From contig NZ_WJYO01000002.1 of NCBI RefSeq assembly GCF_010994095.1, forward strand, positions 372,001 to 436,000: a stretch of 64,000 nt of DNA, read 5' to 3'. Of the stretch, positions 1 through 64,000 are shown piece after piece. The notes below the pieces were generated by a model. The model was not told the DNA's origin. It saw only the letters and a list, made by a program, of their open reading frames with translations, and ran no database searches. A program made the translations under genes and the position numbers. Every line of letters starts with the position of its first letter. Within the stretch, counting starts at the first letter, position 1. Source of the stretch: Mumia xiangluensis (GTDB lineage Bacteria; Actinomycetota; Actinomycetes; Propionibacteriales; Nocardioidaceae).

Positions 1-207
1 GGCATCTGGGTGCGGGTCGCCAAGCAACGCATCGGCGCCTCACGCGTCGGCACCCGCGAGGCACGGCTGCTCGCCGAGCGACGCGGTGCTCCCCTGCTGA
101 CGATGCAGCGCACGGCGTACGACGACGCCGGGCGTGCTGTGGAGTACGGCGTCCACGCGTACCGGCCGGACCGCTACGCGTTCGAGCTCACCCTCGTCGA
201 CCGCTGA
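1..207 (+). CDS. GntR/HutC-family regulator, C-terminal UTRA end (partial)
   Basis: The frame is open from base 1 and stops at TGA 205-207, so only the last 68 or so residues are present. The visible part (..LLTMQRTAYDDAGRAVEYG..YRPDRYAFELTL) matches the end of the UTRA effector-binding domain of HutC-type GntR regulators, including the typical run into Y-x-PDRY-x-F. The DNA-binding half lies outside the window. Such regulators usually respond to sugar or amino-acid metabolites. It is convergent with the two ROK sugar kinases, and its last 20 bases overlap the first of them, so a role in sugar control is possible but not shown. Confidence 0.8.
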   Translation, partial: GIWVRVAKQRIGASRVGTREARLLAERRGAPLLTMQRTAYDDAGRAVEYGVHAYRPDRYAFELTLVDR

Positions 208-1222
208 GGCGTGCCAGCGACCCCTCGGCACGCGGCAGACGGGCGCGGCTGCGGCCACGTCGTGCGCGCCGCCGTAGGGTCCGGGCCATGTCGGCGGCGC
301 CGATCATGCCGGCGTCGTTGCCGAGGTGCGCGCGGACGATCAGCGCCTCCGGCCGGAAGCCGCGCCCGGTCAGGGTGTGGCGGAACGCGTCGCGCGCAGG
401 GTCGAGGAGAAGCTCGTCGGCGTCCGAGACTCCCCCGCCGACCACGAACAGGCCCGGATCGAACGCAGCCGCCAGGTTGGCGATGCCGATCCCCAGCCAC
501 GAGCCGACGTCGCGCAGGGACGCGATCGCGTCCTCGTCACCCTCGCGGGCGAGCTCGGAGACGACGATCCCGTTGACCTGCTCGATGTCGCCGTCGACAC
601 GGGCAAGGAGCCGCTTGCCGTAGTCCTCACCGCGCTCGACGGCTCCCCGCGCGTCGCGGATGAGGGCGTTGCCGCTGGCGTACTGCTCGAGACAGCCCTT
701 GTTGCCGCACTCGCACGCCCGGCCGTCCGGCACCACGATCATGTGGCCGAACTCGCCCGCGATCCCGAACCTGCCCCGGTGAGGCCGGCCGTCGATCACG
801 AGCGCGCCACCGATGCCGGTGCCGAGGGTCAGGCAGATCATGTCCTCCTCGTTCTGCGCGGCACCGAAGCGCCACTCCGCCCACGCGGCGGCGTTGGCGT
901 CGTTGTCGACGAGGACGGACAACCCCGTACGGCGTCGCACCGCGTCACGCAGCGGCTCGTGGCGCCAGGCGAGGTGCGGCGAGAAGACGACCGTCGACTG
1001 CGTGGCGTCGACGAATCCTGCAGCGCCGATGCCGACCGACGTGACGAGGTGGTGCCTGCGGAGCGTGGCGACGATGTCGGCGATGGCGTCGAGGACCGCA
1101 GCCGGGCTGGTCGTCGGCGTGTCCCGGCTGAGCCGCTCGAGGACGTGTCCGTCGAGGTCGATGACGCCCGCCTTGACGCGGGTGCCACCGATGTCGATCC
1201 CGATCGAGAGACGTTCAGCCAT
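188..1222 (-). CDS. ROK-family sugar kinase (first of a tandem pair)
   Basis: 344 aa, cytoplasmic, predicted to phosphorylate a hexose or amino sugar with ATP. The N-terminal phosphate loop is DIGGTRVKAG (about residues 10-19). The catalytic Asp sits in DNDANAA (D108), and GTGIGG (134-139) forms the second nucleotide-binding turn. The ROK zinc site is complete: H160, then C170, C172 and C177 in CECGNKGCLEQY. The start is ATG with AGGGGAG upstream. It begins 12 bases after the stop of the next upstream ROK gene, so the two are probably one operon. The sequences are clearly paralogous and suggest an old tandem duplication. The C-terminal tail is unusually Arg-rich. Substrate is not readable from sequence. 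Confidence 0.88.
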   Translation of the reverse strand: MAERLSIGIDIGGTRVKAGVIDLDGHVLERLSRDTPTTSPAAVLDAIADIVATLRRHHLVTSVGIGAAGFVDATQSTVVFSPHLAWRHEPLRDAVRRRTGLSVLVDNDANAAAWAEWRFGAAQNEEDMICLTLGTGIGGALVIDGRPHRGRFGIAGEFGHMIVVPDGRACECGNKGCLEQYASGNALIRDARGAVERGEDYGKRLLARVDGDIEQVNGIVVSELAREGDEDAIASLRDVGSWLGIGIANLAAAFDPGLFVVGGGVSDADELLLDPARDAFRHTLTGRGFRPEALIVRAHLGNDAGMIGAADMARTLRRRARRGRSRARLPRAEGSLARLSGRRG

Positions 1223-1234
1223 CGCTCCCCCTGC

Positions 1235-2179
1235 TCAGCGGGTCCGGGCCAGGTCCGCGGCGCCGATCACGCCCGCGTCGTTGCCGAGGCTCGCTTCGCG
1301 CAGCATCGCCTGCGGACGGTAGATGGGCGCGGACAGCGATCGGACGAACGCCGCCTTCGCCGGCGCCATGAGGAGGTCGCCCGCCTTGGCCACGCCTCCG
1401 CCGATCGCGACGACGCTCGGGTCGATCACCGAGGCGAGCGTCGCGATGCCCTCACCGAGCCACCGGCCGACGTCGGCGATCAGCTCGATCGCCAGCGGGT
1501 CGCCCTTCTGCGCCTGCTCGGTCACCATCTGCCCGGTGATCTGGGAGACGTCGCCGTCGACCAGCGCCGCGAGCGGTGCCGCCTGTGCCATCTGCGCGTC
1601 GATCCGGTCGCGGGTCTCCCGCACGAGCGCCCGGCCCGACGCGTACTGCTCCCAGCAGCCGTACTGACCGCACCCGCAGCGGATCCCCGCCGGCACCATC
1701 CGCAGGTGCCCGATCTCCCCGGCGACGCCGTACGCTCCGCGGTCGAGGCGTCCACCCTGGATGATGCCGCCACCGATGCCCGTACCGACCGTGACGAGCA
1801 GCATGTCGTCGACGTCGGCGCCCGCACCGAAACGGAACTCGCCCCACGCCGCGGCGTTGGCGTCGTTCTCGATCACGACGGGAAGGTCGACGAGCGCCTC
1901 GATGCGGTCCGCGAGCGGCTCGTCGACCCACTTGATGTTGGGGGCGAACAGCACCGTCCTGCGACCGGCGTCGACGAAGCCCGCAGCGCCGACGCCGACG
2001 GCCTCCACGTCGTGCTCCTGCTTGAGCGCGTTGACCGAGCGGGCCACCGCGTCGCCGATCTGCGTGGGGTCCGTCGCCGGCGTCTTCACCCGATCCTGGG
2101 CGATGACCGTGCCGACCTCGTCGACGACAGCGACGGCGATCTTCGTCCCGCCGATGTCGACCCCGACCGTCACTCCCAT
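1235..2179 (-). CDS. glk: ROK-family glucokinase
   Basis: 314 aa, close to the usual length of actinobacterial ROK glucokinases (about 315). Motifs: phosphate loop DIGGTKIAVA (8-17), catalytic Asp in ENDANAA (D106), GTGIGGG (132-138), and zinc ligands H158, C168, C170 and C175 (CGCGQYGCWEQY). ATG start with GAAGGA upstream. Its first ten bases overlap the end of the small protein gene upstream, and the paralogous ROK gene follows after 12 bases, which implies a three-gene operon. It probably supplies glucose 6-phosphate by ATP-dependent phosphorylation. The alternative is another hexose kinase of the same family. Confidence 0.85.
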   Translation of the reverse strand: MGVTVGVDIGGTKIAVAVVDEVGTVIAQDRVKTPATDPTQIGDAVARSVNALKQEHDVEAVGVGAAGFVDAGRRTVLFAPNIKWVDEPLADRIEALVDLPVVIENDANAAAWGEFRFGAGADVDDMLLVTVGTGIGGGIIQGGRLDRGAYGVAGEIGHLRMVPAGIRCGCGQYGCWEQYASGRALVRETRDRIDAQMAQAAPLAALVDGDVSQITGQMVTEQAQKGDPLAIELIADVGRWLGEGIATLASVIDPSVVAIGGGVAKAGDLLMAPAKAAFVRSLSAPIYRPQAMLREASLGNDAGVIGAADLARTR

Positions 2180-2523
2180 GGTCCATCCTTCACGTCGTTG
2201 TCCTGCAGTCCCTCGTCACTCGGCCCAGGCCCGTCCGGAGGCTCCTGGCGCCCCCACGACTCCACCACACCACGCGCGGCGAGGGTGAGCGACGCCAGTG
2301 CGGCCGTCAGGTGCTCCGCGACCTCCGGGCGTGCGCTCCGCACCACGGTGATGAGCTGGCACAGCGGGCAGAAGTCGCACGACTCCGGCCGCTGTGCGTC
2401 GTGGTCGGGGTGAGCGCCGTGCGTACGCGCGCCGTCGTCGGCCTGATCGGCGAGCGCGCGTGCGAGCTTGATCGCCTCTTGCGCGAGGGAACCGACAGGA
2501 TCACCGCTGGGTGGCACCGCCAT
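2170..2523 (-). CDS. Conserved actinobacterial small protein with CxxCxxC motif
   Basis: 117 aa, not assigned to a known function. A short cysteine cluster CDFCPLCQL lies in the middle (about residues 49-57), flanked by helix-forming stretches (ALADQADD before; PEVAEHLTAALASLTLAARGVVE after) and an acidic Pro-rich tail. The cluster could bind zinc or be redox-active. Start ATG at 2523 with AGGAGAGG just upstream. Its 3' end overlaps the glucokinase gene by ten bases, so it is translated with the ROK pair. Proteins of this shape are often found beside ROK glucokinases and SRPBCC genes in this order. Confidence 0.7.
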   Translation of the reverse strand: MAVPPSGDPVGSLAQEAIKLARALADQADDGARTHGAHPDHDAQRPESCDFCPLCQLITVVRSARPEVAEHLTAALASLTLAARGVVESWGRQEPPDGPGPSDEGLQDNDVKDGPWE

Positions 2524-2616
2524 ACCTCTCCTCGTACCGGGAACGTTCGGGGCCGCGCACGCGCGTCGTCCGATCCTAGCGAGAGCGGCGTCCGCCGGCT
2601 GCGGGCCGGGCCCCGC

Positions 2617-3066
2617 TCACGCGGACGGCGACTCGACGCGCTTCTTCAGACCCTTCAGGGCGGTCTCGATGATGACCTTCTCGGCCTTGCGGCGCAGCAT
2701 GCCGAGAAGCGGGATCGAGACGTCCACCGCGAGCCGGTAGGTCACCCGCGTACGACCGTCGCCGAGCGGCTCGAGAAGGTACGCGCCGTCGATGCCCTTG
2801 ACCATCGCACCGGGCTGCGTGACGTTCCACTCGACCGCTCGGTCACCGTCCCAGCGGTAGCCCAGGGTGTAGGTGTCCCGGATCGGGGACGCGTCGAGGA
2901 CGAACTGCACCTCCACCGCACGTGCGCGGAACTCGTCGAGCTCGACGACCTTCGCCTCCTTGACGCCCGTGGCCCACGACGGGTACGAGGGGAAGTCGGC
3001 GATGACAGCCATGATCACGCCCGGATCGGCGTCGACCACGATGTCGCTCGTCGTCTGGTCGGTCAT
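2617..3066 (-). CDS. SRPBCC-family (polyketide cyclase/START-like) protein
   Basis: 149 aa from ATG 3066, chosen over an upstream in-frame ATG because GAGGAGG lies just before it and family homology starts there. It has the SRPBCC pattern: strand (SDIVVDADPGVIMAVIADF), the P-x-Y-x-x-W turn (FPSYPSWATGVK), a series of strands, and a long C-terminal helix (LLGMLRRKAEKVIIETALKG). This fold makes a deep hydrophobic pocket for lipids or aromatic ligands. Function unknown. A second SRPBCC gene lies 43 bases upstream on the same strand, so the two may act together. The divergent acyl-CoA synthetase next door makes a lipid ligand plausible, by inference only. Confidence 0.82.
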   Translation of the reverse strand: MTDQTTSDIVVDADPGVIMAVIADFPSYPSWATGVKEAKVVELDEFRARAVEVQFVLDASPIRDTYTLGYRWDGDRAVEWNVTQPGAMVKGIDGAYLLEPLGDGRTRVTYRLAVDVSIPLLGMLRRKAEKVIIETALKGLKKRVESPSA

Positions 3067-3109
3067 CGAGGCCTCCTCGCTCTGCGTGCTGGCGCCCGCT
3101 GCGCCGACC

Positions 3110-3544
3110 CTATCGCGCAGTCCGCGACGTGGTGACGTCCGGCGTCGCGGCGTCAGGTCCGCCGACACCTGCCGGCGGATCGCCGACCGCACGTCCGACG
3201 TCGAGCGAGTCACGCACGTGCGTGACCCACCGCTTCAGCCGCGCGTGGTACGCCGGGCCCGCCCGACGACGCGCGCGCACCGACGTCGAACCGTCGGTGG
3301 GGTCGGCCTGGAGGAACACGTGCACCACCGTGCCCTCGGCCATCTCCTCGAGCCACACCTCCGCCGTACCGTCCAGCACGCCGCTCACGCGCCACCGACG
3401 CCCCAGGACACCGCGGTCGTCGAAACACCGCAGGCGGACCCCCGGGAGTACGGTGGACCAGGCGGACTCGTCACACATCGCGTCGAGCAGCTGACGCGGA
3501 GGAACCGCGACGTACGTCTGGTCGATCACATCGACGACCGGCAT
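3110..3544 (-). CDS. SRPBCC-family protein (second copy)
   Basis: 144 aa from ATG 3544, with GAAGGGAG upstream. The N-terminus (VDVIDQTYVAVPPRQLLDAMCD) and the following W-x-x-x-LPGV..R segment fit a SRPBCC/coenzyme Q-binding-like fold. The C-terminal helix carries HARLKRWVTHVRDSL. After that a low-complexity tail of about 25 residues is rich in Gly, Pro, Ala and Thr. Ligand and role are unknown. It is divergent from fadD with about 97 bases between starts, a likely shared promoter region, and is probably co-transcribed with the SRPBCC gene downstream. Confidence 0.75.
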   Translation of the reverse strand: MPVVDVIDQTYVAVPPRQLLDAMCDESAWSTVLPGVRLRCFDDRGVLGRRWRVSGVLDGTAEVWLEEMAEGTVVHVFLQADPTDGSTSVRARRRAGPAYHARLKRWVTHVRDSLDVGRAVGDPPAGVGGPDAATPDVTTSRTAR

Positions 3545-3641
3545 CGTGGTCTCCCTTCGAGGTGTCTCGACCGATGAATGTAGCCTGCCCCAGGGGGTTT
3601 TCGTCGATGGCGACGAGACCAATCGCTCGATCGGAGGCAGA

Positions 3642-5435
3642 GTGCGAACCTACGCGACTCCAGCTCGGTACCAGGTTCCGGACACCGGCAGCATCACTGA
3701 CGACGTCGTCGTCCGTGCTGCCGCCGTTCCCAATCGGATCGGATTCCAGCGCAAGGTGGACGACGCGTGGGTCGACGTCACCATCGCGCAGTTCCGTGAC
3801 GAGGTCGTCGCCCTGGCCAAGGGCTTCGTGGCTGCAGGCGTCACGCCCGGCGACCGGGTGGGCATCCTCTCCCGGACCCGCTACGAGTGGACCCTGATCG
3901 ACTACGCGCTGTGGTGGGTCGGCGCCGTCTCCGTCCCGATCTACGAGTCCTCCGCGGTCGACCAGATCGCCTGGATCCTGTCCGACTCCGGTGCCGTCGG
4001 CTGTGTCGTCGAGAGCACCGTCCACGCCGGGCGCGTCGACGAGTGCCGCCCGAACCTGACCCACCTCAAGGACGTCTGGTGCATCGACGGCGGGCTCGAC
4101 GCGCTCGTCGAGGCCGGTGCGGTCGTGAGCGACGACGACGTGAACGCCCGCCGCGAGGCTGTCGCGCCCGACGACCTCGCCACGATCATCTACACCTCCG
4201 GCACGACCGGCCGCCCCAAGGGCGCCGAGCTGACCCACTCCAACTTCATGTTCGAGCTGGGCGACGCCATCGACCTCCTGCCGGAGCTCTTCGACCGCGA
4301 CGACGCCGCGACGCTGCTCTTCCTGCCGCTCGCGCACGTGTTCGCCCGCATCATCGAGATCGGCTCGATCCGCGCCGGTGTCACGCTCTCCCACACGCCC
4401 GACGTCAAGAACCTGCTCCCGGAGCTCGCCGAGGTCCAGCCGACGTTCATCCTCGCCGTCCCGCGCGTGTTCGAGAAGGTCTACAACGGCGCCAGCCAGA
4501 ACGCGCACGCGTCCGGCAAGGGCAAGATCTTCGACGTCGCGACGTCGACCGCGATCGCGTACAGCCGTGCCCGCGAGGCCGGCAAGCGCATCGGCCCCGT
4601 GCTCAGGGCGAAGCACGCCCTCTTCGACAGGCTCGTCTACGCCAAGCTGCGCGCCGCGATGGGCGGCCGCGTCGAGCACGCCATCTCCGGCGGCGCGCCG
4701 CTCGGCGAGCGCCTCGCGCACTTCTTCTCCGGGATCGGCATCCCGGTCATCGAGGGCTACGGGCTCACCGAGACGACGGCGGCGCTCGCCGCCAACACCG
4801 CGGCAGACTCCAAGATCGGCACGGTCGGGCGACCGTTCGCCGGCACCGAGGTCCGTGTCGCCGACGACGGCGAGCTCCTGTTCCGCGGCGGCCAGGTGTT
4901 CCGCGGCTACTGGAACGCTCCGGAGGCCACCGCCGCAGCGCTCGACGCCGACGGCTGGTTCCACACCGGCGACGTCGGCGAGATCGACGCCGAGGGCTTC
5001 ATCACGATCACCGGCCGCAAGAAGGAGATCATCGTCACGGCCGGTGGCAAGAACGTGGTCCCCGCGGCCCTCGAGGACAGCATCCGGGCGCACGTCCTGG
5101 TCAGCCAGGCGGTCGTGGTCGGCGACGGCAAGCCCTTCGTGGCAGCGCTCATCACCCTGGACCAGGAGTCGATCGGGCCGTGGCTCGAGCAGCGGGGCAA
5201 GGCGGCTGACACCCCCATCGCCCAGCTCGCCGACGACGACGACGTGGTCGCGGCCATCCAGGCGGCGATCGACGAGGCCAACTCGCACGTGTCTCGCGCC
5301 GAGTCGATCCGCAAGTTCCGGATCCTCCCGATCGACTGGACGGAGGAGGGCGGCCAGGTCACGCCGACCCTCAAGCTCAAGCGCAACGTCGTGATGCGCG
5401 AGCACCGCGACGACGTCGAGGCGCTCTACCTCTGA
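3642..5435 (+). CDS. Long-chain fatty-acid--CoA ligase (FadD15-like)
   Basis: 597 aa. Activates long-chain fatty acids to acyl-CoA through an acyl-adenylate, feeding beta-oxidation or lipid synthesis. The AMP-binding signature YTSGTTGRPKGAELTH is at about residues 184-199, the adenine motif GYGLTETTAA follows, then the fatty-acid linker and the C-terminal GRKKEIIVTAGGKNVVP region with the catalytic Lys of the A10-type motif near the end (TPTLKLKRN). The GTG start at 3642 is chosen because GGAGG lies just upstream and homology begins at RTYATPARYQ. Length matches the FadD15/AMP-dependent long-chain synthetase family of actinobacteria (about 600). A strong hairpin follows the stop. Confidence 0.92.
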   Translation: MRTYATPARYQVPDTGSITDDVVVRAAAVPNRIGFQRKVDDAWVDVTIAQFRDEVVALAKGFVAAGVTPGDRVGILSRTRYEWTLIDYALWWVGAVSVPIYESSAVDQIAWILSDSGAVGCVVESTVHAGRVDECRPNLTHLKDVWCIDGGLDALVEAGAVVSDDDVNARREAVAPDDLATIIYTSGTTGRPKGAELTHSNFMFELGDAIDLLPELFDRDDAATLLFLPLAHVFARIIEIGSIRAGVTLSHTPDVKNLLPELAEVQPTFILAVPRVFEKVYNGASQNAHASGKGKIFDVATSTAIAYSRAREAGKRIGPVLRAKHALFDRLVYAKLRAAMGGRVEHAISGGAPLGERLAHFFSGIGIPVIEGYGLTETTAALAANTAADSKIGTVGRPFAGTEVRVADDGELLFRGGQVFRGYWNAPEATAAALDADGWFHTGDVGEIDAEGFITITGRKKEIIVTAGGKNVVPAALEDSIRAHVLVSQAVVVGDGKPFVAALITLDQESIGPWLEQRGKAADTPIAQLADDDDVVAAIQAAIDEANSHVSRAESIRKFRILPIDWTEEGGQVTPTLKLKRNVVMREHRDDVEALYL

Positions 5436-5442
5436 CGCCCGG

Positions 5443-5478
5443 GCGGACGGTCAGACGGAGAGCGTCTGATTCGTCCGC
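5443..5478 (+). terminator. Intrinsic terminator after the acyl-CoA ligase
   Basis: An inverted repeat starts 7 bases after the stop: GCGGACGGTCAGACG pairs with CGTCTGATTCGTCCGC around a short loop, with one mismatch. The orientation and spacing fit a Rho-independent terminator; there is little T-run, as is usual in high-GC actinobacteria. Confidence 0.7.
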
Positions 5479-5583
5479 CTGACGCGACCGAGCGCCGGTC
5501 GGGACGACGCAGCGACAGTTCCCTCCGTCGCTCCGTCCTCGTATCCCGCGCTCCGTCAGCGGCTCCAGGCGGCAGACGCGAAA

Positions 5584-5617
5584 GAGCCCCGGCCCACCGT
5601 GAGGTGGACCGGGGCTC
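5584..5617 (-). terminator. Terminator of the NlpC/P60 transcript
   Basis: GAGCCCCGG..CCACC and GGTGG..CCGGGGCTC form a 14-bp stem with one mismatch and a GTGA loop. On the minus strand the stem is followed by CTCTTTCG, a short U-run. It lies about 145 bases past the NlpC/P60 stop, with the 25-bp array in between, so the array is transcribed as 3' UTR. Confidence 0.7.
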
Positions 5618-5635
5618 TCGACGTTCGTGCGGGGG

Positions 5636-5765
5636 CGTCACCCGACGCTGTCCCGACGCGCGTCACCCGACGCTGTCCCGACGCGCGTCACCCGACGCTG
5701 TCCCGACGCGCGTCACCCGACGCTGTCCCGACGCGCGTCACCCGACGCTGTCCCGACGCGCGTCA
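5636..5765. repeat. 25-bp tandem array immediately after the NlpC/P60 stop codon
   Basis: Five head-to-tail copies with an exact 25-bp period: the string CCCGACGCTG recurs at 5641, 5666, 5691, 5716 and 5741, and a sixth, degenerate unit at 5766 runs into the end of the NlpC/P60 gene. Each unit contains GCGTC-ACCC-GACGC, a small hairpin, and the unit junctions make the palindrome GACGCGCGTC. One side of each unit repeats the last coding bases and stop region of the gene, so the array grew from the gene's own 3' end. Between the stop codon and the terminator, it would form a multi-hairpin 3' UTR. Confidence 0.95.
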
Positions 5766-6788
5766 CCCGACGCGACGGACCCCCGAGATCGGCATCACGT
5801 CGACCGACACGACCTCGACGCTGCGACCCGGACGCGGGGCGTGGACGAGCTTGCCGTTGCCGATGTAGATGCCGACGTGGCTCACCGGGCTGTAGTAGAA
5901 CACCAGGTCGCCCGGGCTCATCGAGGACTGCGACACGGACGAGCCCATGCCCGACTGAGCGGACGAGGAGTGCGGAAGCGAGACGCCGGCAGCACCGAAC
6001 GCCTTCATCGTGAGGCCGGAGCAGTCCCAGCTGCCGGGGCCGGCTGCTCCGTACGAGTACGGCTCACCGAGCTGCGCGAGCGCGAAGTCGATGGCCACCT
6101 TGGCGCGGCCCGACGCGTTGACCTTCGGGGCGCTCGTGGACGGACGGTCGTCTCCACGGGTGGTGCCGCCGTGGTCGCTGTTGTAGACCTCTTCGCGCTC
6201 GGCCGGCGTGAGGCTGGCCACGAGGTCCTCGGCCTTGCTGACCTTCTCGTCGAGCTTGGCCTTCTCCTTCTTCATCGCCTTCTCGGCGTCGGAGATGAGC
6301 TCGAGCTTCGCGGAGAGCTGCTTGCGGCGAACCTTCAGCTCAGCGGCCTCGCCCTCGTACGCGGAGAGCCGGTCGGCCTGCGTCGTGTTGTACGACTGGA
6401 TCGCGGTGAGGCCCTCGAGGAAGTCGTCGATGTCCTCGCTCGCGAGGAGCTGCGTGGTCGTGCCCATCGGCGAGCTCGCGAGGCGGTCGGTGACGGTCTT
6501 GGCGAAGGCGCTGCGCACCTCGTCGACCTCCGCCTGCTGCGCCTGGACGTCGGCGCGGAGCTTCTTGATCTGCTTGCTGGCGCCGTCGACCTCGTGCTGC
6601 AGGTCGAGGTAGCGCTCGTTGGCCTGCTCCGCCTCGTGGCTGAGCTTCTCGACCTGACGCTTGGCTTCGGACAGGCTCGGTGTCTCGGGGTCCGCTGCGC
6701 TCGGGGACGCGGTGAGCGTGGCAGCGAGGACCAACCCGGATCCGGCGGCGACGGCTGCCCTCATCGACAGCTTTCGGCCATTCCGCAC
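5763..6788 (-). CDS. Secreted NlpC/P60 peptidoglycan endopeptidase (RipA-like)
   Basis: 341 aa, predicted to cut peptide cross-bridges of peptidoglycan outside the membrane. A signal peptide covers about residues 1-32 (Arg/Lys start, hydrophobic AAVAAGSGLVLAATLTA, then SPSAAD). A long coiled coil runs over about 38-195, as in RipA-type hydrolases. The catalytic NlpC/P60 domain is about 222-335, with Cys256 in DCSGL, His304 in SHVGIYIG and a third polar His at 316 in VHAP. GTG start at 6788 with AGGAG nine bases before it. A c-di-AMP riboswitch leader precedes it, which links wall hydrolysis to osmotic/c-di-AMP signalling. The coding end runs straight into a 25-bp tandem array. Confidence 0.93.
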   Translation of the reverse strand: MRNGRKLSMRAAVAAGSGLVLAATLTASPSAADPETPSLSEAKRQVEKLSHEAEQANERYLDLQHEVDGASKQIKKLRADVQAQQAEVDEVRSAFAKTVTDRLASSPMGTTTQLLASEDIDDFLEGLTAIQSYNTTQADRLSAYEGEAAELKVRRKQLSAKLELISDAEKAMKKEKAKLDEKVSKAEDLVASLTPAEREEVYNSDHGGTTRGDDRPSTSAPKVNASGRAKVAIDFALAQLGEPYSYGAAGPGSWDCSGLTMKAFGAAGVSLPHSSSAQSGMGSSVSQSSMSPGDLVFYYSPVSHVGIYIGNGKLVHAPRPGRSVEVVSVDVMPISGVRRVG

Positions 6789-6811
6789 AGGGACGGACTC
6801 CTCACGTTCTC

Positions 6812-6948
6812 GACGCCTGCCGGGTGAGCTGACGGGTTCGGGCCAAGAACGTGTGCCCTACCGTCCAAGTGGACGGATTCACCCCAGGAACCTGGGTCCC
6901 CGGCTCCAGCGTCGATCGGGGGATCTCGGCCGAACTAGGCGGCGCACC
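6812..6948 (-). ncRNA. c-di-AMP riboswitch (ydaO-yuaA type)
   Basis: Read on the minus strand, the leader contains the conserved blocks of the ydaO/c-di-AMP aptamer in order: GGAGCCGGGGACCCAG, a complementary CCTGGGGTGAATC, GGTAGGG, then CGAACCCGTCAGCTCACC and CGGCAGGCG. A closing helix can form between CGCCT (6937-6941) and AGGCG (6814-6818). It ends about 24 bases before the NlpC/P60 start and just upstream of its AGGAG. Known actinobacterial members sit upstream of rpf and NlpC/P60 wall hydrolases and turn expression off when c-di-AMP is high. The identification rests on conserved blocks read by eye. Confidence 0.9.
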
Positions 6949-7073
6949 TGCGTTCTCCGGGGTAGAGAACTCCTCAGGCACGCGAGCATCACCTTATGCG
7001 CCAACAGGGGGCGGAATCAACGCGCCCCGGGAGATTGTGTGAACGCTCGCACAAATCCTGGTGGCGAAGGCGC

Positions 7074-7337
7074 TCAGGCGTCCTCGATGACCTCCCCGTC
7101 GACCGGGGTGACGAGACGCAAGGGCGGCACGAGGCCGGCAGCGCTGAGCGCCTCGAGGGCCGCCCCCTCGTCGGGATCCAGGCTGACCCCCTCGTCGGGT
7201 GCACCGAGGAGCGCGGTCACCACGCAGTCGGCGCAGGCAGCCGGGCGTACGAGGCAGCGGCTGCAGTCGATCGTCAAGAGCTCGCCGTGACCCGTCGCCG
7301 GACCCGGCTGCTGCTGGAGCACACGAGATTCCTTCAT
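7074..7337 (-). CDS. Small conserved protein with paired CxxC/CxxC motifs
   Basis: 87 aa from ATG 7337. Function not recognised. Four cysteines are arranged as CSRC-(7)-CADC at about residues 25-38, a likely zinc-knuckle or Fe-S type site, followed by an acidic segment and a hydrophobic stretch (LEALSAAGLVPPLRLVTPVDGEVIEDA). The longer upstream ATG adds an Arg-rich stretch with no family look and is not chosen. It is divergent from the exonuclease/GIY-YIG gene with 104 bases between starts, and several actinobacteria show this same pairing. Confidence 0.65.
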   Translation of the reverse strand: MKESRVLQQQPGPATGHGELLTIDCSRCLVRPAACADCVVTALLGAPDEGVSLDPDEGAALEALSAAGLVPPLRLVTPVDGEVIEDA

Positions 7338-7441
7338 GCAACCGACGCTACGCAGCCGCTCTGACAGATTGTCCTCGCCGCGACACGCCGGGGAGCCGGG
7401 GCGCACCGGACGTGTCACCGCTCGCGCCTAACGTCGTCGTC

Positions 7442-9238
7442 ATGACCGCCGCCCCCCTCGCCGCTCCCCCGTCGTCCGGTCCGATCACGGGCGTCCAGGG
7501 CACGCTGGACGAGCTGGGGCGCGACCTGGCCGGCGTCACGTTCTGCGTCGTGGACCTCGAGACGACGGGCGGCTCGGCGGCCGCGGGCTCGATGATCACG
7601 GAGATCGGTGCGGTCAAGGTGCGCGGCGGAGAGATCCTCGGCGAGTTCCAGACCCTGGTCGACCCCGAGGGGCCCATCCCGACCTTCATCACCGTCCTGA
7701 CCGGCATCAGCGACGCCATGGTCGTGGCCGCCCCGCGCATCGGCGAGGCCCTGCCGTCGTTCCTCGAGTTCGCCCGCGGCACGGTGCTCGTCGCCCACAA
7801 CGCGCCCTTCGACGTCGGGTTCCTCAAGCACTTCACGCAGCACCTCGACCTCACCTGGCCCGGGTTCGAGAGCCTCGACACCGCCCGCATCGCACGTCGC
7901 GTCCTGCTCCGCGACGAGGTCCCCAACTGCAAGCTCGGCACGCTCGCGCGCCACTTCCGGTCGACCACCACCCCCAACCACCGCGCGCTGGCCGACGCCC
8001 GCGCGACCGTCGACGTCCTGCACGCGCTGCTCGAACGCCTCGGCACGATGGGCGTCACGACGATGGAGGAGCTCGCGACCTTCAGCTCCCGGGTGAGCGC
8101 CGCCCAACGCAAGAAGAGCCGCCTCGCCGAGCACCTTCCGCACGCCCCGGGCGTCTACCTCTTCCGCGACCGCCACGACCAGATCCTGTACGTCGGCACC
8201 TCCAAGGACCTCCGAGCGCGGGTCCGGTCCTACTTCACCTCGAGCGAGACCCGCACCCGGATGGGCGAGATGGTGATGCTCGCGACTCGTGTCGAGGGCA
8301 TCACGTGCGCGACGGCCCTCGAGGCGCAGGTTCGCGAGCTGCGCCTCATCGCCCACCACAAACCTCCCTACAACCGACGTTCGCGCCACCCGGAGCGCGC
8401 CACCTGGATCAAGCTCACCCGCGAGCCGTGGCCGCGTCTGTCGTTCGTCCGCAGCACCGACGAGGACGCCGACTACCTCGGCCCCTTCACGCGACGCTCC
8501 ACCGCCGAGACGGCCGCCGCTGCCCTGTATGAGGCCTTCCGCATCCGCCAGTGCTCCGGACGGCTCCCCCGTCGGCCCTCGCGCAGCGCCTGCGCGCTCG
8601 CCGAGATGGGCAGCTGCCTGTCGCCGTGCGACGGCACGGCGACACCCGACGCGTACGCCGCTGAGGTGGACCGAGTCCGCGAAGCCCTGGTCCGTGACCC
8701 TGTCGACGTCGTCGACGCCTCCACCGACCGCATGCGGACCCTGTCGGACCAGGGACGCTTCGAGGACGCGGCACGCGAGCGCGACCGGCTGGTCACGCTG
8801 CTGCGGGCGACCCACCGTAGCCAACGCCTGTCCGCGCTGCTCTCGTGCGCCGAGGTGGTCGCGGCGCGCCCCTGCGACGTCCAGTGGCAGGAGTGGGAGG
8901 TCCACGTGATCCGTCACGGGCGTCTCGTCGCGTCGGGCGTCATGCCGTCGTCCGCGTCGTCCGGCGCCTGGGTCGACGCGCTGCGCGCCACCGCGGAGAC
9001 GGTCGTCCCCGAGACCGCTCCCGCCGCGACCGCGGCGGAGTCGGAGCTCGTCCTGCGCTGGCTGGAGAGCGACGGCATCCGCCTCGTCGACCTCGCCGGG
9101 GTGTGGGCGAGCCCCTCTCGCGGCGCCCGCCGGCACCTCCCGCTGATCGAGGCTGCCGAGCGCTCGCGAGAGGTCGCTGTGCCCTTCGACGAGGCCCGGG
9201 GCGAGGGCTGGCGGACCGAGCACCGGCCACGCCGCTGA
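7442..9238 (+). CDS. DEDDh 3'-5' exonuclease fused to a UvrC-type GIY-YIG nuclease domain
   Basis: 598 aa, a two-nuclease fusion. The N-terminal DnaQ-like exonuclease has its metal-binding motifs at VDLETTG (Exo I, about 38), AHNAPFDVGF (Exo II) and HRALADARAT (Exo III, His-x4-Asp). Then comes a GIY-YIG domain, APGVYLF..ILYVGTSKDLRARVRSYF (about 235-265), and a region like the middle of UvrC with cysteines (CALAEMGSCLSPCDG) and a UVR-like helix (DQGRFEDAARERDRL). The UvrC RNase H half and HhH repeats are absent. Known in actinobacteria as a DnaQ/Cho-like fusion, probably for DNA repair by incision plus trimming. ATG at 7442 begins just after a short spacer. Confidence 0.88.
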   Translation: MTAAPLAAPPSSGPITGVQGTLDELGRDLAGVTFCVVDLETTGGSAAAGSMITEIGAVKVRGGEILGEFQTLVDPEGPIPTFITVLTGISDAMVVAAPRIGEALPSFLEFARGTVLVAHNAPFDVGFLKHFTQHLDLTWPGFESLDTARIARRVLLRDEVPNCKLGTLARHFRSTTTPNHRALADARATVDVLHALLERLGTMGVTTMEELATFSSRVSAAQRKKSRLAEHLPHAPGVYLFRDRHDQILYVGTSKDLRARVRSYFTSSETRTRMGEMVMLATRVEGITCATALEAQVRELRLIAHHKPPYNRRSRHPERATWIKLTREPWPRLSFVRSTDEDADYLGPFTRRSTAETAAAALYEAFRIRQCSGRLPRRPSRSACALAEMGSCLSPCDGTATPDAYAAEVDRVREALVRDPVDVVDASTDRMRTLSDQGRFEDAARERDRLVTLLRATHRSQRLSALLSCAEVVAARPCDVQWQEWEVHVIRHGRLVASGVMPSSASSGAWVDALRATAETVVPETAPAATAAESELVLRWLESDGIRLVDLAGVWASPSRGARRHLPLIEAAERSREVAVPFDEARGEGWRTEHRPRR

Positions 9239-9283
9239 CGAGTAGGCTGCCCTCCGTACCCGCCGCTGCCGCCAGGAGGCCCT

Positions 9284-9568
9284 GTGATCACCGCGATCGT
9301 GTTCATCAACGCCGAGGTCGACCGGATCCCCGAGGTCGCCGAGGAGGTCGCCGCGCTCGACGGGGTGAGCGAGGTCTACTCGGTGACCGGCCACATCGAC
9401 CTGATCGCCCTCGTGCGGGTCCGCCGTACCGACGAGATCGCCGACGTGGTGGCCGACCGTGTCAACAAGGTCCCCGGAGTCCGGTCGACCGAGACGCACA
9501 TCGCGTTCCGCACCTACTCGCAGCACGACCTCGAGGCGGCCTTCAGCATCGGCGGCGACTTCGAATAG
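9284..9568 (+). CDS. Stand-alone Lrp/AsnC ligand-binding (RAM) domain protein
   Basis: 94 aa, only the alpha/beta RAM domain of Lrp/AsnC regulators with no helix-turn-helix. Typical signature: AIVFINAE, then ..EVYSVTGHIDLIALVRVR.., then GVRSTETHIAFRTYSQ. Such small single-domain proteins form dimers or octamers and bind amino acids; they may modulate full-length Lrp proteins. GTG start at 9284 with AGGAGG about seven bases before. It lies 45 bases after the exonuclease fusion on the same strand and converges on trpD. A link with amino-acid metabolism is inference. Confidence 0.88.
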   Translation: MITAIVFINAEVDRIPEVAEEVAALDGVSEVYSVTGHIDLIALVRVRRTDEIADVVADRVNKVPGVRSTETHIAFRTYSQHDLEAAFSIGGDFE

Positions 9569-9599
9569 GTCCGACCTCTGCCGGGGCAGCGCTCTCGGC

Positions 9600-10652
9600 T
9601 CAGACCTCCCGGCGCGAAGCCTCGGCCCAGTCGGCGAGCGCCTGACGCGCCGCACCGGAGTCCAGCGCATGTGCGGCCTTGGCGACGTTGCGCTCCATCC
9701 GCGTCATCAGGTCGTCCTCGCCGCCCTCGTACGCGGAGAGGCCCGCAGCGGTGTTGAGGATCACGGCGTCACGGACCGGACCCTGCTCACCCTCCAGCAC
9801 CCGCAGGAACACGTCGGCGTTGAACTCCGGGTCGCCACCGCGCAGACCGTCGGCCGGGGAGTAGGCGATGCCCAGGGCGCGCGGGTCGAACGTGTGCTCT
9901 GTGACTGACTTCTCACCCTCCGGCCCGGCGACGACCCAGACGGTCGAGGTCGTGGTGGTCGTGATCTCGTCGAGTCCGTCGTCACCACGGAACACCAGGG
10001 CGTCGAGCCCCCGCCGTGCGAACACGCCGGCAACCACGCCCGCCATCCGCGGATCCGCGACGCCGACTGCCATCGCCGCCGGCTTCGACGGGTTCGTCAG
10101 CGGCCCCAGGAAGTTGAACGCCGTGGGAATCCCGAGCTCGCGCCGGGGGGCGGCCGTGAACCGGAACGACGCGTGGAACACGGGGGCGAAGCAGAACGTG
10201 ATGCCGACCTCGCTCGCCAGAGCGGCAACGCGGGCCGGGGTGAGGTCGAGGCGTACGCCGAGCTTCTCGAGGACGTCGGCGGCGCCGCTCGCGCTCGACG
10301 CGGCACGGTTGCCGTGCTTGACGACCAGTGCTCCCGCGCCGCGCATCGCGACCGCGGACATCGTCGAGATGTTCACGGTCTTCGCCCGGTCACCGCCGGT
10401 GCCGACGATGTCGACCGTCCGGCCGGGCACCTCGATCAGCGAGGCGTGTGCCAGCATCGTGGACGCCAGTCCCTCGACCTCCGCCACGGTCTCCCGCTTG
10501 GAGCGCAACGCGACCGCGAACCCGGCGATCTGCGCCGAGGTGGCGTTGCCGGAGAGGATCTCCTCCATCGCCCACGCGGTCTGCTCGCTGCTGAGATCCT
10601 CGTGCGCGATCAGCTGGCCGAGGATCTCGGGCCAGCGCGGCCCGTCGGTCAT
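9600..10652 (-). CDS. trpD: Anthranilate phosphoribosyltransferase
   Basis: 350 aa, the usual length. Second step of tryptophan synthesis: anthranilate plus PRPP gives phosphoribosylanthranilate. The PRPP site [17 protein letters not shown] is at about residues 84-100, and the anthranilate-site motif [18 protein letters not shown] follows. Later come the metal-binding [11 protein letters not shown] and the C-terminal helical part. ATG at 10652 overlaps the stop of the upstream receiver-like gene by four bases (ATGA), so the two are translationally coupled. It is not in a trp operon here; its placement next to ctaE-qcrCAB is a common actinobacterial order. Confidence 0.96.
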
Positions 10653-11083
10653 GCCGAGGCGGCGGAGGAGGGCGCCAGCAGGCCGAGGACGGCGTTGGCG
10701 AGCTTCAGCGGGTCGATCGGGTGGGTCGAGACCCCGTCGGCCCTCGACCAGGTCGCGAGCCAGGCGTCCTGCTCGCGGGCGGTGAGGACCAGCAGCGGCG
10801 GGCAGCGGAAGATCTCGTCCTTGAGCTGGCGTGCGACGCCCATGCCGCCGGCCGGGGTCGCCTCCCCGTCGAGGATCGCCAGGTCGATCCCGCCCGCGTC
10901 CATCTGCTGCAGGACGACCGGGAACGTCGCACACTCGACGTACTCCACGGGCGGCAGGTCCGGATGGATCCGGCGCCCGAGGGCGGTCGTCACCTGCATG
11001 CGGGTGTCGGCATCGTCGGAGTAGACGAGGACGCGCAGCGGCGAACGGTCAAGGGGCGCGACGGCGGTGCTGGGATCGGTCAC
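10649..11083 (-). CDS. Response-regulator receiver-like protein coupled to trpD
   Basis: 144 aa. The fold looks like a CheY receiver: strand with acidic end ([16 protein letters not shown]), a central strand ending in a possible acceptor Asp ([12 protein letters not shown]), strand four [10 protein letters not shown] and a terminal helix. There is no output domain. The Lys-Pro normally found near the fifth strand is replaced by His-Pro (STHPIDP), so phosphorylation may not follow the usual mechanism. Its stop overlaps the trpD start (ATGA). It is divergent from ctaE. Function unknown; it may be a regulatory or structural partner. The start at 11083 could be slightly downstream. Confidence 0.75.
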
Positions 11084-11155
11084 AGCGTGATCGTAGCGAC
11101 TCGATCGTGCAACAGGCAGGGGTCGGGGATGCCCCGGCTGCGACGGGGGTTAATA

Positions 11156-11803
11156 ATGACACCCGTGGCGACGACATCTGTGATCCCAGCATCCCGCCTG
11201 CACGGGCAGCCGAACCGACCCTCTCAGGTCACGGTCGGCACCGTTGTCTGGCTGTCGAGCGAGCTGATGTTCTTCGCGGCCCTCTTCGCCGCGTACTTCA
11301 CCATCCGCGCGGTCAGCCCCGAGCTGTGGGCGCTGGACACCGCGAAGCTCAACGTCCCCTTCGCCACGGTCAACACCACGATCCTCGTGCTCTCCTCCGT
11401 GACGTGCCAGTGGGGCGTGTTCGCGGCCGAGAAGGGCAAGGTCGGCCGCAGCGGCAAGATCTGGCAGTTCCGCGAGTGGGGCCTGCGCGAGTGGTTCGCC
11501 CTGACCTACGTCATGGGCGCGATCTTCGTCGCCGGCCAGGCCCTCGAGTACGTCGAGCTGGTCCACCACGGCATCACGCTCGACTCCTCCGGCTACGGGT
11601 CGACCTTCTACCTGGCGACCGGCTTCCACGGCCTCCACGTCATCGGAGGCCTGATCGCCTTCCTGCTCGTGATCGGCCGCACCTTCATGGCGCGTCGCTT
11701 CACGCACGAGCAGGCCATCTCGGCGATCGTGGTGTCGTACTACTGGCACTTCGTCGACATCGTCTGGGTCGGCCTGTTCCTGACGATCTACGCCCTGCAG
11801 TAG
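11156..11803 (+). CDS. ctaE: Cytochrome c oxidase subunit III
   Basis: 215 aa membrane subunit of the aa3 oxidase. Five hydrophobic segments are visible (for example [22 protein letters not shown], the loop to [59 protein letters not shown] and a final [19 protein letters not shown]). The FHGLHV..G and YYWHFVD motifs are characteristic of subunit III. Start ATG 11156 (MTPVATT). The gene leads the ctaE-qcrC-qcrA-qcrB cluster, the standard layout of the actinobacterial bcc-aa3 supercomplex. Confidence 0.95.
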
Positions 11804-11929
11804 GGCTCGATCGACCGCCCGTCCGGGACGGCGCGACGACGAGCTTCCAACAGAACATCGCAATCAAGGCTTTAATCGAGAGATGACGTCCGCTGGGGCG
11901 TCGCTGGCAAGGGGAACGAGGTTCACTCC

Positions 11930-12763
11930 GTGCGGTTCTTGTCCACCCACCGAAGGCACCCTCTCGCGGGTTACGCGGTGCTGCTCTTCGGCCTGCTCCT
12001 GGCGGCCGCTCTGTATGCCGCCTTCGCTCCGGGGAAGGCCGACGCCGACACGGCGACGAACGATCCTGCCAAGATCGAGGAGGGCCGCGAGCTCTTCCTG
12101 GTCGGCTGCGCGAGCTGCCACGGCATGAACGCCGAAGGCATCATGACGGTGGCGGGCGGCAACTACGGTCCGTCGCTCGTCGGCGTGGGCGCGGCTGCCG
12201 TCGACTTCCAGGTCGGCACCGGCCGCATGCCGATGGCGCAGTCCGCGCCGCAGGCGATCCGCAAGGAGCCGGTCTACACCGACGAGGAGACCGACGCGCT
12301 CGCCGCGTACATCGCGAGCCTCGGTCCCGGTCCTGCGGTCCCCGACGAGGAGTACACCGACGTCTCGGAGATCTCCCAGGAGGAGCTGACCCGCGGCGGC
12401 GAGTTCTTCCGTACGAACTGCACCGCCTGCCACAACTCGGTCGGCGCCGGTGGCGCCCTCCCGAGCGGCCGGTTCGCGCCGTCGCTGCAGGGCGTGAGCG
12501 AGAAGCACCTCTACGAGGCCATGCTGACCGGTCCGCAGCAGATGCCCGTCTTCAGCGACGACGTCATCTCGCCCGAGGACAAGCGGGCGATCATCGCCTA
12601 CATCAAGAACGTCCAGAACCAGCCCCAGGCCGGCTTCGGTGGCGGCGGCCTCGGCCCCGTCGTCGACGGCATGTTCGCCTGGATCATCGGAATCGGCGGT
12701 CTCGTCGCTGTCGCCGTCTGGCTTGCAGCGCACGGCGCCCGGGTGAAGAAGAAGAGGTCATGA
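11930..12763 (+). CDS. qcrC: Diheme cytochrome c subunit of the bcc complex
   Basis: 277 aa. Carries electrons from the Rieske/bcc core to the aa3 oxidase, replacing soluble cytochrome c. An N-terminal membrane anchor/signal (about 13-33) is followed by two c-type heme sites, CASCH (60-64) and CTACH (164-168), in two similar cytochrome domains, and a C-terminal membrane helix (about 246-268, FAWIIGIGGLVAVAVWLAA) with a basic end. GTG start with AAGGGGAACGAGG upstream. Its stop overlaps qcrA by four bases. The diheme form is diagnostic of actinobacterial supercomplexes. Confidence 0.96.
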   Translation: MRFLSTHRRHPLAGYAVLLFGLLLAAALYAAFAPGKADADTATNDPAKIEEGRELFLVGCASCHGMNAEGIMTVAGGNYGPSLVGVGAAAVDFQVGTGRMPMAQSAPQAIRKEPVYTDEETDALAAYIASLGPGPAVPDEEYTDVSEISQEELTRGGEFFRTNCTACHNSVGAGGALPSGRFAPSLQGVSEKHLYEAMLTGPQQMPVFSDDVISPEDKRAIIAYIKNVQNQPQAGFGGGGLGPVVDGMFAWIIGIGGLVAVAVWLAAHGARVKKKRS

Positions 12764-13857
12764 GCTCCGAATCCCACGACGAGCAGCCGCGCGACGCCGC
12801 TCACCCGACGCACGACGAGATCGTCGCGCGGGAGGGTCACGACGTCGAGCCGGCCGAGCCGATCGACAACCCGGGGCTGCCTGAGCACCTTCCGCGTCCG
12901 ACCGACGTGGATCCCAAGCTCGAGAAGCGCGCCGAGCGCCAGGTCGCCGGCATGTTCACCGCCGCCATCGTGCTGGCGGTCGGCTTCTGCGTCGCCTACT
13001 TCACCGTCCCCAAGGACGCCGAGATCTTCGGCTGGTTCTCCCTGAACCTCGCCCTCGGCCTCACCCTCGGCGGCGCGCTGTTCCTCATCGGCATCGGCGC
13101 CATCCAGTGGGCCAAGAAGCTGATGGCCGACCACGAGGTCATCGAGATGCGCCACCCCGCGCGCTCGTCCGACGAGGACCGCGAGGCCGCCCTCGAGGCC
13201 GTCGACGCGGGTGTCGACGAGTCCGGCTTCGGACGTCGCCCGCTGATCCGCAACTCGCTCATCGGGGCCGTCGCATTCCTGGGTCTGCCGGCGATCGTGA
13301 TGCTGCGCGACCTCGGTCCGCTTCCCGGCGACAAGCCGTTCAACACGGTCTGGCGCAAGGGGATGCGTGTCGTCAACGACGTCTCCGGTGAGCCGCTGAG
13401 CCCCGGTGACATCGAGGTCGGCCAGCTCGTCAACGCACAGCCGTCGGTGTTCTTCGAGACCGACAGCCACGGCCACGCGGTCTTCCACGGCACCGAGCTC
13501 CTGCAGGCCAAGGCGAAGGCCTCGGTCATCGTGGTCCGCATCCGTCCCGACGACATCACCCCCCGCAAGGGCCAGTCCAACTGGGATGTCGACGGGATCA
13601 TGGTCTACTCCAAGATCTGCACGCACGTCGGCTGCCCGATCAGCCTCTGGGAGCAGCAGACCCACCACCTGCTCTGCCCGTGCCACCAGACCACGTACGA
13701 CCTCGCCGACGGCGGCAAGGTCATCTTCGGCCCCGGCCACCGTCCGCTGCCGCAGCTCCCGCTCGCGGTGGACGAGGATGGTTACCTGATCGCCACCAGT
13801 GACTTCCGTGAGCCGGTCGGCCCGAGCTTCCCTGAGGTGCACCAGAACCGTGACTGA
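12760..13857 (+). CDS. qcrA: Rieske iron-sulfur subunit of the bcc complex
   Basis: 365 aa. Oxidises menaquinol with cytochrome b and passes electrons to QcrC. The first ~60 residues are acidic and disordered; three transmembrane helices follow (about 70-90, 95-115, 165-180), the actinobacterial form. The Rieske 2Fe-2S site is CTHVGC (Cys287, His289) and CPCHQTTYD (Cys306, His309), with the two extra cysteines 292 and 308 that make the stabilising disulfide. ATG overlaps the qcrC stop (ATGA). Confidence 0.96.
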   Translation: MSSESHDEQPRDAAHPTHDEIVAREGHDVEPAEPIDNPGLPEHLPRPTDVDPKLEKRAERQVAGMFTAAIVLAVGFCVAYFTVPKDAEIFGWFSLNLALGLTLGGALFLIGIGAIQWAKKLMADHEVIEMRHPARSSDEDREAALEAVDAGVDESGFGRRPLIRNSLIGAVAFLGLPAIVMLRDLGPLPGDKPFNTVWRKGMRVVNDVSGEPLSPGDIEVGQLVNAQPSVFFETDSHGHAVFHGTELLQAKAKASVIVVRIRPDDITPRKGQSNWDVDGIMVYSKICTHVGCPISLWEQQTHHLLCPCHQTTYDLADGGKVIFGPGHRPLPQLPLAVDEDGYLIATSDFREPVGPSFPEVHQNRD

Positions 13858-15562
13858 CACCATGAGCACCACCTCAACGCCCCTCAAGGACACCGGCGTC
13901 GGCAAGAAGGCCGCCGGTCCCGTCGAGTGGCTCGACGACCGCATCGGCCTCGCCGGCCTGGTGCGCAAGAACATCCGCAAGGTGTTCCCCGACCACTGGT
14001 CGTTCCTGCTGGGCGAGATCGCCCTCTGGAGCTTCGTCGTGCTCCTGCTCACCGGCACGTTCCTGACGTTCTGGTTCCAGCCGAGCATGGCGGAGGTGCC
14101 CTACGACGGGTCGTACGACCCGCTGCGCGGGCTCGAGATGTCCCAGGCGTACGCATCGACGCTCAACATCTCGTTCGACATCCGGGGCGGCCTGCTGGTC
14201 CGGCAGATCCACCACTGGGCCGCGGCGCTCTTCATGGCGGCGATCATCGCCCACATGCTGCGCGTGTTCTTCACCGGCGCATACCGCAAGCCGCGCGAGC
14301 TCAACTGGCTCATCGGCATCGGCCTCTTCGCGATCGGTCTGATCGAGGGCTTCGCCGGCTACTCGCTGCCGGACGATCTCCTGTCCGGCACGGGTCTTCG
14401 CTTCGTCGACGGCCTGATCCGCTCGATCCCGGTCGTCGGCACCTACATCGAGTTCTTCGTGTTCGGCGGCGAGTTCCCGGGTGAGCTGATCATCGCGCGC
14501 CTCTACATGGCGCACATCTTCCTGCTGCCAGGCCTACTCCTGGGGCTGATCGCTGCCCACATGGTGCTGCTCGTCTACCACAAGCACACGCAGTGGCCTG
14601 GGCCCGGACGCACCGAGAAGAACGTCGTCGGCTACCCGATGCTCCCCGTCTACGCGGCGAAGGCCGGCGGCTTCTTCTTCGTCGTCTTCGGCTTCACGAC
14701 GCTGATGGCGGCGACGCTCCAGATCAACCCGATCTGGGCGTACGGCCCGTACAACCCCTCTGAGGTCACGGCGGGCTCCCAGCCCGACTGGTACATGGGC
14801 TGGGTCGAGGGTGCGGTGCGCATCATGCCGAACTGGGAGTTCACGATCGGTCCACAGACGATCTCCCTGAACGTCTTCATCCCGGCTGTTCTCCTGATGG
14901 GCATCCTCTTCACGGTGCTCGCGATCTGGCCGTTCTTCGAGTCGTGGGTGACGGGCGACAAGAAGGAGCACCACCTGCTCCAGCGTCCGCGCAACGCCCC
15001 GACCCGTACGGCGTTCGGCGTCGCCGGCATGACGTTCTACGGCGTCTGCTGGATCGCCGGCGGAAACGACATCATCGCGTTGAAGTTCAACCTGGACATC
15101 TTCACGATCACCTGGATGGCACGGGTCCTGGTCTTCGTCGGTCCGGTGATCGCGTTCATCGTCACGCGCCGCATCTGCATCAGCCTGCAGCGCAAGGACA
15201 ACGACGCGATCCTCCACGGCTACGAGACCGGCATCATCGTCCGTTCTGCCGAGGGCTCCTACGCAGAGGCGCACGCGCCGCTGCCGCCGGAGAAGGCCTT
15301 CGCACTCACGGCACGGCCGCGGGTCCCCGAGCTCACCGCACCGGTGTCGGAGGACGAGAACGGGGTCGCCAACCCCGACGGCCGCAAGGCACGCCTGCGA
15401 GCCTGGGCGAAGCGGTTCTTCTACGCCCACGACGTCGACAAGCCGACGCGCTTCGAGGTGGAGGACGCTGCTCACCACTTCCACGACGACGTCTACCCGC
15501 CGCACGACTTCCCGGACGACTTCTCCGGCGTCAGCGAGACGGGCGTCCCGAAGCAGCACTGA
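13850..15562 (+). CDS. qcrB: Cytochrome b subunit of the bcc complex
   Basis: About 570 aa multi-pass protein that holds the two b hemes and the quinol sites. Recognisable segments: FPDHWSFLLGEIALWSFVVLLLTGTFLTFWF, HHWAAALFMAAIIAHMLRVFFTGAYRKPRE cut by loops, the GYSLPDDLLSGTGLRF quinol-site region and HIFLLPGLLLGLIAAHMVLL. The C-terminal 100 residues are a long soluble extension ending in a His-rich HHFHDDVYPPHDFPDDF. The GTG at 13850 follows GAGGTG and overlaps the qcrA stop; an ATG at 13862 in the same frame is equally possible. A strong terminator hairpin follows. Confidence 0.94.
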   Translation: MTDTMSTTSTPLKDTGVGKKAAGPVEWLDDRIGLAGLVRKNIRKVFPDHWSFLLGEIALWSFVVLLLTGTFLTFWFQPSMAEVPYDGSYDPLRGLEMSQAYASTLNISFDIRGGLLVRQIHHWAAALFMAAIIAHMLRVFFTGAYRKPRELNWLIGIGLFAIGLIEGFAGYSLPDDLLSGTGLRFVDGLIRSIPVVGTYIEFFVFGGEFPGELIIARLYMAHIFLLPGLLLGLIAAHMVLLVYHKHTQWPGPGRTEKNVVGYPMLPVYAAKAGGFFFVVFGFTTLMAATLQINPIWAYGPYNPSEVTAGSQPDWYMGWVEGAVRIMPNWEFTIGPQTISLNVFIPAVLLMGILFTVLAIWPFFESWVTGDKKEHHLLQRPRNAPTRTAFGVAGMTFYGVCWIAGGNDIIALKFNLDIFTITWMARVLVFVGPVIAFIVTRRICISLQRKDNDAILHGYETGIIVRSAEGSYAEAHAPLPPEKAFALTARPRVPELTAPVSEDENGVANPDGRKARLRAWAKRFFYAHDVDKPTRFEVEDAAHHFHDDVYPPHDFPDDFSGVSETGVPKQH

Positions 15563-15574
15563 GCCGACGCTCCA

Positions 15575-15612
15575 CGAAGGCCCCGCTCCCCCACCGGGGG
15601 GCGGGGCCTTCG
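15575..15612 (+). terminator. Terminator of the ctaE-qcrCAB operon
   Basis: CGAAGGCCCCGC and GCGGGGCCTTCG form a perfect 12-bp stem starting 12 bases after the qcrB stop, with a GC-rich loop that can pair further inside. No T-run follows. Confidence 0.8.
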
Positions 15613-15630
15613 CCGTCCCCTCCCCTCGCC

Positions 15631-15848
15631 CGCGAGCCGCCGCCTCCCCCTCGCGAGCCACCGTCTGGGGCCCGCGAGTCACCGTCTGGGGCCCGCGAGT
15701 CACCGTCTGGGGCCCGCGAGTCGCCGTCTGGGGCCCGCGAGTCACGGAAAGGGTGGCTCGTCGCGCACAAACGGTGGTTCACGGCCACGGAATCGGTGAC
15801 TCGCGAGCCGGAAAGGGTGGCTCGCGAGCCGGGAAGGGTGACTCGCGG
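15631..15848. repeat. 21-bp tandem array with inverted half between qcrB and the L,D-transpeptidase
   Basis: The motif CGCGAGYCRCC recurs at exact 21-base steps from 15631 (15631, 15652, 15673, 15694, 15715, 15736); from the second copy on, units read CGCGAGTCACCGTCTGGGG with small changes. From about 15750 to 15848 the same core appears inverted (GGTGACTCGCG, GGTGGCTCGCGAGCC) with the same 21-base spacing, ending against the transpeptidase stop. The two blocks could fold into a long cruciform or, in RNA, a multi-branched 3' UTR. GGCTCGCGAGCC is itself a 12-bp palindrome. Confidence 0.93.
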
Positions 15849-17105
15849 TTAGGAGAGCGCGGAGCCCTTCGCGAACTTGGCGTACGAGATGTTCCAGTCG
15901 GTCCAGCCGTTCTGGGGCTCGAGCACCTTGCGTGCGGAGTTCACGAACTTCACGGGATCGCCGATGTGGGAGACGCTGTAGAGCCACGCGGCGTTGCTCG
16001 TGCTCAGGCCGGTGCACCCGTGGCTGACGTTGGCGGCCCCCTGGGAGCCGACCGACCACGGAGCAGCGTGGATGAACTCGCCCGAGTTCGTGACGCGCAT
16101 CGCCCAGCGGACGTCCTCGATGTTGTAGTACTCGGGGTCGTCCTCGGAGAGCCCCGTGGTCGCAGCGTCCATGCGCTTGACCGGGTACTTCTCCATGATG
16201 ACCTTGGTGCCGTTGCGGGTCTGGAAGCCGGACTTGCCGGTGGTGGCCGGCAGCACCCTCGCGACCTTGCCGTTGATCCGGACGGTCGCCTTGTGCCGGG
16301 AGACGTCGACGACAGTCGTCACGGCGCGATCGGTGACCTTGAAGGACGTATCCCGGTCTTCCTGACCCCAGGTGCCCTTGGCGGTGCGTACGCCGTTGAT
16401 GCCGGCGTGGACCTTCACCTTCGTCCCCGCGGGCCAGTACTTCTTGGGCCGGTAGTGGACCTCCGAGTCGCTGACCCAGCTCCACGTGCCCTCGACCTGG
16501 GGCGTCGAGGTGACGGTCAGGCGCCTCTCGACGTCCGCGCGGCGGGTCACCGGGATGTCGAACCGGACGATGATCGGCATCGCGACCCCGACCGTGGCGC
16601 CGTCCGTCGGAGCGATCGAGGCGTACGCCTGCTGGTCCAGGCTCAGATCCTGCGTGCGGAAGGTCCGGGTGACGGTCTGGGTCCTGCCGTCGTCGTCACG
16701 CGTGCTCACAGCCACCGTGTAGCGCTTGCCGGGCTCCAGGAGTCCCGTGGCTGCCCAGGTGTTGCCGTCGGCCGCCAGCTCGCCCTTCACGGCGTTCTTG
16801 GGGGTGGCCTTCTTGCCGTAGTGGGCGCTCACCGCCGTGATAGTCCCGCCGGACGCGCCAACGCTCACCGCGGTGTCGACCGGGACATCGACCGCACCGT
16901 CGTCGACGTTGACCGTGACGACGGTCTTGGGAGTCGGGGCCTCCGACGTGGCAGCCGAGCCTCCGCCGTCGTTGGAGCCGGAAGGGTCGTCATCCGAACC
17001 GCCCGCGCCGGCGGCGCTGCAGCCCGCTACGAGCGCGGCCACGACGAGGACACCGGCCCACCGGCGTCCTCCGTGCAGCACGAGCTGACGTCCCTGAAGC
17101 TTCAT
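15849..17105 (-). CDS. L,D-transpeptidase lipoprotein (LdtMt2-like, Ig-YkuD)
   Basis: 418 aa. Forms 3-3 cross-links in peptidoglycan outside the membrane. Lipoprotein signal with lipobox LVAGC (Cys at about residue 29), then a Gly/Ser/Asp-rich linker, two Ig-like domains (about 60-250) and the YkuD catalytic domain with SHGCTGLS (His362, Cys364). Length and domain order match the mycobacterial LdtMt2 class. ATG 17105 follows AAGGGGGA. It lies between the two respiratory clusters and converges with qcrB; a separate promoter upstream is likely because a hairpin lies between it and ctaF. Confidence 0.93.
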   Translation of the reverse strand: MKLQGRQLVLHGGRRWAGVLVVAALVAGCSAAGAGGSDDDPSGSNDGGGSAATSEAPTPKTVVTVNVDDGAVDVPVDTAVSVGASGGTITAVSAHYGKKATPKNAVKGELAADGNTWAATGLLEPGKRYTVAVSTRDDDGRTQTVTRTFRTQDLSLDQQAYASIAPTDGATVGVAMPIIVRFDIPVTRRADVERRLTVTSTPQVEGTWSWVSDSEVHYRPKKYWPAGTKVKVHAGINGVRTAKGTWGQEDRDTSFKVTDRAVTTVVDVSRHKATVRINGKVARVLPATTGKSGFQTRNGTKVIMEKYPVKRMDAATTGLSEDDPEYYNIEDVRWAMRVTNSGEFIHAAPWSVGSQGAANVSHGCTGLSTSNAAWLYSVSHIGDPVKFVNSARKVLEPQNGWTDWNISYAKFAKGSALS

Positions 17106-17125
17106 GATCCCCCTTGAAACACACG

Positions 17126-17168
17126 TACGGCCTCAAAGGGTAGCAATCGCCACCCAAATGAGGCCGTA
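17126..17168 (-). terminator. Inverted repeat between ctaF and the L,D-transpeptidase gene
   Basis: TACGGCCTCA (17126-17135) pairs perfectly with TGAGGCCGTA (17159-17168) around a 23-base loop. It lies 19 bases after the ctaF stop on the minus strand, fitting a terminator for the ctaCDF transcript or an element in the transpeptidase leader. Confidence 0.5.
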
Positions 17169-17186
17169 GGCGTGTCGTACCGGGGA

Positions 17187-17582
17187 TCAGTGCGCGTAGA
17201 GACCGCGGTAGTACTCGAAGACCCAGCCGCACAGCGCGATCGCGCCGAACGGCGTAGCGATGGCGAAGAGCCACCAGCCGAAGATCGCACCGAGGATCAT
17301 CGCACCGAACGCCAGGGCCGCCCACAGCGGCCACCAGCTCCACGGAGGGTAGAAGCCATACTCGCCGGCTCCCTCCGCGATCTCGGCGTCGTCGCGATCC
17401 TCGAGGCGAGCCGGGATCTGCTTCGCGACCACCGCGAGGAAGAAGGTCAGAAGCAGACCCAGGAGGGCCGCCATGACCAGTGCCGTCGTGCCGGTCGGAT
17501 CACCGGAGGCGATCCAGTAGATCGGCGTCACGATCACGAGAAAGACCGAGACCGACGCGATGATCCACGCCTCTGCCTTCAC
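17187..17582 (-). CDS. ctaF: Cytochrome c oxidase subunit IV (actinobacterial type)
   Basis: 131 aa membrane protein of the aa3 oxidase. Four hydrophobic helices: an N-terminal pair ([40 protein letters not shown]) and a C-terminal pair ([41 protein letters not shown]), joined by an acidic loop ending in [13 protein letters not shown], the typical CtaF signature. GTG start overlaps the ctaD stop by four bases (GTGA). Last gene of ctaC-ctaD-ctaF. Confidence 0.95.
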
Positions 17583-19339
17583 TGGTTGTCACCTTCCTGA
17601 TCCTTGGTGATCTGCTCGGACAGCGCCTCTTCGTGACCGGACAGGTTCGGGGCGTCGGCCAGCGGGGAGTCGAGGTCGTTGTCGACGTGCTCCAGCAGCG
17701 AGAGCTCCGGGTGGTGGAGGTCGAACGCAGGGCTCTCGGAGCGGATGCGCGGCAGCGACGTGAAGTTGTGCCGCGGCGGCGGGCTGGAGGTCGCCCACTC
17801 GAGGGAGCGTCCCCAGCCCCACGGGTCGTCGACGCCGACCTGCGGGTTGTTCCGGGAGATCCACACGTTGTAGAAGAACGGCAGCGTCGAGACGGCCAGC
17901 ACGATCGCGCCGATCGTCGACACCTGGTTGAGGACCGTGAAGCCGTCGGCCGGCGAGTAGTCGGCGTAGCGGCGCGGCATGCCCTCGACGCCCAGCCAGT
18001 GCTGGACCAGGAACGTCAGGTGGAAGCCGATGAAGAGCAGCCAGAAGTGGATCTTGCCGAGACGCTCGTTGAGCATGTGCCCGGTCCACTTCGGCCACCA
18101 GTAGTAGAAACCGGCGAACATCGCGAACACGACGGTGCCGAAGACCACGTAGTGGAAGTGAGCCACGACGAAGTAGGAGTCGGAGAGCGCGAAGTCCAGC
18201 GCGGGCGACGCCAGGATGACGCCGGTCAGACCACCGAAGAGGAAGGTCGTCAGGAAGCCCAACGAGAACACCAGCGGCGTGTCGAAGCTGATGGACCCGC
18301 CCCACAGCGTGCCGATCCAGTTGAAGAACTTCACGCCGGTCGGGACGGCGATCAGGAACGTCATGAAGGAGAAGAACGCGAGGTCGACCGAGCCGGTCAC
18401 GAACATGTGGTGCGCCCACACCGCCACCGACAGCGCCGCGATCGTCAGGGTCGCCGCGACCAGGCCGATGTAGCCGAAGATCGGCTTGCGGCTGAAGACC
18501 GGCAGGATCTCGCTGACGATGCCGAAGAATGGCAGGGCGATGATGTAGACCTCCGGATGCCCGAAGAACCAGAACAGGTGCTGCCAGAGGACCGGGCCTC
18601 CCGTTGCCGCGTCGAAGACGTGGGCACCGAGCTGGCGGTCGGCGAAGAGCGCAAGCAGCGCGGCGGCGAGGATCGGGAAGGCGATCAGCACCAGGAGGCT
18701 CGTGACGAGGATGTTCCAGGTGAAGATCGGCATCCGGAACATCGTCATGCCCGGGGCGCGCATCGTGAAGATCGTGGTCACGAAGTTCACGGCACCGAGG
18801 ATGGTGCCCAGACCGGACATGTAGAGGCCGAGCACCCACATGTCACCGCCCACGCCGGGAGAGTTCACGGCGTCGGACAGCGGGGCGTACGCGAACCAGC
18901 CGAAGCTGGCGGCACCGCCGGGGACGAAGAAGCCGCCGACGGCGATCGAGCTGCCGAACAGGAACAGCCAGAAGCTGAACATGTTGAGTCGCGGGAACGC
19001 GACGTCCGGCGAGCCGATCTGCAGAGGCATGATCCAGTTGGCGAACCCGACGAACAGCGGTGTCGCGAACATCAGCAGCATGATCGTGCCGTGCATCGTG
19101 AAGAGCTGGTTGTAGGTCTCTTCGTCGACGATCTGCGTGCCCGGTGCCGCGAGCTCCCCGCGGATCAGCAGGGCGAGGATGCCGCCGATCAGGAAGAACA
19201 CGAACGACGACACGAGGTACATCGTGCCGATCTGCTTGTGATCGGTCGTCGTCAGCAGGGCGACGACGCGCTTGCCCAGGGGCTTCGGGGCCGGGGTCTC
19301 CGGCGCCGCTCCGGTCTGGGGCTCTGCGACCGCGGTCAC
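17579..19339 (-). CDS. ctaD: Cytochrome c oxidase subunit I
   Basis: 586 aa, the catalytic subunit with heme a and the heme a3-CuB site; reduces oxygen and pumps protons. Twelve transmembrane helices. Landmarks: [11 protein letters not shown] near the N-terminus, the heme a ligand in [14 protein letters not shown], the CuB/heme region [14 protein letters not shown] and MWAHH-like [10 protein letters not shown], and [10 protein letters not shown] with the a3/a histidines. GTG start overlaps the ctaC stop (GTGA). Confidence 0.97.
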
Positions 19340-20253
19340 TCGTCCTCTCCGTTCTCTTCGTGCGCTGCGGCCTTCTTCGCCTCGGCGAGACCCGCGATGC
19401 GGTACGCCTCGGCGCCGCCCTCGGGCTGACCGATCTGTCCGGCGGCCTGCAGCTTCTGGAGGTGGGCGTCGTACTCGTCACGCGAGACGACGTGCACCTT
19501 GAAGATCATGCGCGTGTGGTAGAGCCCGCAGAGCTCGGCGCACCGCCCGGTGAACACGCCCTCGCGCGTCGGGGTGACGTCGAACGAGTTGATCTTGCCG
19601 GGGATGACGTCCTGCTTGAAGTAGAACTCCGGGATCCAGAACGAGTGGATGACGTCGGGCGAGACGAGGTCGAAGCGGACCGACTCGTCGACCGGCAGCC
19701 AGAGCTCGGTCGGGTCGGAGGTGTCGCCGAAGTCGAAGACGTCCTCGCCGCCGGTGGCTTCCTCGTCGAGGTAGTTGAACGTGAACTGCCACTTGCTGCC
19801 GACGACCGTGATCGTGTGGTCGGGGTCGTCGACCTTCTCGAGCATCTCGTTCTGGGCGATCACGGTCTGCGCGAAGAAGATCGCGACGATGATGACCGGA
19901 GCGACCGTGTACAGGACCTCGAGCGGCAGGTGGTAGCGCAGCTGCGTCGGCACCTCGTTGCCGGGCCGGCGGCGGTAGCGCACCATCGCCCAGAACATGA
20001 GTCCGAGGACGAGCACGAGGACGACGGCGCACGCGATCCAGGCCGCGACCCAGAGCACGAACATCGACTCGGTCCGGTCGCTCGCGCCGATGGGGAGCGC
20101 AAGGCGCTCCCACTGGCTCTCGGCATCCTCGGAACAACCACTCAGCAGCACGATCGCGGCGACGGCGGATCCGAGCCCGAGCGCCTTCGACCGAATCGGT
20201 CGACGACGCTCGTCTTGTGCTCGCTCACCGCGCGCGAAGAGTTCCAGACCCAC
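19336..20253 (-). CDS. ctaC: Cytochrome c oxidase subunit II, lipoprotein
   Basis: 305 aa from GTG 20253; an upstream in-frame GTG would add 30 residues with no family look. A lipobox LLSGC (Cys at about 34) makes it lipid-anchored after cleavage. Two transmembrane helices follow (about 56-80 and 100-122), then the CuA cupredoxin domain with the binuclear copper motif [12 protein letters not shown]. QcrC passes electrons here. First gene of ctaC-ctaD-ctaF; the 129 bases upstream, before adoK, hold its promoter. Confidence 0.94.
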
Positions 20254-20382
20254 CAGGCGCCTTTCTGGCTCGAATCGACTCAACCGCAGTGCGCGAGCGT
20301 CGCCGTACGCGACGGCAGGCGTCCTCACTGCGAACAGAAGCACCCTACTCCAGAGTGACTGCCGGGACCGGCGGAGGTCCCC

Positions 20383-21363
20383 TCAGAACCGCGGCAGGCG
20401 GTCGTCTACGATGCTCGCCGCGGAATCGCCGTACTGGGCCCGGAGGCGAGCGAGAAGACCGGCTCGGTCCAGGCGGTACTCCTGGGTCCCCGTGGTCTCC
20501 ACGACGCTGGCGGCCAGCGTGCAGCCCAGCTGGGCGCACTGCTCGTGCGGCAGGTCGACTCCGAGCCCGGCCAGGAAGCCTGCCCGGAAGGCGTCTCCGA
20601 CGCCGGTCGGGTCGACGGCGGTGATGCCGGCGAGCGCGGGCACGTCGACCACGGTGCCGTCCGCCTCGTAGATGCTCACGCCCTCGGCGCCGCGCGTGAC
20701 GACGCGGGTGCCCACCCGCTCCTGGATCTCGGCGGCGCTCCAGCCGGTCTTCTTCTCCGTCAGGGCGGCTTCGTACTCGTTGCTGAAGAGGTACGCGGCG
20801 CCGTCGATGAGGTTGCGGATCAGCGCACCGTCGGCGAACGCCAGCTGCTGGGAGGGGTCGGCGGCGAACCGGTAGCCGCGGGCGCGGCTCTCCTCGGTGT
20901 GCCGGACCATGCCCTCGGGGTCGTCGGGGCCGATCAGGACGATGTCCCAGCCGCCCACGCGGTCGTGGATCGGCTTGAGCTCGATCTCGCGGGCCTCGGC
21001 CATCGCGCCGGCGTAGAAGGTCGCGATCTGGGCCTGTGACGCGTCGGTCGTGCACACGAACCGGGCTGTGTGCTTGCTCTCGGAGACGTGCACGCCGGAG
21101 CAGTCGACGCCGTGGCGCTCCAGCCACGAGCGGTAGTCGTCGAAGTCCTCGCCGACCGCACCGATCAGGACCGGCTCCTCTCCGAGCGCTGCCAGGCCGA
21201 ACGCGATGTTGGCGCCGCAGCCCCCGCGGCGCACCTCGAGGTCCTCGACGAGGAACGACAGCGAGATCTTGTCGAGCTGGTCCACGACGAGCGAGTCGGA
21301 GAACCGCCCGGCGAAGGTCATCAGGTGGTCGTTCGCGATGGAACCGGAAACGGCGATCTTCAA
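20383..21363 (-). CDS. adoK: Adenosine kinase, PfkB family (AdoK-like)
   Basis: 326 aa. Start is TTG at 21363, chosen because CGAGGAG lies six bases before and homology begins at KIAVSGSIANDHLM. The sequence closely follows the pattern of mycobacterial AdoK: SGSIANDHLMTFAGRF, KISLSFLVEDL, RGGCGANIAFGLA, FAADPSQQLA, and the PfkB anion-hole signature DPTGVGDAFRAG with catalytic Asp at about 257. It phosphorylates adenosine (purine salvage); some actinobacterial homologues are called ribokinase-like. Neighbours (ctaC on one side, HesB-type and glycerate kinase genes on the other) match the M. tuberculosis Rv2200c-Rv2205c order as I recall it. Confidence 0.88.
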   Translation of the reverse strand: MKIAVSGSIANDHLMTFAGRFSDSLVVDQLDKISLSFLVEDLEVRRGGCGANIAFGLAALGEEPVLIGAVGEDFDDYRSWLERHGVDCSGVHVSESKHTARFVCTTDASQAQIATFYAGAMAEAREIELKPIHDRVGGWDIVLIGPDDPEGMVRHTEESRARGYRFAADPSQQLAFADGALIRNLIDGAAYLFSNEYEAALTEKKTGWSAAEIQERVGTRVVTRGAEGVSIYEADGTVVDVPALAGITAVDPTGVGDAFRAGFLAGLGVDLPHEQCAQLGCTLAASVVETTGTQEYRLDRAGLLARLRAQYGDSAASIVDDRLPRF

Positions 21364-21434
21364 CGGAGCTCCTCGAATGGGGACGCGTGCGCGCCCACGA
21401 TAGTCGGGGTGGTGGGTGCGGGCCAGAGAGGCCG

Positions 21435-22781
21435 TCAGCGTGGACGCACGGAACGGACGGTGCGGGCCCTCCCGGCGAGGTAGCCGTTGTGCCCGGTGAT
21501 CCGGACCTGCACGCGTGCCGCCCGCCGCGGCACCGCCAGCCGGGCGATGCTGCGCGCGCGGGTGGTGGTCCGCCAGGCCGTCCACGTCCCACGGCGCGTG
21601 CGGGTCCGGTACGCGACCGTGTACGTCGACGCCGCGGCGGCTTCGCGCCACCTGACGCGTAGCCGCTTCGTCCGCCAGACGACCGTCGTACGGCGGACCG
21701 CGCGCGGCACCCTGCCCTCGGCCTCCACGCGGACGGCCGCGGACCAGCCTCCGATCATCGCGCGGCGACGGGCCTGCACCTGGAGCTCGTACGTGCCCCC
21801 GGCCCGCAGGTGCCGGAGCGTGCGGCTGCTCCCAGCCGCCCACGACGTCGTCCTCCAGGGGCCCGCCTCCGGCGCGACCAGGCGGTAGCGGACCCGGCCC
21901 GCCCAGCCGTCGACGAGCGTCCCGTCCCACGACAGCGTGATCCGACGGTTGCGCCCGACCCCGCTCACCGCGTACGTCGCTGGCCAGGGCACGGCGCGGT
22001 CGATCACCGGGTGCGCCGGGACCGCTCCGACGTCCACCAGGGCGTCGCCCATGCGCTGCGCGATCCGCGTCTCTCCGGTGGGAGTCGGGTGGACCCCGTC
22101 CCAGGTGTGGATGCCCGGCTCCCAGCCTTCGGCGGTCCGGGCGAGGACGACCTGCGACCGCGAGGTGGTCAGCTCGTCGACGACCTCGGCCAGCAGCGCG
22201 TTGAGCGTGCTGGTCTCGTTCGGGAGCAGCTCCACGCCGCTGCTGAGCGACATCCCGGTGGTGACCTGGCCGATGACGAGGTCCACCTCGGGGTCGGCGG
22301 CGCGGACGCGCTCGACGTACGTCCGGACGTTGGCCGCCGTCTCCTCGGGCGAGCGGACCCGGAGGTCGTTGAAGCCGATCATGAGGACGACGACGTCGGG
22401 GCGGTACGTCCTGATCTCGTCGGTGACCAGCAGGAGGTGGTATGCCGTCTTCGACCCGAACAGCGCGGCATGGTCCCGGTCGAACCCCGGGTCGAGGTAG
22501 CTCGTGCTGCCCTGGGCCAGGTCCTGGCGCGGACCGACCAGGTCAATGTCGGCACCGGCGTCGCGCAGCCCGCGCCACAGCCAGTAGCGGTAGGTGAAGT
22601 CGCCGGCACGGCCCTGTGTGATCGAGTCGCCGGCGAGCATGACGCGGGTCGGCCCCGGAGGGCGCCGCGGGACGGGAGTGGGGTCGTCGGCGTCGGCGGG
22701 GACGAAGATGCCGAGGAGGGAGAGCCCGAGCGCAACCGTGAGGAGCTGCAGCCCGCGTGCCCGGGAGCGGAGGGGACGCAC
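21435..22781 (-). CDS. Secreted SGNH/GDSL hydrolase with C-terminal fibronectin III-like domains
   Basis: 448 aa, predicted exported esterase/lipase. Signal peptide over about 1-31 (Arg-rich start, LLTVALGLSLLGIFVPADA). The SGNH domain runs to about residue 240: block I AGDSITQGRAG (Ser nucleophile), block III GFNDLR (Asn), and block V DGVHPTPTGE (Asp, His). Two Trp/Arg-rich beta domains follow (TYAVSGVGRNRRITLSWDG.. and TTVVWRTKRLRVRWREAA..), fibronectin III-like, extremely rich in Arg. Substrate unknown, perhaps polysaccharide acetyl groups. It stands alone with a terminator hairpin upstream of it belonging to erpA. Confidence 0.85.
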   Translation of the reverse strand: MRPLRSRARGLQLLTVALGLSLLGIFVPADADDPTPVPRRPPGPTRVMLAGDSITQGRAGDFTYRYWLWRGLRDAGADIDLVGPRQDLAQGSTSYLDPGFDRDHAALFGSKTAYHLLLVTDEIRTYRPDVVVLMIGFNDLRVRSPEETAANVRTYVERVRAADPEVDLVIGQVTTGMSLSSGVELLPNETSTLNALLAEVVDELTTSRSQVVLARTAEGWEPGIHTWDGVHPTPTGETRIAQRMGDALVDVGAVPAHPVIDRAVPWPATYAVSGVGRNRRITLSWDGTLVDGWAGRVRYRLVAPEAGPWRTTSWAAGSSRTLRHLRAGGTYELQVQARRRAMIGGWSAAVRVEAEGRVPRAVRRTTVVWRTKRLRVRWREAAAASTYTVAYRTRTRRGTWTAWRTTTRARSIARLAVPRRAARVQVRITGHNGYLAGRARTVRSVRPR

Positions 22782-22803
22782 GCGCAGAGCCTAGGGGTGG
22801 ACG

Positions 22804-22837
22804 ACGACGGCCGTCCAGAGATCTGGACGGCCGTCGT
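22804..22837 (-). terminator. Terminator after erpA
   Basis: A perfect 16-bp inverted repeat, ACGACGGCCGTCCAGA and its complement with a two-base GA centre, 31 bases beyond the erpA stop on the minus strand. It separates erpA from the SGNH hydrolase. Confidence 0.75.
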
Positions 22838-22867
22838 GACGTCAGCGGCGGTGCCGCCTGGTGGGGC

Positions 22868-23227
22868 TCAGTGGAACGAGTCGCCGCAGGCGCAGGAACC
22901 GGTCGCGTTGGGGTTGTCGATCGTGAAGCCCTGCTTCTCGATCGAGTCGACGAAGTCGATGGTGGCGCCGTGGAGGTAAGGGACGCTCATGCGGTCCACG
23001 ACCAGCGAGACGCCGTCGAACTCGCGGGTCTCGTCGCCGTCGAGCGTGCGCTCGTCGAAGAAGAGCTGGTAGCGCAGCCCGGAACAACCGCCCGGCTGCA
23101 CGGCGATGCGGAGCGCGAGGTCGTCACGGCCCTCCTGGTCGAGGAGGTTCTTCACCTTGGCCGCAGCGCCGTCGGTGAGGTTGACACCGGCGAGGGTCTC
23201 GTTGGCATCGGTGCTCTGCACGGTCAT
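22868..23227 (-). CDS. erpA: A-type iron-sulfur cluster insertion protein (HesB/ErpA)
   Basis: 119 aa. Carries and inserts Fe-S clusters into apo-proteins. The three conserved cysteines are present in GGCSGLRYQL and the C-terminal CACGDSF. Length and motif spacing match ErpA/HesB. ATG 23227 has only a weak GAGA-like site. It is flanked by glycerate kinase upstream and has its own terminator. Clients in this window include LipA (two 4Fe-4S clusters) and the Rieske protein QcrA. Confidence 0.93.
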   Translation of the reverse strand: MTVQSTDANETLAGVNLTDGAAAKVKNLLDQEGRDDLALRIAVQPGGCSGLRYQLFFDERTLDGDETREFDGVSLVVDRMSVPYLHGATIDFVDSIEKQGFTIDNPNATGSCACGDSFH

Positions 23228-23377
23228 CTGTTCTCCCGAATTCTCTGGTGCGGGGCCGCCCGGTTGGCATGCACTGACAACTCGAACGCGCGGTCTCGCG
23301 ATCTCATTCCACCGTACGGCACCACGATACGCCGACCGTGGCGCACTGCCGTACCCGCTGAACAGCCTACGTGGCGC

Positions 23378-24502
23378 TCACCGGTCGGACCAGGTGCGAG
23401 CGACCCTCTCGGCGAGGCGCCGCAGCGACTCCTCCGGCCGGGCCAGCGAAACGTCCTCGCCGACGACGTCGACCATCGCGTACGCGGCTTCGACGCCCAT
23501 CGCACGGCGTTCGCGGGACCCGACCTGCACCCTCCCGGCCAGCACCACGCAGGGCCGCAGCGCCGCTCCGGCGACCTGGGCGACGCCGTACACGACCTTT
23601 CCCTCGCGGGAGGTCACGTCGTACGCCCCCTCCCCCGTCAGCACGAGGTCGCACGCGCGTGCGTGGTCGCCGAGCCCGACGGCGTCGGCGACCATCGACA
23701 CCCCAGGCTGGACGGTCGCCCCGAGCACCTGGAGGGCGAACCCGAGCCCGCCGGCGGCGCCGGCGCCCGGCAGGTCGGCAACCTTGCGCCGGGCCGGCTC
23801 GCTCCCGCACACGGCGACGACGAACGCGTCCAGGATGCCGTCGACGCGGAGGACGGCACTGTCGTCGAGGCCCTTCTGCGGCCCGAACGTCCGCGCGGCC
23901 CCGAGGAGCCCGAGCAACGGGTTGCGTACGTCGGTGGCAGCCACGAGGGTCACGTTGCCCAGCCGCTCGCGGACGGCCGACAGGTCGACCGAGGTGACCC
24001 CGACGAGTCCGGCGGGCCCGCGGTCGAGGGGGACGTCGGACTGCGCGCCGAGGGCGGCAAGCAGGCCGGCGCCGCCGTCGGTGGTGGCACTGCCGCCGAG
24101 ACCGACCACGATCGAGGTCGCTCCGGCGTCCAGCGCCGCAGCGACCAGCTCGCCGACGCCGTAGGTCGTGGCGTCCTCGGGGCTGCGCCGCTGCTCCACG
24201 TGCAGCCCGCAGGCGGTCGCGGACTCGACGTACGCCGTACGGCTGCCGCCGGGGCCGTCGACCAGCAGCAGGGGCGCGTCGACGGGCACCCCGAGCGGGC
24301 CCCGCACACCGGGCAGAGTCCGGACCTCGCCGCCCAGGCTGGCGTGCAGCCCGTCCACGAAGCCTGGACCGCCGTCCGACATCGGGACGAGCACCGTGGT
24401 GTCGTCCGGAGCCACACGCGACCAGCCCTCGGCGATGGCACGGGCCGCCTCGGGCGCGCTCAACGTGCCCGCGAACTTGTCGGGCGCGACGAGGACCCGC
24501 AT
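23378..24502 (-). CDS. glxK: Glycerate kinase
   Basis: 374 aa, the family length. Phosphorylates D-glycerate (to 2-phosphoglycerate or 3-phosphoglycerate depending on subtype). Typical motifs: VLVAPDKFAGTLSAPEAA at the N-terminus, PMSDGGPGFVDGL, GLGGSATTDGGAGLLAALGA (about 160-180), AARTFGPQKGL, GAAGGLGFAL and VLTGEGAYDVTSREGKV near the C-terminus. ATG 24502 lies two bases after the stop of the aminotransferase gene, so they form an operon. Pairing with a transaminase suits glyoxylate or serine breakdown. Confidence 0.93.
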   Translation of the reverse strand: MRVLVAPDKFAGTLSAPEAARAIAEGWSRVAPDDTTVLVPMSDGGPGFVDGLHASLGGEVRTLPGVRGPLGVPVDAPLLLVDGPGGSRTAYVESATACGLHVEQRRSPEDATTYGVGELVAAALDAGATSIVVGLGGSATTDGGAGLLAALGAQSDVPLDRGPAGLVGVTSVDLSAVRERLGNVTLVAATDVRNPLLGLLGAARTFGPQKGLDDSAVLRVDGILDAFVVAVCGSEPARRKVADLPGAGAAGGLGFALQVLGATVQPGVSMVADAVGLGDHARACDLVLTGEGAYDVTSREGKVVYGVAQVAGAALRPCVVLAGRVQVGSRERRAMGVEAAYAMVDVVGEDVSLARPEESLRRLAERVARTWSDR

Positions 24503-24504
24503 CG

Positions 24505-25779
24505 TCAGGCCAGGGCCTTCTCGGCCGCTGCCAGCAGGACGCAGGTCGCCAGCGCGTCCATGGCCGCCCTGAGATCGTCCAGCGACGGGAACGACGGCGC
24601 GATCCGGATGTTGCGGTCGCGCGGGTCGGCCCCGTACGGGAACGAGGAGCCGGCGGGGGTGAGCGCGACACCGACGGCCTTGGCCAGCTCGACCACGCGC
24701 GCGGCAGTGCCGTCGACGACGTCGAGGTTGACGAAGTAGCCGCCCTGGGGCTGCGTCCACGTCGCCACGTCGAATGCGGCGAGCCTCGCGGCGAGCACGT
24801 CCTCGACGACCGCGAACTTCGGCGCGAGGAGCTCCCGGTGCTGGCGCATCAGCGACCGCACGCCGTCCGCGTCTCCGAAGAGGCGCACGTGGCGCAGCTG
24901 GTTGACCTTGTCCGGGCCGATCGACGCGAACTTCAGGTGGCCCTTGAACCACGCGACGTTGGCCGGCGAGCCGCCGAAGAAGGAGACGCCCGCACCCGCG
25001 AAGGTGATCTTCGAGGTCGAGGCGAAGACCAGAACCCGGTCGGGGTGGCCGCCGGCCGACGCCAGCGACAGCGCATCGGCGCTCTTCGTCTCGTCGGTCG
25101 TGAGGTGGTGCACCGCGTACGCGTTGTCCCAGAACACCCGGAAGTCCGGCGCGGCCGCCGGCATCGCCATCAGCCGTGCGGCGACCTCGGGCGACGTGAC
25201 GCCGCCGGTCGGGTTGGCGTAGGTCGGGACCAGCCACATGCCCTTGATCGTCGGGTCGTCCGCGACGAGCGCGGCGATCGCCTCGACGTCGGGGCCGTCG
25301 GCGTTCATCGCGACGGGGACCATCTCGATGCCGAGCGACTCGAGCAGCGCGAAGTGGCGGTCGTACCCGGGGACGGGGCACACGAAGCGCACCGTCTCCT
25401 CCGCGGCCCACGGGCGCGGGGACGAGGCGAAGCCGTGCAGCATCGCCCACACCAGGGTTTCGTGCATGAGGGTGAGGCTCGAGCTGCCCTGGGCGAGCAG
25501 CTGCGGCACCGGGATGCCGAGCAGCTCGGAGAAGATCTCGCGGAGCTCGACCAGGCCGTCGAGCCCGCCGTAGTTGCGTGTGTCGGTGCCGTCCGCGGCG
25601 CGGAAGTCGCCCTCACCCGGCAGCGCCAGGAGCCGCTGCGAGAGGTCGAGCTGCTCGGGCGACGGCTTGCCCCGCGTCAGGTCGAGCGTCAGCCCGCGCG
25701 CACGCAGGTCCTCGTAGGCGGCGCGCTGCTCCGACAGCAGCGAACCGAGGGCGTCACGATCCAGGGTGGAGATGCTCAT
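24505..25779 (-). CDS. PLP aspartate aminotransferase, class Ic (AspT-like)
   Basis: 424 aa. The start ATG 25779 follows AAGGA and is where homology begins (STLDRDALGSLLSEQRAAYEDL). Sequence landmarks of the subgroup first described in Corynebacterium AspT: TRGKPSPEQLDLS, NYGGLDGL, PTYANPTGGVTSPEVA, the PLP Lys in FASTSKITFAGAG, and the C-terminal RIAPSFPSLDDL. It moves amino groups between aspartate and 2-oxoglutarate. It is followed after two bases by glycerate kinase. The substrate could also be another dicarboxylic amino acid. Confidence 0.85.
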   Translation of the reverse strand: MSISTLDRDALGSLLSEQRAAYEDLRARGLTLDLTRGKPSPEQLDLSQRLLALPGEGDFRAADGTDTRNYGGLDGLVELREIFSELLGIPVPQLLAQGSSSLTLMHETLVWAMLHGFASSPRPWAAEETVRFVCPVPGYDRHFALLESLGIEMVPVAMNADGPDVEAIAALVADDPTIKGMWLVPTYANPTGGVTSPEVAARLMAMPAAAPDFRVFWDNAYAVHHLTTDETKSADALSLASAGGHPDRVLVFASTSKITFAGAGVSFFGGSPANVAWFKGHLKFASIGPDKVNQLRHVRLFGDADGVRSLMRQHRELLAPKFAVVEDVLAARLAAFDVATWTQPQGGYFVNLDVVDGTAARVVELAKAVGVALTPAGSSFPYGADPRDRNIRIAPSFPSLDDLRAAMDALATCVLLAAAEKALA

Positions 25780-25841
25780 GGGGATCCTTGGGATGCGGGG
25801 CTGGCGACGCGCCCGGGCCGTCTCGGGCGCCATGGCCGAAT

Positions 25842-26426
25842 CTACCGAGTGCCGCGCTCGAGCCCCGGAGCGCCCCAGATCGCGAGCCAGCGCGACAGGT
25901 CCTTCTCGATCGGCAGCTCGTCGGCGACGATGCCGCGCACCTGGAGCTCGAGGCCGTTGTCGCGTCGCGGCTCACCGGCCGGGGCGAACGGGTAGAAGGT
26001 GCCGCGCTTGTAGAGGTAGACGAGTCCGAGCGGACGACCCTCTGCGGTCGCGAAGTCCACGACGGAGCAGAGGAGGTGAGGCCCGAACCCGTTGTCGACC
26101 AGCGTGCTGTTCACGGCGTGGAGGTCGGTCACCAGCCCGCCGACGTCCTCGGGGTCGTGCTGGACGACCAGCCACGTGAAGCCGTACGGGTCGACGGTGC
26201 GCTCGACCTTCGGGCCGCCGTCGGCGTCGAGCAGCTCGGAGACGTCGGACTGCATCGTGCTGAACGCCGCACCCTCGCTCTGCCGGTAGCAGACGGCCCC
26301 GACACCGGTCGGCTTGATCGTCGCCGCGGCCTCCAGGGTGAGCGCGGCCGACGGCAGTGCGAACAACGCGTCGAGGTCGGCCTGCGGCGGCTTCGAGCGG
26401 CCCATCAGGGCATCCCAGAATCCCAT
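25842..26426 (-). CDS. pspAB: PspA-associated protein PspAB
   Basis: 194 aa starting MGFWDALMGRSKPP. The pattern LFALPSAALTLEAA, then WLVVQHDPEDVGGLVTDLHAVNSTL, LLCSVVDF and LVYLYKRGTFYPFAP is that of the actinobacterial PspAB family found with PspA. Molecular role unknown; genome context ties it to envelope stress. It sits five bases after htpX, in the order pspA-pspAA-htpX-pspAB. Confidence 0.85.
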   Translation of the reverse strand: MGFWDALMGRSKPPQADLDALFALPSAALTLEAAATIKPTGVGAVCYRQSEGAAFSTMQSDVSELLDADGGPKVERTVDPYGFTWLVVQHDPEDVGGLVTDLHAVNSTLVDNGFGPHLLCSVVDFATAEGRPLGLVYLYKRGTFYPFAPAGEPRRDNGLELQVRGIVADELPIEKDLSRWLAIWGAPGLERGTR

Positions 26427-26431
26427 CGCGG

Positions 26432-27331
26432 TCAGAGGGGTCGGCCGAGATCGGCGGAGATCCGGGCGAGCTGGTCGATGCGCTTCTCCACCGGCGGGTG
26501 AGAGCTCATCAGGCCGGCGAGGGAGTCGCGGGAGAAGGCCGGCGTGGCGAAGAAGAACGCGCTCATGTTTTCGACCTCGCGCAGGTCCTTGCTCGGGATG
26601 CGGCCCATCTCGCCGGTGATCTTCATGAGGGCGGACGCCAGCGCCGACGGCTTGCCGGTGAGGTAGGCGCCGGCTCGGTCGGCGCTGAGCTCGCGGTAGC
26701 GCGACAGCGCACGGGTCAGCAGGAAGCTGATGAAGTAGGCGACCATGCTGGCGATCCACACCACGAGGAACATCAGGGCGCCGTTGTTGTTGCGGTCGCG
26801 GTTGTTGCCCAGGAACGGCGCCCAGCGGATCAGGAAGCCGGCCAGCAGGCCCAGGGAGGACGCCACCGTCATGACGGAGACGTCACGGTGTGCGACGTGG
26901 GCGAGCTCGTGGCTCAGGACGCCCTCGAGCTCCTCGGCGTCGAGCCGCTTGAGGATGCCCGTCGTGACGCAGACCGCCGAGTGGCTCGGCGATCGCCCGG
27001 TCGCGAACGCGTTGGGGAGGTCGGTGTCGGCGATCGCCACCGCCGGCTTGGGCATGTCCGCGAGAGCGCACAGCCGGTCGATCATGGCGTGCAGCTCCGG
27101 CGCCTGCTCCGGCGTCACGATCCGCGCTCGCATCGACGCGAGCGCCAGCTTGTCGGAGAAGTACCACTGGCCCCAGGCCAGCGCCACGACCACCACGGCG
27201 GCCATCAGGGCGCTCGGCATCACGGTGATCAGCACGGCGCCGAACGCCAGGTAGAGCGCCACGAGACCGAGGCTGACCACGCCGATCCGGCGCGTCAGAC
27301 CCGCATCGCTGCGGAATCGGGTCTTGGACAT
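26432..27331 (-). CDS. htpX: Membrane zinc metalloprotease HtpX (M48)
   Basis: 299 aa. Degrades misfolded membrane proteins at the cytoplasmic face. Two N-terminal membrane helices (about 14-50) precede the M48 peptidase domain; the zinc motif HELAHVAHRD is at 141-150 (HExxH 141-145) and the third ligand is in ELSADRAGAYL. Two more hydrophobic segments lie after the active site (MTVASSLGLLAGFLIRW; MFLVVWIASMVAYFISFLL). ATG with GAGGA upstream. A perfect inverted repeat lies between it and pspAA, so its expression may be partly uncoupled from pspA. Confidence 0.95.
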   Translation of the reverse strand: MSKTRFRSDAGLTRRIGVVSLGLVALYLAFGAVLITVMPSALMAAVVVVALAWGQWYFSDKLALASMRARIVTPEQAPELHAMIDRLCALADMPKPAVAIADTDLPNAFATGRSPSHSAVCVTTGILKRLDAEELEGVLSHELAHVAHRDVSVMTVASSLGLLAGFLIRWAPFLGNNRDRNNNGALMFLVVWIASMVAYFISFLLTRALSRYRELSADRAGAYLTGKPSALASALMKITGEMGRIPSKDLREVENMSAFFFATPAFSRDSLAGLMSSHPPVEKRIDQLARISADLGRPL

Positions 27332-27402
27332 GCTTCCTCTTTCCGGCCGCGAGCTGCAGGTGGGCGGCCGCCAATGAGTTCAACGCCTGGGAGGGCTCGC
27401 AC

Positions 27403-27434
27403 GTTCCCGCCGCCGGGTGACCGGCGGCGGGAAC
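27403..27434. terminator. Perfect 14-bp inverted repeat between pspAA and htpX
   Basis: GTTCCCGCCGCCGG, GTGA, CCGGCGGCGGGAAC: an uninterrupted 14-bp stem with a four-base loop, 15 bases after the pspAA stop and about 70 bases before htpX. It could be an attenuator inside the psp operon or the terminator of pspA-pspAA. Confidence 0.75.
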
Positions 27435-27448
27435 GGTGTGGATCTGTG

Positions 27449-27727
27449 TCAGCCCGGGATGAAGCCGTCGGCGCCGAGCAGGTCCTCCACCTCAGCGAGC
27501 GACGCGTCGGAGGGAGGCAGCACGAGGTCGGACTCGACGAGCTCCTCGTCGGGCACCTCCTTGCCGATCTGGCGCACGGCGTCGAGGAGGCTGGCCAGCG
27601 CATCGCCGAACGCCTCCTCGTCATGGTTGGCGACGGCGCTCTCGACGGCGTCATCGAGGCTGTTGAGCTGGTCGAGCGCCTCGTCGGCGACCTCGAACTG
27701 GCCCTCGGCCATGATGCGTACGATCAC
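27449..27727 (-). CDS. pspAA: PspA-associated protein PspAA
   Basis: 92 aa. Family pattern MIVRIMAEGQFEV..ALDQLNSLDDAVESAV, a short mixed alpha/beta domain of unknown molecular function always found with PspA in actinobacteria. GTG start overlaps the pspA stop by four bases (GTGA), so translation is coupled. Acidic C-terminal half. Confidence 0.87.
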   Translation of the reverse strand: MIVRIMAEGQFEVADEALDQLNSLDDAVESAVANHDEEAFGDALASLLDAVRQIGKEVPDEELVESDLVLPPSDASLAEVEDLLGADGFIPG

Positions 27728-28503
27728 GCCTGCCCCTCTCGCTTCTCCTCGGCCACGGCGTCCGGCGCGGCCTCGCCCGCCCCGAGGGCCGGCTTGTCGG
27801 CGCCCGTGCCGAGCGAACGCTTCATGGCCTCCAGCTCGGAGTCGACCGTCGACGCCGATGCGAGGGCGTCGAGCTCGCGGCTGATGTCGTCGTTCGGGCC
27901 GGCGGTGACGTCGTCGAGAGCGCCGGAGGCGAGCAGCTCGTCGACGGCTCCCGCACGAGCCTGCATCTGCGCCGTCTTGTCCTCGGCACGCTGCACCGCG
28001 AGACCGACGTCGCCCATCTCCTCGGAGATGCCCGAGAACGCCTCGGTGATGCGCGTCTGGGCCTCGGCGGCCGTGTAGGTCGCCTTGATCGTCTCCTTGC
28101 GGGTCCGGAACGACTCGACCTTGGCCTGCAGCCGCTTGGACGCGAGGGTGAGCTTCTCCTCCTCGGCCTGCAGGGACGCGTGCTGCGACTGGAGGTCCGC
28201 GATCTGCTGATCGAGACCCGAGCGTCGCGTCAGCGCCTCCCGGGCGAGGTCCTCGCGGTTCGCGGCAAGTGCCTTCTTGGCCTGGTCCTGCAGCTTGGTC
28301 GACTGCTGCTGCAGCTGGTTGATCTGCAGCTCGACCCGCTTGCGGCTGGTCGCGACGTCGGCGACCCCACGGCGGACCTTCTGAAGCAGCTCGAGCTGCT
28401 TCTGGTAGCTGTAGTCGAGCGTCTCGCGCGGATCCTCCGCCTTGTCGAGCGCTGCATTGGCCTTGCTGCGGAAGACCATGCCCATCCGCTTCATGATGCC
28501 CAT
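27724..28503 (-). CDS. pspA: Phage shock protein A homologue (PspA/IM30/ESCRT-III family)
   Basis: 259 aa, a nearly all-helical coiled-coil protein that binds and stabilises the cytoplasmic membrane under stress. The start (MGIMKRMGMVFRSKANAALDKAEDP) is the usual amphipathic helix and linker; AEDPRETLDYSY is family-typical. Long helices run to about 190, then a low-complexity acidic tail. ATG 28503 with AAGGGGA upstream. First gene of pspA-pspAA-htpX-pspAB. Confidence 0.95.
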   Translation of the reverse strand: MGIMKRMGMVFRSKANAALDKAEDPRETLDYSYQKQLELLQKVRRGVADVATSRKRVELQINQLQQQSTKLQDQAKKALAANREDLAREALTRRSGLDQQIADLQSQHASLQAEEEKLTLASKRLQAKVESFRTRKETIKATYTAAEAQTRITEAFSGISEEMGDVGLAVQRAEDKTAQMQARAGAVDELLASGALDDVTAGPNDDISRELDALASASTVDSELEAMKRSLGTGADKPALGAGEAAPDAVAEEKREGQA

Positions 28504-28688
28504 CGTGGAGTCTGTCCCCTTCACCAAGATCGCTGTTCCCACCACCTTACGGGCACCGACGTTCTTATGGCAGCCACCGTCTTCTGGCACCGCCGGCAGG
28601 CAGGTAGGCTCGACTACACCCGTGACCGCACCTGGCGTGCTCGTGCGCGTCCTGCGCCCGTGGCACGCACCTGACGACTGAGGCATCA

Positions 28689-29267
28689 GTGTTCACACGC
28701 AAGAACCAGACCGAGACCCCCGCGGCCGCGCAGCCCGCGACCGAGGCCAAGCCTGACGGGAAGGGTCGACCGACCCCGACCCGCAAGGAGGCCGAGGCGG
28801 CGCGCAAGGCGGCTCTGAAGACGCCCGCGACGCGCAAGGACCTGGCCCGCGCCGACCGTGACCGTCGCGCGAAGGAGCGCGGCAAGGTCCGCGAGGCGAT
28901 GAACACCGGTGACGACCGCTACCTGCCGGCCCGTGACAAGGGTCCGGTGAAGGCGCTCGCGCGCAACGTCGTCGACTCGCGCCGCAACGTCGGCGAGTAC
29001 TTGATGCCGGTGCTCGTGGTGATCCTGCTGGTGAGCCTGATCCGCGCGCCGTGGGCGGTCAGCGCGATCTACCTGCTGTGGGTCGTCACCATCGTCGGCG
29101 CGATCGTCGACTCGATCTTCCTCGTGCGCCGGGTCAAGCGCGAGGTCGCGGCGCGCTACCCGGACGCGAGCACGCGCGGCGTCACGACGTACACGATCAT
29201 GCGGAGCACGCAGATCCGCCGGCTGCGGCTGCCGAAGCCGCAGGTCAACCGCGGCGACTCCTACTGA
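28689..29267 (+). CDS. DUF3043 membrane protein
   Basis: 192 aa. The first ~95 residues are highly charged (Lys/Arg/Glu-rich, PTPTRKEAEAARKAAL, then DDRYLPARDKGPVKA), followed by two membrane helices (YLMPVLVVILLVSLI; SAIYLLWVVTIVGAIVDSIF) and a basic tail with VKREVAARYPDASTRGV. This is the DUF3043 layout, near-universal in actinobacteria with no known function. GTG start; divergent from pspA with 185 bases between. Confidence 0.9.
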   Translation: MFTRKNQTETPAAAQPATEAKPDGKGRPTPTRKEAEAARKAALKTPATRKDLARADRDRRAKERGKVREAMNTGDDRYLPARDKGPVKALARNVVDSRRNVGEYLMPVLVVILLVSLIRAPWAVSAIYLLWVVTIVGAIVDSIFLVRRVKREVAARYPDASTRGVTTYTIMRSTQIRRLRLPKPQVNRGDSY

Positions 29268-29271
29268 TCCC

Positions 29272-29472
29272 TCAGGGGTGGAGGGACATCGGGCCGAAGA
29301 CGACCTGACCGTCCTCCAGCAGCGAGACCTGGTCGACACCCTGGTCGGCCAGGTCTGGGTAGAACTCCCCCACCCACGACTCCGCGTCGCCACGGCTCGC
29401 GAATGTGCCGCCGTCGTCCTGCGGGGAGACAGCGGATCCGTCGGCCGTCTCGAAACGCCACGTCCACACCAT
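29272..29472 (-). CDS. Small conserved actinobacterial protein
   Basis: 66 aa: begins MVWTWRFETADG and has a compact pattern with W-V-x-E-F-Y-P-D-L and LLEDGQVVFGPMSL. Short proteins with this start occur widely in Nocardioidaceae. Function unknown. Convergent with DUF3043 (4 bases between) and 22 bases upstream of the gcvT end on the same strand. Confidence 0.75.
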   Translation of the reverse strand: MVWTWRFETADGSAVSPQDDGGTFASRGDAESWVGEFYPDLADQGVDQVSLLEDGQVVFGPMSLHP

Positions 29473-29494
29473 GGGAGCAGCCTAGCCAGCCGGG

Positions 29495-30586
29495 CTACCG
29501 GGTGGACGACTGGACGAACGGCGGCGCGGTCACGACGAACGTCTCCGTCCGGCCTCGGACGTCGACGGTGACCTCGTCGCCCACCGCGACGGAGCGGTCG
29601 AGCAGCGCCAGCGCGACGCCCTTGCGCAGCGTCGGCGAGAACGTCCCCGAGGTGACCTCGCCGACCGTGGTGCCGCCGGCGGCGACCGCCATGTGCGGGC
29701 GTGCGATCCCGCGGCCCGAGGCGACGAGCCCGCGCAGCAGCGGCACCGTGCCGGCCTCACGCTGAGCCAGCAGCGCGTCCCTCCCCCAGAACTCCGGCTT
29801 GTCCCAGCCGACGGCCCAGCCGAGGCGAGCCATCACGGGCGAGATCTCGCGCGACAGGTCCTGGCCGTGCAGCGGATAGCCCATCTCGGTCCGCAGGGTG
29901 TCACGGGCGCCGAGGCCGCAGGCGCGGACGGCGTACGGCTCTCCCGCCGCGATGATCGCGTCCCACGCCGCCACGGCGGATGCGGCGGGGACGACGAGCT
30001 CGTAGCCGCGCTCGCCGGTGTAGCCGGTGCGGCACACGGTGATCGTGGCTCCGCCGAGCTCGGCCTCGGTGTACGACATGTAGTCGTGCGACACCGGCAG
30101 ACCGATCGCCGCGAGGGTCTCGTCGCTGCGGGGCCCCTGCACCGCGAGGACGGCGAAGTCGTGGTGGCGGTCCGTGACGGTCAGACCGTCGGGGGCACGC
30201 TCGACCAGCCGGCGTACGACCTCCGCCGTGTTGGCGGCGTTCGGGACGAGGAGCACGTCGTCGGCGTCGCGCAGGTAGACGATCAGGTCGTCGACCACGC
30301 CACCGTCGTCGTCGCAGCACAGCGTGTACTGAGCCTGCCCGGGCCCGATGCGGTCGAGCGCGTTGGTGAGGCACCGGTCGAGGTACGCGGCGGCGCCCGG
30401 CCCGGTGACGGTGGCCTTGCCGAGGTGGCTGACGTCGAACACGCCGACTCCCTCACGGACGGCCTTGTGCTCGGCCAGGACGCCGCCGCCGGCGTACTCC
30501 AGCGGCATCTCCCACCCGCCGAACTCGGCGAGCTTGGCTCCCAGCTCGAGGTGGCGTGCGTGCAGCGGTGAGTGCGCGAGCGTCAT
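29495..30586 (-). CDS. gcvT: Glycine cleavage system aminomethyltransferase (T-protein)
   Basis: 363 aa. Transfers the methylene of the aminomethyl-lipoyl H-protein to tetrahydrofolate, releasing ammonia. Typical sequences: [56 protein letters not shown] (catalytic Asp region), [12 protein letters not shown] and [24 protein letters not shown] 30586; divergent from pepA with 39 bases between, so the promoters overlap. Other gcv genes are not in the window. The lipoate genes lipB/lipA 7 kb away serve the same cofactor. Confidence 0.95.
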
Positions 30587-30625
30587 GCCAGGAAACCTAT
30601 CCCGAGCGTCGGTAGGGTGACACGC

Positions 30626-32146
30626 ATGGCCCCGAAGACCGCAGAGCCCGCGTTCACCCTCAGTTCCGCGTCGCCGACGACCACCCGTGCCGACGTCGTC
30701 GTCATCGGCGTCGGGCGTGACCTCAAGGCGATCGAGCCCGCAGACGGCGTGAGCAAGGCCTTCGGGCGCTCGTTCAGGCCCACGCTGACCGCGCTCGGGT
30801 TCAAGGGCAAGAAGGGCGACGTCGCCGTCCTCCCGTCCGGCGGTGCGATCAAGGCCGCCGTCGTCGTCGCGGTCGGCCTCGACGCCGAGCCGACGACCAC
30901 CGACCTCCGCAAGGCGGCGGCCAAGGCGATCAAGGCCGTCCACAACGCGTCGACGGTCGCATACGCCCTCCCGACGGCCGACGCCGACGCGGTGCGGGCC
31001 GTCGCCGAGGGCGTCAAGCTCGGCGCGTACCGCTTCGACCGCTACCGGACGACCGACGACGCGAAGCAGGCCGCCGAGGACCGGCCCAACGGCATCGTGA
31101 TCCTCACCCGCCTGTCCCGCGACACCAGCGCGCTCGCGGCGCTGGAGGCCGCGCAGACGACGTCGACGGCCGTCAACCGCGTCCGCGACTGGGTCAACAC
31201 CGGTCCCGGCGACCTGACGCCGGCGGCCTTCGCCGACAGCGTCAGCGAGATCGCCAAGGCGGACGGCGCCACGGGCGTCAAGGTCACCGTGTGGGACGAG
31301 GCGCGACTCGCGAAGGAGGAGTGCGGCGGCATCCTCGGCGTCGGGCAGGGGTCGGCCAACCCGCCCCGGATGGTCCAGGTCACGTACAAGCCCAAGAAGC
31401 CCGCCGCCCACCTGGCGCTGGTCGGGAAGGGGATCACGTTCGACTCGGGCGGTCTCAGCCTGAAGCCGGGCGCGAGCATGATGACGATGAAGTGCGACAT
31501 GGCCGGTGCCGCGTCGGTGGTTGCCGCGACGCTGGCGATCGCCGCGCTCGAGCTGCCGATCCAGGTCACGTGCATCGCGTCGATGGCCGAGAACATGCCG
31601 AGCGGTACGGCGATGCGTCCGGGCGACGTCATCGCGATCCGCGGCGGCACCACGGTCGAGGTCCACAACACCGACGCGGAGGGCCGCCTCGTCCTCGCCG
31701 ACGGGCTCGTGGTCGCGGTCGAGGCCAAGCCGGACGTGGTCATCGACGTCGCGACGCTGACCGGCGCCGCGATGGTGGCGCTCGGCGACCGCACCGCGGC
31801 GGTGCTCGGCAACGACGAGGTGCTCCGGCAGCAGATCCTCGACGCGGCGGAGGTGGCCGGCGAGTCGTTCTGGCCGCTGCCGATCACCGAGGAGGTCACC
31901 GCGCGCGTCACGAGCTCGGACATCGCCGACGTGCGTCAGCACAACCCGAAGCCGGCCGGCGGCGCACTGTTCGCGGCGGCATTCCTCCAGAAGTTCGTCG
32001 GCGACACGACGTGGGCCCACCTCGACATCGCGGGCCCGGCGTTCAACGACGCCGGCGCCTACGACGAGGTGCCGAAGGGCGGCACGGGCATGAGCGTACG
32101 CACGCTGATCGGCGTCGCGGAGCAGCTCGGGCGCCGCGTCGGCTGA
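30626..32146 (+). CDS. pepA: Leucyl aminopeptidase (M17)
   Basis: 506 aa cytosolic metallo-aminopeptidase. The N-terminal macro-like domain (about 1-170) is followed by the catalytic domain with the metal/active-site motifs [17 protein letters not shown] (Lys and Asp ligands), [13 protein letters not shown], and the M17 signature [16 protein letters not shown] 30626. The family also includes DNA-binding members (PepA/XerA), but nothing here indicates that role. Confidence 0.95.
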
Positions 32147-32189
32147 CGCCCGCGGCCGGCGCGGCCCGGCGAGCCCCGCCCGACGGCCG

Positions 32190-32555
32190 TCAGTCCCCGG
32201 CCTGGGCCTCGCGGTCGCGCCGCTTGCGCTCGGCGGCCACGCGGCGGTTGTACTCGCGCATCCGCTGCGGGTAGCCCACCACACCCGCGTCGTACGTCGG
32301 CACCCGGTGCTTGTTGCCGAACTCGTGCGCCCACGCCGCCGACGGCACGCGGCGGCGGGTCCACTCGCCGTCCTTCGCGACGAGGAGGAGCGTCACCTGC
32401 GACACCGCCGTCGGGGGCTCCACGAACCCCTCGACGCCGATGCGGGAGTCGACGAACTTCTCGAGATGCGCGCGGTCGGCGCTGTCCGATGCGCGGTCGG
32501 AGACCACGGCGCCACCGCGTGTGCGGTTTTGCTTCTTGCGTCGGAAGAGGCCCAT
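32190..32555 (-). CDS. Conserved hypothetical protein, basic ends
   Basis: 121 aa, start [15 protein letters not shown]. Both ends are strongly basic ([16 protein letters not shown] at the C-terminus), with a central folded part ([63 protein letters not shown], given here by its ends). Such proteins occur in many actinobacteria between pepA and lpdA. No function assigned; nucleic-acid binding is possible from charge only. Convergent with pepA, divergent from lpdA. Confidence 0.7.
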
Positions 32556-32726
32556 CGAGTGTGCTCCTGCGGCTTGTGAGCGAGGTTGTCGCTGCGGCGA
32601 TCTTCCTCCAGTCTGCCGTACCGACGGGTAGCGCCCCACTGTGTGCGCCGCCTGATGCGCAGTGACAAGATGAGGTCGGCAGCAGGCAGCGAAGATCTCG
32701 CCGCCCTCACCACCTGGAGGCAATCC

Positions 32727-34112
32727 GTGACCCAGCCCGCCCCCCACGACCACGACGTCGTGGTGCTCGGTGGAGGGAGCGGGGGTTATGCGACCGCCCT
32801 CCGTGCCCGCCAGCTCGGCCTGAGCGTCGCCCTCGTCGAGGCCGACAAGCTCGGTGGAACGTGCCTGCACCAGGGCTGCATCCCCACGAAGGCGATGCTG
32901 CACGCCGCCGAGGTCGCCGACGCAGCCCGCGAGGCTTCCGCGTTCGGTGTCCGCGCGACGTACGACGGGGTCGACCTCGCCGCGGTGGCCCGCTACCGCG
33001 AGGGTGTCGTCGACCGTCTCTACCGCGGGCTGCAGGGTCTGGTCCGCGGCGCCGGCATCGACGTGGTCGAAGGCACGGGCCGCCTCGTCGGGCCGCGGTC
33101 TGTCGCGGTCGGTGACTCGGTCGTCACCGGACGCAACCTGGTCGTGGCCACCGGCTCGTACGCCCGCACGATCCCCGGCGTCGAGATCGGCGGCCGGGTC
33201 GTGACCTCGGACGGCGCACTCGCCCTCGCAGAGCTCCCCCAGCGGGTCGTCGTGGTCGGCGGCAGCGTCATCGGCGTCGAGCTGGCATCGGTGTGGCGCT
33301 CGTTCGGCTGCGAGGTCACCATCGTCGAAGCCCTCCCCCACCTCGTGCCGCTCGAGGACGAGGCCCTCTCCGTCCAGCTGGAGCGTGCCTTCCGCAAGCG
33401 CAAGATCGCCTTCCGCACCGGCACGGCCATCACGGGCGTCAAGCAGGACGACACCTCCGCGTACGTCTCGCTCGAGGGCGGCGAGACGCTCGAGGCCGAC
33501 CTGGTCCTCGTCGCGGTCGGCCGCGGTCCCCGCACGGACGGCCTGGGCCTCGCCGACCACGGGATCGACCTCGACCGCGGGTTCGTCGTCACCGACGAGC
33601 ACCTGCGGACGTCGGTCGAGGGCGTGTACGCCGTCGGCGACGTCGTTCGCGGCCTGCAGCTCGCGCACCGTGGCTTCGCGCACGGCCTCTTCGTCGCCGA
33701 GGAGATCGCGGGGCGCGCACCGCAGCCGGTCGTCGACAGCGGAATCCCCCGAGTCACCTACTGCGAGCCCGAGCTCGCCTCGGTCGGCCTGACCGAGGCG
33801 CAGGCCCGCGCCGCGCACGGCGACGCCGGCGTGGCGACGTACGAGTACAACCTCGCTGGGAACGGCAAGTCCCAGATCCTCCGCTCGGCGGGCCTCGTGA
33901 AGGTCGTCCGTGAGGTCGACGGCCCCGTCCTCGGGGTCCACATGATCGGGTCGCGGATGGGCGAGCAGGTCGGCGAGGCATCCTTGTGGGTGAACTGGGA
34001 CGCCTTCCCCGAAGACGTCGCCGCTTTCGTCCACGCCCACCCCACGCAGAACGAAGCACTCGGTGAGGCCGCACTGGCTCTCGCCGGATCACCACTCCAC
34101 GCACACGCCTGA
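32727..34112 (+). CDS. lpdA: Dihydrolipoyl dehydrogenase (E3)
   Basis: 461 aa. Reoxidises dihydrolipoyl groups of 2-oxoacid dehydrogenases and the glycine cleavage H-protein, making NADH. FAD site [20 protein letters not shown] at the N-terminus, redox disulfide [19 protein letters not shown] site [20 protein letters not shown]-binding GVYAVGDVV, and the His-Glu dyad [13 protein letters not shown] at the C-terminus. GTG start six bases after a perfect GGAGG. Followed after 20 bases by the E2 gene, an E3-E2 operon. Confidence 0.96.
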
Positions 34113-34132
34113 GATCAGACAGGGGTCAACCC

Positions 34133-36016
34133 ATGGCAACGCCCGTCACGCTTCCAGAGCTCGGAGAGAGCGTCACCGAAGGCACCGTCACGCGGTGGCT
34201 GAAGCAGATCGGCGACACGGTTGCCGTCGACGAGCCGCTCCTCGAGGTCTCGACCGACAAGGTCGACACCGAGATCCCGTCGCCCGTCGCCGGCGTCCTG
34301 CTGGAGATCTCCGCCGCCGAGGACGAGACCGTCGAGGTCGGCGCCGTCCTCGCCACCATCGGTGAGGAGGGCGAGTCCACCGGCGACGCAGCACCGGCTG
34401 AGGAGGCACCCGCCGAGGAAGCGCCTGCCGAAGAGGCACCGGCCGAGGAGGCGTCTGCCGAAGAGGCACCCGCCGAGGACTCCGCCGCGCCGTCCGAGGA
34501 GGCTCCCGAGGAGCCTGCCGGCGAGGCGAGCACCCCGGAGGGCGACGAGACGACCCCTGCTGTGGCCGCCGAGCAGGACGGTGGAGCCCCGGCCGGTTCG
34601 GACGACGCCGCCCCCGCTGACGACGCCCCCCAGGGCGAGGCGACTCCCGTGACCTTGCCCGAGCTCGGCGAGAGCGTCACCGAGGGCACGGTCACCCGCT
34701 GGCTCAAGCAGATCGGCGACGAGGTCGCCGTCGACGAGCCGCTCCTTGAGGTCTCGACCGACAAGGTCGACACCGAGATCCCGTCGCCCGTCGCCGGCAC
34801 GCTCCTGGAGATCTCCGCCGCCGAGGACGAGACCGTCGCGGTCGGCGGGCAGCTCGCGCTGATCGGGGCGGCGGGTGGCGCTGCCCCGTCCAAGGACTCC
34901 GCTCCCGAGGCGGAGGCCGAGCAGGCACCCGAGCCCGAGGCAGCACCCGAGCCGGAGCAGGCACCCGAGCCGGAGCCGGAGCCGAAGCAGGAGCAGCAGC
35001 AGGCACCCGCTGAGCCGAAGCAGGCGCCTCAGGCCGAGAAGCCGGCCCCGGCCGCCGCCGAAGCACCTGCCGCCGCGCCGAGCGCGGTCAAGCCCGACGG
35101 ACGCCAGTACGTCACCCCGATCGTCCGCAAGCTCGCGGAGCGCGAGGGAGTCTCCCTCGACGACGTCGAGGGCACCGGCGTGGGCGGCCGTATCCGCAAG
35201 CAGGACATCCTCGACGCGGCAGCCAAGGCCCGTGCTGCTGCCGAAGCACCTGCCGCTGCTCCGGCTGCGGCCGCGAGCGGCCCCGACGTGTCGGGTCTCG
35301 CGGGGACGGTCAAGAAGGCCAACCGCATCCGGCAGCTCACCGCGATCAAGACCAAGGAGTCGCTCCAGGTCGCGGCGCAGCTGACCCAGGTGCACGAGGT
35401 CGACCTCACCCGCGTCGCGGCGCTGCGCCAGAAGCACAAGGCGGCCTTCCTCGACCGCGAGGGCGTCAAGCTGACGTTCCTCCCGTTCATCGCGAAGGCG
35501 ACGGTCGAGGCGCTGAAGGCCCACCCGAACGTCAACGCCTCCTACGACGAGGAGTCGAAGGAGATCACGTACCACGCGGCGATCAACCTCGGCATCGCCG
35601 TCGACACCGAGCGCGGCCTGCTGTCGATCGTGGTCCACGACGCGGGCGACCTCAGCCTCGCCGGCCTCGCCCAGCGCATCGACGACCTCGCGTCGCGTGC
35701 CCGCAGCGGTGACATCAAGCCGAACGAGCTGTCGGGCGGCACGTTCACGATCACCAACATCGGCAGCTTCGGCGGCCTGTTCGACACGCCGATCCTGGTC
35801 CAGCCGCAGGCAGCGATGCTGGCCACCGGTGCGGTCGTGAAGAAGCCGGTCGTGGTGACCGACGCCGACGGCAACGAGTCGATCGCGATCCGGTCGATGG
35901 CGTACCTGCCGATGACGTACGACCACCGCCTGGTCGACGGCGCCGACACGGGCCGCTTCCTGACGACCGTCAAGAAGCGCCTCGAAGAGGGTGCGTTCGA
36001 GGCCGAGCTCAGCTGA
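34133..36016 (+). CDS. sucB: Dihydrolipoamide acyltransferase (E2) with two lipoyl domains
   Basis: 627 aa, core of a 2-oxoacid dehydrogenase complex. Two nearly identical lipoyl domains (about 1-78 and 172-248) each carry the lipoylated Lys in [14 protein letters not shown], joined by long Ala/Pro/Glu linkers. A peripheral subunit-binding domain (about 320-360, [29 protein letters not shown]) and the acyltransferase domain (from about 395) with active-site [14 protein letters not shown] follow. Actinobacteria often annotate this as sucB though it commonly serves pyruvate dehydrogenase; which acyl group is used cannot be read here. ATG 34133, operon with lpdA. Confidence 0.93.
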
Positions 36017-36073
36017 TCCCGGCGGCCAGGACCGCCTCCTGACAGAACCTCGTGCGCCCGTGAGGATGGGCGC

Positions 36074-36970
36074 ATGAGGTTCTGTCTTTCCGGGGCGTCC
36101 GGCTTCCTCGGCACCGCCCTGGCCGCGCACCTGCGCGAGCGGGGCCACGAGGTCGTCCGACTGGTGCGGCGCCCGGCAGAGGGGCCGTTCGAGGTCTCCT
36201 GGGACCCCGCCGCCGGAGAGGTCGACCAGCAGGTCGTGGACGACTCCGACGTGGTCGTGAACCTGTCGGGTGCACCGATCGCGCACTGGCCGTGGACCCC
36301 CGCGTACCGCCGCGAGCTCCTCGACTCGCGCGTCGCGCCGACGCGCACGCTGGCCGAGGCGATCGCCCGGTCGCAGACTCCCCCGGTCCTGCTCAGCGGG
36401 AGCGGCATCAACGCCTACGGCGACGACCAGGGCAGCACGCTCCTCGACGAGGACAGCACCCGCGCTCCGGGCTTCCTCGCCGACGTGGTGGAGCGCTGGG
36501 AGGCGGCTGCAGCGCCGGCGGCGGAGGCAGGCGCACGGGTCTGCTTCATCCGTACGGCGCCGGTGCTGGACGCGTCGGGCGGCCTGCTGCGGGTGATCGC
36601 GATCCCGTTGCGGCTGGGCATCGGCGGGCGGCTGGGGTCCGGCCAGCAGTACTTCGCGGTCGTCAGCCTGCGGGACTGGCTCGCTGCGATCGTGCACCTG
36701 GCCGAGACCGACGACGCGTCGGGCCCGTACAACGTCGTCGCCCCCGAGCCCGCGACGAACGCGGAGTTCACCCGGGCGCTCGCACGTGCGCTGCACCGGC
36801 CGTCGATCGTGCCAGCGCCTGCGTTCGCGATGCGCGCGGCGCTCGGCGGGCTCTCGGCGCTCGCCCTCGGGTCGCTGCGGGCGGTGCCGGCCCGTCTCGA
36901 GGCCGAGGGCCACGTCTTCGCGGACCGGACCGTCGACGACATCGTCGCGACGGCGCTGGCCAGGCACTGA
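36074..36970 (+). CDS. TIGR01777-type NAD-dependent epimerase/SDR
   Basis: 298 aa extended SDR. Nucleotide-binding SGASGFLGTALAAHL at the N-terminus, then LVRRPA.., VVVNLSGAPI, RVAPTRTLAEAI, SGSGINAYGDD, and the DUF1731-like C-terminal part (VPAPAFAMRAALGGLSAL..). This is the YfcH/TIGR01777 pattern. Substrate unknown. It follows the E2 gene by 57 bases, on the same strand, and precedes the lipB/lipA pair, an arrangement common in actinobacteria. Confidence 0.88.
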   Translation: MRFCLSGASGFLGTALAAHLRERGHEVVRLVRRPAEGPFEVSWDPAAGEVDQQVVDDSDVVVNLSGAPIAHWPWTPAYRRELLDSRVAPTRTLAEAIARSQTPPVLLSGSGINAYGDDQGSTLLDEDSTRAPGFLADVVERWEAAAAPAAEAGARVCFIRTAPVLDASGGLLRVIAIPLRLGIGGRLGSGQQYFAVVSLRDWLAAIVHLAETDDASGPYNVVAPEPATNAEFTRALARALHRPSIVPAPAFAMRAALGGLSALALGSLRAVPARLEAEGHVFADRTVDDIVATALARH

Positions 36971-37005
36971 GCGCCAGGTCGTCGGGCGCCGAGCGCCGGC
37001 GAACC

Positions 37006-37446
37006 TCAGCCCGCGAGCCGCTCGACGGCGGAGATGCGCCAGCCCAGCGGCGTACGGACGAGAACGATCCGCCGCTCCGTCGGGCGATCGCTCGGCAACG
37101 CGCGCCACGCACCCCCTGCGCGGCGTACGCGGACCGGACGCATGCGGTCCACCACCCGAAGCACCGCTCGCCGCTCGCTCGCCTGCAGGACGCCGAACCG
37201 CAGCACGTCGAAGCGGACGTCCTCGATCTCGAGCCCGCGAGCGGCGTACTGGCGGATCATCGCCGCGTCGTCGTCGCGCAACCGGCCGCCCGCGGCGTAC
37301 ACGTCGTCAAGCAGGCTCGGGTCGGCTCGGACGAACGCCGCGGAACGGCTGTCGTCAAGGACGTCCAGCCGGTCCATCCAGTCCGCGCTCTGCGTCGTCG
37401 CACCCGCCACGGCGATCGCCGCGCACGCCAGGCTCACAGGGTCCAT
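37006..37446 (-). CDS. Conserved hypothetical protein, possibly exported
   Basis: 146 aa from ATG 37446. The first 20 residues (MDPVSLACAAIAVAGATTQ) are weakly hydrophobic and may be a signal or anchor. The rest is an alpha/beta pattern rich in Arg (VLQASERRAVLRVVDRMRPVRVRRAGGAWRALPSD, in part) ending in VRTPLGWRISAVERL. It resembles small SnoaL/lipoprotein-like domains but no motif fixes this. Divergent from lipB, convergent with the epimerase. Confidence 0.6.
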   Translation of the reverse strand: MDPVSLACAAIAVAGATTQSADWMDRLDVLDDSRSAAFVRADPSLLDDVYAAGGRLRDDDAAMIRQYAARGLEIEDVRFDVLRFGVLQASERRAVLRVVDRMRPVRVRRAGGAWRALPSDRPTERRIVLVRTPLGWRISAVERLAG

Positions 37447-37516
37447 CGCGCCAGCATGCCCGGGACCGCCGGTCGCGCGCGTCCGTCGTCCACAGGCCCG
37501 TACTAGGGTGGCGGAC

Positions 37517-38239
37517 GTGAGCGCACTGGAGATCCGCCGCATCGGGCTCGGCTCGGAGGGGACCGACTACGAGGAGATGTGGGCGCTGCAACGCGAGCTC
37601 CACGCGGAGCGCGCAGCCGGGGTCGGGGACGACGTCGTGCTGTTCCTCGAGCACGCACCGGTCTTCACCGCCGGCACCCGCACCGAGGGCTGGGAGCGTC
37701 CGACCGACGGCAGCCGCGTCGTCGACATCGACCGCGGCGGCAACATCACCTTCCACGGCCCCGGCCAGCTGGTCGGCTACCCGATCGTCGCGCTGCCCGC
37801 CCACGTCCTCGTCGTCGACTACGTACGCCGCGTGGAGGAGGCCATGATCCGGACGGTGAGCGACCTCGGCGTCACCTGCGGACGCGTCGGCGGGCGCTCC
37901 GGCGTCTGGATCGCCGCCGACGACCGCGGCCCCGAGCGCAAGCTCGGCCAGCTCGGCATCAGGGTCGCCCGCGGCGTCACGATGCACGGGCTGGCCCTCA
38001 ACTGCGACGTCGACATGGACTGGTTCGCGAAGATCGTGCCCTGCGGCATCGCCGACGCCGGGGTCACGTCCCTGTCGCTGGAGCTCGACCGGCGGGTGAG
38101 CACCGCCGAGGTTGCCGACGCCCTCGAGCCCCACCTGCGCGACCTCCTCGCCTGGGAGCCGTTCACGGTCAGCCCCGACCTCGGTCAGGCGGCCGCGGCG
38201 GGCGCGGTGACGTACGGTCTCGCACCGCACCTCGCCTGA
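37517..38239 (+). CDS. lipB: Lipoyl(octanoyl) transferase
   Basis: 240 aa. Moves octanoyl from acyl carrier protein to the lipoyl Lys of E2 and H-protein. Motifs: VVLFLEHAPVFTAGTRT, RGGNITFHGPGQLVGYPI, GVWIAADDRGPERKLGQLGIRV with the conserved Lys, MHGLALNC, and the catalytic Cys in VPCGIADAGVTSL. GTG start 37517. Followed by lipA after 42 bases; the product of LipB is the LipA substrate. Confidence 0.96.
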   Translation: MSALEIRRIGLGSEGTDYEEMWALQRELHAERAAGVGDDVVLFLEHAPVFTAGTRTEGWERPTDGSRVVDIDRGGNITFHGPGQLVGYPIVALPAHVLVVDYVRRVEEAMIRTVSDLGVTCGRVGGRSGVWIAADDRGPERKLGQLGIRVARGVTMHGLALNCDVDMDWFAKIVPCGIADAGVTSLSLELDRRVSTAEVADALEPHLRDLLAWEPFTVSPDLGQAAAAGAVTYGLAPHLA

Positions 38240-38281
38240 CCCGTCCCCGGTGCTCCCCACCCGGCACGTAGGGTGGTGGAC

Positions 38282-39217
38282 GTGACGATCGCACCCGAAG
38301 GACGCAAGTTGCTCCGGCTGGAGGCTCGCAACGCCGAGACCCCGATCGAGAAGAAGCCGGACTGGATCAAGACCCGCGCCAAGATGGGCCCCGAGTACAC
38401 CGAGCTCAAGCAGCTCGTGAAGTCCGAGGGCCTGCACACGGTGTGCCAGGAGGCGGGCTGTCCCAACATCTACGAGTGCTGGGAAGACCGCGAGGCCACC
38501 TTCCTCATCGGTGGTGAGGAGTGCACGCGCCGCTGCGACTTCTGCCAGATCGCCACCGGCAAGCCCGCCGCCCTCGACCGTGACGAGCCCCGCCGCGTCG
38601 CCGAGAGCGTCCGCACGATGGGCCTGCGCTACGCCACGATCACCGGCGTGGCCCGCGACGACCTTCCCGACGGCGGTGCCTGGCTGTACGCGGAGACCGT
38701 CCGCAAGATCCACGAGCTCAACCCCGATACGGGCGTCGAGAACCTCATCCCGGACTTCAACGGCATCCCGGAGCTCCTCGAGGAGGTCTTCGCCTCCCGC
38801 CCCGAGGTGCTCGCGCACAACGTCGAGACCGTCCCGCGCATCTTCAAGCGAATCCGGCCGGCGTTCCGCTACGAGCGCTCGCTCGACGTGATCACCCAGG
38901 CCCGGGCGTACGGGCTCGTGACGAAGTCCAACCTGATCCTCGGCATGGGCGAGACCCGCGAGGAGATCAGCCAGGCCATGCAGGACCTGTACGACGCGGG
39001 CTGCGAGCTGCTGACCGTCACCCAGTACCTGCGTCCTTCGCCGCTGCACCACCCCGTCGAGCGGTGGGTCAAGCCGGAGGAGTTCGTGGAGATGGGCCAG
39101 GAGGCCGAGGACATCGGGTTCGCCGGGGTTCTCTCCGGCCCGCTGGTCCGCTCGTCGTACCGCGCCGGACGCCTCTACAAGCAGGCGATCGAGGCGCGCA
39201 CGACTGCCACGGCCTGA
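38282..39217 (+). CDS. lipA: Lipoyl synthase (radical SAM)
   Basis: 311 aa. Inserts two sulfurs into protein-bound octanoyl. The auxiliary cluster cysteines are [12 protein letters not shown], and the radical-SAM cluster is [21 protein letters not shown] and [12 protein letters not shown] are typical. Of three in-frame GTG codons (38273, 38276, 38282) the last fits family starts ([14 protein letters not shown]). Operon with lipB. Confidence 0.97.
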
Positions 39218-39255
39218 CGGTCCGCCACGGTCGGCGACCGCGTACCCTGGGAGCC

Positions 39256-39972
39256 ATGTCCACTCCTGACTCGCCGCCGCAGGGTCGCATCGCGCAGATC
39301 CGGTCCGCCTACAAGATCACCAAGCGCTCCGACCGTACGATCGGCCTGCGCCTGCTCGCGTGGTTCCTGGTCACCGGCGGCCTCGTCTTCGCCCTCGGCT
39401 GGCTCCTCGGCGGCAGCGGCAGCCTGCTCGGCATCGTCTTCATGTCGCTCCTCGCCCTGCTCACGGGCATCCTCGCCGCGCTGATCGTCTTCGGACGTCG
39501 AGCCGAGAAGGCCGCGTACTCGCAGGTCGAGGGCCAGGTGGGCGCAGGTGCCGGCGCGCTCGGGATGCTCAAGCGCGGCTGGAAGGTCGACCAGGCGGTC
39601 GCCTTCACCAAGAGCCAGGACGTGGTGCACCGTGTCGTCGGTCCCCCGGGGATCGTGCTCGTCGGCGAGGGCAACGCCAACCGGGTCCGCAACCTGCTGA
39701 CGGTCGAGCGCAAGAAGACTGCGCGCATCGTCGGCGAGGAGGTCCCGATCTCGACGATCGTGGTCGGCCGCGACACCGACAAGGGCGAGGTGCCCCTCCC
39801 GAAGCTGGTCGCGACGATCCGCAAGTCGAAGCGCGCGCTCAAGCCGGCTCAGATCACGCCCATCATCAACAAGCTCAAGGCCCTCGACGCGATGCGTCCG
39901 CAGGCGCCGATCCCGCGGGGCCCGGTGCCGACCAGCGCCAAGGGTTCGCGCAAGATGATGCAGGGCCGCTGA
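39256..39972 (+). CDS. DUF4191 membrane protein
   Basis: 238 aa. Two membrane helices near the N-terminus (LLAWFLVTGGLVFALGWLL; LGIVFMSLLALLTGILAALIVF), then a soluble alpha/beta domain with QVEGQVGAGAGALG, VVGPPGIVLVGEG and VPISTIVVGRDTDKGEV. This is the DUF4191 pattern, seen after lipA in most actinobacteria. Function unknown. ATG 39256 with a GGGAG site. Confidence 0.9.
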   Translation: MSTPDSPPQGRIAQIRSAYKITKRSDRTIGLRLLAWFLVTGGLVFALGWLLGGSGSLLGIVFMSLLALLTGILAALIVFGRRAEKAAYSQVEGQVGAGAGALGMLKRGWKVDQAVAFTKSQDVVHRVVGPPGIVLVGEGNANRVRNLLTVERKKTARIVGEEVPISTIVVGRDTDKGEVPLPKLVATIRKSKRALKPAQITPIINKLKALDAMRPQAPIPRGPVPTSAKGSRKMMQGR

Positions 39973-39989
39973 GGGTCTCGATCGCTTCG

Positions 39990-40125
39990 CGCCTCGACCG
40001 GCGGGGAACCCGGCGGGTCGACCGGCGGGGTGACGGCTGGTCGGCCGGCGGGTCGACGGCTGGTCGGCCGGCGGGGTGACGGCTGGTCGGCCGGCGGGTC
40101 GACCGACGGGGAACCGGCGGGTGAA
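39990..40125. repeat. 23-bp tandem repeats in a GTCGAC/GGCCGG-rich spacer
   Basis: ACGGCTGGTCGGCCGGCGGG recurs at 40033, 40056 and 40079 (exact 23-base step), flanked by degenerate copies (CGACCGGCGGGG, GGGTCGACCGACGGG). The left edge contains CTCGATCGCTTCGCGCCTCGACC, a partial palindrome of the kind dispersed in Nocardioidaceae genomes. Lies between the convergent DUF4191 and RDD genes. Confidence 0.88.
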
Positions 40126-40139
40126 CGACCGCGGCGCCG

Positions 40140-40565
40140 CTAGTCGACCGGCGGCGTGACGGCGTTGCGCGGCCTGATGTAGGTGATCACCGACTGGGCC
40201 ACGACGTCGTGGAACCCGCGACCCTCGTGGTTCTGGATGAGCGGCGGGATGATCGGGAGGATCAGCGCGGTCCGGACGAACGCCCGCAGCCCGATCGGGC
40301 GCGCGTTCGGGCCGACGACGCAGATGCCGACGATCCGCTTGCCGATCGAGAACCCGAGCGTCGCGTCGAGGAGGGAGACCTCGATCCAGAACGCCAGCAG
40401 CGTCCACCAACCGCTCACCGCACCGACGCCGAACGCCGGGGACCCGGTGACGAGGGACGCCGTGAACAGGGCGACGAACCAGTCGATCAGCAGGGCGAGG
40501 AAACGGCGGCCGATCCCGGCCACCTCCGGCATCGACGATGCTGGATCGGGGGAAGTCGTGGACAC
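40140..40565 (-). CDS. RDD-family membrane protein
   Basis: About 141 aa. RDD domain with helices FLALLIDWFVALFTASLV (R and D of the name in IGRRFLALLIDW), a second WTLLAFWIEVSLLDATLG and a third FVRTALILPIIPPLI, plus the SIGKRIVGICVV element. Function of most RDD proteins is unknown. GTG starts at 40565 or 40586 are both possible. It is divergent from glnA, as in many actinobacteria. Confidence 0.87.
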   Translation of the reverse strand: MSTTSPDPASSMPEVAGIGRRFLALLIDWFVALFTASLVTGSPAFGVGAVSGWWTLLAFWIEVSLLDATLGFSIGKRIVGICVVGPNARPIGLRAFVRTALILPIIPPLIQNHEGRGFHDVVAQSVITYIRPRNAVTPPVD

Positions 40566-40653
40566 GGCGCCAACTCTACTCGGCACGCCCCAGGGGCCCC
40601 GAGAGACCTGACGCGGTCGTCAGACCCGCTCTCCCGTTGTGCGCCGGAACTTC

Positions 40654-40691
40654 GTAACATGGCTGAAACATACGGGTCATGGTTGGGTAAC
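40654..40691 (+). promoter_or_regulatory. GlnR operator upstream of glnA
   Basis: GTAAC-n6-GAAAC-n6-GTCAT-n6-GTAAC: four half-sites at exact 11-base steps (40654, 40665, 40676, 40687). This matches the GlnR box (GTnAC-n6-GAAAC repeated) of actinobacterial nitrogen control, with two half-sites deviating at one or two positions. It ends about 100 bases before the glnA start. Confidence 0.88.
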
Positions 40692-40792
40692 TGACCCTGC
40701 CTACGTTCATGGGGGCACAGCGAGGTGACCCCCAGTTCGACCACGTACGAGACGGCCGGCCTGTGCAGCAGCGCTCTGGCCGAGGAGGCTTT

Positions 40793-42211
40793 ATGTTCTC
40801 AAACCGCGACGAGCTCTTGGCCTACATCAGGAACGAGGGTGTTAAGTTCGTCGACGTCCGCTTCACCGACCTTCCCGGCATTCAGCAGCACTTCACGGTG
40901 CCGGTCTCGTCGTTCGACGAGGCGGTGTTCGAGGACGGGCTGATGTTCGACGGCTCCTCCGTGCGCGGCTTCCAGGCCATCCACGAGTCCGACATGGCGC
41001 TGTTCCCGGACCCGACCACCGCGTACCTCGACCCGTTCCGTCCGGAGAAGACGCTCGCGCTCGAGTTCTTCATCCACGACCCGCTGACGGGTGAGGCGTA
41101 CTCCCGCGACCCGCGCAACATCGCGCGCAAGGCCGAGGCGTACCTCGCCAGCACCGGCATCGGCGACACGGCGTTCTTCGCCCCGGAGGCGGAGTTCTAC
41201 GTCTTCGACAAGGCGCGCTTCGAGACGTCCGCCAACCGCGGCTTCTACGAGATCGACTCGATCGCCGGCGCCTGGAACACGGGTGCCGAGGAGGAGGCCC
41301 GCGGCTACAAGGTCCGCTACAAGGGCGGCTACTTCCCCGTCTCCCCCACCGACCACTTCGCGGACCTTCGCAACGACATGGTCCTCAACCTCGAGGACGC
41401 GGGCCTGCAGGTCGAGCGTGCGCACCACGAGGTCGGCACGGCCGGTCAGGCGGAGATCAACTACCGCTTCGACACGCTGCTCAAGGCGGCGGACGATGTC
41501 ATGAAGTTCAAGTACATCATCCGCAACACCGCGTGGGCCGCCGGCAAGACGGCGACCTTCATGCCGAAGCCGATCTTCGGCGACAACGGCTCGGGCATGC
41601 ACTGCCACCAGTCGATCTGGAAGGACGGCGAGCCGCTGTTCTACGACGAGGCGGGCTACGGCGGCCTCTCGGAGATGGCGCGCCACTACATCGGCGGCAT
41701 CCTGAAGCACGCTCCTTCGCTGCTGGCGTTCACCAACCCGACGGTCAACTCGTACCACCGTCTGGTGCCGGGCTTCGAGGCGCCGATCGCCCTCGTCTAC
41801 AGCTCGCGCAACCGTTCGGCGTGCGTCCGCATCCCGATCACCGGCTCGAACCCGAAGGCCAAGCGCATCGAGTTCCGCTGCCCCGATCCGTCGGCGAACC
41901 CGTACCTCGCGTTCTCCGCGCTGCTGCTCGCCGGCATCGACGGCATCAAGAACAAGATCGAGCCGCCAGAGCCGGTCGACAAGAACATCTACGAGCTGCC
42001 GCCGGACGAGTACAACCAGATCGAGTCGGTCCCGACCTCGCTCGGTGCGGTGCTCGACTCGCTCGAGGCCGATCACGAGTTCCTGACCCAGGGCGACGTC
42101 TTCACGCCTGACCTGATCGAGACCTGGATCGAGTACAAGCGCGACCACGAGATCGCTCCGATCGCGCAGCGTCCGCACCCGCACGAGTTCGAGCTCTACT
42201 ACGACATCTGA
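40793..42211 (+). CDS. glnA: Glutamine synthetase type I
   Basis: 472 aa, full-length. Makes glutamine from glutamate, ammonia and ATP. Motifs: DGSSVRGF and the glutamate/metal sites ([29 protein letters not shown]), ATP site [16 protein letters not shown], and the adenylylation Tyr in [12 protein letters not shown]-beta type. ATG follows GAGGAGG at good spacing. The gene is intact, but its last 16 bases (42196-42211) form the left end of an inserted island; the same 16 bases lie at 58643. Confidence 0.98.
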
Positions 42212-42249
42212 TCAGGAGGGCAGAAACCTGCCCTGACCTGCGCAAACAC

Positions 42250-42296
42250 ACGGCCCCCGCTGGCGGTTCCCCCCGGAATCCCCCGGCGGGGGCCGT
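42250..42296 (+). terminator. Terminator after glnA (inside the island's left end)
   Basis: ACGGCCCCCGC (42250-42260) pairs with GCGGGGGCCGT (42286-42296), followed by TGCG. It starts 38 bases after the glnA stop and now ends the glnA transcript. A similar hairpin beyond the right repeat at 58898 may be the original glnA terminator. Confidence 0.72.
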
Positions 42297-42347
42297 TGCG
42301 TTGTGTGCACGGTTGCACGATCCCCCGCGGACCGAACGGTCCCGGCC

Positions 42348-42668
42348 ATGAACATCGACCTGAACGCCCCAATCTGGGGCATCCACCACCTGGCGGACGC
42401 GCTCGGCCTCAGCGCCGACCGCGCTCGCGAGCACACCTACTCCCCCGCCTTTCCGGCCCCGAAGGCCGGCTTCGCGAGCAACCTGTGGCTCCGCGAGGAC
42501 GTGCTGGCCTGGTTCGCGGCACTGCCGACGACCGACCGGGTCCGACCGGCTGGGCGCAGGAACCACCCGCTTGTGTCCAAGCCCGCACCGGCGCCCGCAC
42601 CGTCGGAGCCCGCGTCGACCAAGGCGAAGCCCTACAAGCCCCGCGCTCGGAAGGCGGTCGCCGCATGA
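42348..42668 (+). CDS. Excisionase/AlpA-like helix-turn-helix protein
   Basis: 106 aa. The first ~65 residues have the layout of winged-helix excisionases: WGIHHLADALGLSADRAREH (HTH), FPAPKAGF, then LWLREDVLAWFAALP, followed by a basic Ala/Pro/Lys tail. Such proteins bind att-region sites and steer the integrase to excise. It lies 136 bases from the left attachment repeat, after a small inverted repeat GTGCA-CGGT-TGCAC (42305-42318), and its stop overlaps the integrase start (ATGA). Confidence 0.78.
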   Translation: MNIDLNAPIWGIHHLADALGLSADRAREHTYSPAFPAPKAGFASNLWLREDVLAWFAALPTTDRVRPAGRRNHPLVSKPAPAPAPSEPASTKAKPYKPRARKAVAA

Positions 42669-43972
42669 GCGCCACCGCAGGGTTCCGGGAGGTCATCGGC
42701 GGCGTCACCATCACGGGACCGAAGGCCAGCGGCTACTACAAGCTCAAGTGGATCGAGCCGGACGGAAAGCGGCGCGAGACCGACCGGGGCCCGAGTTTGG
42801 AGAAGGCGAGGTCCGCCGCCATCGACATCGCCACGCGCATCTCGCGAGCTGCTGGACCCGAGGCAGTCACCACGCTCGGAGCGATCAAATAGGCCTACCT
42901 TGCTCAGGGTCACAGCCCGTTCGGCGAGAAGCTCCTGTGGCAGGACGGCCACAAGACCCAGCTCGCGCGGACCTTGAAGCGAGTGCTCAAGGGCTTCGAG
43001 GGCACTGAAGCTCTCGAGGTCGACCGCGCGATGCTCGACGTGATGCGATCACAGGCCGGGACCGACAACATGGTCAAGGCCAACACCTCAGCCCTGAAGG
43101 GCATGCTGCGGTGGGGGCACCAGGCCAGGTACTTCACCCCGGTCCAGTCCGAGCTGCTCGTCCGGGGCGGCTCGTATCCCGCACCGGCGACTGCGGCCAG
43201 CACGCGACGGCCGCGCCGCAACACCCGCGCCAGGAACGCAGGCGAGTCCGCTGAGTACATCAGCCCTGAAGACGCGCCCAGCGGCGCCAAGGTCATCGAC
43301 CTCGCGCGGGAGCTCGACGCCTTCTACCCGACTTGGGGGCAGCTGGCGGTAGAATCCGCCGCGAACCTCGGCTTCCGGTGGGGCGAGGAGTTCCAGCTCG
43401 TGCCGTCCGACGTCCACCTGCGCGGCTGCCGTGAGCAGGAAGAGGCTCACGTCCACGTGGACTGGCAGGTGAACTCGGGAGCGAAGGCCGGGAGCCGGCG
43501 CTCGCGCCTGACCCTCCCCAAGGGCAACAAGCGCCGCATCGTCACCGTCACCGACATCTCCTTCACCGGGTTCGAGCTGGAGAGAGCGCTCGCCGCACGA
43601 GTCGACGCAGCCCTTCGAGAGCAAGAGGAGGGCAGCAACCCGGACGCCCTTCTGTTCCCCAGCGCCACCGGCAAGATGCTCTGGCACACCACGTTCACCC
43701 GTCATCTGCACGCCGCCATGCGGGCCGCCGACTGGCCCTACACCGAGTGGGTCGACGACCGCGACGGCAAGACGAAGACGGTCTACCACCTGACCTGGCA
43801 CTCCATGCGCCACCGGTACGCCCGCATCTGCATCGACGACTTCGACTACACAGCGGGTGAGCTCATGGTGGCAGGCGGATGGGAGAACGAGCTCACGGTC
43901 AAGAACCGGTACTACCGGTCCAGCGACGAGAACCGGAGGTCAGCCGCTGCCAAGTCGCGGCGGCGCGGCTGA
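42665..43972 (+). pseudogene. Tyrosine integrase interrupted by an in-frame TAG
   Basis: Reading from ATG 42665 (coupled to the upstream excisionase-like gene by ATGA), the frame codes an AP2-like/arm-binding N-terminus (TGPKASGYYKLKWIEPDGKRRETDRG) and a helix up to TTLGAIK, then TAG at 42890-42892. The same frame continues directly with AYLAQGHSPFGEKLLWQ and the SAM-like core-binding domain, then a full catalytic domain: Arg in LGFRWGEEF, HSMRHRYARI (His-x-x-Arg), GWENELTVKNRYYR with the Tyr. About 436 residues without the stop. One nonsense change, or suppression/restart at a later Met or GTG, would explain it. Its place beside attL makes it the island's integrase. Confidence 0.85.
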
Positions 43973-44064
43973 GGCCTTCAGTACGGTGCAGCAGGTTCGA
44001 AGTCGGAGCATGCCGCTAGGCTGGTTTTCCGACAGGCGTTCGCCCCAGATTCCGACGGGACCAC

Positions 44065-45264
44065 ATGTTCGGCACTCGGCAGTCGCTGCGCGAGTTCTTC
44101 GCGCAGCGGATGGACTGGGCTCTTCGTGAGGTGAGCAGCGTCGACCAGGACGTGCTGACCACCGAGCACGTCGACGTGCTGGTCGCGGCGGTCCTGGACA
44201 AACACATGCCTGTCGCTATCGACGTCCACTGGGACAGTCCGACCGCTTCCCCGATCACCGAGGTCATCACCCAGGTCCGCGACCAGTTCGACCAACGGAC
44301 CTACGACGTCGCGGCGAGTCGCATCGTCGTGTCCCATGTGCTGACAGGCACATCGGCGATGCTCGACTACGACGCGTCGACGTTTTCCATGAGCGGACCC
44401 GGCCAGGCAAAGATCTCGTCGACCTCAGTCGACGTCGAGGTCGTCGATCGCGCTCTCGACGCGGACCGCATCAAGCGCGTGGTGGGAAGCGCGAGGACCG
44501 ACGTGTCGAAACGCATCGGATGGGCCAACGTCGACTTGGCTCAGTTCCTCGTCTCCGCGGAGCAGAACGTCCGCGCCGCAGTCGAGAAGCGGCGCGCTCG
44601 GGTCCTTTCGGATCGCGCCTTGCAGGAATCCCTCGGGATCCCTGTCGCATCTACCGGCAGCCCGCCGCCAGCGGTGCCGGCGCGACGGAAGCACGTCTCG
44701 CTCTCGACGCGCACCACGCAGTCCGCATCCGTTCCGGAGCCGGTGCTCGACGACGCCATCTACCAGGACGTCCTCGACGCGGTCCGGGCCTGGTCGAACT
44801 CGCTCGAGCGTGCGCCGAGAACTGCGGAGAAGCTCGACGAGGAGGAACTTCGCGACCTGCTCCTGGCGAACCTCAACTCGTACTGGCAAGGCGGCGCCGG
44901 CGGCGAGCTCTTCAACGGCAGCGGAAAGACCGACATCCTCATCCGCCACGACGACCGAAACGTCTTCATCGGCGAGTGCAAGGTGTGGCACGGACCCAAG
45001 GGCGTCGCTGAGGCCCTCGACCAGCTGCGCGGCTACATCGTGTGGCGCGACAGCAAGGCGGCGCTGGTCATGTTCATCAAGACCGCCGACTCGGCAGCGA
45101 CCGTGGCGAAGCTGCACGCAGCGGTCGAAGCACATCCCAGTCACGTCCTGACCAAGGCGAGCACCAACCCCACTCACCGCGCGGACTACGTGGTCACCGC
45201 CGACGACGAGGGTCGTCGGGTCTCCCTGGCCGTCATCCCCGTGGTGCTCTCCTCCGGCCCGTAG
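44065..45264 (+). CDS. Hypothetical protein with a C-terminal PD-(D/E)XK-like nuclease domain
   Basis: 399 aa. No family recognised with certainty. The N-terminal 190 residues are mixed alpha/beta (FFAQRMDWALREVSSVDQ.. , VAIDVHWDSPTASPITEV), followed by a Pro/Ser/Arg linker (about 190-228), a helical segment (YQDVLDAVRAWSNSLERAPRTAEKLDEEELRDLL, in part) and a C-terminal domain. There, GKTDILIRHDDRNVFIGECKVWHG gives Asp290, then Glu304-Cys-Lys306, the spacing of a PD-(D/E)XK active site, with a possible extra Glu281. LDQLRGYIVWRDSKAALVMFI completes the fold. Position just inside the island after the integrase suggests a restriction or defence effector; no methylase or helicase partner is adjacent. 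Confidence 0.72.
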   Translation: MFGTRQSLREFFAQRMDWALREVSSVDQDVLTTEHVDVLVAAVLDKHMPVAIDVHWDSPTASPITEVITQVRDQFDQRTYDVAASRIVVSHVLTGTSAMLDYDASTFSMSGPGQAKISSTSVDVEVVDRALDADRIKRVVGSARTDVSKRIGWANVDLAQFLVSAEQNVRAAVEKRRARVLSDRALQESLGIPVASTGSPPPAVPARRKHVSLSTRTTQSASVPEPVLDDAIYQDVLDAVRAWSNSLERAPRTAEKLDEEELRDLLLANLNSYWQGGAGGELFNGSGKTDILIRHDDRNVFIGECKVWHGPKGVAEALDQLRGYIVWRDSKAALVMFIKTADSAATVAKLHAAVEAHPSHVLTKASTNPTHRADYVVTADDEGRRVSLAVIPVVLSSGP

Positions 45265-45350
45265 CCGGGTTCCCGCCGCGAAGACAGTGCTCGTCGGCCG
45301 CTTGGTGAGTCGATGGCCGCCGCGCTTCGGTAGGGCCGGATCAGTGGCGC

Positions 45351-45839
45351 TCAGGTGCCAGGTTCGTAGAGGCCGGTCATCCGACCGTCGGGATCGAGGG
45401 CGGAGAGCAGCGCGTCACCGATCTCGTGGAGCTGACGGACCTGGTCACCGGTGAGCGCGTCGACCACGTGCCGTCTCACGTTTGCGACGTGCCCCGGGGC
45501 GGCTTCGACGACCTTGGCCCAGCCCTCGTCGGTGAGCCGTGCGTTCGTCGCTCGCCGGTCCTCCGCGCACGGCTCGCGCACCAGCAACCCGCGCGCCTCG
45601 AGCCGTTTGGCCACGTGGGACAAGCGCGGCAGCGTGGCGTTGGAGAGCTGCGCGAGTGCGGTCATGCGAAGGGTCCTGTCCGGCGCCTCCGACAGCATGG
45701 CGAGCGCGAAGTACTCGAAGTGGGTCAAGCCGGAGTCCTCGCGCAGCTGGGCGTCCAGCGCACCGGGCAGGAGCTCCACCACGGCGACGAGCCGGACCCA
45801 GGCCGCGCGCTCGACGGGGGTCAGCCACCTCGTGTCCAT
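45351..45839 (-). CDS. MarR-family regulator (MhqR-like role proposed)
   Basis: About 162 aa winged-helix regulator. Core: HFEYFALAMLSEAPDRTLRMTALAQLSNATLPRLSHVAKRLEARGLLVRE (by parts), with the MarR wing signature AEDRRATNARLTDEGW. Start ATG 45839; a GTG six bases upstream is also possible. It is divergent from an F420-reductase-like, VOC, esterase operon and between them are two copies of a TTAGTTGAA-type site, so it very likely represses that operon and itself. The partner genes are those of quinone-sensing MhqR-type systems, hence the proposed ligand class. Confidence 0.88.
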   Translation of the reverse strand: MDTRWLTPVERAAWVRLVAVVELLPGALDAQLREDSGLTHFEYFALAMLSEAPDRTLRMTALAQLSNATLPRLSHVAKRLEARGLLVREPCAEDRRATNARLTDEGWAKVVEAAPGHVANVRRHVVDALTGDQVRQLHEIGDALLSALDPDGRMTGLYEPGT

Positions 45840-45854
45840 GGTCACATGATCGCA

Positions 45855-45906
45855 TTAGTTGAATCTACAAGCAACGGTGTACTCTTTAGTTGAAGCAACA
45901 ACCAAT
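45855..45906. promoter_or_regulatory. Twin operator-like sites between the MarR gene and its divergent operon
   Basis: TTAGTTGAATCTACAAGCAA (45855-45874) and TTAGTTGAAGCAACAACCAA (45886-45905) are near copies 31 bases apart, each with TTGnnnnnnCAA-type dyad symmetry (GTTG-AAG-CAAC in the second). The A+T richness here is far above the surroundings. Expected target of the adjacent MarR protein; also holds both promoters. Confidence 0.75.
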
Positions 45907-45918
45907 TAGGAGCTCACC

Positions 45919-46494
45919 ATGACCACCATCTCCATCATCGGCACCGGCAACATGGGCCAGGCCATCTCCGCCGTCGCGGGCAAGGGCGGGACCACCGTCC
46001 AGCTCATCGGCGAGGACGACGCCACCACCCAGGTCACGGGCGACATCGTCGTCCTGGCAGTCCCCTACCCGGCCCTCTCCGCCGTCATCGCCGAGCGCGG
46101 CGCAAGCTTCGCGGGCAAGATCGTCGTCGACATCACGAACCCGCTGAACTTCGAGACGTTCGACTCGCTCACCGTGCCGGCTGACGGCTCGGCTGCGGCC
46201 GAGGTGGCTGCGGCCCTGCCGGACTCCCGCGTCCTGAAGGCCTTCAACACCACCTTCGCCGCGACCCTGTCCTCCGGTTCCGTCGGGGACGCCACGACCA
46301 CGGTGCTGATCGCCGGCGACGATGCCGACGCGAAGACGACCCTCGCCTCGGTCGTGACGGCCGGTGGCCTCAAGGCCGTCGACGCCGGCTCGCTCAAGCG
46401 CGCCCGCGAGCTCGAGGCCGTCGGCTTCCTGCAGCTCACGCTCGCGGCCGCCGAGAAGATCTCGTGGACCGGTGGCTTCGCGACCGTCGCCTGA
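45919..46494 (+). CDS. NADPH-dependent F420-reductase-like oxidoreductase
   Basis: 191 aa. Rossmann-type dinucleotide site TISIIGTGNMGQAI at the N-terminus, then DIVVLAVPYPALSAVI, VVDITNPLN, VLKAFNTTFA and a small C-terminal part (GLKAVDAGSLKRARELEAVGFL). This is the F420_oxidored/NADP-binding family; short members often reduce quinones or act with flavins. ATG 45919 with AGGAG. First gene of the operon controlled by the divergent MarR. Confidence 0.85.
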   Translation: MTTISIIGTGNMGQAISAVAGKGGTTVQLIGEDDATTQVTGDIVVLAVPYPALSAVIAERGASFAGKIVVDITNPLNFETFDSLTVPADGSAAAEVAAALPDSRVLKAFNTTFAATLSSGSVGDATTTVLIAGDDADAKTTLASVVTAGGLKAVDAGSLKRARELEAVGFLQLTLAAAEKISWTGGFATVA

Positions 46495-46519
46495 CGGTGA
46501 CCGCGAAGAGGAGCATCCG

Positions 46520-47032
46520 ATGACCGTCAACGCCGTCCGGCTGAACCACGCCGTGCTCTACGTGGCCGACCTGTCCCGCAGCGTGTCCTTCTACGAGGCC
46601 GCGTTCGGGATGCAGGTGGCCGCACGCGAGCCGCGCGCCAATGCCGCCTTCATGCGGCTGCCCCGTTCCGGGAACCACCACGACCTCGGGCTGTTCGGGG
46701 TTGGCGCCCAGCCCCCGCGCCCTCGGGGCTCGCTGGGGCTCTACCACCTGGCGTGGCAGGTCGACACCATCGACGAGCTCGAGCAGAGCAGGATGACGCT
46801 GGCCGGTTTGAATGCCTACACGGGCGAGTCGAGCCACGGCGCCACCAAGAGCGTCTACGGGATCGACCCCGACGGCAATGAGTTCGAGGTCATGTGGATG
46901 CTGCCCCGGTCCGCCTGGGGCGAGTACGCCGATGCGGCGCCCGTGGAGCGCATGGACATCGCTGCCGAGGTCGCGCAGTGGGGTGGCGTGCGCACGGCTG
47001 CCGAGCTGGTCCCGCTGGAGGAGGCGCCGTGA
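46520..47032 (+). CDS. VOC-family dioxygenase/glyoxalase-like protein
   Basis: 170 aa. Two VOC half-modules: AVRLNHAVLYVADLSRSVSFYEAAFGM and YHLAWQVDTIDELEQ..YGIDPDGNEFEVMW (given by parts). Metal ligands would be His9-region, His in LYHLAWQV and Glu in GNEFEVMW, as in extradiol ring-cleaving dioxygenases such as MhqO/CatE. ATG 46520 with AGAGGAG. Its stop overlaps the next GTG (GTGA), so the esterase is translationally coupled. Proposed to open the ring of hydroquinone-type compounds. Confidence 0.85.
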   Translation: MTVNAVRLNHAVLYVADLSRSVSFYEAAFGMQVAAREPRANAAFMRLPRSGNHHDLGLFGVGAQPPRPRGSLGLYHLAWQVDTIDELEQSRMTLAGLNAYTGESSHGATKSVYGIDPDGNEFEVMWMLPRSAWGEYADAAPVERMDIAAEVAQWGGVRTAAELVPLEEAP

Positions 47033-47940
47033 CCGTCTCGTCCTTCGGCGCGCCGGTCGTCGCCACCTTCGGCGAGACCTCTCCCGACGCGCCCCTCGTC
47101 GTGCTGCTGCACGGGCGGGGGTCGAACGAGCAGGACATCCTTGCTCTCGCCCCGCACCTGCCCGGCGGCGTCGCCTACGCGGCGGTCCGGGCCCCGATCT
47201 CCGAGGGCGGCGGGTACGCCTGGTTCGCCAACCGTGGGATCGGCCGACCTGTCGCGGAGTCCCTCGCGGACACGATGGCGTGGTTCCGGGCCTGGCTCGA
47301 CGACATCGCTCCGGCGTGGCGACCCGTCGTCGTGGTCGGCTTCAGCGGAGGAGGCGCCTTCGCCGGCGGTCTCGTCCTCGACGACCCCGCACGGTTCGCC
47401 GGCGCCGCGGTGCTGTTCGCCACGCTGCCCTTTGAGGCCGGGGTACTCGTCGAGCCGAGCCGGCTCGCGCACCTGCCGGTCTTCGTGGCCCAGGGCGACC
47501 AGGACCAGGTGATACCCCGCGAGCTGCTCGACCGGACCTGGACCTACCTCCACGAGGCCTCGGGCGCACCGGTCGTCGGGAGACGCTCCCCCGGGGGTCA
47601 CGGCATCACGGCCCCGATCCTGGCCGACCTGGCGGGCTGGGTCCACGAGCGGCTCACCTACGTCGCACGCCAGGACGTGCCCGTGCCCGGTGCTCCGACG
47701 CACGCGGACTGGCCGACGATCGACGGCGGTGCGCTGCCGCGGCGTGGCGGACAGTCGATGGGCTCGAGGCGCCCAGCGGCTCTGATGCCTGATAGCGACG
47801 GCTGCGCCGAGCCCGGCAGGCCCACTCGCCAGCTACTTACGTCTGCCAGGTCGCCCCGAACGGTCCGTCCTGTACCCAGATCGGGTGCGAAGGCAAAGGG
47901 AAAGCTACGCATCGGTCGTTTCCCCTCTAGTGATGTCTAA
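47029..47940 (+). CDS. Carboxylesterase/phospholipase-family hydrolase (MhqD-like) with an abnormal C-terminal extension
   Basis: 303 aa as read. The core (about 1-210) is an alpha/beta hydrolase of the phospholipase/carboxylesterase family: VVLLHGRGSNEQDILALAPHL, nucleophile GFSGGGAF, acid in VAQGDQDQVIP, catalytic His in GGHGIT. Family members are 200-230 aa. After about residue 240 (..GGALPRRGGQ) the sequence becomes low-quality coding and runs through a repeat element at 47829, stopping at 47938-47940 in a 4-base overlap with the convergent SDR stop. Probably a recombination event removed the true end. Coupled to the VOC gene by GTGA. Confidence 0.82.
   Translation: MTVSSFGAPVVATFGETSPDAPLVVLLHGRGSNEQDILALAPHLPGGVAYAAVRAPISEGGGYAWFANRGIGRPVAESLADTMAWFRAWLDDIAPAWRPVVVVGFSGGGAFAGGLVLDDPARFAGAAVLFATLPFEAGVLVEPSRLAHLPVFVAQGDQDQVIPRELLDRTWTYLHEASGAPVVGRRSPGGHGITAPILADLAGWVHERLTYVARQDVPVPGAPTHADWPTIDGGALPRRGGQSMGSRRPAALMPDSDGCAEPGRPTRQLLTSARSPRTVRPVPRSGAKAKGKLRIGRFPSSDV
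47829..47907. repeat. Left copy of a diverged ~80-bp direct repeat
   Basis: Aligned by hand with 51351-51430: about 68 of 79 positions match with one single-base gap. The best shared block is ACCCAGATCGGGTGCGAAGG, containing ACCC..GGGT symmetry. The two copies bracket the SDR-SDR-MmyB cassette and lie in the same orientation. Confidence 0.85.
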
Positions 47941-48698
47941 GCTTGGGCGGTGGGCATGGCCCAGAGCTCGGCGATCGACGAACGGCGGGGGCGGGTGACC
48001 ATGTAGGCGATGGACTCGGCGATGTCTTGGGGTTGGAGCCACTCGGCGATGTCGTCGGAGGCGGCCAGCGCCTTCTTGACGTCGTCGGTGTTGTGGGAGA
48101 CCAGTTCCGTCTCGACGGCACCCGGTTCGAGGAGACCGACGCGCACGTGAGACTTCGTGACCTCTTGGCGAAGGGCTTCGGTGAAGCCGTTCACGCCGAA
48201 CTTGGTCATGTTGTAGACGCCGAAGGTGGGCCAGGCGACACGTCCGGCGATGGAGGAGATGTTGACGATGTCGGCGACGCGGCGGGGTTCGCGGGTCGCG
48301 GCCGCCTGCAGGTGCGGCAGGGCTGCCCGGGTCATGGAGAGCAGGCCGGTCTGGTTGATCGCGATCATGCGGTCCCAGTCCTGGATGTCTTGCTCGGAGA
48401 CCGTGCCGAGCAGCATCAAGCCCGCGTTGTTGATGAGGATGTCGAGGCGACCGAGGTCGGCCACGGTCCGCTCTACCGCTGACGTCGCCTGGGCTCGGTC
48501 GGTGATGTCAGCAGCGATGGCCAACGCCGTACCTCCAGTGTTCTGAATCTCGCCGACGAGAGCGTCGAGATGGTCCTGGCGCCGCGCTACGACCGCGACG
48601 GAGGCGCCGTGGGCGGCGAGTTCGAGGGCGGTGGAGCGACCGATGCCGCTGCTGGCGCCGGTGACGATGGCAACCGTGCCAGCGAGGTGCTTGTTCAT
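47937..48698 (-). CDS. Short-chain dehydrogenase/reductase
   Basis: 253 aa classical SDR. NAD(P) site VTGASSGIGRSTALEL, then NNAG in ILINNAGLMLLG, catalytic Ser in IVNISSIAGR, and YNMTKFGV (Tyr-x3-Lys). After NADP choice, LEPGAVETEL follows. Substrate unknown. Arg pair after the Rossmann turn (VVARRQDHL) points to NADP. ATG 48698. It lies 34 bases downstream of another SDR in the same direction; both are divergent from the MmyB-type regulator. Confidence 0.9.
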   Translation of the reverse strand: MNKHLAGTVAIVTGASSGIGRSTALELAAHGASVAVVARRQDHLDALVGEIQNTGGTALAIAADITDRAQATSAVERTVADLGRLDILINNAGLMLLGTVSEQDIQDWDRMIAINQTGLLSMTRAALPHLQAAATREPRRVADIVNISSIAGRVAWPTFGVYNMTKFGVNGFTEALRQEVTKSHVRVGLLEPGAVETELVSHNTDDVKKALAASDDIAEWLQPQDIAESIAYMVTRPRRSSIAELWAMPTAQA

Positions 48699-48732
48699 GG
48701 GTGGGGTTCCTTCGGGTCTGCCAACGAGCTGG

Positions 48733-49605
48733 TCAGGCGTTGTCGTGGGCAAGGCTGGTGGACAGCTCGCGGTGGGCGTTGGCCTGGTCGATGAGGGCCT
48801 GGGCCTTGGTCTCGAAGAGCTCGACGGCGTCGGCGCCGGCGGCGAAGCGCGACGGACGCTCCTGCAGACCAGCGAGGTGGACGAGTGCTGCGGCGAGCTT
48901 GGCGGGGTCGCCGCCCTGCTGACCATCCATGCCCTGCCACGCCTGGATGGTGGCGGTGGTGCGGTCGGCGTAGTCCTCGATGGACGGGGCCGCGTACTGG
49001 GTGGACTGCGGGCTCAGGAGCTCGGTGCGGAAGAAACCGGGCTCGACGAGCATCGTGTCGATGCCGAAGGGTGCGACCTCGGTCGCCAGACCTTCCATGA
49101 AGCCCTCGACGCCGAACTTGGAGGCGGCGTAGGCGGTCAGGAAGTCGCCTGTGGAGGCGATGCCGGCGGTCGAGGAGATCGTGATGACGAGGCCTGAACG
49201 CTGAGTGCGCATCTGCGGGAGAGCTGCACGAGTGACGTTGACGGGTCCGAAGAGGGTCGACTCGATCTGGGAGCGGAACGCCTCGGGGCTCATCTCCTCG
49301 AAGAAGCCCGCCTGGAAGCTGCCGGCGTTGTTGACGACGACGTCGAGGCGGCCGAACCGCTCGACGGCTGCGCGGACGGCGGCCTCGGCGGCGGCGGGGT
49401 CGGTGACGTCCAGCGGCACGGCGAGCAGGGCGTCGTGGCTGCCGAGAGCCTGGTCGATGCTGTCGGTGCTGCGTGCGGTGGCGACGACGGCGTGGCCGGC
49501 GGCGAGTGCGGCCTTGGCGATGTCGACGCCGAGGCCGCGGCCTGCTCCGGTCACGAGCCACACGCTCTTGTCGGTGGGCTGGAGAGTCTGGGTGTGCTCG
49601 CTCAT
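48733..49605 (-). CDS. Short-chain dehydrogenase/reductase (second)
   Basis: 290 aa, with ATG 49605 chosen because AGAAGGA lies six bases before it. Cofactor site VTGAGRGLGVDIAKAA, VVNNAGSFQAG, ITISSTAGI and YAASKFGVEG are the classical SDR motifs; LVEPGFFRTELL is typical of the family that oxidises or reduces small carbonyl compounds. A TARSTDSIDQ turn suggests NADP. It shares a promoter region of about 140 bases with the divergent regulator, which probably controls both SDR genes. Confidence 0.9.
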   Translation of the reverse strand: MSEHTQTLQPTDKSVWLVTGAGRGLGVDIAKAALAAGHAVVATARSTDSIDQALGSHDALLAVPLDVTDPAAAEAAVRAAVERFGRLDVVVNNAGSFQAGFFEEMSPEAFRSQIESTLFGPVNVTRAALPQMRTQRSGLVITISSTAGIASTGDFLTAYAASKFGVEGFMEGLATEVAPFGIDTMLVEPGFFRTELLSPQSTQYAAPSIEDYADRTTATIQAWQGMDGQQGGDPAKLAAALVHLAGLQERPSRFAAGADAVELFETKAQALIDQANAHRELSTSLAHDNA

Positions 49606-49748
49606 GGTCATTCCTTCTGGTCGTGGTGGCGTCCTTTCCGGGCGCCAACGACCACACAACCAGCGCAGAACCGTCGGCGGGAGTCCTGCTCGTAGGGGTC
49701 ACTGACAGGGACCCCTACAGGAGCCAGACCGCTCGTACAGTGGACGTC

Positions 49749-50651
49749 ATGACCACCGGTGAACCGAGCTCACGCGATGCCGTCCGGGCAGAGATCCGGG
49801 AGTTCCTCAGCACTCGACGAGCCCGGATCAGCCCCGCCGATGCAGGTCTGCCCACCTACGGCGACGATCGCCGCCGCGTCCCCGGCCTGCGCCGCGAGGA
49901 AGCCGCCCTGCTGGTCGGTGTCTCCCCGCAGTACTACATCCGGCTGGAACGTGGCGACGCCACGGGAGTGTCCGAGAGCGTCATCGAGGGCATCGTGCAT
50001 GCCCTTCGCCTCGACGACGCCGAACGAGCTCATCTGCTCGACCTCCTGCGCACCGCCAACTCCCCCACCCGCGCCCGGCGCCGTCGCACACCGACCGCGA
50101 ACCGCGTCCGTCCCTCCATCCAACGCCTCGCGGACGCCATGCCAACCGTGCCGGCCGTCGTGATGAACGGCCGACTGGACGTGCTGGCCATGAACGACCT
50201 AGGCCGGGCCCTCTTCACTCCGTGGTACGACACCGACCAGCCGGTGAACAACGCCCGGCTCGTCTTCCTCGACCCAGCCGCCGCCACCGTCTTCCGCGAC
50301 TGGGAGATGGTCGCCAACGACACCGTCGCCATCCTGCGAGCCGAAGCGGGCCGCGACCCCTACGACAAGAAGCTCTCCGCCCTCGTCGGCGAGCTGTCCA
50401 CCCGCAGCGAGGACTTCCGAGTGCGTTGGGCTGCGCACGACGTCCGCATCCACAACACCGGCATCAAGAAGCTCCGCCACCCCGTCGTGGGAGACCTGGA
50501 CCTGCCGTTCGAGTCCCTGGCGCTCGAGTCGAACGGCAGCACCAGCCTGGTGACCTACCTCCCCGAGCCTGGGACTCCCTCGCACGACGCACTCACACTG
50601 CTCGCCAGCTGGTCGACGGACTCCAAGCCTCGCACTTCGTCGCACCTGTAG
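49749..50651 (+). CDS. XRE-type regulator with MmyB-like ligand domain
   Basis: 300 aa. N-terminal helix-turn-helix: AEIREFLSTRRARISPADAGL, RRVPGLRREEAALLVGVSPQYYIRLERGD (parts), then SVIEGIVHALRLDDAERAHLLDL. The C-terminal half (VPAVVMNGRLDVLAMNDLGRALF..) is the MmyB-like (PAS-related) ligand-binding domain. Proteins with this architecture regulate divergently placed SDR genes across actinobacteria, and that is the arrangement here. ATG 49749. Confidence 0.92.
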   Translation: MTTGEPSSRDAVRAEIREFLSTRRARISPADAGLPTYGDDRRRVPGLRREEAALLVGVSPQYYIRLERGDATGVSESVIEGIVHALRLDDAERAHLLDLLRTANSPTRARRRRTPTANRVRPSIQRLADAMPTVPAVVMNGRLDVLAMNDLGRALFTPWYDTDQPVNNARLVFLDPAAATVFRDWEMVANDTVAILRAEAGRDPYDKKLSALVGELSTRSEDFRVRWAAHDVRIHNTGIKKLRHPVVGDLDLPFESLALESNGSTSLVTYLPEPGTPSHDALTLLASWSTDSKPRTSSHL

Positions 50652-51490
50652 TCGCTCGTCGTCGCACCCGGGCGTTCGCACTGTGGGCGGTGTTGAGCAC
50701 TGCTGGTGTCCTCCCGTTTCCAGGTGATCGACTACGCCGAGAAGTTGAGGTCCGCGAACCTGACCATCACGCTCACCGAACGCGCAACGCCAGGAGCGAC
50801 GGCTGCAGAAGTCCTACTGCCGCCTCCACACGATCGAGGTTGAAAGGCAATCGGCTAGATTCCACCCGCATACGGGCGCGAGATGGCGCGGTTCGACGAC
50901 GACCCGCCCTTACTCCTCAGCGCCTTTCGACAGGTTGAGTCGGCCGGTGTGCGAGGCGTTCGAAGATGTGGCGCACGACACTGCGTGAAGGACTGCAGGA
51001 CCGGTTCAACATTCCGACCATCCCTCTCGTAAGGAGTTGGTCTGGCCCACCCGCGCCCAACGATTGCCTGAGTCGCCGACCTGCACAGACCCAACCGCTG
51101 AACGACCGCCGGGGTGAACGCAGGGCTGGCCGCAGAACGTCGGGCTCGATGGTGGTTGAACGTCGCGGCACGTCGCGGACCTCCTGGGCTTCGACCTCCG
51201 TCCGGTCCGGCGCCCACCTCATCCGGTCCCTGCCTCTACACACTTCCTCGCCCTGGGTCCCGCCCTCGACACCTCGACGATTTCGCCTACCTCCTGCGGG
51301 CCGGTGCTCAACAGGTGTGGCCGGCGACGCTAACGCTCCGCCCTGCCCGGCCAACTACTTGCGTCTCCCAGGTCGGCCTGGACGGTCCGTTCAGCACCCA
51401 GATCGGGTGCGAAGGGAAAGGGAAGAGCTATTCCCTTGCCCTTCAACGAGGCCCGTGATCTCGGGCAGAACGGCACCTACAGTGACTCAG
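50652..51490. other. 839-bp gene-poor stretch in the island
   Basis: No convincing gene on either strand: possible frames have poor start sites, Arg/Pro-rich composition and no recognisable motif. It contains the right copy of the ~80-bp repeat (51351-51430) and the upstream region of the recombinase pair. A short frame 50725-50825 (VIDYAEKLRSANLTI..) may be a gene remnant. It looks like debris from rearrangement. Confidence 0.6.
51351..51430. repeat. Right copy of the diverged ~80-bp direct repeat
   Basis: Partner of 47829-47907, same orientation, with CACCCAGATCGGGTGCG as its best-kept core (CACCC..GGGTG symmetry). It lies 61 bases before the first recombinase of the tandem pair, a sensible place for a recombination target. 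Confidence 0.85.
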
Positions 51491-52645
51491 ATGAACCCCT
51501 CGGGGAACCATGAACGACGCGCGAACGAGAACGACGTCGACGACGACGTCGATGGTGGGCAGACGGGACCACCGGATGCTCTCGAGATGTTCCGGCGCGC
51601 TGGCGAACACCACGCCTCCACACGGGGGACCGTCCGTACGGCGAACGAGGACTGGTGTGACCCCAACCCCGCTGCTGCGCTCGAACTACCGCCGGCCGCA
51701 CATCCGATCGAACGAAGCCTGGCCAGGCGTGCTGAGCACCGGCGGCCCGACTTCTATCTCCAGCTGCGGCGAGCGTGCGAACGCCTCCGAGGTTTGCCGC
51801 CGAAGAGCTTGACGCGTGAGGACGTGCTGGCGTTCTCCTGGCATCAGCTGACTCCTGACGACCTCGCCGACTACCGGCGCGACATCCACAAGATGTTCAA
51901 CCTGCAGTCGACTCGGAACGAATGCATGGTCACCGTGCGCAGTGTCGTGCACGCCTGCGCAAAGGCCCGCCTGATCAGTCCTCTTCGCCGCGATCTCCTC
52001 TTGGACGAGCTCCCCACGACCATGCCCGGCCGGTCCGCGAAGGGGCGGGCCTTGGCCGAGGACGAGGTCGGCAGACTCCTTCGCCAGTGCAGCACGACCG
52101 GATCCGCTGCCGCACGCACCCGCTACACCGCCATGATCGCGCTGATGTACTCCTCGGGGGTGCGCGTCGGCGAGGTCGCCAAGCTGGAGCTGCGGGACTG
52201 GAACCGGAGCACGAGCACCCTGACACTCCTGCACACGAAGAACGGACGTGACCACACCGTCTTCGTACACCCAGAGGTCGCCCTGCTCCTTGACAATTGG
52301 CTGAAGGTGCGGGGCGCGCTTCCTGGTGCGCTGTTCTGCTCCCTGTACGTGTTCGGATTCGCGCACATGACTGGGCCCACCATCAGGACGATGGTCCATC
52401 GCCGAGCCAAAGATGCCGGCCTTGCCCATTTCACTCCCCACGACTTCCGGCGGACTTTCGCATCATTCATGCTCCGCACCCACGACCATGCACTCGTCAG
52501 CCGGCTCCTGAACCACGAGAAGCTCCAGTCGACGCTCGTCTACGACATGGCCGGAGATGACCTGCAGCGCGATGCCATCGCTTCGTTCGACCTCCCCTCG
52601 TCCAACCCTGTGGAGAAGGACGAAGAGACGGACGGCCGACGATGA
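51491..52645 (+). CDS. Tyrosine recombinase, first of an overlapping pair
   Basis: 384 aa. About 110 acidic and Pro-rich N-terminal residues, then a core-binding domain (SLTREDVLAFSWHQLTPDDLADYRRDIHK, in parts) and the catalytic domain: Arg in YSSGVRVGEVAKLE, Lys in HTKNGRDHTVFVH, HDFRRTFAS (His-x-x-Arg), LLNHEKLQST, and nucleophile Tyr in LVYDMAGDD. C-terminal end LQRDAIASFDLP. All catalytic residues are present. ATGA overlap with the second recombinase: the two are made together. Such paired recombinases form bipartite modules in many actinobacterial genomes. Confidence 0.9.
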   Translation: MNPSGNHERRANENDVDDDVDGGQTGPPDALEMFRRAGEHHASTRGTVRTANEDWCDPNPAAALELPPAAHPIERSLARRAEHRRPDFYLQLRRACERLRGLPPKSLTREDVLAFSWHQLTPDDLADYRRDIHKMFNLQSTRNECMVTVRSVVHACAKARLISPLRRDLLLDELPTTMPGRSAKGRALAEDEVGRLLRQCSTTGSAAARTRYTAMIALMYSSGVRVGEVAKLELRDWNRSTSTLTLLHTKNGRDHTVFVHPEVALLLDNWLKVRGALPGALFCSLYVFGFAHMTGPTIRTMVHRRAKDAGLAHFTPHDFRRTFASFMLRTHDHALVSRLLNHEKLQSTLVYDMAGDDLQRDAIASFDLPSSNPVEKDEETDGRR

Positions 52646-53613
52646 CCGGACTGCATCTTGTCTCCCTCGAAGAGGGCGAGCGCCTGGCCATGCGCGAGGC
52701 TGCGCTCACCCTGTTCAAGAGGCGGTACCGTCACAACGCGGAGAGCCAGCGGGCGATGATCGGAGCACTGCGACGCGTCGCCAGCACCTTCAGCCAGGGC
52801 CGCGAGGACGAGCAGACCTTCGCCTGGGAGTACATCACTGACGAGGCCATCGCAGAAGCAGTCCTGGCGCCGGTGGCGGACCGGTACTCCCGCGCCACGC
52901 TCGTCAAGGACGCCTCAGCGCTTCGCGTGATGCTGAACTGCTGCCGCAAGGTCGGGTTGGTGACGCACGACGAGTACGACAGCGTCACCAAGCTCGAGGT
53001 CCTCGGTGGACAGACCAGGCGGCCACCGGGTCGGTACCTGAGCGAGGCCGACGTCGCCACGCTCGTGCGCGCCGCCGCATCCATGGCGCAGCACGAGGCA
53101 ACGCGCACCCGCGACCTCGCGCTGGTTCTGACGCTCGCAAGCACAGGCGCCAGGGGCCATGAGGTCTCGCGGATCAGGCTTCACCACACCTTCCTCGGAG
53201 AGCGGCGAGTCCACCTGCAGGAGACGAAGTCGGGCCTCCCTCGCAACGCCTGGCTGCATCCCGCGACTGTCCACGCTCTCGAGCGGTGGCTCGAGTTCCG
53301 TGGAGCAGCAAAGGGGGCGCTGTTCCCTCCGCTCTCGCGCACCGGCCGTGCCTTGATTGACCACGGTCCCATGAGCACTCATCAGGTGTGGAAGCTCGTC
53401 CACCGGCTCGCTGAGGTCGCCGACCTGCCCGGCACCACTGTGCACGATCTTCGTCGCTTCGTGATCACCACACTCCTCGACAACGGCTACGACATCGCCC
53501 TCGTGGCAAAGACCGTCGGGCACGCGCACCCCACCACCACCGCCGGCTACGACAAGCGACCGGGGCAACGCCAGCGCGACGCGATCGCCGCGATCAACCT
53601 GCCGCTCGGCTGA
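52642..53613 (+). CDS. Tyrosine recombinase, second of an overlapping pair
   Basis: 323 aa. Core-binding part with LFKRRYRHNAESQRAMIGALRRV (in part), and catalytic domain: Arg in STGARGHEVSRI, Lys in QETKSGLPRNAWL, HDLRRFVITT, GHAHPTTTAGYDKR (His and the Tyr nucleophile). It ends RQRDAIAAINLP, like the end of its partner (LQRDAIASFDLP), a sign of common origin. ATG overlaps the upstream stop (ATGA). All active-site residues seem present. Its DNA target is unknown. Confidence 0.9.
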   Translation: MTGLHLVSLEEGERLAMREAALTLFKRRYRHNAESQRAMIGALRRVASTFSQGREDEQTFAWEYITDEAIAEAVLAPVADRYSRATLVKDASALRVMLNCCRKVGLVTHDEYDSVTKLEVLGGQTRRPPGRYLSEADVATLVRAAASMAQHEATRTRDLALVLTLASTGARGHEVSRIRLHHTFLGERRVHLQETKSGLPRNAWLHPATVHALERWLEFRGAAKGALFPPLSRTGRALIDHGPMSTHQVWKLVHRLAEVADLPGTTVHDLRRFVITTLLDNGYDIALVAKTVGHAHPTTTAGYDKRPGQRQRDAIAAINLPLG

Positions 53614-53722
53614 GCTGTCGCCTACAGCGCCGATGCATCGGACGCCCGCCGCACGGGATACCGAGCCGAGGTGTCGCCTGTGCGGCGGAGACCGCCGTCC
53701 TGCCTCGTTGAAGACGCAGGAG

Positions 53723-54103
53723 TCAGCGCCACTCCGCCGCCAGACGACGCGCGTAGGCTGCGAGCCGCTCGGGAGCGACACCGTCACGGGCCGCGTCGAG
53801 CGGGGTGCGATCGTCGAGCTCCGGGGCGGCTGTGCGGAGCGCCGCGATGGCCACGGTCCAGCGGTCGGTGGCGCGGAGCTCGCGGAAGACGGCTTGGAGT
53901 GCGGGTCGTACGCGAACACGGCCGTCGGCCCTCTCGAACTGCTCCACGGGGTAGATGTTCACGGGAGTCGGGTCCGAGGTCGGTAGGGCGAGGATGTCGT
54001 CGTGCGCCTCGAGGTCGCGCAGTTCATGCTCGGCGAGAGCCAGCTCGCGGCAAACCTTCTCCTCGGACCAGAATGGCCGCAGGAGCTCGGCGAGCTCGTT
54101 CAC
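53723..54103 (-). CDS. MbcA/ParS/Xre toxin-binding-domain protein (antitoxin-like)
   Basis: 126 aa from GTG 54103, which overlaps the upstream stop by four bases (GTGA). The C-terminal part VRVRPALQAVFRELRATDRWTVAIAALRT..ELDDRTPLDAARDGVAPERLAAYARRLAAEW (by parts) fits the DUF2384 toxin-binding domain of MbcA/ParS/Xre antitoxins, with PELDDRTPLDAARDG as the signature. Its usual partner is a RES-domain toxin; no RES gene is adjacent. The partner here is a 73-aa protein of unknown type, so either the pair is a new variant or the toxin was lost. Confidence 0.75.
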   Translation of the reverse strand: MNELAELLRPFWSEEKVCRELALAEHELRDLEAHDDILALPTSDPTPVNIYPVEQFERADGRVRVRPALQAVFRELRATDRWTVAIAALRTAAPELDDRTPLDAARDGVAPERLAAYARRLAAEWR

Positions 54104-54321
54104 CGGCACTGCAGCACCTTGCCGTCGGCGTCGCACTCGGACCAGCTGCGGCCCCGTTCACGGAACTCGGTGGCAAGGTCGAGGCCGTTGCGACGATCGG
54201 ACATGCGCTGGTCCCACGCTTGTCGGACTCGCGCCTGCGCATCGACGTTGGCGTCGTCGTAGGCGAGCGCGCCGGACAAGACTCTCTCGACCTCGCGGCT
54301 CACCGTGGGCTCGTTCGACAT
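54100..54321 (-). CDS. Small protein coupled to the MbcA/ParS-like gene
   Basis: 73 aa: MSNEPTVSREVERVLSGALA, a helix with DDANVDAQARVRQAWDQRMSDRR and a C-terminal half FRERGRSWSECDADGKVLQC. Not recognised. Two cysteines near the end. It overlaps the next gene by GTGA and is clearly coupled to it. It could be a DNA-binding partner or a small toxin; nothing in the sequence decides this. Confidence 0.6.
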   Translation of the reverse strand: MSNEPTVSREVERVLSGALAYDDANVDAQARVRQAWDQRMSDRRNGLDLATEFRERGRSWSECDADGKVLQCR

Positions 54322-54614
54322 GGCCGGCACCTCCATCTGTCGCGTCCAGCCTACGATCCGAGCAGCCCAATAGGTAGGACTCGCGTCCTGACCATCTCTC
54401 GCGGAGCGCTGCCAAGCGCTGCTGGCGCCGACCGATGGCTGGTATGGCGACGGCACCCGCCGCGCACGACTCGCCGACTCGACCCCAGCTGGTGGGCCAG
54501 CACGGACAAGCCGACAACTGGTCTTCGTACTCGATTCTCGCGTGCGGGGCAGGATCATCACCTACCGTTCTCGGACAGCCGCGCGAGGGAGCGAGGCCAG
54601 GACCCGGGGTGATC

Positions 54615-56223
54615 ATGGGACTCTTCGACAGGTGGCGGAGCTCTGCTCCGGCCGGCAAGCATCGCGCGACGGCGGCCGAGGCCGTCACCCCTGGCGGCTA
54701 CACCGTCATCGACGTCGAGACCACCGGCCTGAGTGCCCAGCACCACCGGGTCTTGGAGATCGCCGTGGTGCGCACCGACGCGGCCGGCCGTATCACCGGC
54801 GAGTGGTCGCGCCGGGTCGATCCAGAGGGACCGGTGGGCGCGACCCACATCCACGGCATCACCGGCGAGTGGTCGCGGTGCCCCGAAGTTCGGCGACCTC
54901 ATCCCCCACTTGAATGAGTCGATCCAGGGCACGGTGCTGGTGGCTCACAACGCGCGCTTCGACGCCGCGTTCGTCCGCGCCGAGTACTCCAACGCCGGCT
55001 GGGACCTCCCGTGGCTGCCGACGTTGTGCACGTTGGAGGCCAGCAGCTACTACCTGCCGGACATGGACCGCCGTCGGCTCGCGGACTGCTGCGCGCTGGC
55101 GCGAGTGCCGCTTCGGGGCGCACACTCCGCCTTGGGCGACGCGCGGGCCACCGCGGGACTGTTGAGCCACTACCTCGACCCCCGCAACGGCACCGCGCCC
55201 CACCCCGACCACCTCGCCCTGACCGCCGAGGCTGCTGCCGTCGTCTGGCCGGGCTCGCCGACACGCGCACCCCGCCCGGCCGCAGCCATCACCCACACCC
55301 GGGCACGCATCCAGATCAACCAGGCGAAGAAGGCAGCGTCCCCACCGGCGCTTGTGCAGCTCCTCGCCGACTTCTCCCTCGTCGACGCGCTGGACGAAGG
55401 AGCACCGGCATCGACGCTGCCCTATGTCGAGATGCTGGCCGAAGCGCTCGAGGACGGCGAGATCTCGACCGCCGAGGCTCAAGCCCTTGACGACGTCGCC
55501 ACCACCCTCGACCAGAGCGAGCAGGACCGTGCGGCCGCGAACCGGTCGTTGCTGCTGGCTCTGTCCCACCTGGCGCTCGAGGACGGCGTCGTCAGCCGCG
55601 CCGAGAAGGCCGAGCTCGTCAACGTCTGCACGCTGCTCGGCCTACCCGCCACGCTCCTGACGCACACCCTGGATCAGGCAGAAGCCGCCCGGCACGAACG
55701 CCTCTCCGCCGGACTCGGGCCCCTGCCGGACCCGTGGACCCTCGGTGAACCGCTGCGGGTCGGCCACAAGGTCGCGTTCACCGGCTGCGACGAGGCGTTG
55801 CGCGACCAGCTCGAGCGCCGAGCCGAGGCCCTCGGCGTTCGCGTCATGAACAGCGTGTCCACCAAGACCTTCCTGCTGGTCACCGACGGAACCTTCTCCG
55901 GCGGCAAGGCCGCCGACGCCGCTCGCGTCGGGTGCCGCGTCGTCCACCCGAACGACTTCGCGACCCTCCTGCAACACCTCCAGCCTGCCGCCGTCCGCGA
56001 GCGCAAGAAGGTGCCGCAGACGGGATCCGCGCCGTCGGTCAGCCCCACAGGAGCCGCCAGCCCCGCGCTCGCCGAGCGCGCCGACCCTGCCGTCGTCCGG
56101 CAGTGGGCCAGGGACAACGGCTACGCGGTCGGCACGCGCGGACGGCTCCACCAGGCCCTCTTCACCGCCTATGCTTCACGCGAATCCGACGTCTCAGATC
56201 CAACGCCTGCACCCCTACCCTGA
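54615..56223 (+). pseudogene. DEDDh exonuclease-TerB-BRCT-Lsr2 fusion, frameshifted in the exonuclease domain
   Basis: ATG 54615 opens GLFDRWRSSAPAG and the Exo I motif IDVETTGLSAQ, but the frame ends at 54915-54917 after HIHGIT. The rest continues in the +1 frame: GAPKFGDLIPHLNESIQGTVLVAHNARFDAAF (Exo II, in parts) and HSALGDARAT (Exo III), then a TerB-like helical domain (ADFSLVDALDEG..LEDGEISTAEAQALDD..LALEDGVVSRAEKAEL), a BRCT domain (VGHKVAFTGCDEALR.. TFLLVTDG..KAADAARVGCRVV) and an Lsr2-like DNA-binding end (VVRQWARDNGYAVGTRGRL). About 535 residues if repaired. The frameshift lies at a 20-base duplication (54792-54811 and 54858-54877). Intact forms are probably DNA-end or defence nucleases. 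Confidence 0.85.
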
Positions 56224-56315
56224 CCCTGGCGGCCGACTAGCAGTCCAGGAGTCCGTACCCGAACTCGCCGCATCAACAGCGGTTGAAACGATCGGGTCGT
56301 GCTTGGATCCTGTCC

Positions 56316-56969
56316 ATGCGCGAACCCACCTTCACCGACCAGGTCTCAGCGTGGTCGGAACTCACTGGCACGGTGTTCTCGTTTCTCGTCCTCCTCATTG
56401 CGCTCGCGACGTGGCGCACTGCTCGGCAGGCACTTCGCGCCTCCCGCGACGCGAACATTCAGACGAAGCGCGACAGCATCGAGCAGACACGCCCCTACGT
56501 CTACGCCGAGGTCGTACCGAGCCTCGCTGGCTCGCCCAACTGGGACGTCCGCGTCGTCAACGTCGGCAAGTCCGCAGCCCTCGATCTCCGCCTCGACTAC
56601 TCGGACTGGCCCGAGAGACCGGATGACATCGCGCAGTCCGTGAGAACCTTCTTCACCACCGCCCGGACGCTGGCACCCGGCTCGAGCATTCGAGCGATGT
56701 GGCGCCTCGAGTCCGGTCCCGACAGCCAGTTCGACGACGGGACCGTTGCGGCCGGTCTCGGCAAGAACGGCAGGATCACCGTGGCCTACCGGAGTTCCGA
56801 CCTGGAAGCACCGCACTACAGCGACGACTTCCACGTGATGGTCGAAGACTCGGGGCTGTGGCCCATTCCAGAGGCGGGGCCGTCTGGACACCGCCTGTCA
56901 GGCGACAAGCTGGCGTTCTACCGGCTCGGTCAGAGTATTGCGCGCGCCATAGGAGAGCAGCGCCGCTGA
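56316..56969 (+). CDS. Single-pass membrane protein upstream of the HEPN gene
   Basis: 217 aa from ATG 56316. One clear helix near the N-terminus (ELTGTVFSFLVLLIALATW) followed by a basic helix (RTARQALRASRDANIQTKRDSIEQTRPY) and a soluble beta domain (YVYAEVVPSLAGSPNWDVRVVNVGKSAALDLRLDY, in parts). This is the shape of many small phage-defence-linked and housekeeping hypothetical proteins; function unknown. It lies 24 bases before the ApeA-like gene on the same strand, so the two are probably co-expressed. Confidence 0.75.
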   Translation: MREPTFTDQVSAWSELTGTVFSFLVLLIALATWRTARQALRASRDANIQTKRDSIEQTRPYVYAEVVPSLAGSPNWDVRVVNVGKSAALDLRLDYSDWPERPDDIAQSVRTFFTTARTLAPGSSIRAMWRLESGPDSQFDDGTVAAGLGKNGRITVAYRSSDLEAPHYSDDFHVMVEDSGLWPIPEAGPSGHRLSGDKLAFYRLGQSIARAIGEQRR

Positions 56970-56993
56970 CCCCGGCGACCCGCATGATGGAAC

Positions 56994-58304
56994 ATGCCCA
57001 ACGTGCTCGAGCCTGACAGCGCCCGCGTCGGCTTCTGCTGGGACCGAGGGCTGCCGGACGGCTATCCGGCGATGCTCCGCAACACCGGCCGGGAGATCGA
57101 GCTCGTCGTGCCGCACTTCCGCGAAGACGACGTTCACCGCCGACGATTCGCCGGCCGTGGCGTCAGCTTCGGTGACGACCCCGACTACAAGCTCCACGAC
57201 TACGAGGTACCAGAGGTGGTCTGGTTCGCCGACACCCACGGCCATCTATGCCTGCTCGACCCCTACCGATCGCGAACCACGCTCGGTGGGGGCCTCGAGG
57301 AAGGCGGCGCCTACTTCCGCTTCGCCGTCGCGGCCGGGCGCAAAGGCATCGACTACACCCGCATCAACGGGATGCACACGAGGCTCCAGGGCTTGAACGA
57401 GTGGACACGCCTCGGCTCGGTGGACCATGAGGTCACACGACACGACCGAGGCCGGCGGACTGCGGTCTACCTCCAGGCGCCTCAACCGCTGAACATCTCG
57501 CCGCGACTCAACGCGAGGCTGGAAGGCTGGCACTCCTGGTCCCTGGCCGACAGAAGTCAGGCCGGCGTCAGCATGATCGCGGATGGCGTGCGGGTCTCCA
57601 CCAATGTCCTCCGGCCTCGGACCTGGGCCGAACACCTGGACGTGCACAACGCGATCCGTCAACTCCTCACCGTCGCCGGTTGGCAGGCGTACGGCTTCGA
57701 ACACGTCGAGGTCCAAAGCCGACGCGACCCGGAACGGGCCCTCGACGACCACCCCGTGTGGGATCGATGGGCACCTGTCTACACCCACGATCTACAGGCA
57801 CCTGGAGACGTCGAGAGGAGTCGCTACCTGTTCGAGTTCGACGACATCGGCGAGGCCGGCGTCCGTCGCTGGTTCAAGCTGCGCGAGCGTCACACCCGCG
57901 GCATCGCCGGCATGATTCACTCAGTCAGCAGCCCCGACGCCGCCCTCGAGACCCTCTTCTCCGAGGCAGCCGCCGCCATGGAGGACATCGGCTACAACAT
58001 CGCCGTCGAGCGAGGCGACGTACCTGGTAAACAGATCCGCGAACACCTGCGCCGCATCGTCGACGAGATCGACGTGGACCTCGGCTTCGACCTCAACACC
58101 TGGCGCCTCGACGTCGCCGACAAGTACCGGATGGTCAAGCACCCCGAGCACCCCGACGTGGACTCATTAGACCTGCTGAACCTCCTCCGCGAGACCCGCC
58201 TCCTGTTCCGAGTCTGGGTCGCGCGGCGCCTGGGCACTACGAAGAAGGTCATCGAACGCAACCTCCGGCTCGTGCCGATGCGTCGGCCCTACGTCCGGCT
58301 CTGA
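56994..58304 (+). CDS. ApeA-like protein with C-terminal HEPN-like domain
   Basis: 436 aa. The N-terminal ~330 residues resemble the ApeA N-terminal domain: beta-rich with GVSFGDDPDYKLHDYEVPEV, then IDYTRINGMHTRLQGLNEWTRLG, a pattern in that family. The C-terminal ~100 residues are helical, with RMVKHPEH (Arg379-x6-His386) as a possible HEPN Rx4-6H RNase motif, then LLRETRLLFRVWVARRL. ApeA-type HEPN proteins are reported anti-phage abortive factors. Location beside the island's right end and next to the membrane protein agrees. Assignment is by pattern, and the R-x6-H spacing is at the long end of the range. Confidence 0.65.
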   Translation: MPNVLEPDSARVGFCWDRGLPDGYPAMLRNTGREIELVVPHFREDDVHRRRFAGRGVSFGDDPDYKLHDYEVPEVVWFADTHGHLCLLDPYRSRTTLGGGLEEGGAYFRFAVAAGRKGIDYTRINGMHTRLQGLNEWTRLGSVDHEVTRHDRGRRTAVYLQAPQPLNISPRLNARLEGWHSWSLADRSQAGVSMIADGVRVSTNVLRPRTWAEHLDVHNAIRQLLTVAGWQAYGFEHVEVQSRRDPERALDDHPVWDRWAPVYTHDLQAPGDVERSRYLFEFDDIGEAGVRRWFKLRERHTRGIAGMIHSVSSPDAALETLFSEAAAAMEDIGYNIAVERGDVPGKQIREHLRRIVDEIDVDLGFDLNTWRLDVADKYRMVKHPEHPDVDSLDLLNLLRETRLLFRVWVARRLGTTKKVIERNLRLVPMRRPYVRL

Positions 58305-58888
58305 ACTGCCGGCCCGCACCCGCGTCGCCGGAGCCCCTTCGGGCCGAAGGGTCGTACGCACCCGCGCAGCATGTGGCTCGCAGAGTCGTCTCCTGGTCGA
58401 GTTCGACCCGGAGTGTTGAACGACCGCCAACCCTCAGACACCCGCCGGTTCACCCGAGGCGCTGGACACGCGGCGCCCCCGCACGCAGACTCAACTGCAT
58501 GCTGCCATTCCCCCAGTTTTCCCCCGACTGGGTGCCTACCGAGCCCGTGAATAGCGCCTACGCCTGGGCGACGCCGATCGCGCGCAACCCCCTGACCAGG
58601 CAAAACATGGAGACGGCGTCGCCCCTCGTGCGGAGTCAGCTACTACTACGACATCTGAGGAGTGAGCCGAAGGGGATCGCGAGGTACGAGCGGTCCCCGG
58701 AGGCGAGCCCCGCAAGATGTCGTACAAAGGACAGAGTCATCTGTCGGTCGTACAAAAGACAGAGTCATCTGTCGGTCGTACAAAAGACAGAGTCATCTGT
58801 CGGTCGTACGAAGGACAGAGTCATCTGCCGGTCGTACAACCCACAACTGAACACAGACGCTGAGGGGCATGCCGCCCCCGCCTGCTCC
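58305..58888. other. 584-bp region with the right attachment repeat and a tandem array
   Basis: No gene seen. It holds the 16-base copy of the glnA 3' end (58643-58658), then the 28-bp array (58720-58845). Left of 58643 it belongs to the island; right of 58658 it is the former downstream region of glnA. Confidence 0.75.
58720..58845. repeat. 28-bp tandem array with a palindrome in each unit
   Basis: Units begin at 58720, 58748, 58776, 58804 and 58832 (the last partial), exact 28-base step, with two or three single-base differences. Each full unit contains GACAGA-GTCA-TCTGTC, a 6-bp dyad with four-base spacer, plus GGTCGTACAAA. It lies just outside the island's right repeat, in what would be the glnA downstream region. 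Iteron-like or operator-like in appearance; no spacers as in CRISPR. Confidence 0.93.
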
Positions 58889-59347
58889 TCAGTCCTGAAC
58901 GGCCCCGGATTCCCCCGATCCGGGGCTGTTCGCCGTCGTGGACGACCCGAACAGCCGCTCGGCCGCCCGTGAGTCGGCGTACTCCTCGAATCGCGCGATC
59001 CTCCCGTCACGCAACGTGACCACCAGGCACGAGGGGATCCGTACAGGATCCCCGTCAGGGTTGACGCCGACCGCGACGGACTGCAGGACCCAGCCGCCGT
59101 CGAAGACCTTCACGCGGACGTCCTCGACACGCAGGTCCGCGCCCGCCTGCACCGTCCGCGTCCGGGAGGGTGTCGCCTGGATCTCCGCCTCCCACTCGCC
59201 GACGTTGTGCCAGGTGCTCGCGCCGGCCGCGTAGACGTCGTCCTCGGCCCTGCGTCCGGCCAGGAACGCGGGCAGCCAGCGGCGAGCCAGCGCGGCAGCG
59301 CGTTCGACGCCTTCGGTGGTCGGCGTCTCGATCACGGGATGGGTCAT
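58889..59347 (-). CDS. NTF2/SnoaL-like protein
   Basis: 152 aa from ATG 59347, with GGAGGAAG just before it. Pattern of the SnoaL/NTF2 fold: helix (RRWLPAFLAGRRAEDDVYAAGASTWHNVGEWEAE, in parts), then beta strands (VRVKVFDGGWVLQSVAV..IPSCLVVTLRDGRIARFEEYAD). The closing RIARFEEYAD is the commonest SnoaL ending. Probably a small-molecule isomerase, cyclase or binding protein; substrate unknown. A hairpin terminator overlaps the last codons. Confidence 0.85.
   Translation of the reverse strand: MTHPVIETPTTEGVERAAALARRWLPAFLAGRRAEDDVYAAGASTWHNVGEWEAEIQATPSRTRTVQAGADLRVEDVRVKVFDGGWVLQSVAVGVNPDGDPVRIPSCLVVTLRDGRIARFEEYADSRAAERLFGSSTTANSPGSGESGAVQD
58898..58930. terminator. Hairpin at the NTF2-like gene's 3' end
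   Basis: AACGGCCCCGGAT pairs with ATCCGGGGCTGTT (one G-T wobble) around TCCCCCG. It is inside the last codons of the NTF2-like gene and could serve transcripts from both sides, including glnA before the island inserted. Confidence 0.6.
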
Positions 59348-59651
59348 TGCTTCCTCCAGGACGGATCGTGAGGCCGTTCGTCGGAGCTCGACGATATCCG
59401 ATGCCACGGGGCTGCGGGCGTGCGACGTCGCCTGAGACCAAGTGAACCTGGGGCCGCATCCTCTGCCCATGACGTGCCGATGTCGTGGTGGTGAGACCCC
59501 AGCAAAGACAGGCTGGCCCTAGGGGTTGCGTGACCCGGCTCACATCCCTATGTTAATCACGAATCACATCATCGATGGACCTCGGATGCCGACGTGGCTG
59601 ACAGGATGCCGCCGCGGTGGAGCCCATCCTCACTGGGAAGCAGGTGCACAC

Positions 59652-60857
59652 ATGGTCGACATGAACAGACGCGGTGTCTTGACACTCGGAGCCGCCCTCG
59701 GCCTCGCCAGCGTCGTCACGCCATCGGCCGCATGGTCGTGGTCACCGTCGGGCTCGATCGCCGGCGCTGGGACGGGGGTCGATCCGCAGTGGGTCTGGGA
59801 CGACGAGATCGACCAGATCATGGCCTCGGCGCTCGACAACGGCCAGGTCCCCGCGATCAACGACGCGATCCTGCCGTGGGTCAACAACGGACAGGCGGTG
59901 CCCAGCGGTCTGCCGCCTGAGCTGGCTGCGTTCCTCCAGCGCGAGAAGCAGCTCCCCGCCTGGGCGGACATGGCCAAGCTCCGCCGAGCGGCGAACTTCA
60001 ACCGCAAGAAGGACATGTACCTGTTCTTCCTGTACGGGCTCGGCGGCGGCATCATGAGCACCGTCATCCCCCGAGAGGCCAAGTCGGTGTACTGGTCGGC
60101 GGGCGGTGCGGACATGCAGGACCGTGCCGCGAAGACCTTCTCGTTCGGATACGACCTCAGCGACATCAACGCCTTCGAGACGTCCGGACAGTTCCTGGTC
60201 ACCTCGAACAAGACGCGTCTCGTCCACGCCGCCGTCCGGCACCTGCTCCCCCAGTCGCCGCACTGGAAGGCGGTGGCCGACGAGACCATCCCGATCAGCA
60301 ACGCCGACATCCTCGTCACGTTCCACAGCACCGGCACCTTCGCGCACAAGAAGATGAAGGAGTGGGGCATCCCGATGCTGTCGGCAGACCAGGATGCGTT
60401 CCTGCACTCCTGGCAGGTCGCGCTCCACATGCTGGGTGTGCGCGACGAGTACATTCCCTCCAGCTGGAACGCTGCCCACGCCCAGTCGGCTCAGGTGCTC
60501 ACGCCGATCCTCGGCCTCACGCCGGAGGGCAAGGCGCTCGCAGAGGTCCTCCTCGGTCTCATCTCCCAGGTCGACCTCGGCGTCACTCGCGGCTTCCTCA
60601 ACGAGTTCGTCCGGTACCAGCTCGGCAACGAGATCGGCGACTGGCTGGAGCTCAAGCGCGACTACGTGTCAGCGGGCCTCATCCGGGTCGGCTGGCCGGC
60701 GTACATCGCGTTCCGTGAGGGGCTGCTGCCGCTGGTGCCGGCGAACTTCTACCTCTTCGACCAGCTGATCAAGGCGATCGCGATGGCGTTCCTGAACCGC
60801 GGCGAGTCGGGTCTCACCACCCCGATCACGATCCCGACCGGGAACCGCGCGGGCTGA
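59652..60857 (+). CDS. Tat-exported Lcp/MpaB-family (DUF2236) oxygenase
   Basis: 401 aa. The start carries a twin-arginine signal (MNRRGVLTLGAALGLASVVTPSAAW). The mature part follows latex-clearing-protein sequences: LPAWADMAKLRRAANF, YLFFLYGLGGGIMSTVIPRE, KTRLVHAAVRHLLPQSPHW, LHSWQVALHMLGVRDEYIP and ELKRDYVSAGLIRVGWPAY. Lcp proteins are b-type heme oxygenases that cut poly(cis-1,4-isoprene); the His in LHSWQ is probably the heme ligand (from family knowledge). Function may be a different polyisoprenoid or lipid. Convergent with a double TetR protein across a shared terminator. Confidence 0.82.
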   Translation: MVDMNRRGVLTLGAALGLASVVTPSAAWSWSPSGSIAGAGTGVDPQWVWDDEIDQIMASALDNGQVPAINDAILPWVNNGQAVPSGLPPELAAFLQREKQLPAWADMAKLRRAANFNRKKDMYLFFLYGLGGGIMSTVIPREAKSVYWSAGGADMQDRAAKTFSFGYDLSDINAFETSGQFLVTSNKTRLVHAAVRHLLPQSPHWKAVADETIPISNADILVTFHSTGTFAHKKMKEWGIPMLSADQDAFLHSWQVALHMLGVRDEYIPSSWNAAHAQSAQVLTPILGLTPEGKALAEVLLGLISQVDLGVTRGFLNEFVRYQLGNEIGDWLELKRDYVSAGLIRVGWPAYIAFREGLLPLVPANFYLFDQLIKAIAMAFLNRGESGLTTPITIPTGNRAG

Positions 60858-60865
60858 TCACCCAC

Positions 60866-60900
60866 CCTGAGCCCCGCTGCGTACGGCAGCGGGGCTCAGG
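60866..60900. terminator. Bidirectional terminator between the oxygenase and TetR genes
   Basis: CCTGAGCCCCGCTGC and GCAGCGGGGCTCAGG form a perfect 15-bp stem around GTACG. The oxygenase stop lies just before it, and the TetR stop codon (60896-60898) is inside the right arm. Confidence 0.8.
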
Positions 60901-62074
60901 CCTGCCAGCCCAGCGCGCTGAGCATGAGCGCGGCGACGACGCGGCGGTGGTCGTCGGAGTCGTGCCAGTGCAGCTGACGCCCCGCCTCCACGACGACCCC
61001 GAAGCCGGCGTGGACCAGCACCCGCGCCTGCCGGTCGTTGAGGTCAGGCCGGACCGCCCGCAGCTGTTGCCCCCAGATCGCGATGTGCTCGCGCTGCGCC
61101 AGGACGAGCGGCCGCTGCAGGTCAGCAGGCAGACCGACGATCTCCGCGGCGGCGACGCTGGTGAGCGCCCGGTGCTCGAAGCTGTAGGCGGCGTACGTCG
61201 ACGCCAACGCAGCGAGCGCGTCACGCGGGTCGGAGCACCCCGCCAAGGCTTGCTCGGCGGCTTGGGACAGCAGGCCGGCGGCCTGGAGGCACCCGGCGGC
61301 CAGGATGTCGACCTTCCCGGGATAGTGGCGGTAGATCGCCGACGGCGCCAATCCGACGGCCTCCGCGATGCGGCCGAGGCTCACGTTGGCGAAGCCGTCC
61401 TGGGCGAACATCGGGATCGCCGCCGCCAGGATCTCCGCACGTCGGGTTCGGGGGACCGGCGGCGACGGCACACCGCTGCTGGAGTCAGAGACTGCGCTCG
61501 GGGACTCGGTCTCGACCACTCTCATGGAGGCTCGGACCAGGAGCTTCTCGGCGCGCGGCGAGGAGATCCGGGTGTGGTGCATGGTGATCGACCCGATGGC
61601 GCCGAGCGCTGCTGCGGAGCGAACCTCGGCTCCGATCGTCCCTTCCGCGGCCGGGACAGACTCGGCGACCCGGTCGACGACGTGCGCGAACTTGAGCCGC
61701 AGGATCCGACGATCGTCCGGGTTGAGATAGCGCGCCTCCCACCGGTACACGCCTCCGGAGGCACGATGGGCGATCGTCACGCGCGCCGCCGCGGAGAAGA
61801 GCGCGTCGAGGCTCGCATCGGCGGGCAGCTCGTCGAGCGCTTCGACGAGCCGGTCCGCCATAAGGTTCGCGCACTCCGCGAAAAGCGCGTACTTGTTCGG
61901 GAAGTGCCGGTAGAGGGCGGGCGCGGTGATCCCGACGTGGGCGGCGATCTCCTCCATGGAGGCGGCGTGGTATCCGCGCTCGTTGAAGACGCGGCCGGCA
62001 GCGTCGACGATCAGCTGCCGGCGGTTTCGCGGTCGCGTGGGTGGATTCGACGCAGGCGTAGGGTCAGTCAGCAC
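60896..62074 (-). CDS. Double TetR-family regulator (two TetR units fused)
   Basis: 392 aa, about twice the usual TetR length. The first helix-turn-helix is at about 20-66 (IVDAAGRVFNERGYHAASMEEIAAHVGITAPALYRHFPNKY, in parts); the second begins at about 213 (RAEILAAAIPMFAQDGFANVSLGRIAEAVGLAPSAIYRHYPGKVDIL, in parts). Each is followed by a ligand-binding-type helical region, the first shorter. Possible use: two operators or two ligands, or a pseudo-dimer. It is convergent with the Lcp-like gene, whose known homologues are often controlled by TetR proteins. GTG start. Confidence 0.88.
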   Translation of the reverse strand: MLTDPTPASNPPTRPRNRRQLIVDAAGRVFNERGYHAASMEEIAAHVGITAPALYRHFPNKYALFAECANLMADRLVEALDELPADASLDALFSAAARVTIAHRASGGVYRWEARYLNPDDRRILRLKFAHVVDRVAESVPAAEGTIGAEVRSAAALGAIGSITMHHTRISSPRAEKLLVRASMRVVETESPSAVSDSSSGVPSPPVPRTRRAEILAAAIPMFAQDGFANVSLGRIAEAVGLAPSAIYRHYPGKVDILAAGCLQAAGLLSQAAEQALAGCSDPRDALAALASTYAAYSFEHRALTSVAAAEIVGLPADLQRPLVLAQREHIAIWGQQLRAVRPDLNDRQARVLVHAGFGVVVEAGRQLHWHDSDDHRRVVAALMLSALGWQA

Positions 62075-62194
62075 CGGCGTCGCACCGCCTCCTGTGCCCC
62101 GACAGCAGATCCATGGCGTCAGTCAATCACCTGCCGGACGGCGCCCACCAGACGACGACGCCTTTGTACGGCCCGAGTGCTCGCCGCGGGTGGG

Positions 62195-63988
62195 CTACTC
62201 GGTCAGCGGGTCGTCCGGACGTGTCCGTGCACCGGCCGACCGGGCGAGCTCCCACGCCTCCTCCTCGGCCTGCGAGAGCTTCGCCCCACGATCGGGTGGC
62301 GGGACCGCTCGCACGGTCGCCATGCACTCGTGCCAGTCGGGGTTGCGCGCGAACCACGAGTGGCCGTAGATCTCGGCGACCGCACCGTCCTGGAGCTTCG
62401 GGTCGTACGCGACGGGGTCGGCGAATCGCCAGTCGGCCCCGCAGCGGCGGGTGCGGTACGGGTCGGCGTACTCGTCGGCACGAGCACCGTCGCGCGGCTT
62501 CGGGAAGTGCTCCGACCGCGCCCCGTCGGTGTCGATCTGGTGGTTCCACGAGAGGACCGGCCCCGCCAGCTGGTCGGTGGTCCGGTAGAGGTTGATCCAG
62601 GCACCGTCGAGGTCGTCGTACAAGCGGGTGATCGCCGCGAAGTTGACGTACGCAGGGAAGGCCTTCGGGAAGATCACCCGCAGCTGGGACCCGAACGTCA
62701 CCAGCGCGACCCGGTCACGCTCCGACTCGTCGAGCAGCATCATCGTCGCGAAGCTGATCAGGCTGCCCTGGCTGTGCCCGCACAGGACGAGGTCACGACG
62801 TGTGCCGCCCTCGGGCAGGCGGTCGAGGTGCCAGCGGATGCGTTCACGAAGGTCCTCGACACAGCGCTTGGAGTACGCACGGGGCGAGAACGGGTGGACC
62901 GCGTGCGGCCAGAAGGCGAGGACGTCCCAGACGACGTTGAGTCCGCGGCGCTTGCCCTCCTCGGCGACGGCCTTGCGGCTCTGCAGCAGCAGCCAGCCGG
63001 CCGCGGCGATCAGCAGCCAGGCGCCGAACAGCGCGACGAGGTTGGACTTCGCGACGCCGTCCACCCCGACCACGTACTTCGGCTGGCTGAGAAGGTCGAG
63101 ACGGCCAGGGAGGTGGCCGCACGTGCTGGGGTCGCGTGAGTTCATGCACGGGACGAGCTCGACGGCGAGCGCGACGGCCAGGATCATGCCCGCACTGGCG
63201 AAGGCCAGGCAGATCGGGCCGATCGCGTTCTTGACGCGAGCCTTCTGCACCGCGAAGCGCACCCGCGAGACCCAGCGGGGCGGGACCAGGAGCGACCCGT
63301 CCGCGGTGTACATCGCGGTGACCCGCTCGTCGGTACGGCGCCGCCGCCGCATCCGCCACGCCACCACGACGAGCATGATGACCACGAGGATGACGACGTT
63401 CAGCCCCCATGCGTACGCCACGCGGTCGAGCATCGGCGTCGTCCCGACGGTGACCTGCGCGCCGTTCGAGCTGCCGGTGACGGGCGTCGACAGATCCAGC
63501 GCCGACGACACCCCGGTGGCGACGGCGGCCGAGAACCCCACGCCGATGAAGGCGCCGATCGCCGTGAACAGCGCGGCCGCCATCCCCCACGCGTACGGCG
63601 CGAAGTAGCGCTCGGGACTGCCCTTCTGGGGGCGGTCCGTCCGACGGACCACGACGAGCGCGAGGTTGACCACGAAGAGCGCGAGGAGTGCCGCGACGCC
63701 GAGGACGAGGAGCCAGTTGGCGATCACGTCGAACCGCTCGGGTCGTTCGCGCAGCGCCGTCCACTCGACCCGGTTGACGCCTCCCATGTCGGCGACGGCG
63801 GCCACGAGCACCGCGACGCTGCCGACGAGACCGACGATGCCGAGGACCGAGGTCGCCGCCTTCCAGAGCCCCTGCCATGCCGGCCCCTCGGTCATCCGGT
63901 CGCGTGTGCCGCGCTCGGGGTCACCGAGGAGCGTGACGACCACGACCACCAGGACCCACCCGGCGATCGCCAGCTGCAGGGACGTCAT
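62195..63988 (-). CDS. Multi-pass membrane protein with an alpha/beta hydrolase domain
   Basis: 597 aa from ATG 63988; the frame is open to the window edge (WERE- before it), so the start may lie beyond. About seven hydrophobic helices over the first 350 residues (LQLAIAGWVLVVVVVTLL, LGIVGLVGSVAVLVAAVA, WLLVLGVAALLALFVVNLAL and more). A C-terminal hydrolase domain has CGHSQGSLISF as the nucleophile elbow (about 390-400). Probably a membrane lipase/esterase-like protein; substrate unknown. The fused architecture recurs in actinobacteria under the label of hypothetical integral membrane protein. Confidence 0.8.
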   Translation of the reverse strand: MTSLQLAIAGWVLVVVVVTLLGDPERGTRDRMTEGPAWQGLWKAATSVLGIVGLVGSVAVLVAAVADMGGVNRVEWTALRERPERFDVIANWLLVLGVAALLALFVVNLALVVVRRTDRPQKGSPERYFAPYAWGMAAALFTAIGAFIGVGFSAAVATGVSSALDLSTPVTGSSNGAQVTVGTTPMLDRVAYAWGLNVVILVVIMLVVVAWRMRRRRRTDERVTAMYTADGSLLVPPRWVSRVRFAVQKARVKNAIGPICLAFASAGMILAVALAVELVPCMNSRDPSTCGHLPGRLDLLSQPKYVVGVDGVAKSNLVALFGAWLLIAAAGWLLLQSRKAVAEEGKRRGLNVVWDVLAFWPHAVHPFSPRAYSKRCVEDLRERIRWHLDRLPEGGTRRDLVLCGHSQGSLISFATMMLLDESERDRVALVTFGSQLRVIFPKAFPAYVNFAAITRLYDDLDGAWINLYRTTDQLAGPVLSWNHQIDTDGARSEHFPKPRDGARADEYADPYRTRRCGADWRFADPVAYDPKLQDGAVAEIYGHSWFARNPDWHECMATVRAVPPPDRGAKLSQAEEEAWELARSAGARTRPDDPLTE

Positions 63989-64000
63989 CTCGCGCTCCCA

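Follow-up and report, generated by a model that had tools for sequence, protein, structure and literature searches.

A probable 16,447-bp integrative island at the 3' end of glnA in Mumia xiangluensis

The end of the glutamine synthetase gene glnA recurs 16.4 kb downstream within the 64,000-nucleotide stretch of DNA analysed here (the window), which raises the question of whether the gene served as the landing site of an integrative element and which recombinase placed it there. As set out below, the segment between both copies is very probably an integrative island of 16,447 bp that recombined site-specifically into the glnA 3' end, most likely through the adjoining tyrosine integrase, IntL.

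The repeated glnA end

40794..42211, + strand: glnA, glutamine synthetase (from sequence; start codon picked by eye; its final 16 bases form the left core)
42196..42211, + strand: left core copy (attL-like), exact 16-bp repeat
58643..58658, + strand: right core copy (attR-like), exact 16-bp repeat, interpreted as the original glnA 3' end, now displaced
58647..58724, + strand: palindromic repeat overlapping the core, with related sequence at the 3' ends of gyrB and murA in other genomes
58719..58839, + strand: 28-bp tandem repeat, 4.3 copies, outside the island and after the palindrome

The terminal 16 bases of glnA including the TGA stop codon, CTACTACGACATCTGA (42196-42211), are repeated exactly at 58643-58658, as had been predicted originally. 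No further match with up to two mismatches occurred in the window, and the mean expected by chance was 0.02. In addition, when 2000 16-mers were drawn at random from the window, not one recurred at 16/16 in the 20 kb downstream of it, and 17 recurred at 15/16. The direct repeat provides a glnA 3' end at both borders (16/16), as in gene-restoring islands, and the borders of the core copies enclose 16,447 bp. The reading frame of glnA is complete, in agreement with the predicted preservation of the enzyme. The GC content was flat and composition did not mark the island off from its surroundings; islandness by composition was therefore dropped.

The right core copy is overlapped by the first arm (58647-58656) of a dispersed palindromic repeat, the second arm of which lies at 58715-58724. 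This repeat starts with CGACATCTGAGGAGTGAG, resembles the glnA end, occurs independently at the 3' ends of gyrB and murA and alone supplies about 10-11 of the 16 core bases at the right copy, so that the 16-bp match might be a coincidence and the right end of the island might lie elsewhere. We regard this as very improbable, as a chance match of the other five bases upstream, CTACT, has a probability of about 5e-4 (estimated from base composition), a pair of arm-like sites marks both ends independently, and sister islands share the core without the palindromic repeat. A mere chance repeat was likewise dropped on the basis of the mismatch scan, the control with random 16-mers and the arm pair at both ends. 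Rfam assigned no family to the region at the glnA 3' end, whether in the window or in four relatives.

Integrase and arm-like sites

42233..42247, + strand: CTGACCTGCGCAAAC motif on the left inner side at about +20, in the same place in 6 of 7 IntL-type elements; a host-wide motif
42267..42284, + strand: left paired TTCCCCC arm-like site, one of only two in the window
42348..42668, + strand: 106-aa excisionase-like protein without Pfam match; homologues near glnA in G164, G073, G213 and G016
42671..43972, + strand: tyrosine integrase IntL, its frame broken by a TAG at 42890-42892; each of the two pieces has matches to homologues from other genomes
58508..58525, + strand: right paired TTCCCCC arm-like site, one of only two in the window
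58592..58606, + strand: CTGACCAGGCAAAAC on the right inner side, a diverged copy of the CTGACCTG motif

A tyrosine integrase gene adjoins the left border, its frame being interrupted here, and is preceded by the gene at 42348-42668, the product of which we take to be excisionase-like (Xis-like) from its appearance. The C-terminal part of IntL (42974-43972, 332 aa) gave a weak match to PF00589 (E 1.8e-4, under the gathering score), a family matched by four of six aligned IntL members; identity to homologues was 44-49%. The expected pair of Xis-like and integrase genes was found at the predicted location beside the left copy, but the integrase frame is interrupted by the TAG at 42890-42892. Given this in-frame stop, the island is probably stuck in its place, barring the action of some other recombinase on it. 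IntL had no match among 50,697 phage records or in the plasmids and viral_contigs collections, and a known phage or plasmid origin was therefore dropped. In Dermatophilaceae, about 2 kb of other DNA separates an IntL homologue (L112) from murA.

The signature TTCCCCCNNNNWTCCCCC occurred at just two places in the window, each of them immediately to the inner side of one core copy (chance mean 0.01). The TTCCCCC pair was present on both sides in six of seven IntL-type elements, with G213 showing a four-C variant and G016 being counted as IntL-type by its arms, without an integrase match. Neither of the two non-IntL elements examined (G164b and G013) had it, nor did 11 further two-copy glnA loci. 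Judged from sequence, arm-type sites appear to flank the element's own core on both sides.

An integrase of another, G013-like type is also found at the glnA site in other genomes and IntL is interrupted here, as might be expected if a different integrase, now lost, had inserted the island and IntL were a passenger. This is extremely unlikely, since IntL adjoins the left core of an island that has arm pairs at either end, an arrangement shared with sister islands whose IntL frame is open, and G013-type loci are without TTCCCCC pairs.

For integration by IntL, we propose that recombination would have taken place between the chromosomal 16-bp core, i.e., the glnA end with its stop codon, and an identical core on a circular island. 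IntL and the small Xis-like protein would be the most likely agents, and the paired TTCCCCC sites flanking the island's own site would serve as arms. As the island would bring the same 16 bases and its own terminator-like hairpin, glnA would keep its full reading frame and transcript end, and the original glnA end would be displaced and mark the right border. We infer this crossover, along with arm binding, excision and the order of events.

Cargo and a second recombinase pair

44065..45264, + strand: candidate defence protein PDC-S54 (PADLOC E 1.2e-104)
45351-45845, - strand: MarR regulator (Pfam and NCBIfam)
46894-47940, + strand: esterase-like ORF (Pfam and NCBIfam)
47937-48926, - strand: SDR (Pfam and NCBIfam)
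49473-50651, + strand: MmyB-like regulator (Pfam and NCBIfam)
50966-52645, + strand: tyrosine recombinase, first of an adjacent pair (PF00589, E 2.6e-24)
52642-53613, + strand: tyrosine recombinase, second of the pair (PF00589, E 9e-20)
54733..56223, + strand: exonuclease/BRCT/Lsr2-domain protein, candidate defence PDC-S48 (PADLOC E 6.2e-99)
56994..58304, + strand: protein with ApeA N-terminal domain (PF18862, E 5.8e-15; no PADLOC match)

The cargo would accordingly comprise a redox-type gene cassette, candidate anti-phage genes and, in addition to IntL, two more recombinases. Defence genes, either known or candidate, occur both here and in several sister islands; these matches suggest a defence function, and the glnA 3' end may be a predictable location in which to search for anti-phage systems. 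Among the 18 island ORFs scanned, no Pfam match to a conjugative transfer gene or replication initiator was obtained, and none to the structural phage genes that would indicate a prophage. Actinomycete integrative and conjugative elements of the pSAM2 type carry an integrase and a Xis-like gene next to att and usually occupy tRNA sites. The island resembles them in being actinobacterial and in the arrangement of its integrase and small Xis-like gene by att, but differs in the lack of a conjugation or replication gene match among the scanned ORFs and in a site that is not a tRNA gene.

The presence of three recombinase genes, together with elements that lie next to each other at the end of glnA in G164, G152 and G272, leaves some room for a composite segment, in which an IntL island on the left would have been joined by a later unit on the right with the two other recombinases (50966-53613) and the defence genes. 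We consider such a history possible though unlikely: a third core copy (up to two mismatches) is absent from the window, implying that any later arrival did not recombine at this core, and no convincing terminal repeats were found around the recombinase pair. Adjacent tyrosine recombinases are also known from RIT (recombinase in trio) elements, as described in the passages available of PMC8138268; here they lie within an island, two PF00589 genes were found instead of three, and no terminal repeats were convincing. A third adjacent tyrosine recombinase was not found, the ORFs at 53633-53986, 53671-54612 and 53723-54136 being without family match.

Sister islands and glnA as a target gene

Relatives of IntL (E up to 1e-40) were identified in 8 of 294 family genomes, the source genome included. 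glnA lies directly upstream of them in seven, and a displaced copy of the glnA end in the eighth, G272. Ten loci in named genomes, three of which are the same contigs as G073, G208 and G272, had glnA coding sequence upstream in six cases and a glnA-type end without coding sequence in two. The best downstream core copy matched at 16/16 in five of seven IntL-type loci and at 13/16 in the other two, compared to 11-12/16 in all six control loci. Thus, the predicted island at the glnA 3' end is supported by the exact repeat, the adjoining integrase, the arm-like sites just within the left and right ends, and the same layout in sister islands of other genomes.

The empty site expected in relatives, with glnA joined directly to the sequence beyond the right core copy, was not found, as the five congeners differ after glnA. 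Of 294 family genomes, one had the core followed by GGAGTGAG, and that case was the right copy of the window itself; the examined congener DNA after glnA contained nothing that matched 58659-58842. The 16.4 kb of the island gave only short, weak matches in the five congeners (up to 121 bits, with 40 of 594-803 candidates scored per genome). Conserved right-flank genes lie only 20-35 kb after glnA in G002-G004 and not within 39 kb in G001, and these four may therefore not be empty sites. The one clean empty/filled pair obtained, G154 versus G062, concerns a sister island whose integrase is of the other type. A structured region after glnA in several relatives was considered as the native empty site and withdrawn; because a second core copy follows 3.5-25 kb downstream in G169, G027, G165 and G141, the region can be the left end of an island.

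The kind of element is already known, namely a gene-restoring integrative island. With the gene-reconstituting islands of TIGER/Islander, as far as presented in the passages at hand of PMC12884075, it shares the integrase next to att, the gene-end direct repeat, the whole gene and the cargo; it differs in its site, glnA, the use of which did not appear in the literature searched, in a distinct integrase clade and in the interruption of the integrase. Titles and abstract openings of that literature did not reveal glnA as attB, and the passages from PMC8138268 and PMC12884075 mention neither glnA nor glutamine; PMC8270828, PMC11755657 and PMC6071183 name glnA or the glutamine synthetase gene in other contexts in the parts covered. 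With this island, a protein-coding gene would join the hotspots at which bacterial islands land, and the defined 16-bp core with arm-like sites and integrase clade might provide an integration tool for Nocardioides and relatives.

The use of glnA, predicted to be unusual, turned out not to be rare in the family. Its 3' part had matches in 54 of 58 relatives, and an exact 15-mer from its end is present twice in 28 of 294 genomes, making glnA a recurrent site. It is conceivable, if rather doubtful, that the glnA 3' end serves defence islands throughout the family as a landing site, and that at least two unrelated integrase lineages have converged on it. This gene end would have the short word CGACATCTGA (Asp-Ile-stop) in common with murA and gyrB, at the ends of which the palindromic repeat containing that word occurs, and the island att sites would also use the host-wide motif CTGACCTGCRNAAAC, which occurs near dnaA, dnaB and carD as well and is maybe the sequence-specific site of an actinobacterial integration host factor. 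The second, G013-like integrase type was found at the glnA end in 5 of 11 examined two-copy loci. It and IntL show no match to each other, and two such types at one gene end allow one to ask what makes a good target.

The glnA-bounded island and its integrase

As the original prediction had stated, the 16 bases that end glnA have an exact repeat, which lies 16,447 bp further on; a search of the whole window tolerating two mismatches gave no other copy of this core. When 2000 16-mers were drawn at random from the window, none was repeated exactly in the 20 kb following it. An excisionase-like gene (an ORF of 106 aa) and an integrase had also been proposed beside the left copy; both were located there, but the integrase frame is interrupted. 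Just inside each core lies the paired motif TTCCCCC-N4-(A/T)TCCCCC, which is not met again on either strand of the window even when one mismatch is allowed (shuffled mean, 0.01). We conclude that a genuine island has integrated at the 3' end of glnA and that it is probably immobile now.

Features of the island and its borders
42196-42211, left core (glnA end)
42233-42247, motif CTGACCTGNNNAAAC
42267-42284, left paired TTCCCCC motif
42671-43972, frame of the tyrosine integrase IntL, open for 73 codons, in-frame TAG at 42890-42892, then open to 43972
50966-53613, two adjacent tyrosine recombinases, no recognisable third gene
58508-58525, right paired TTCCCCC motif
58643-58658, right core
58647-58724, palindromic repeat

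Homologues in other genomes match the IntL pieces both before and after the TAG, and interrupted or shortened integrases also occur in sister islands (G208 first copy, G213, G164). IntL had no match among phage or plasmid records, and the integrase alignment, used as the query there, had none in viral contigs. In two relatives, G289 and G208 (L095, L097), two different IntL-type integrase genes stand in tandem at the island's left end, the first of the G208 pair being interrupted.

Putative arms and the right border

The first arm of the palindromic repeat and the right core share bases, and this repeat also explains some 10-11 of the 16 matching core bases, which is why the evidence from the TTCCCCC arms matters. 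Across 58 genomes there are 11 exact matches to GACATCTGAGGAGTGAG: nine lie at 3' ends of genes which we take, from their C-termini, to be gyrB- or murA-like, one is a tandem duplicate and one is the right copy of the window. Five of these genes were checked by Pfam and belong to the gyrase B or EPSP synthase family (MurA's family). This distribution fits a right copy that is a displaced gene end. The palindromic repeat beginning with GACATCTGAGGAGTGAG (L132-L142) is a gene-end-associated repeat in several genera. In addition, a 28-bp tandem repeat of 4.3 copies (58719-58839) lies between the island and a SnoaL-like gene, and a c-di-AMP riboswitch (Rfam RF00379) lies at 6800-6941 on the minus strand.

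A TTCCCCC pair with a gap of 3-4 was present on both sides in six of the seven IntL-type elements (window, G289, G295, G208, the first element of G164, and G016), and G213 carries a four-C variant, seen by eye. The pair was absent from both non-IntL elements checked (the second element of G164, and G013) and from 11 fetched loci with two copies of the glnA end. Among IntL-type elements a CTGACCTGCGCAAAC-like motif is found some 20 bp from the left core, on its island side, in 6/7, and some 51-53 bp from the right core, again on the island side, in 5/7 (diverged in the window); on the right, G289 and G208 carry a one-base variant. From its sequence, this layout resembles what would be expected of an attachment site with putative arms on both flanks.

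Recurrent use of the glnA end

The best downstream core copy was 16/16 in five of seven IntL-type loci and 13/16 in two (G208, G016), counting the window, G289, G295, G208, G213, G164 and G016, the latter classed from its arms and a Xis-like gene without an IntL match, and leaving out G073 and G272. Six control loci without IntL (the congeners G001-G005, and G035) reached 11-12/16; the search spanned 19-40 kb per locus and 22 kb in the window. IntL relatives (E up to 1e-40) were found in 8/294 family genomes, its own included, with glnA directly upstream in seven (own, G073, G164, G208, G213, G289, G295); in G272 the gene is preceded by a displaced copy of the glnA end. Ten loci came from a scan of named genomes, three of them taken as identical to G073, G208 and G272. 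Six have glnA coding sequence upstream (Nocardioides caldifontis, Nocardioides sp. zg-1308, a Frankiales MAG, Oerskovia merdavium, Cellulomonas alba, C. triticagri) and two a glnA-type end without glnA (C. uda, N. rubriscoriae). A Dermatophilaceae MAG has a murA-like end about 2 kb upstream, and the Naasia locus, on a short contig, showed no glnA- or murA-type end. The IntL integrase clade is tied to glnA.

In this family the site is not unusual, as had been supposed, but a hotspot, and the island is one of many there. The glnA-end 15-mer TACTACGACATCTGA, counted as exact copies only, was present in 192/294 family genomes (reversed control, 0 throughout) and doubled in 28 by hand count, which may be an undercount because some single-copy loci lack glnA ahead and resemble right-hand copies. 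For 21 of these 28 genomes both positions were available; 17 have the copies on one contig and strand, 1.4-80 kb apart, and four have them on different contigs or opposite strands. The 17 comprise the window, G289 and G213, already in hand, the 11 fetched loci, and G163, G229 and G282 (75-80 kb), which were left out. Each of the 11 fetched loci has its first copy at the end of glnA and its second downstream of that. A G013-like integrase, convergent to glnA, adjoins the end in five (G160, G100, G154, G152, and G305 with a weak PF00589 match), two gave weak integrase matches alone (G236, G159) and four gave none; IntL queries found nothing in these loci with the E cutoff relaxed to 10. Neighbouring elements occur at the glnA end in G164, G152 and G272. 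No description of this hotspot was found in the parts of the literature covered by our search.

A hairpin-rich region with a terminator-like stem follows glnA in L121, L122, L124-L126 and L128-L130, with a similar one in the order-level relatives L047, L056 and L059. Rfam gave no match for it in four loci searched (L121, L122, L125, L126). The region could belong to the native chromosome or be the end of an island.

An empty site joining 42211 to 58659, which the original prediction expected in relatives, was found neither among the 294 family genomes nor in the five congeners. The core followed by GGAGTGAG occurred in 1/294, the window's own right copy, and the sequence after glnA differs from the window's in all five congeners. 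The distance from glnA to the conserved right-flank genes is 20-35 kb in G002-G004 and at most 5 kb in G005; in G001 they do not appear in the first 39 kb. No empty site was seen for any IntL-type island. A clean empty/filled pair was obtained for a sister island with a G013-type integrase: the right flank of the 5.1-kb island of G154 is collinear with the post-glnA sequence of G062 (77% identity at the core, in a stretch of 53 bp; 79% in one of 842 bp whose offsets, 782 and 841, are nearly equal; and 86% in one of 1,387 bp farther out), and the island interior has no match in that sequence. G305 and G094 form a weaker pair, with one common block at nearly equal offsets and no match at the core.

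Cargo and a motif shared with host genomes

The window island encodes the phage defence candidates PDC-S54 (E 1e-104) and PDC-S48 (E 6e-99) and a protein with an ApeA N-terminal domain, and holds a MarR/SDR/esterase/MmyB cassette. The ORFs searched were picked by length and GC bias, so that genes were missed. Ten from G213 gave a type II restriction-modification pair and proteins with PADLOC labels that we read as Mad- or Lamassu-like. The second G164 element has both AbiEi and AbiEii, and G034 has AbiEi. In a pool of 35 ORFs from G289, G208 and G295, without assignment to an island, individual ORFs match models of DISARM methylase and of type IIG and type II enzymes. The first G164 element, with five ORFs searched, yielded a single weak match (E 2e-6), and the one searched from G016 had no defence match.

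The motif CTGACCTGNNNAAAC has 4-11 copies per genome in 10 genomes; its reversed control was absent from nine of them and occurred three times in G056. tRNA genes lie just ahead of it in 2 of 30 such places made into loci (L143-L172), and its neighbours in seven picked loci were dnaA (1), dnaB (3), carD (2) and an integrase (1). Our guess would be a host DNA-binding protein as candidate binder. Besides its place at island attachment sites, the motif was seen beside tRNA genes and near dnaA, dnaB and carD.
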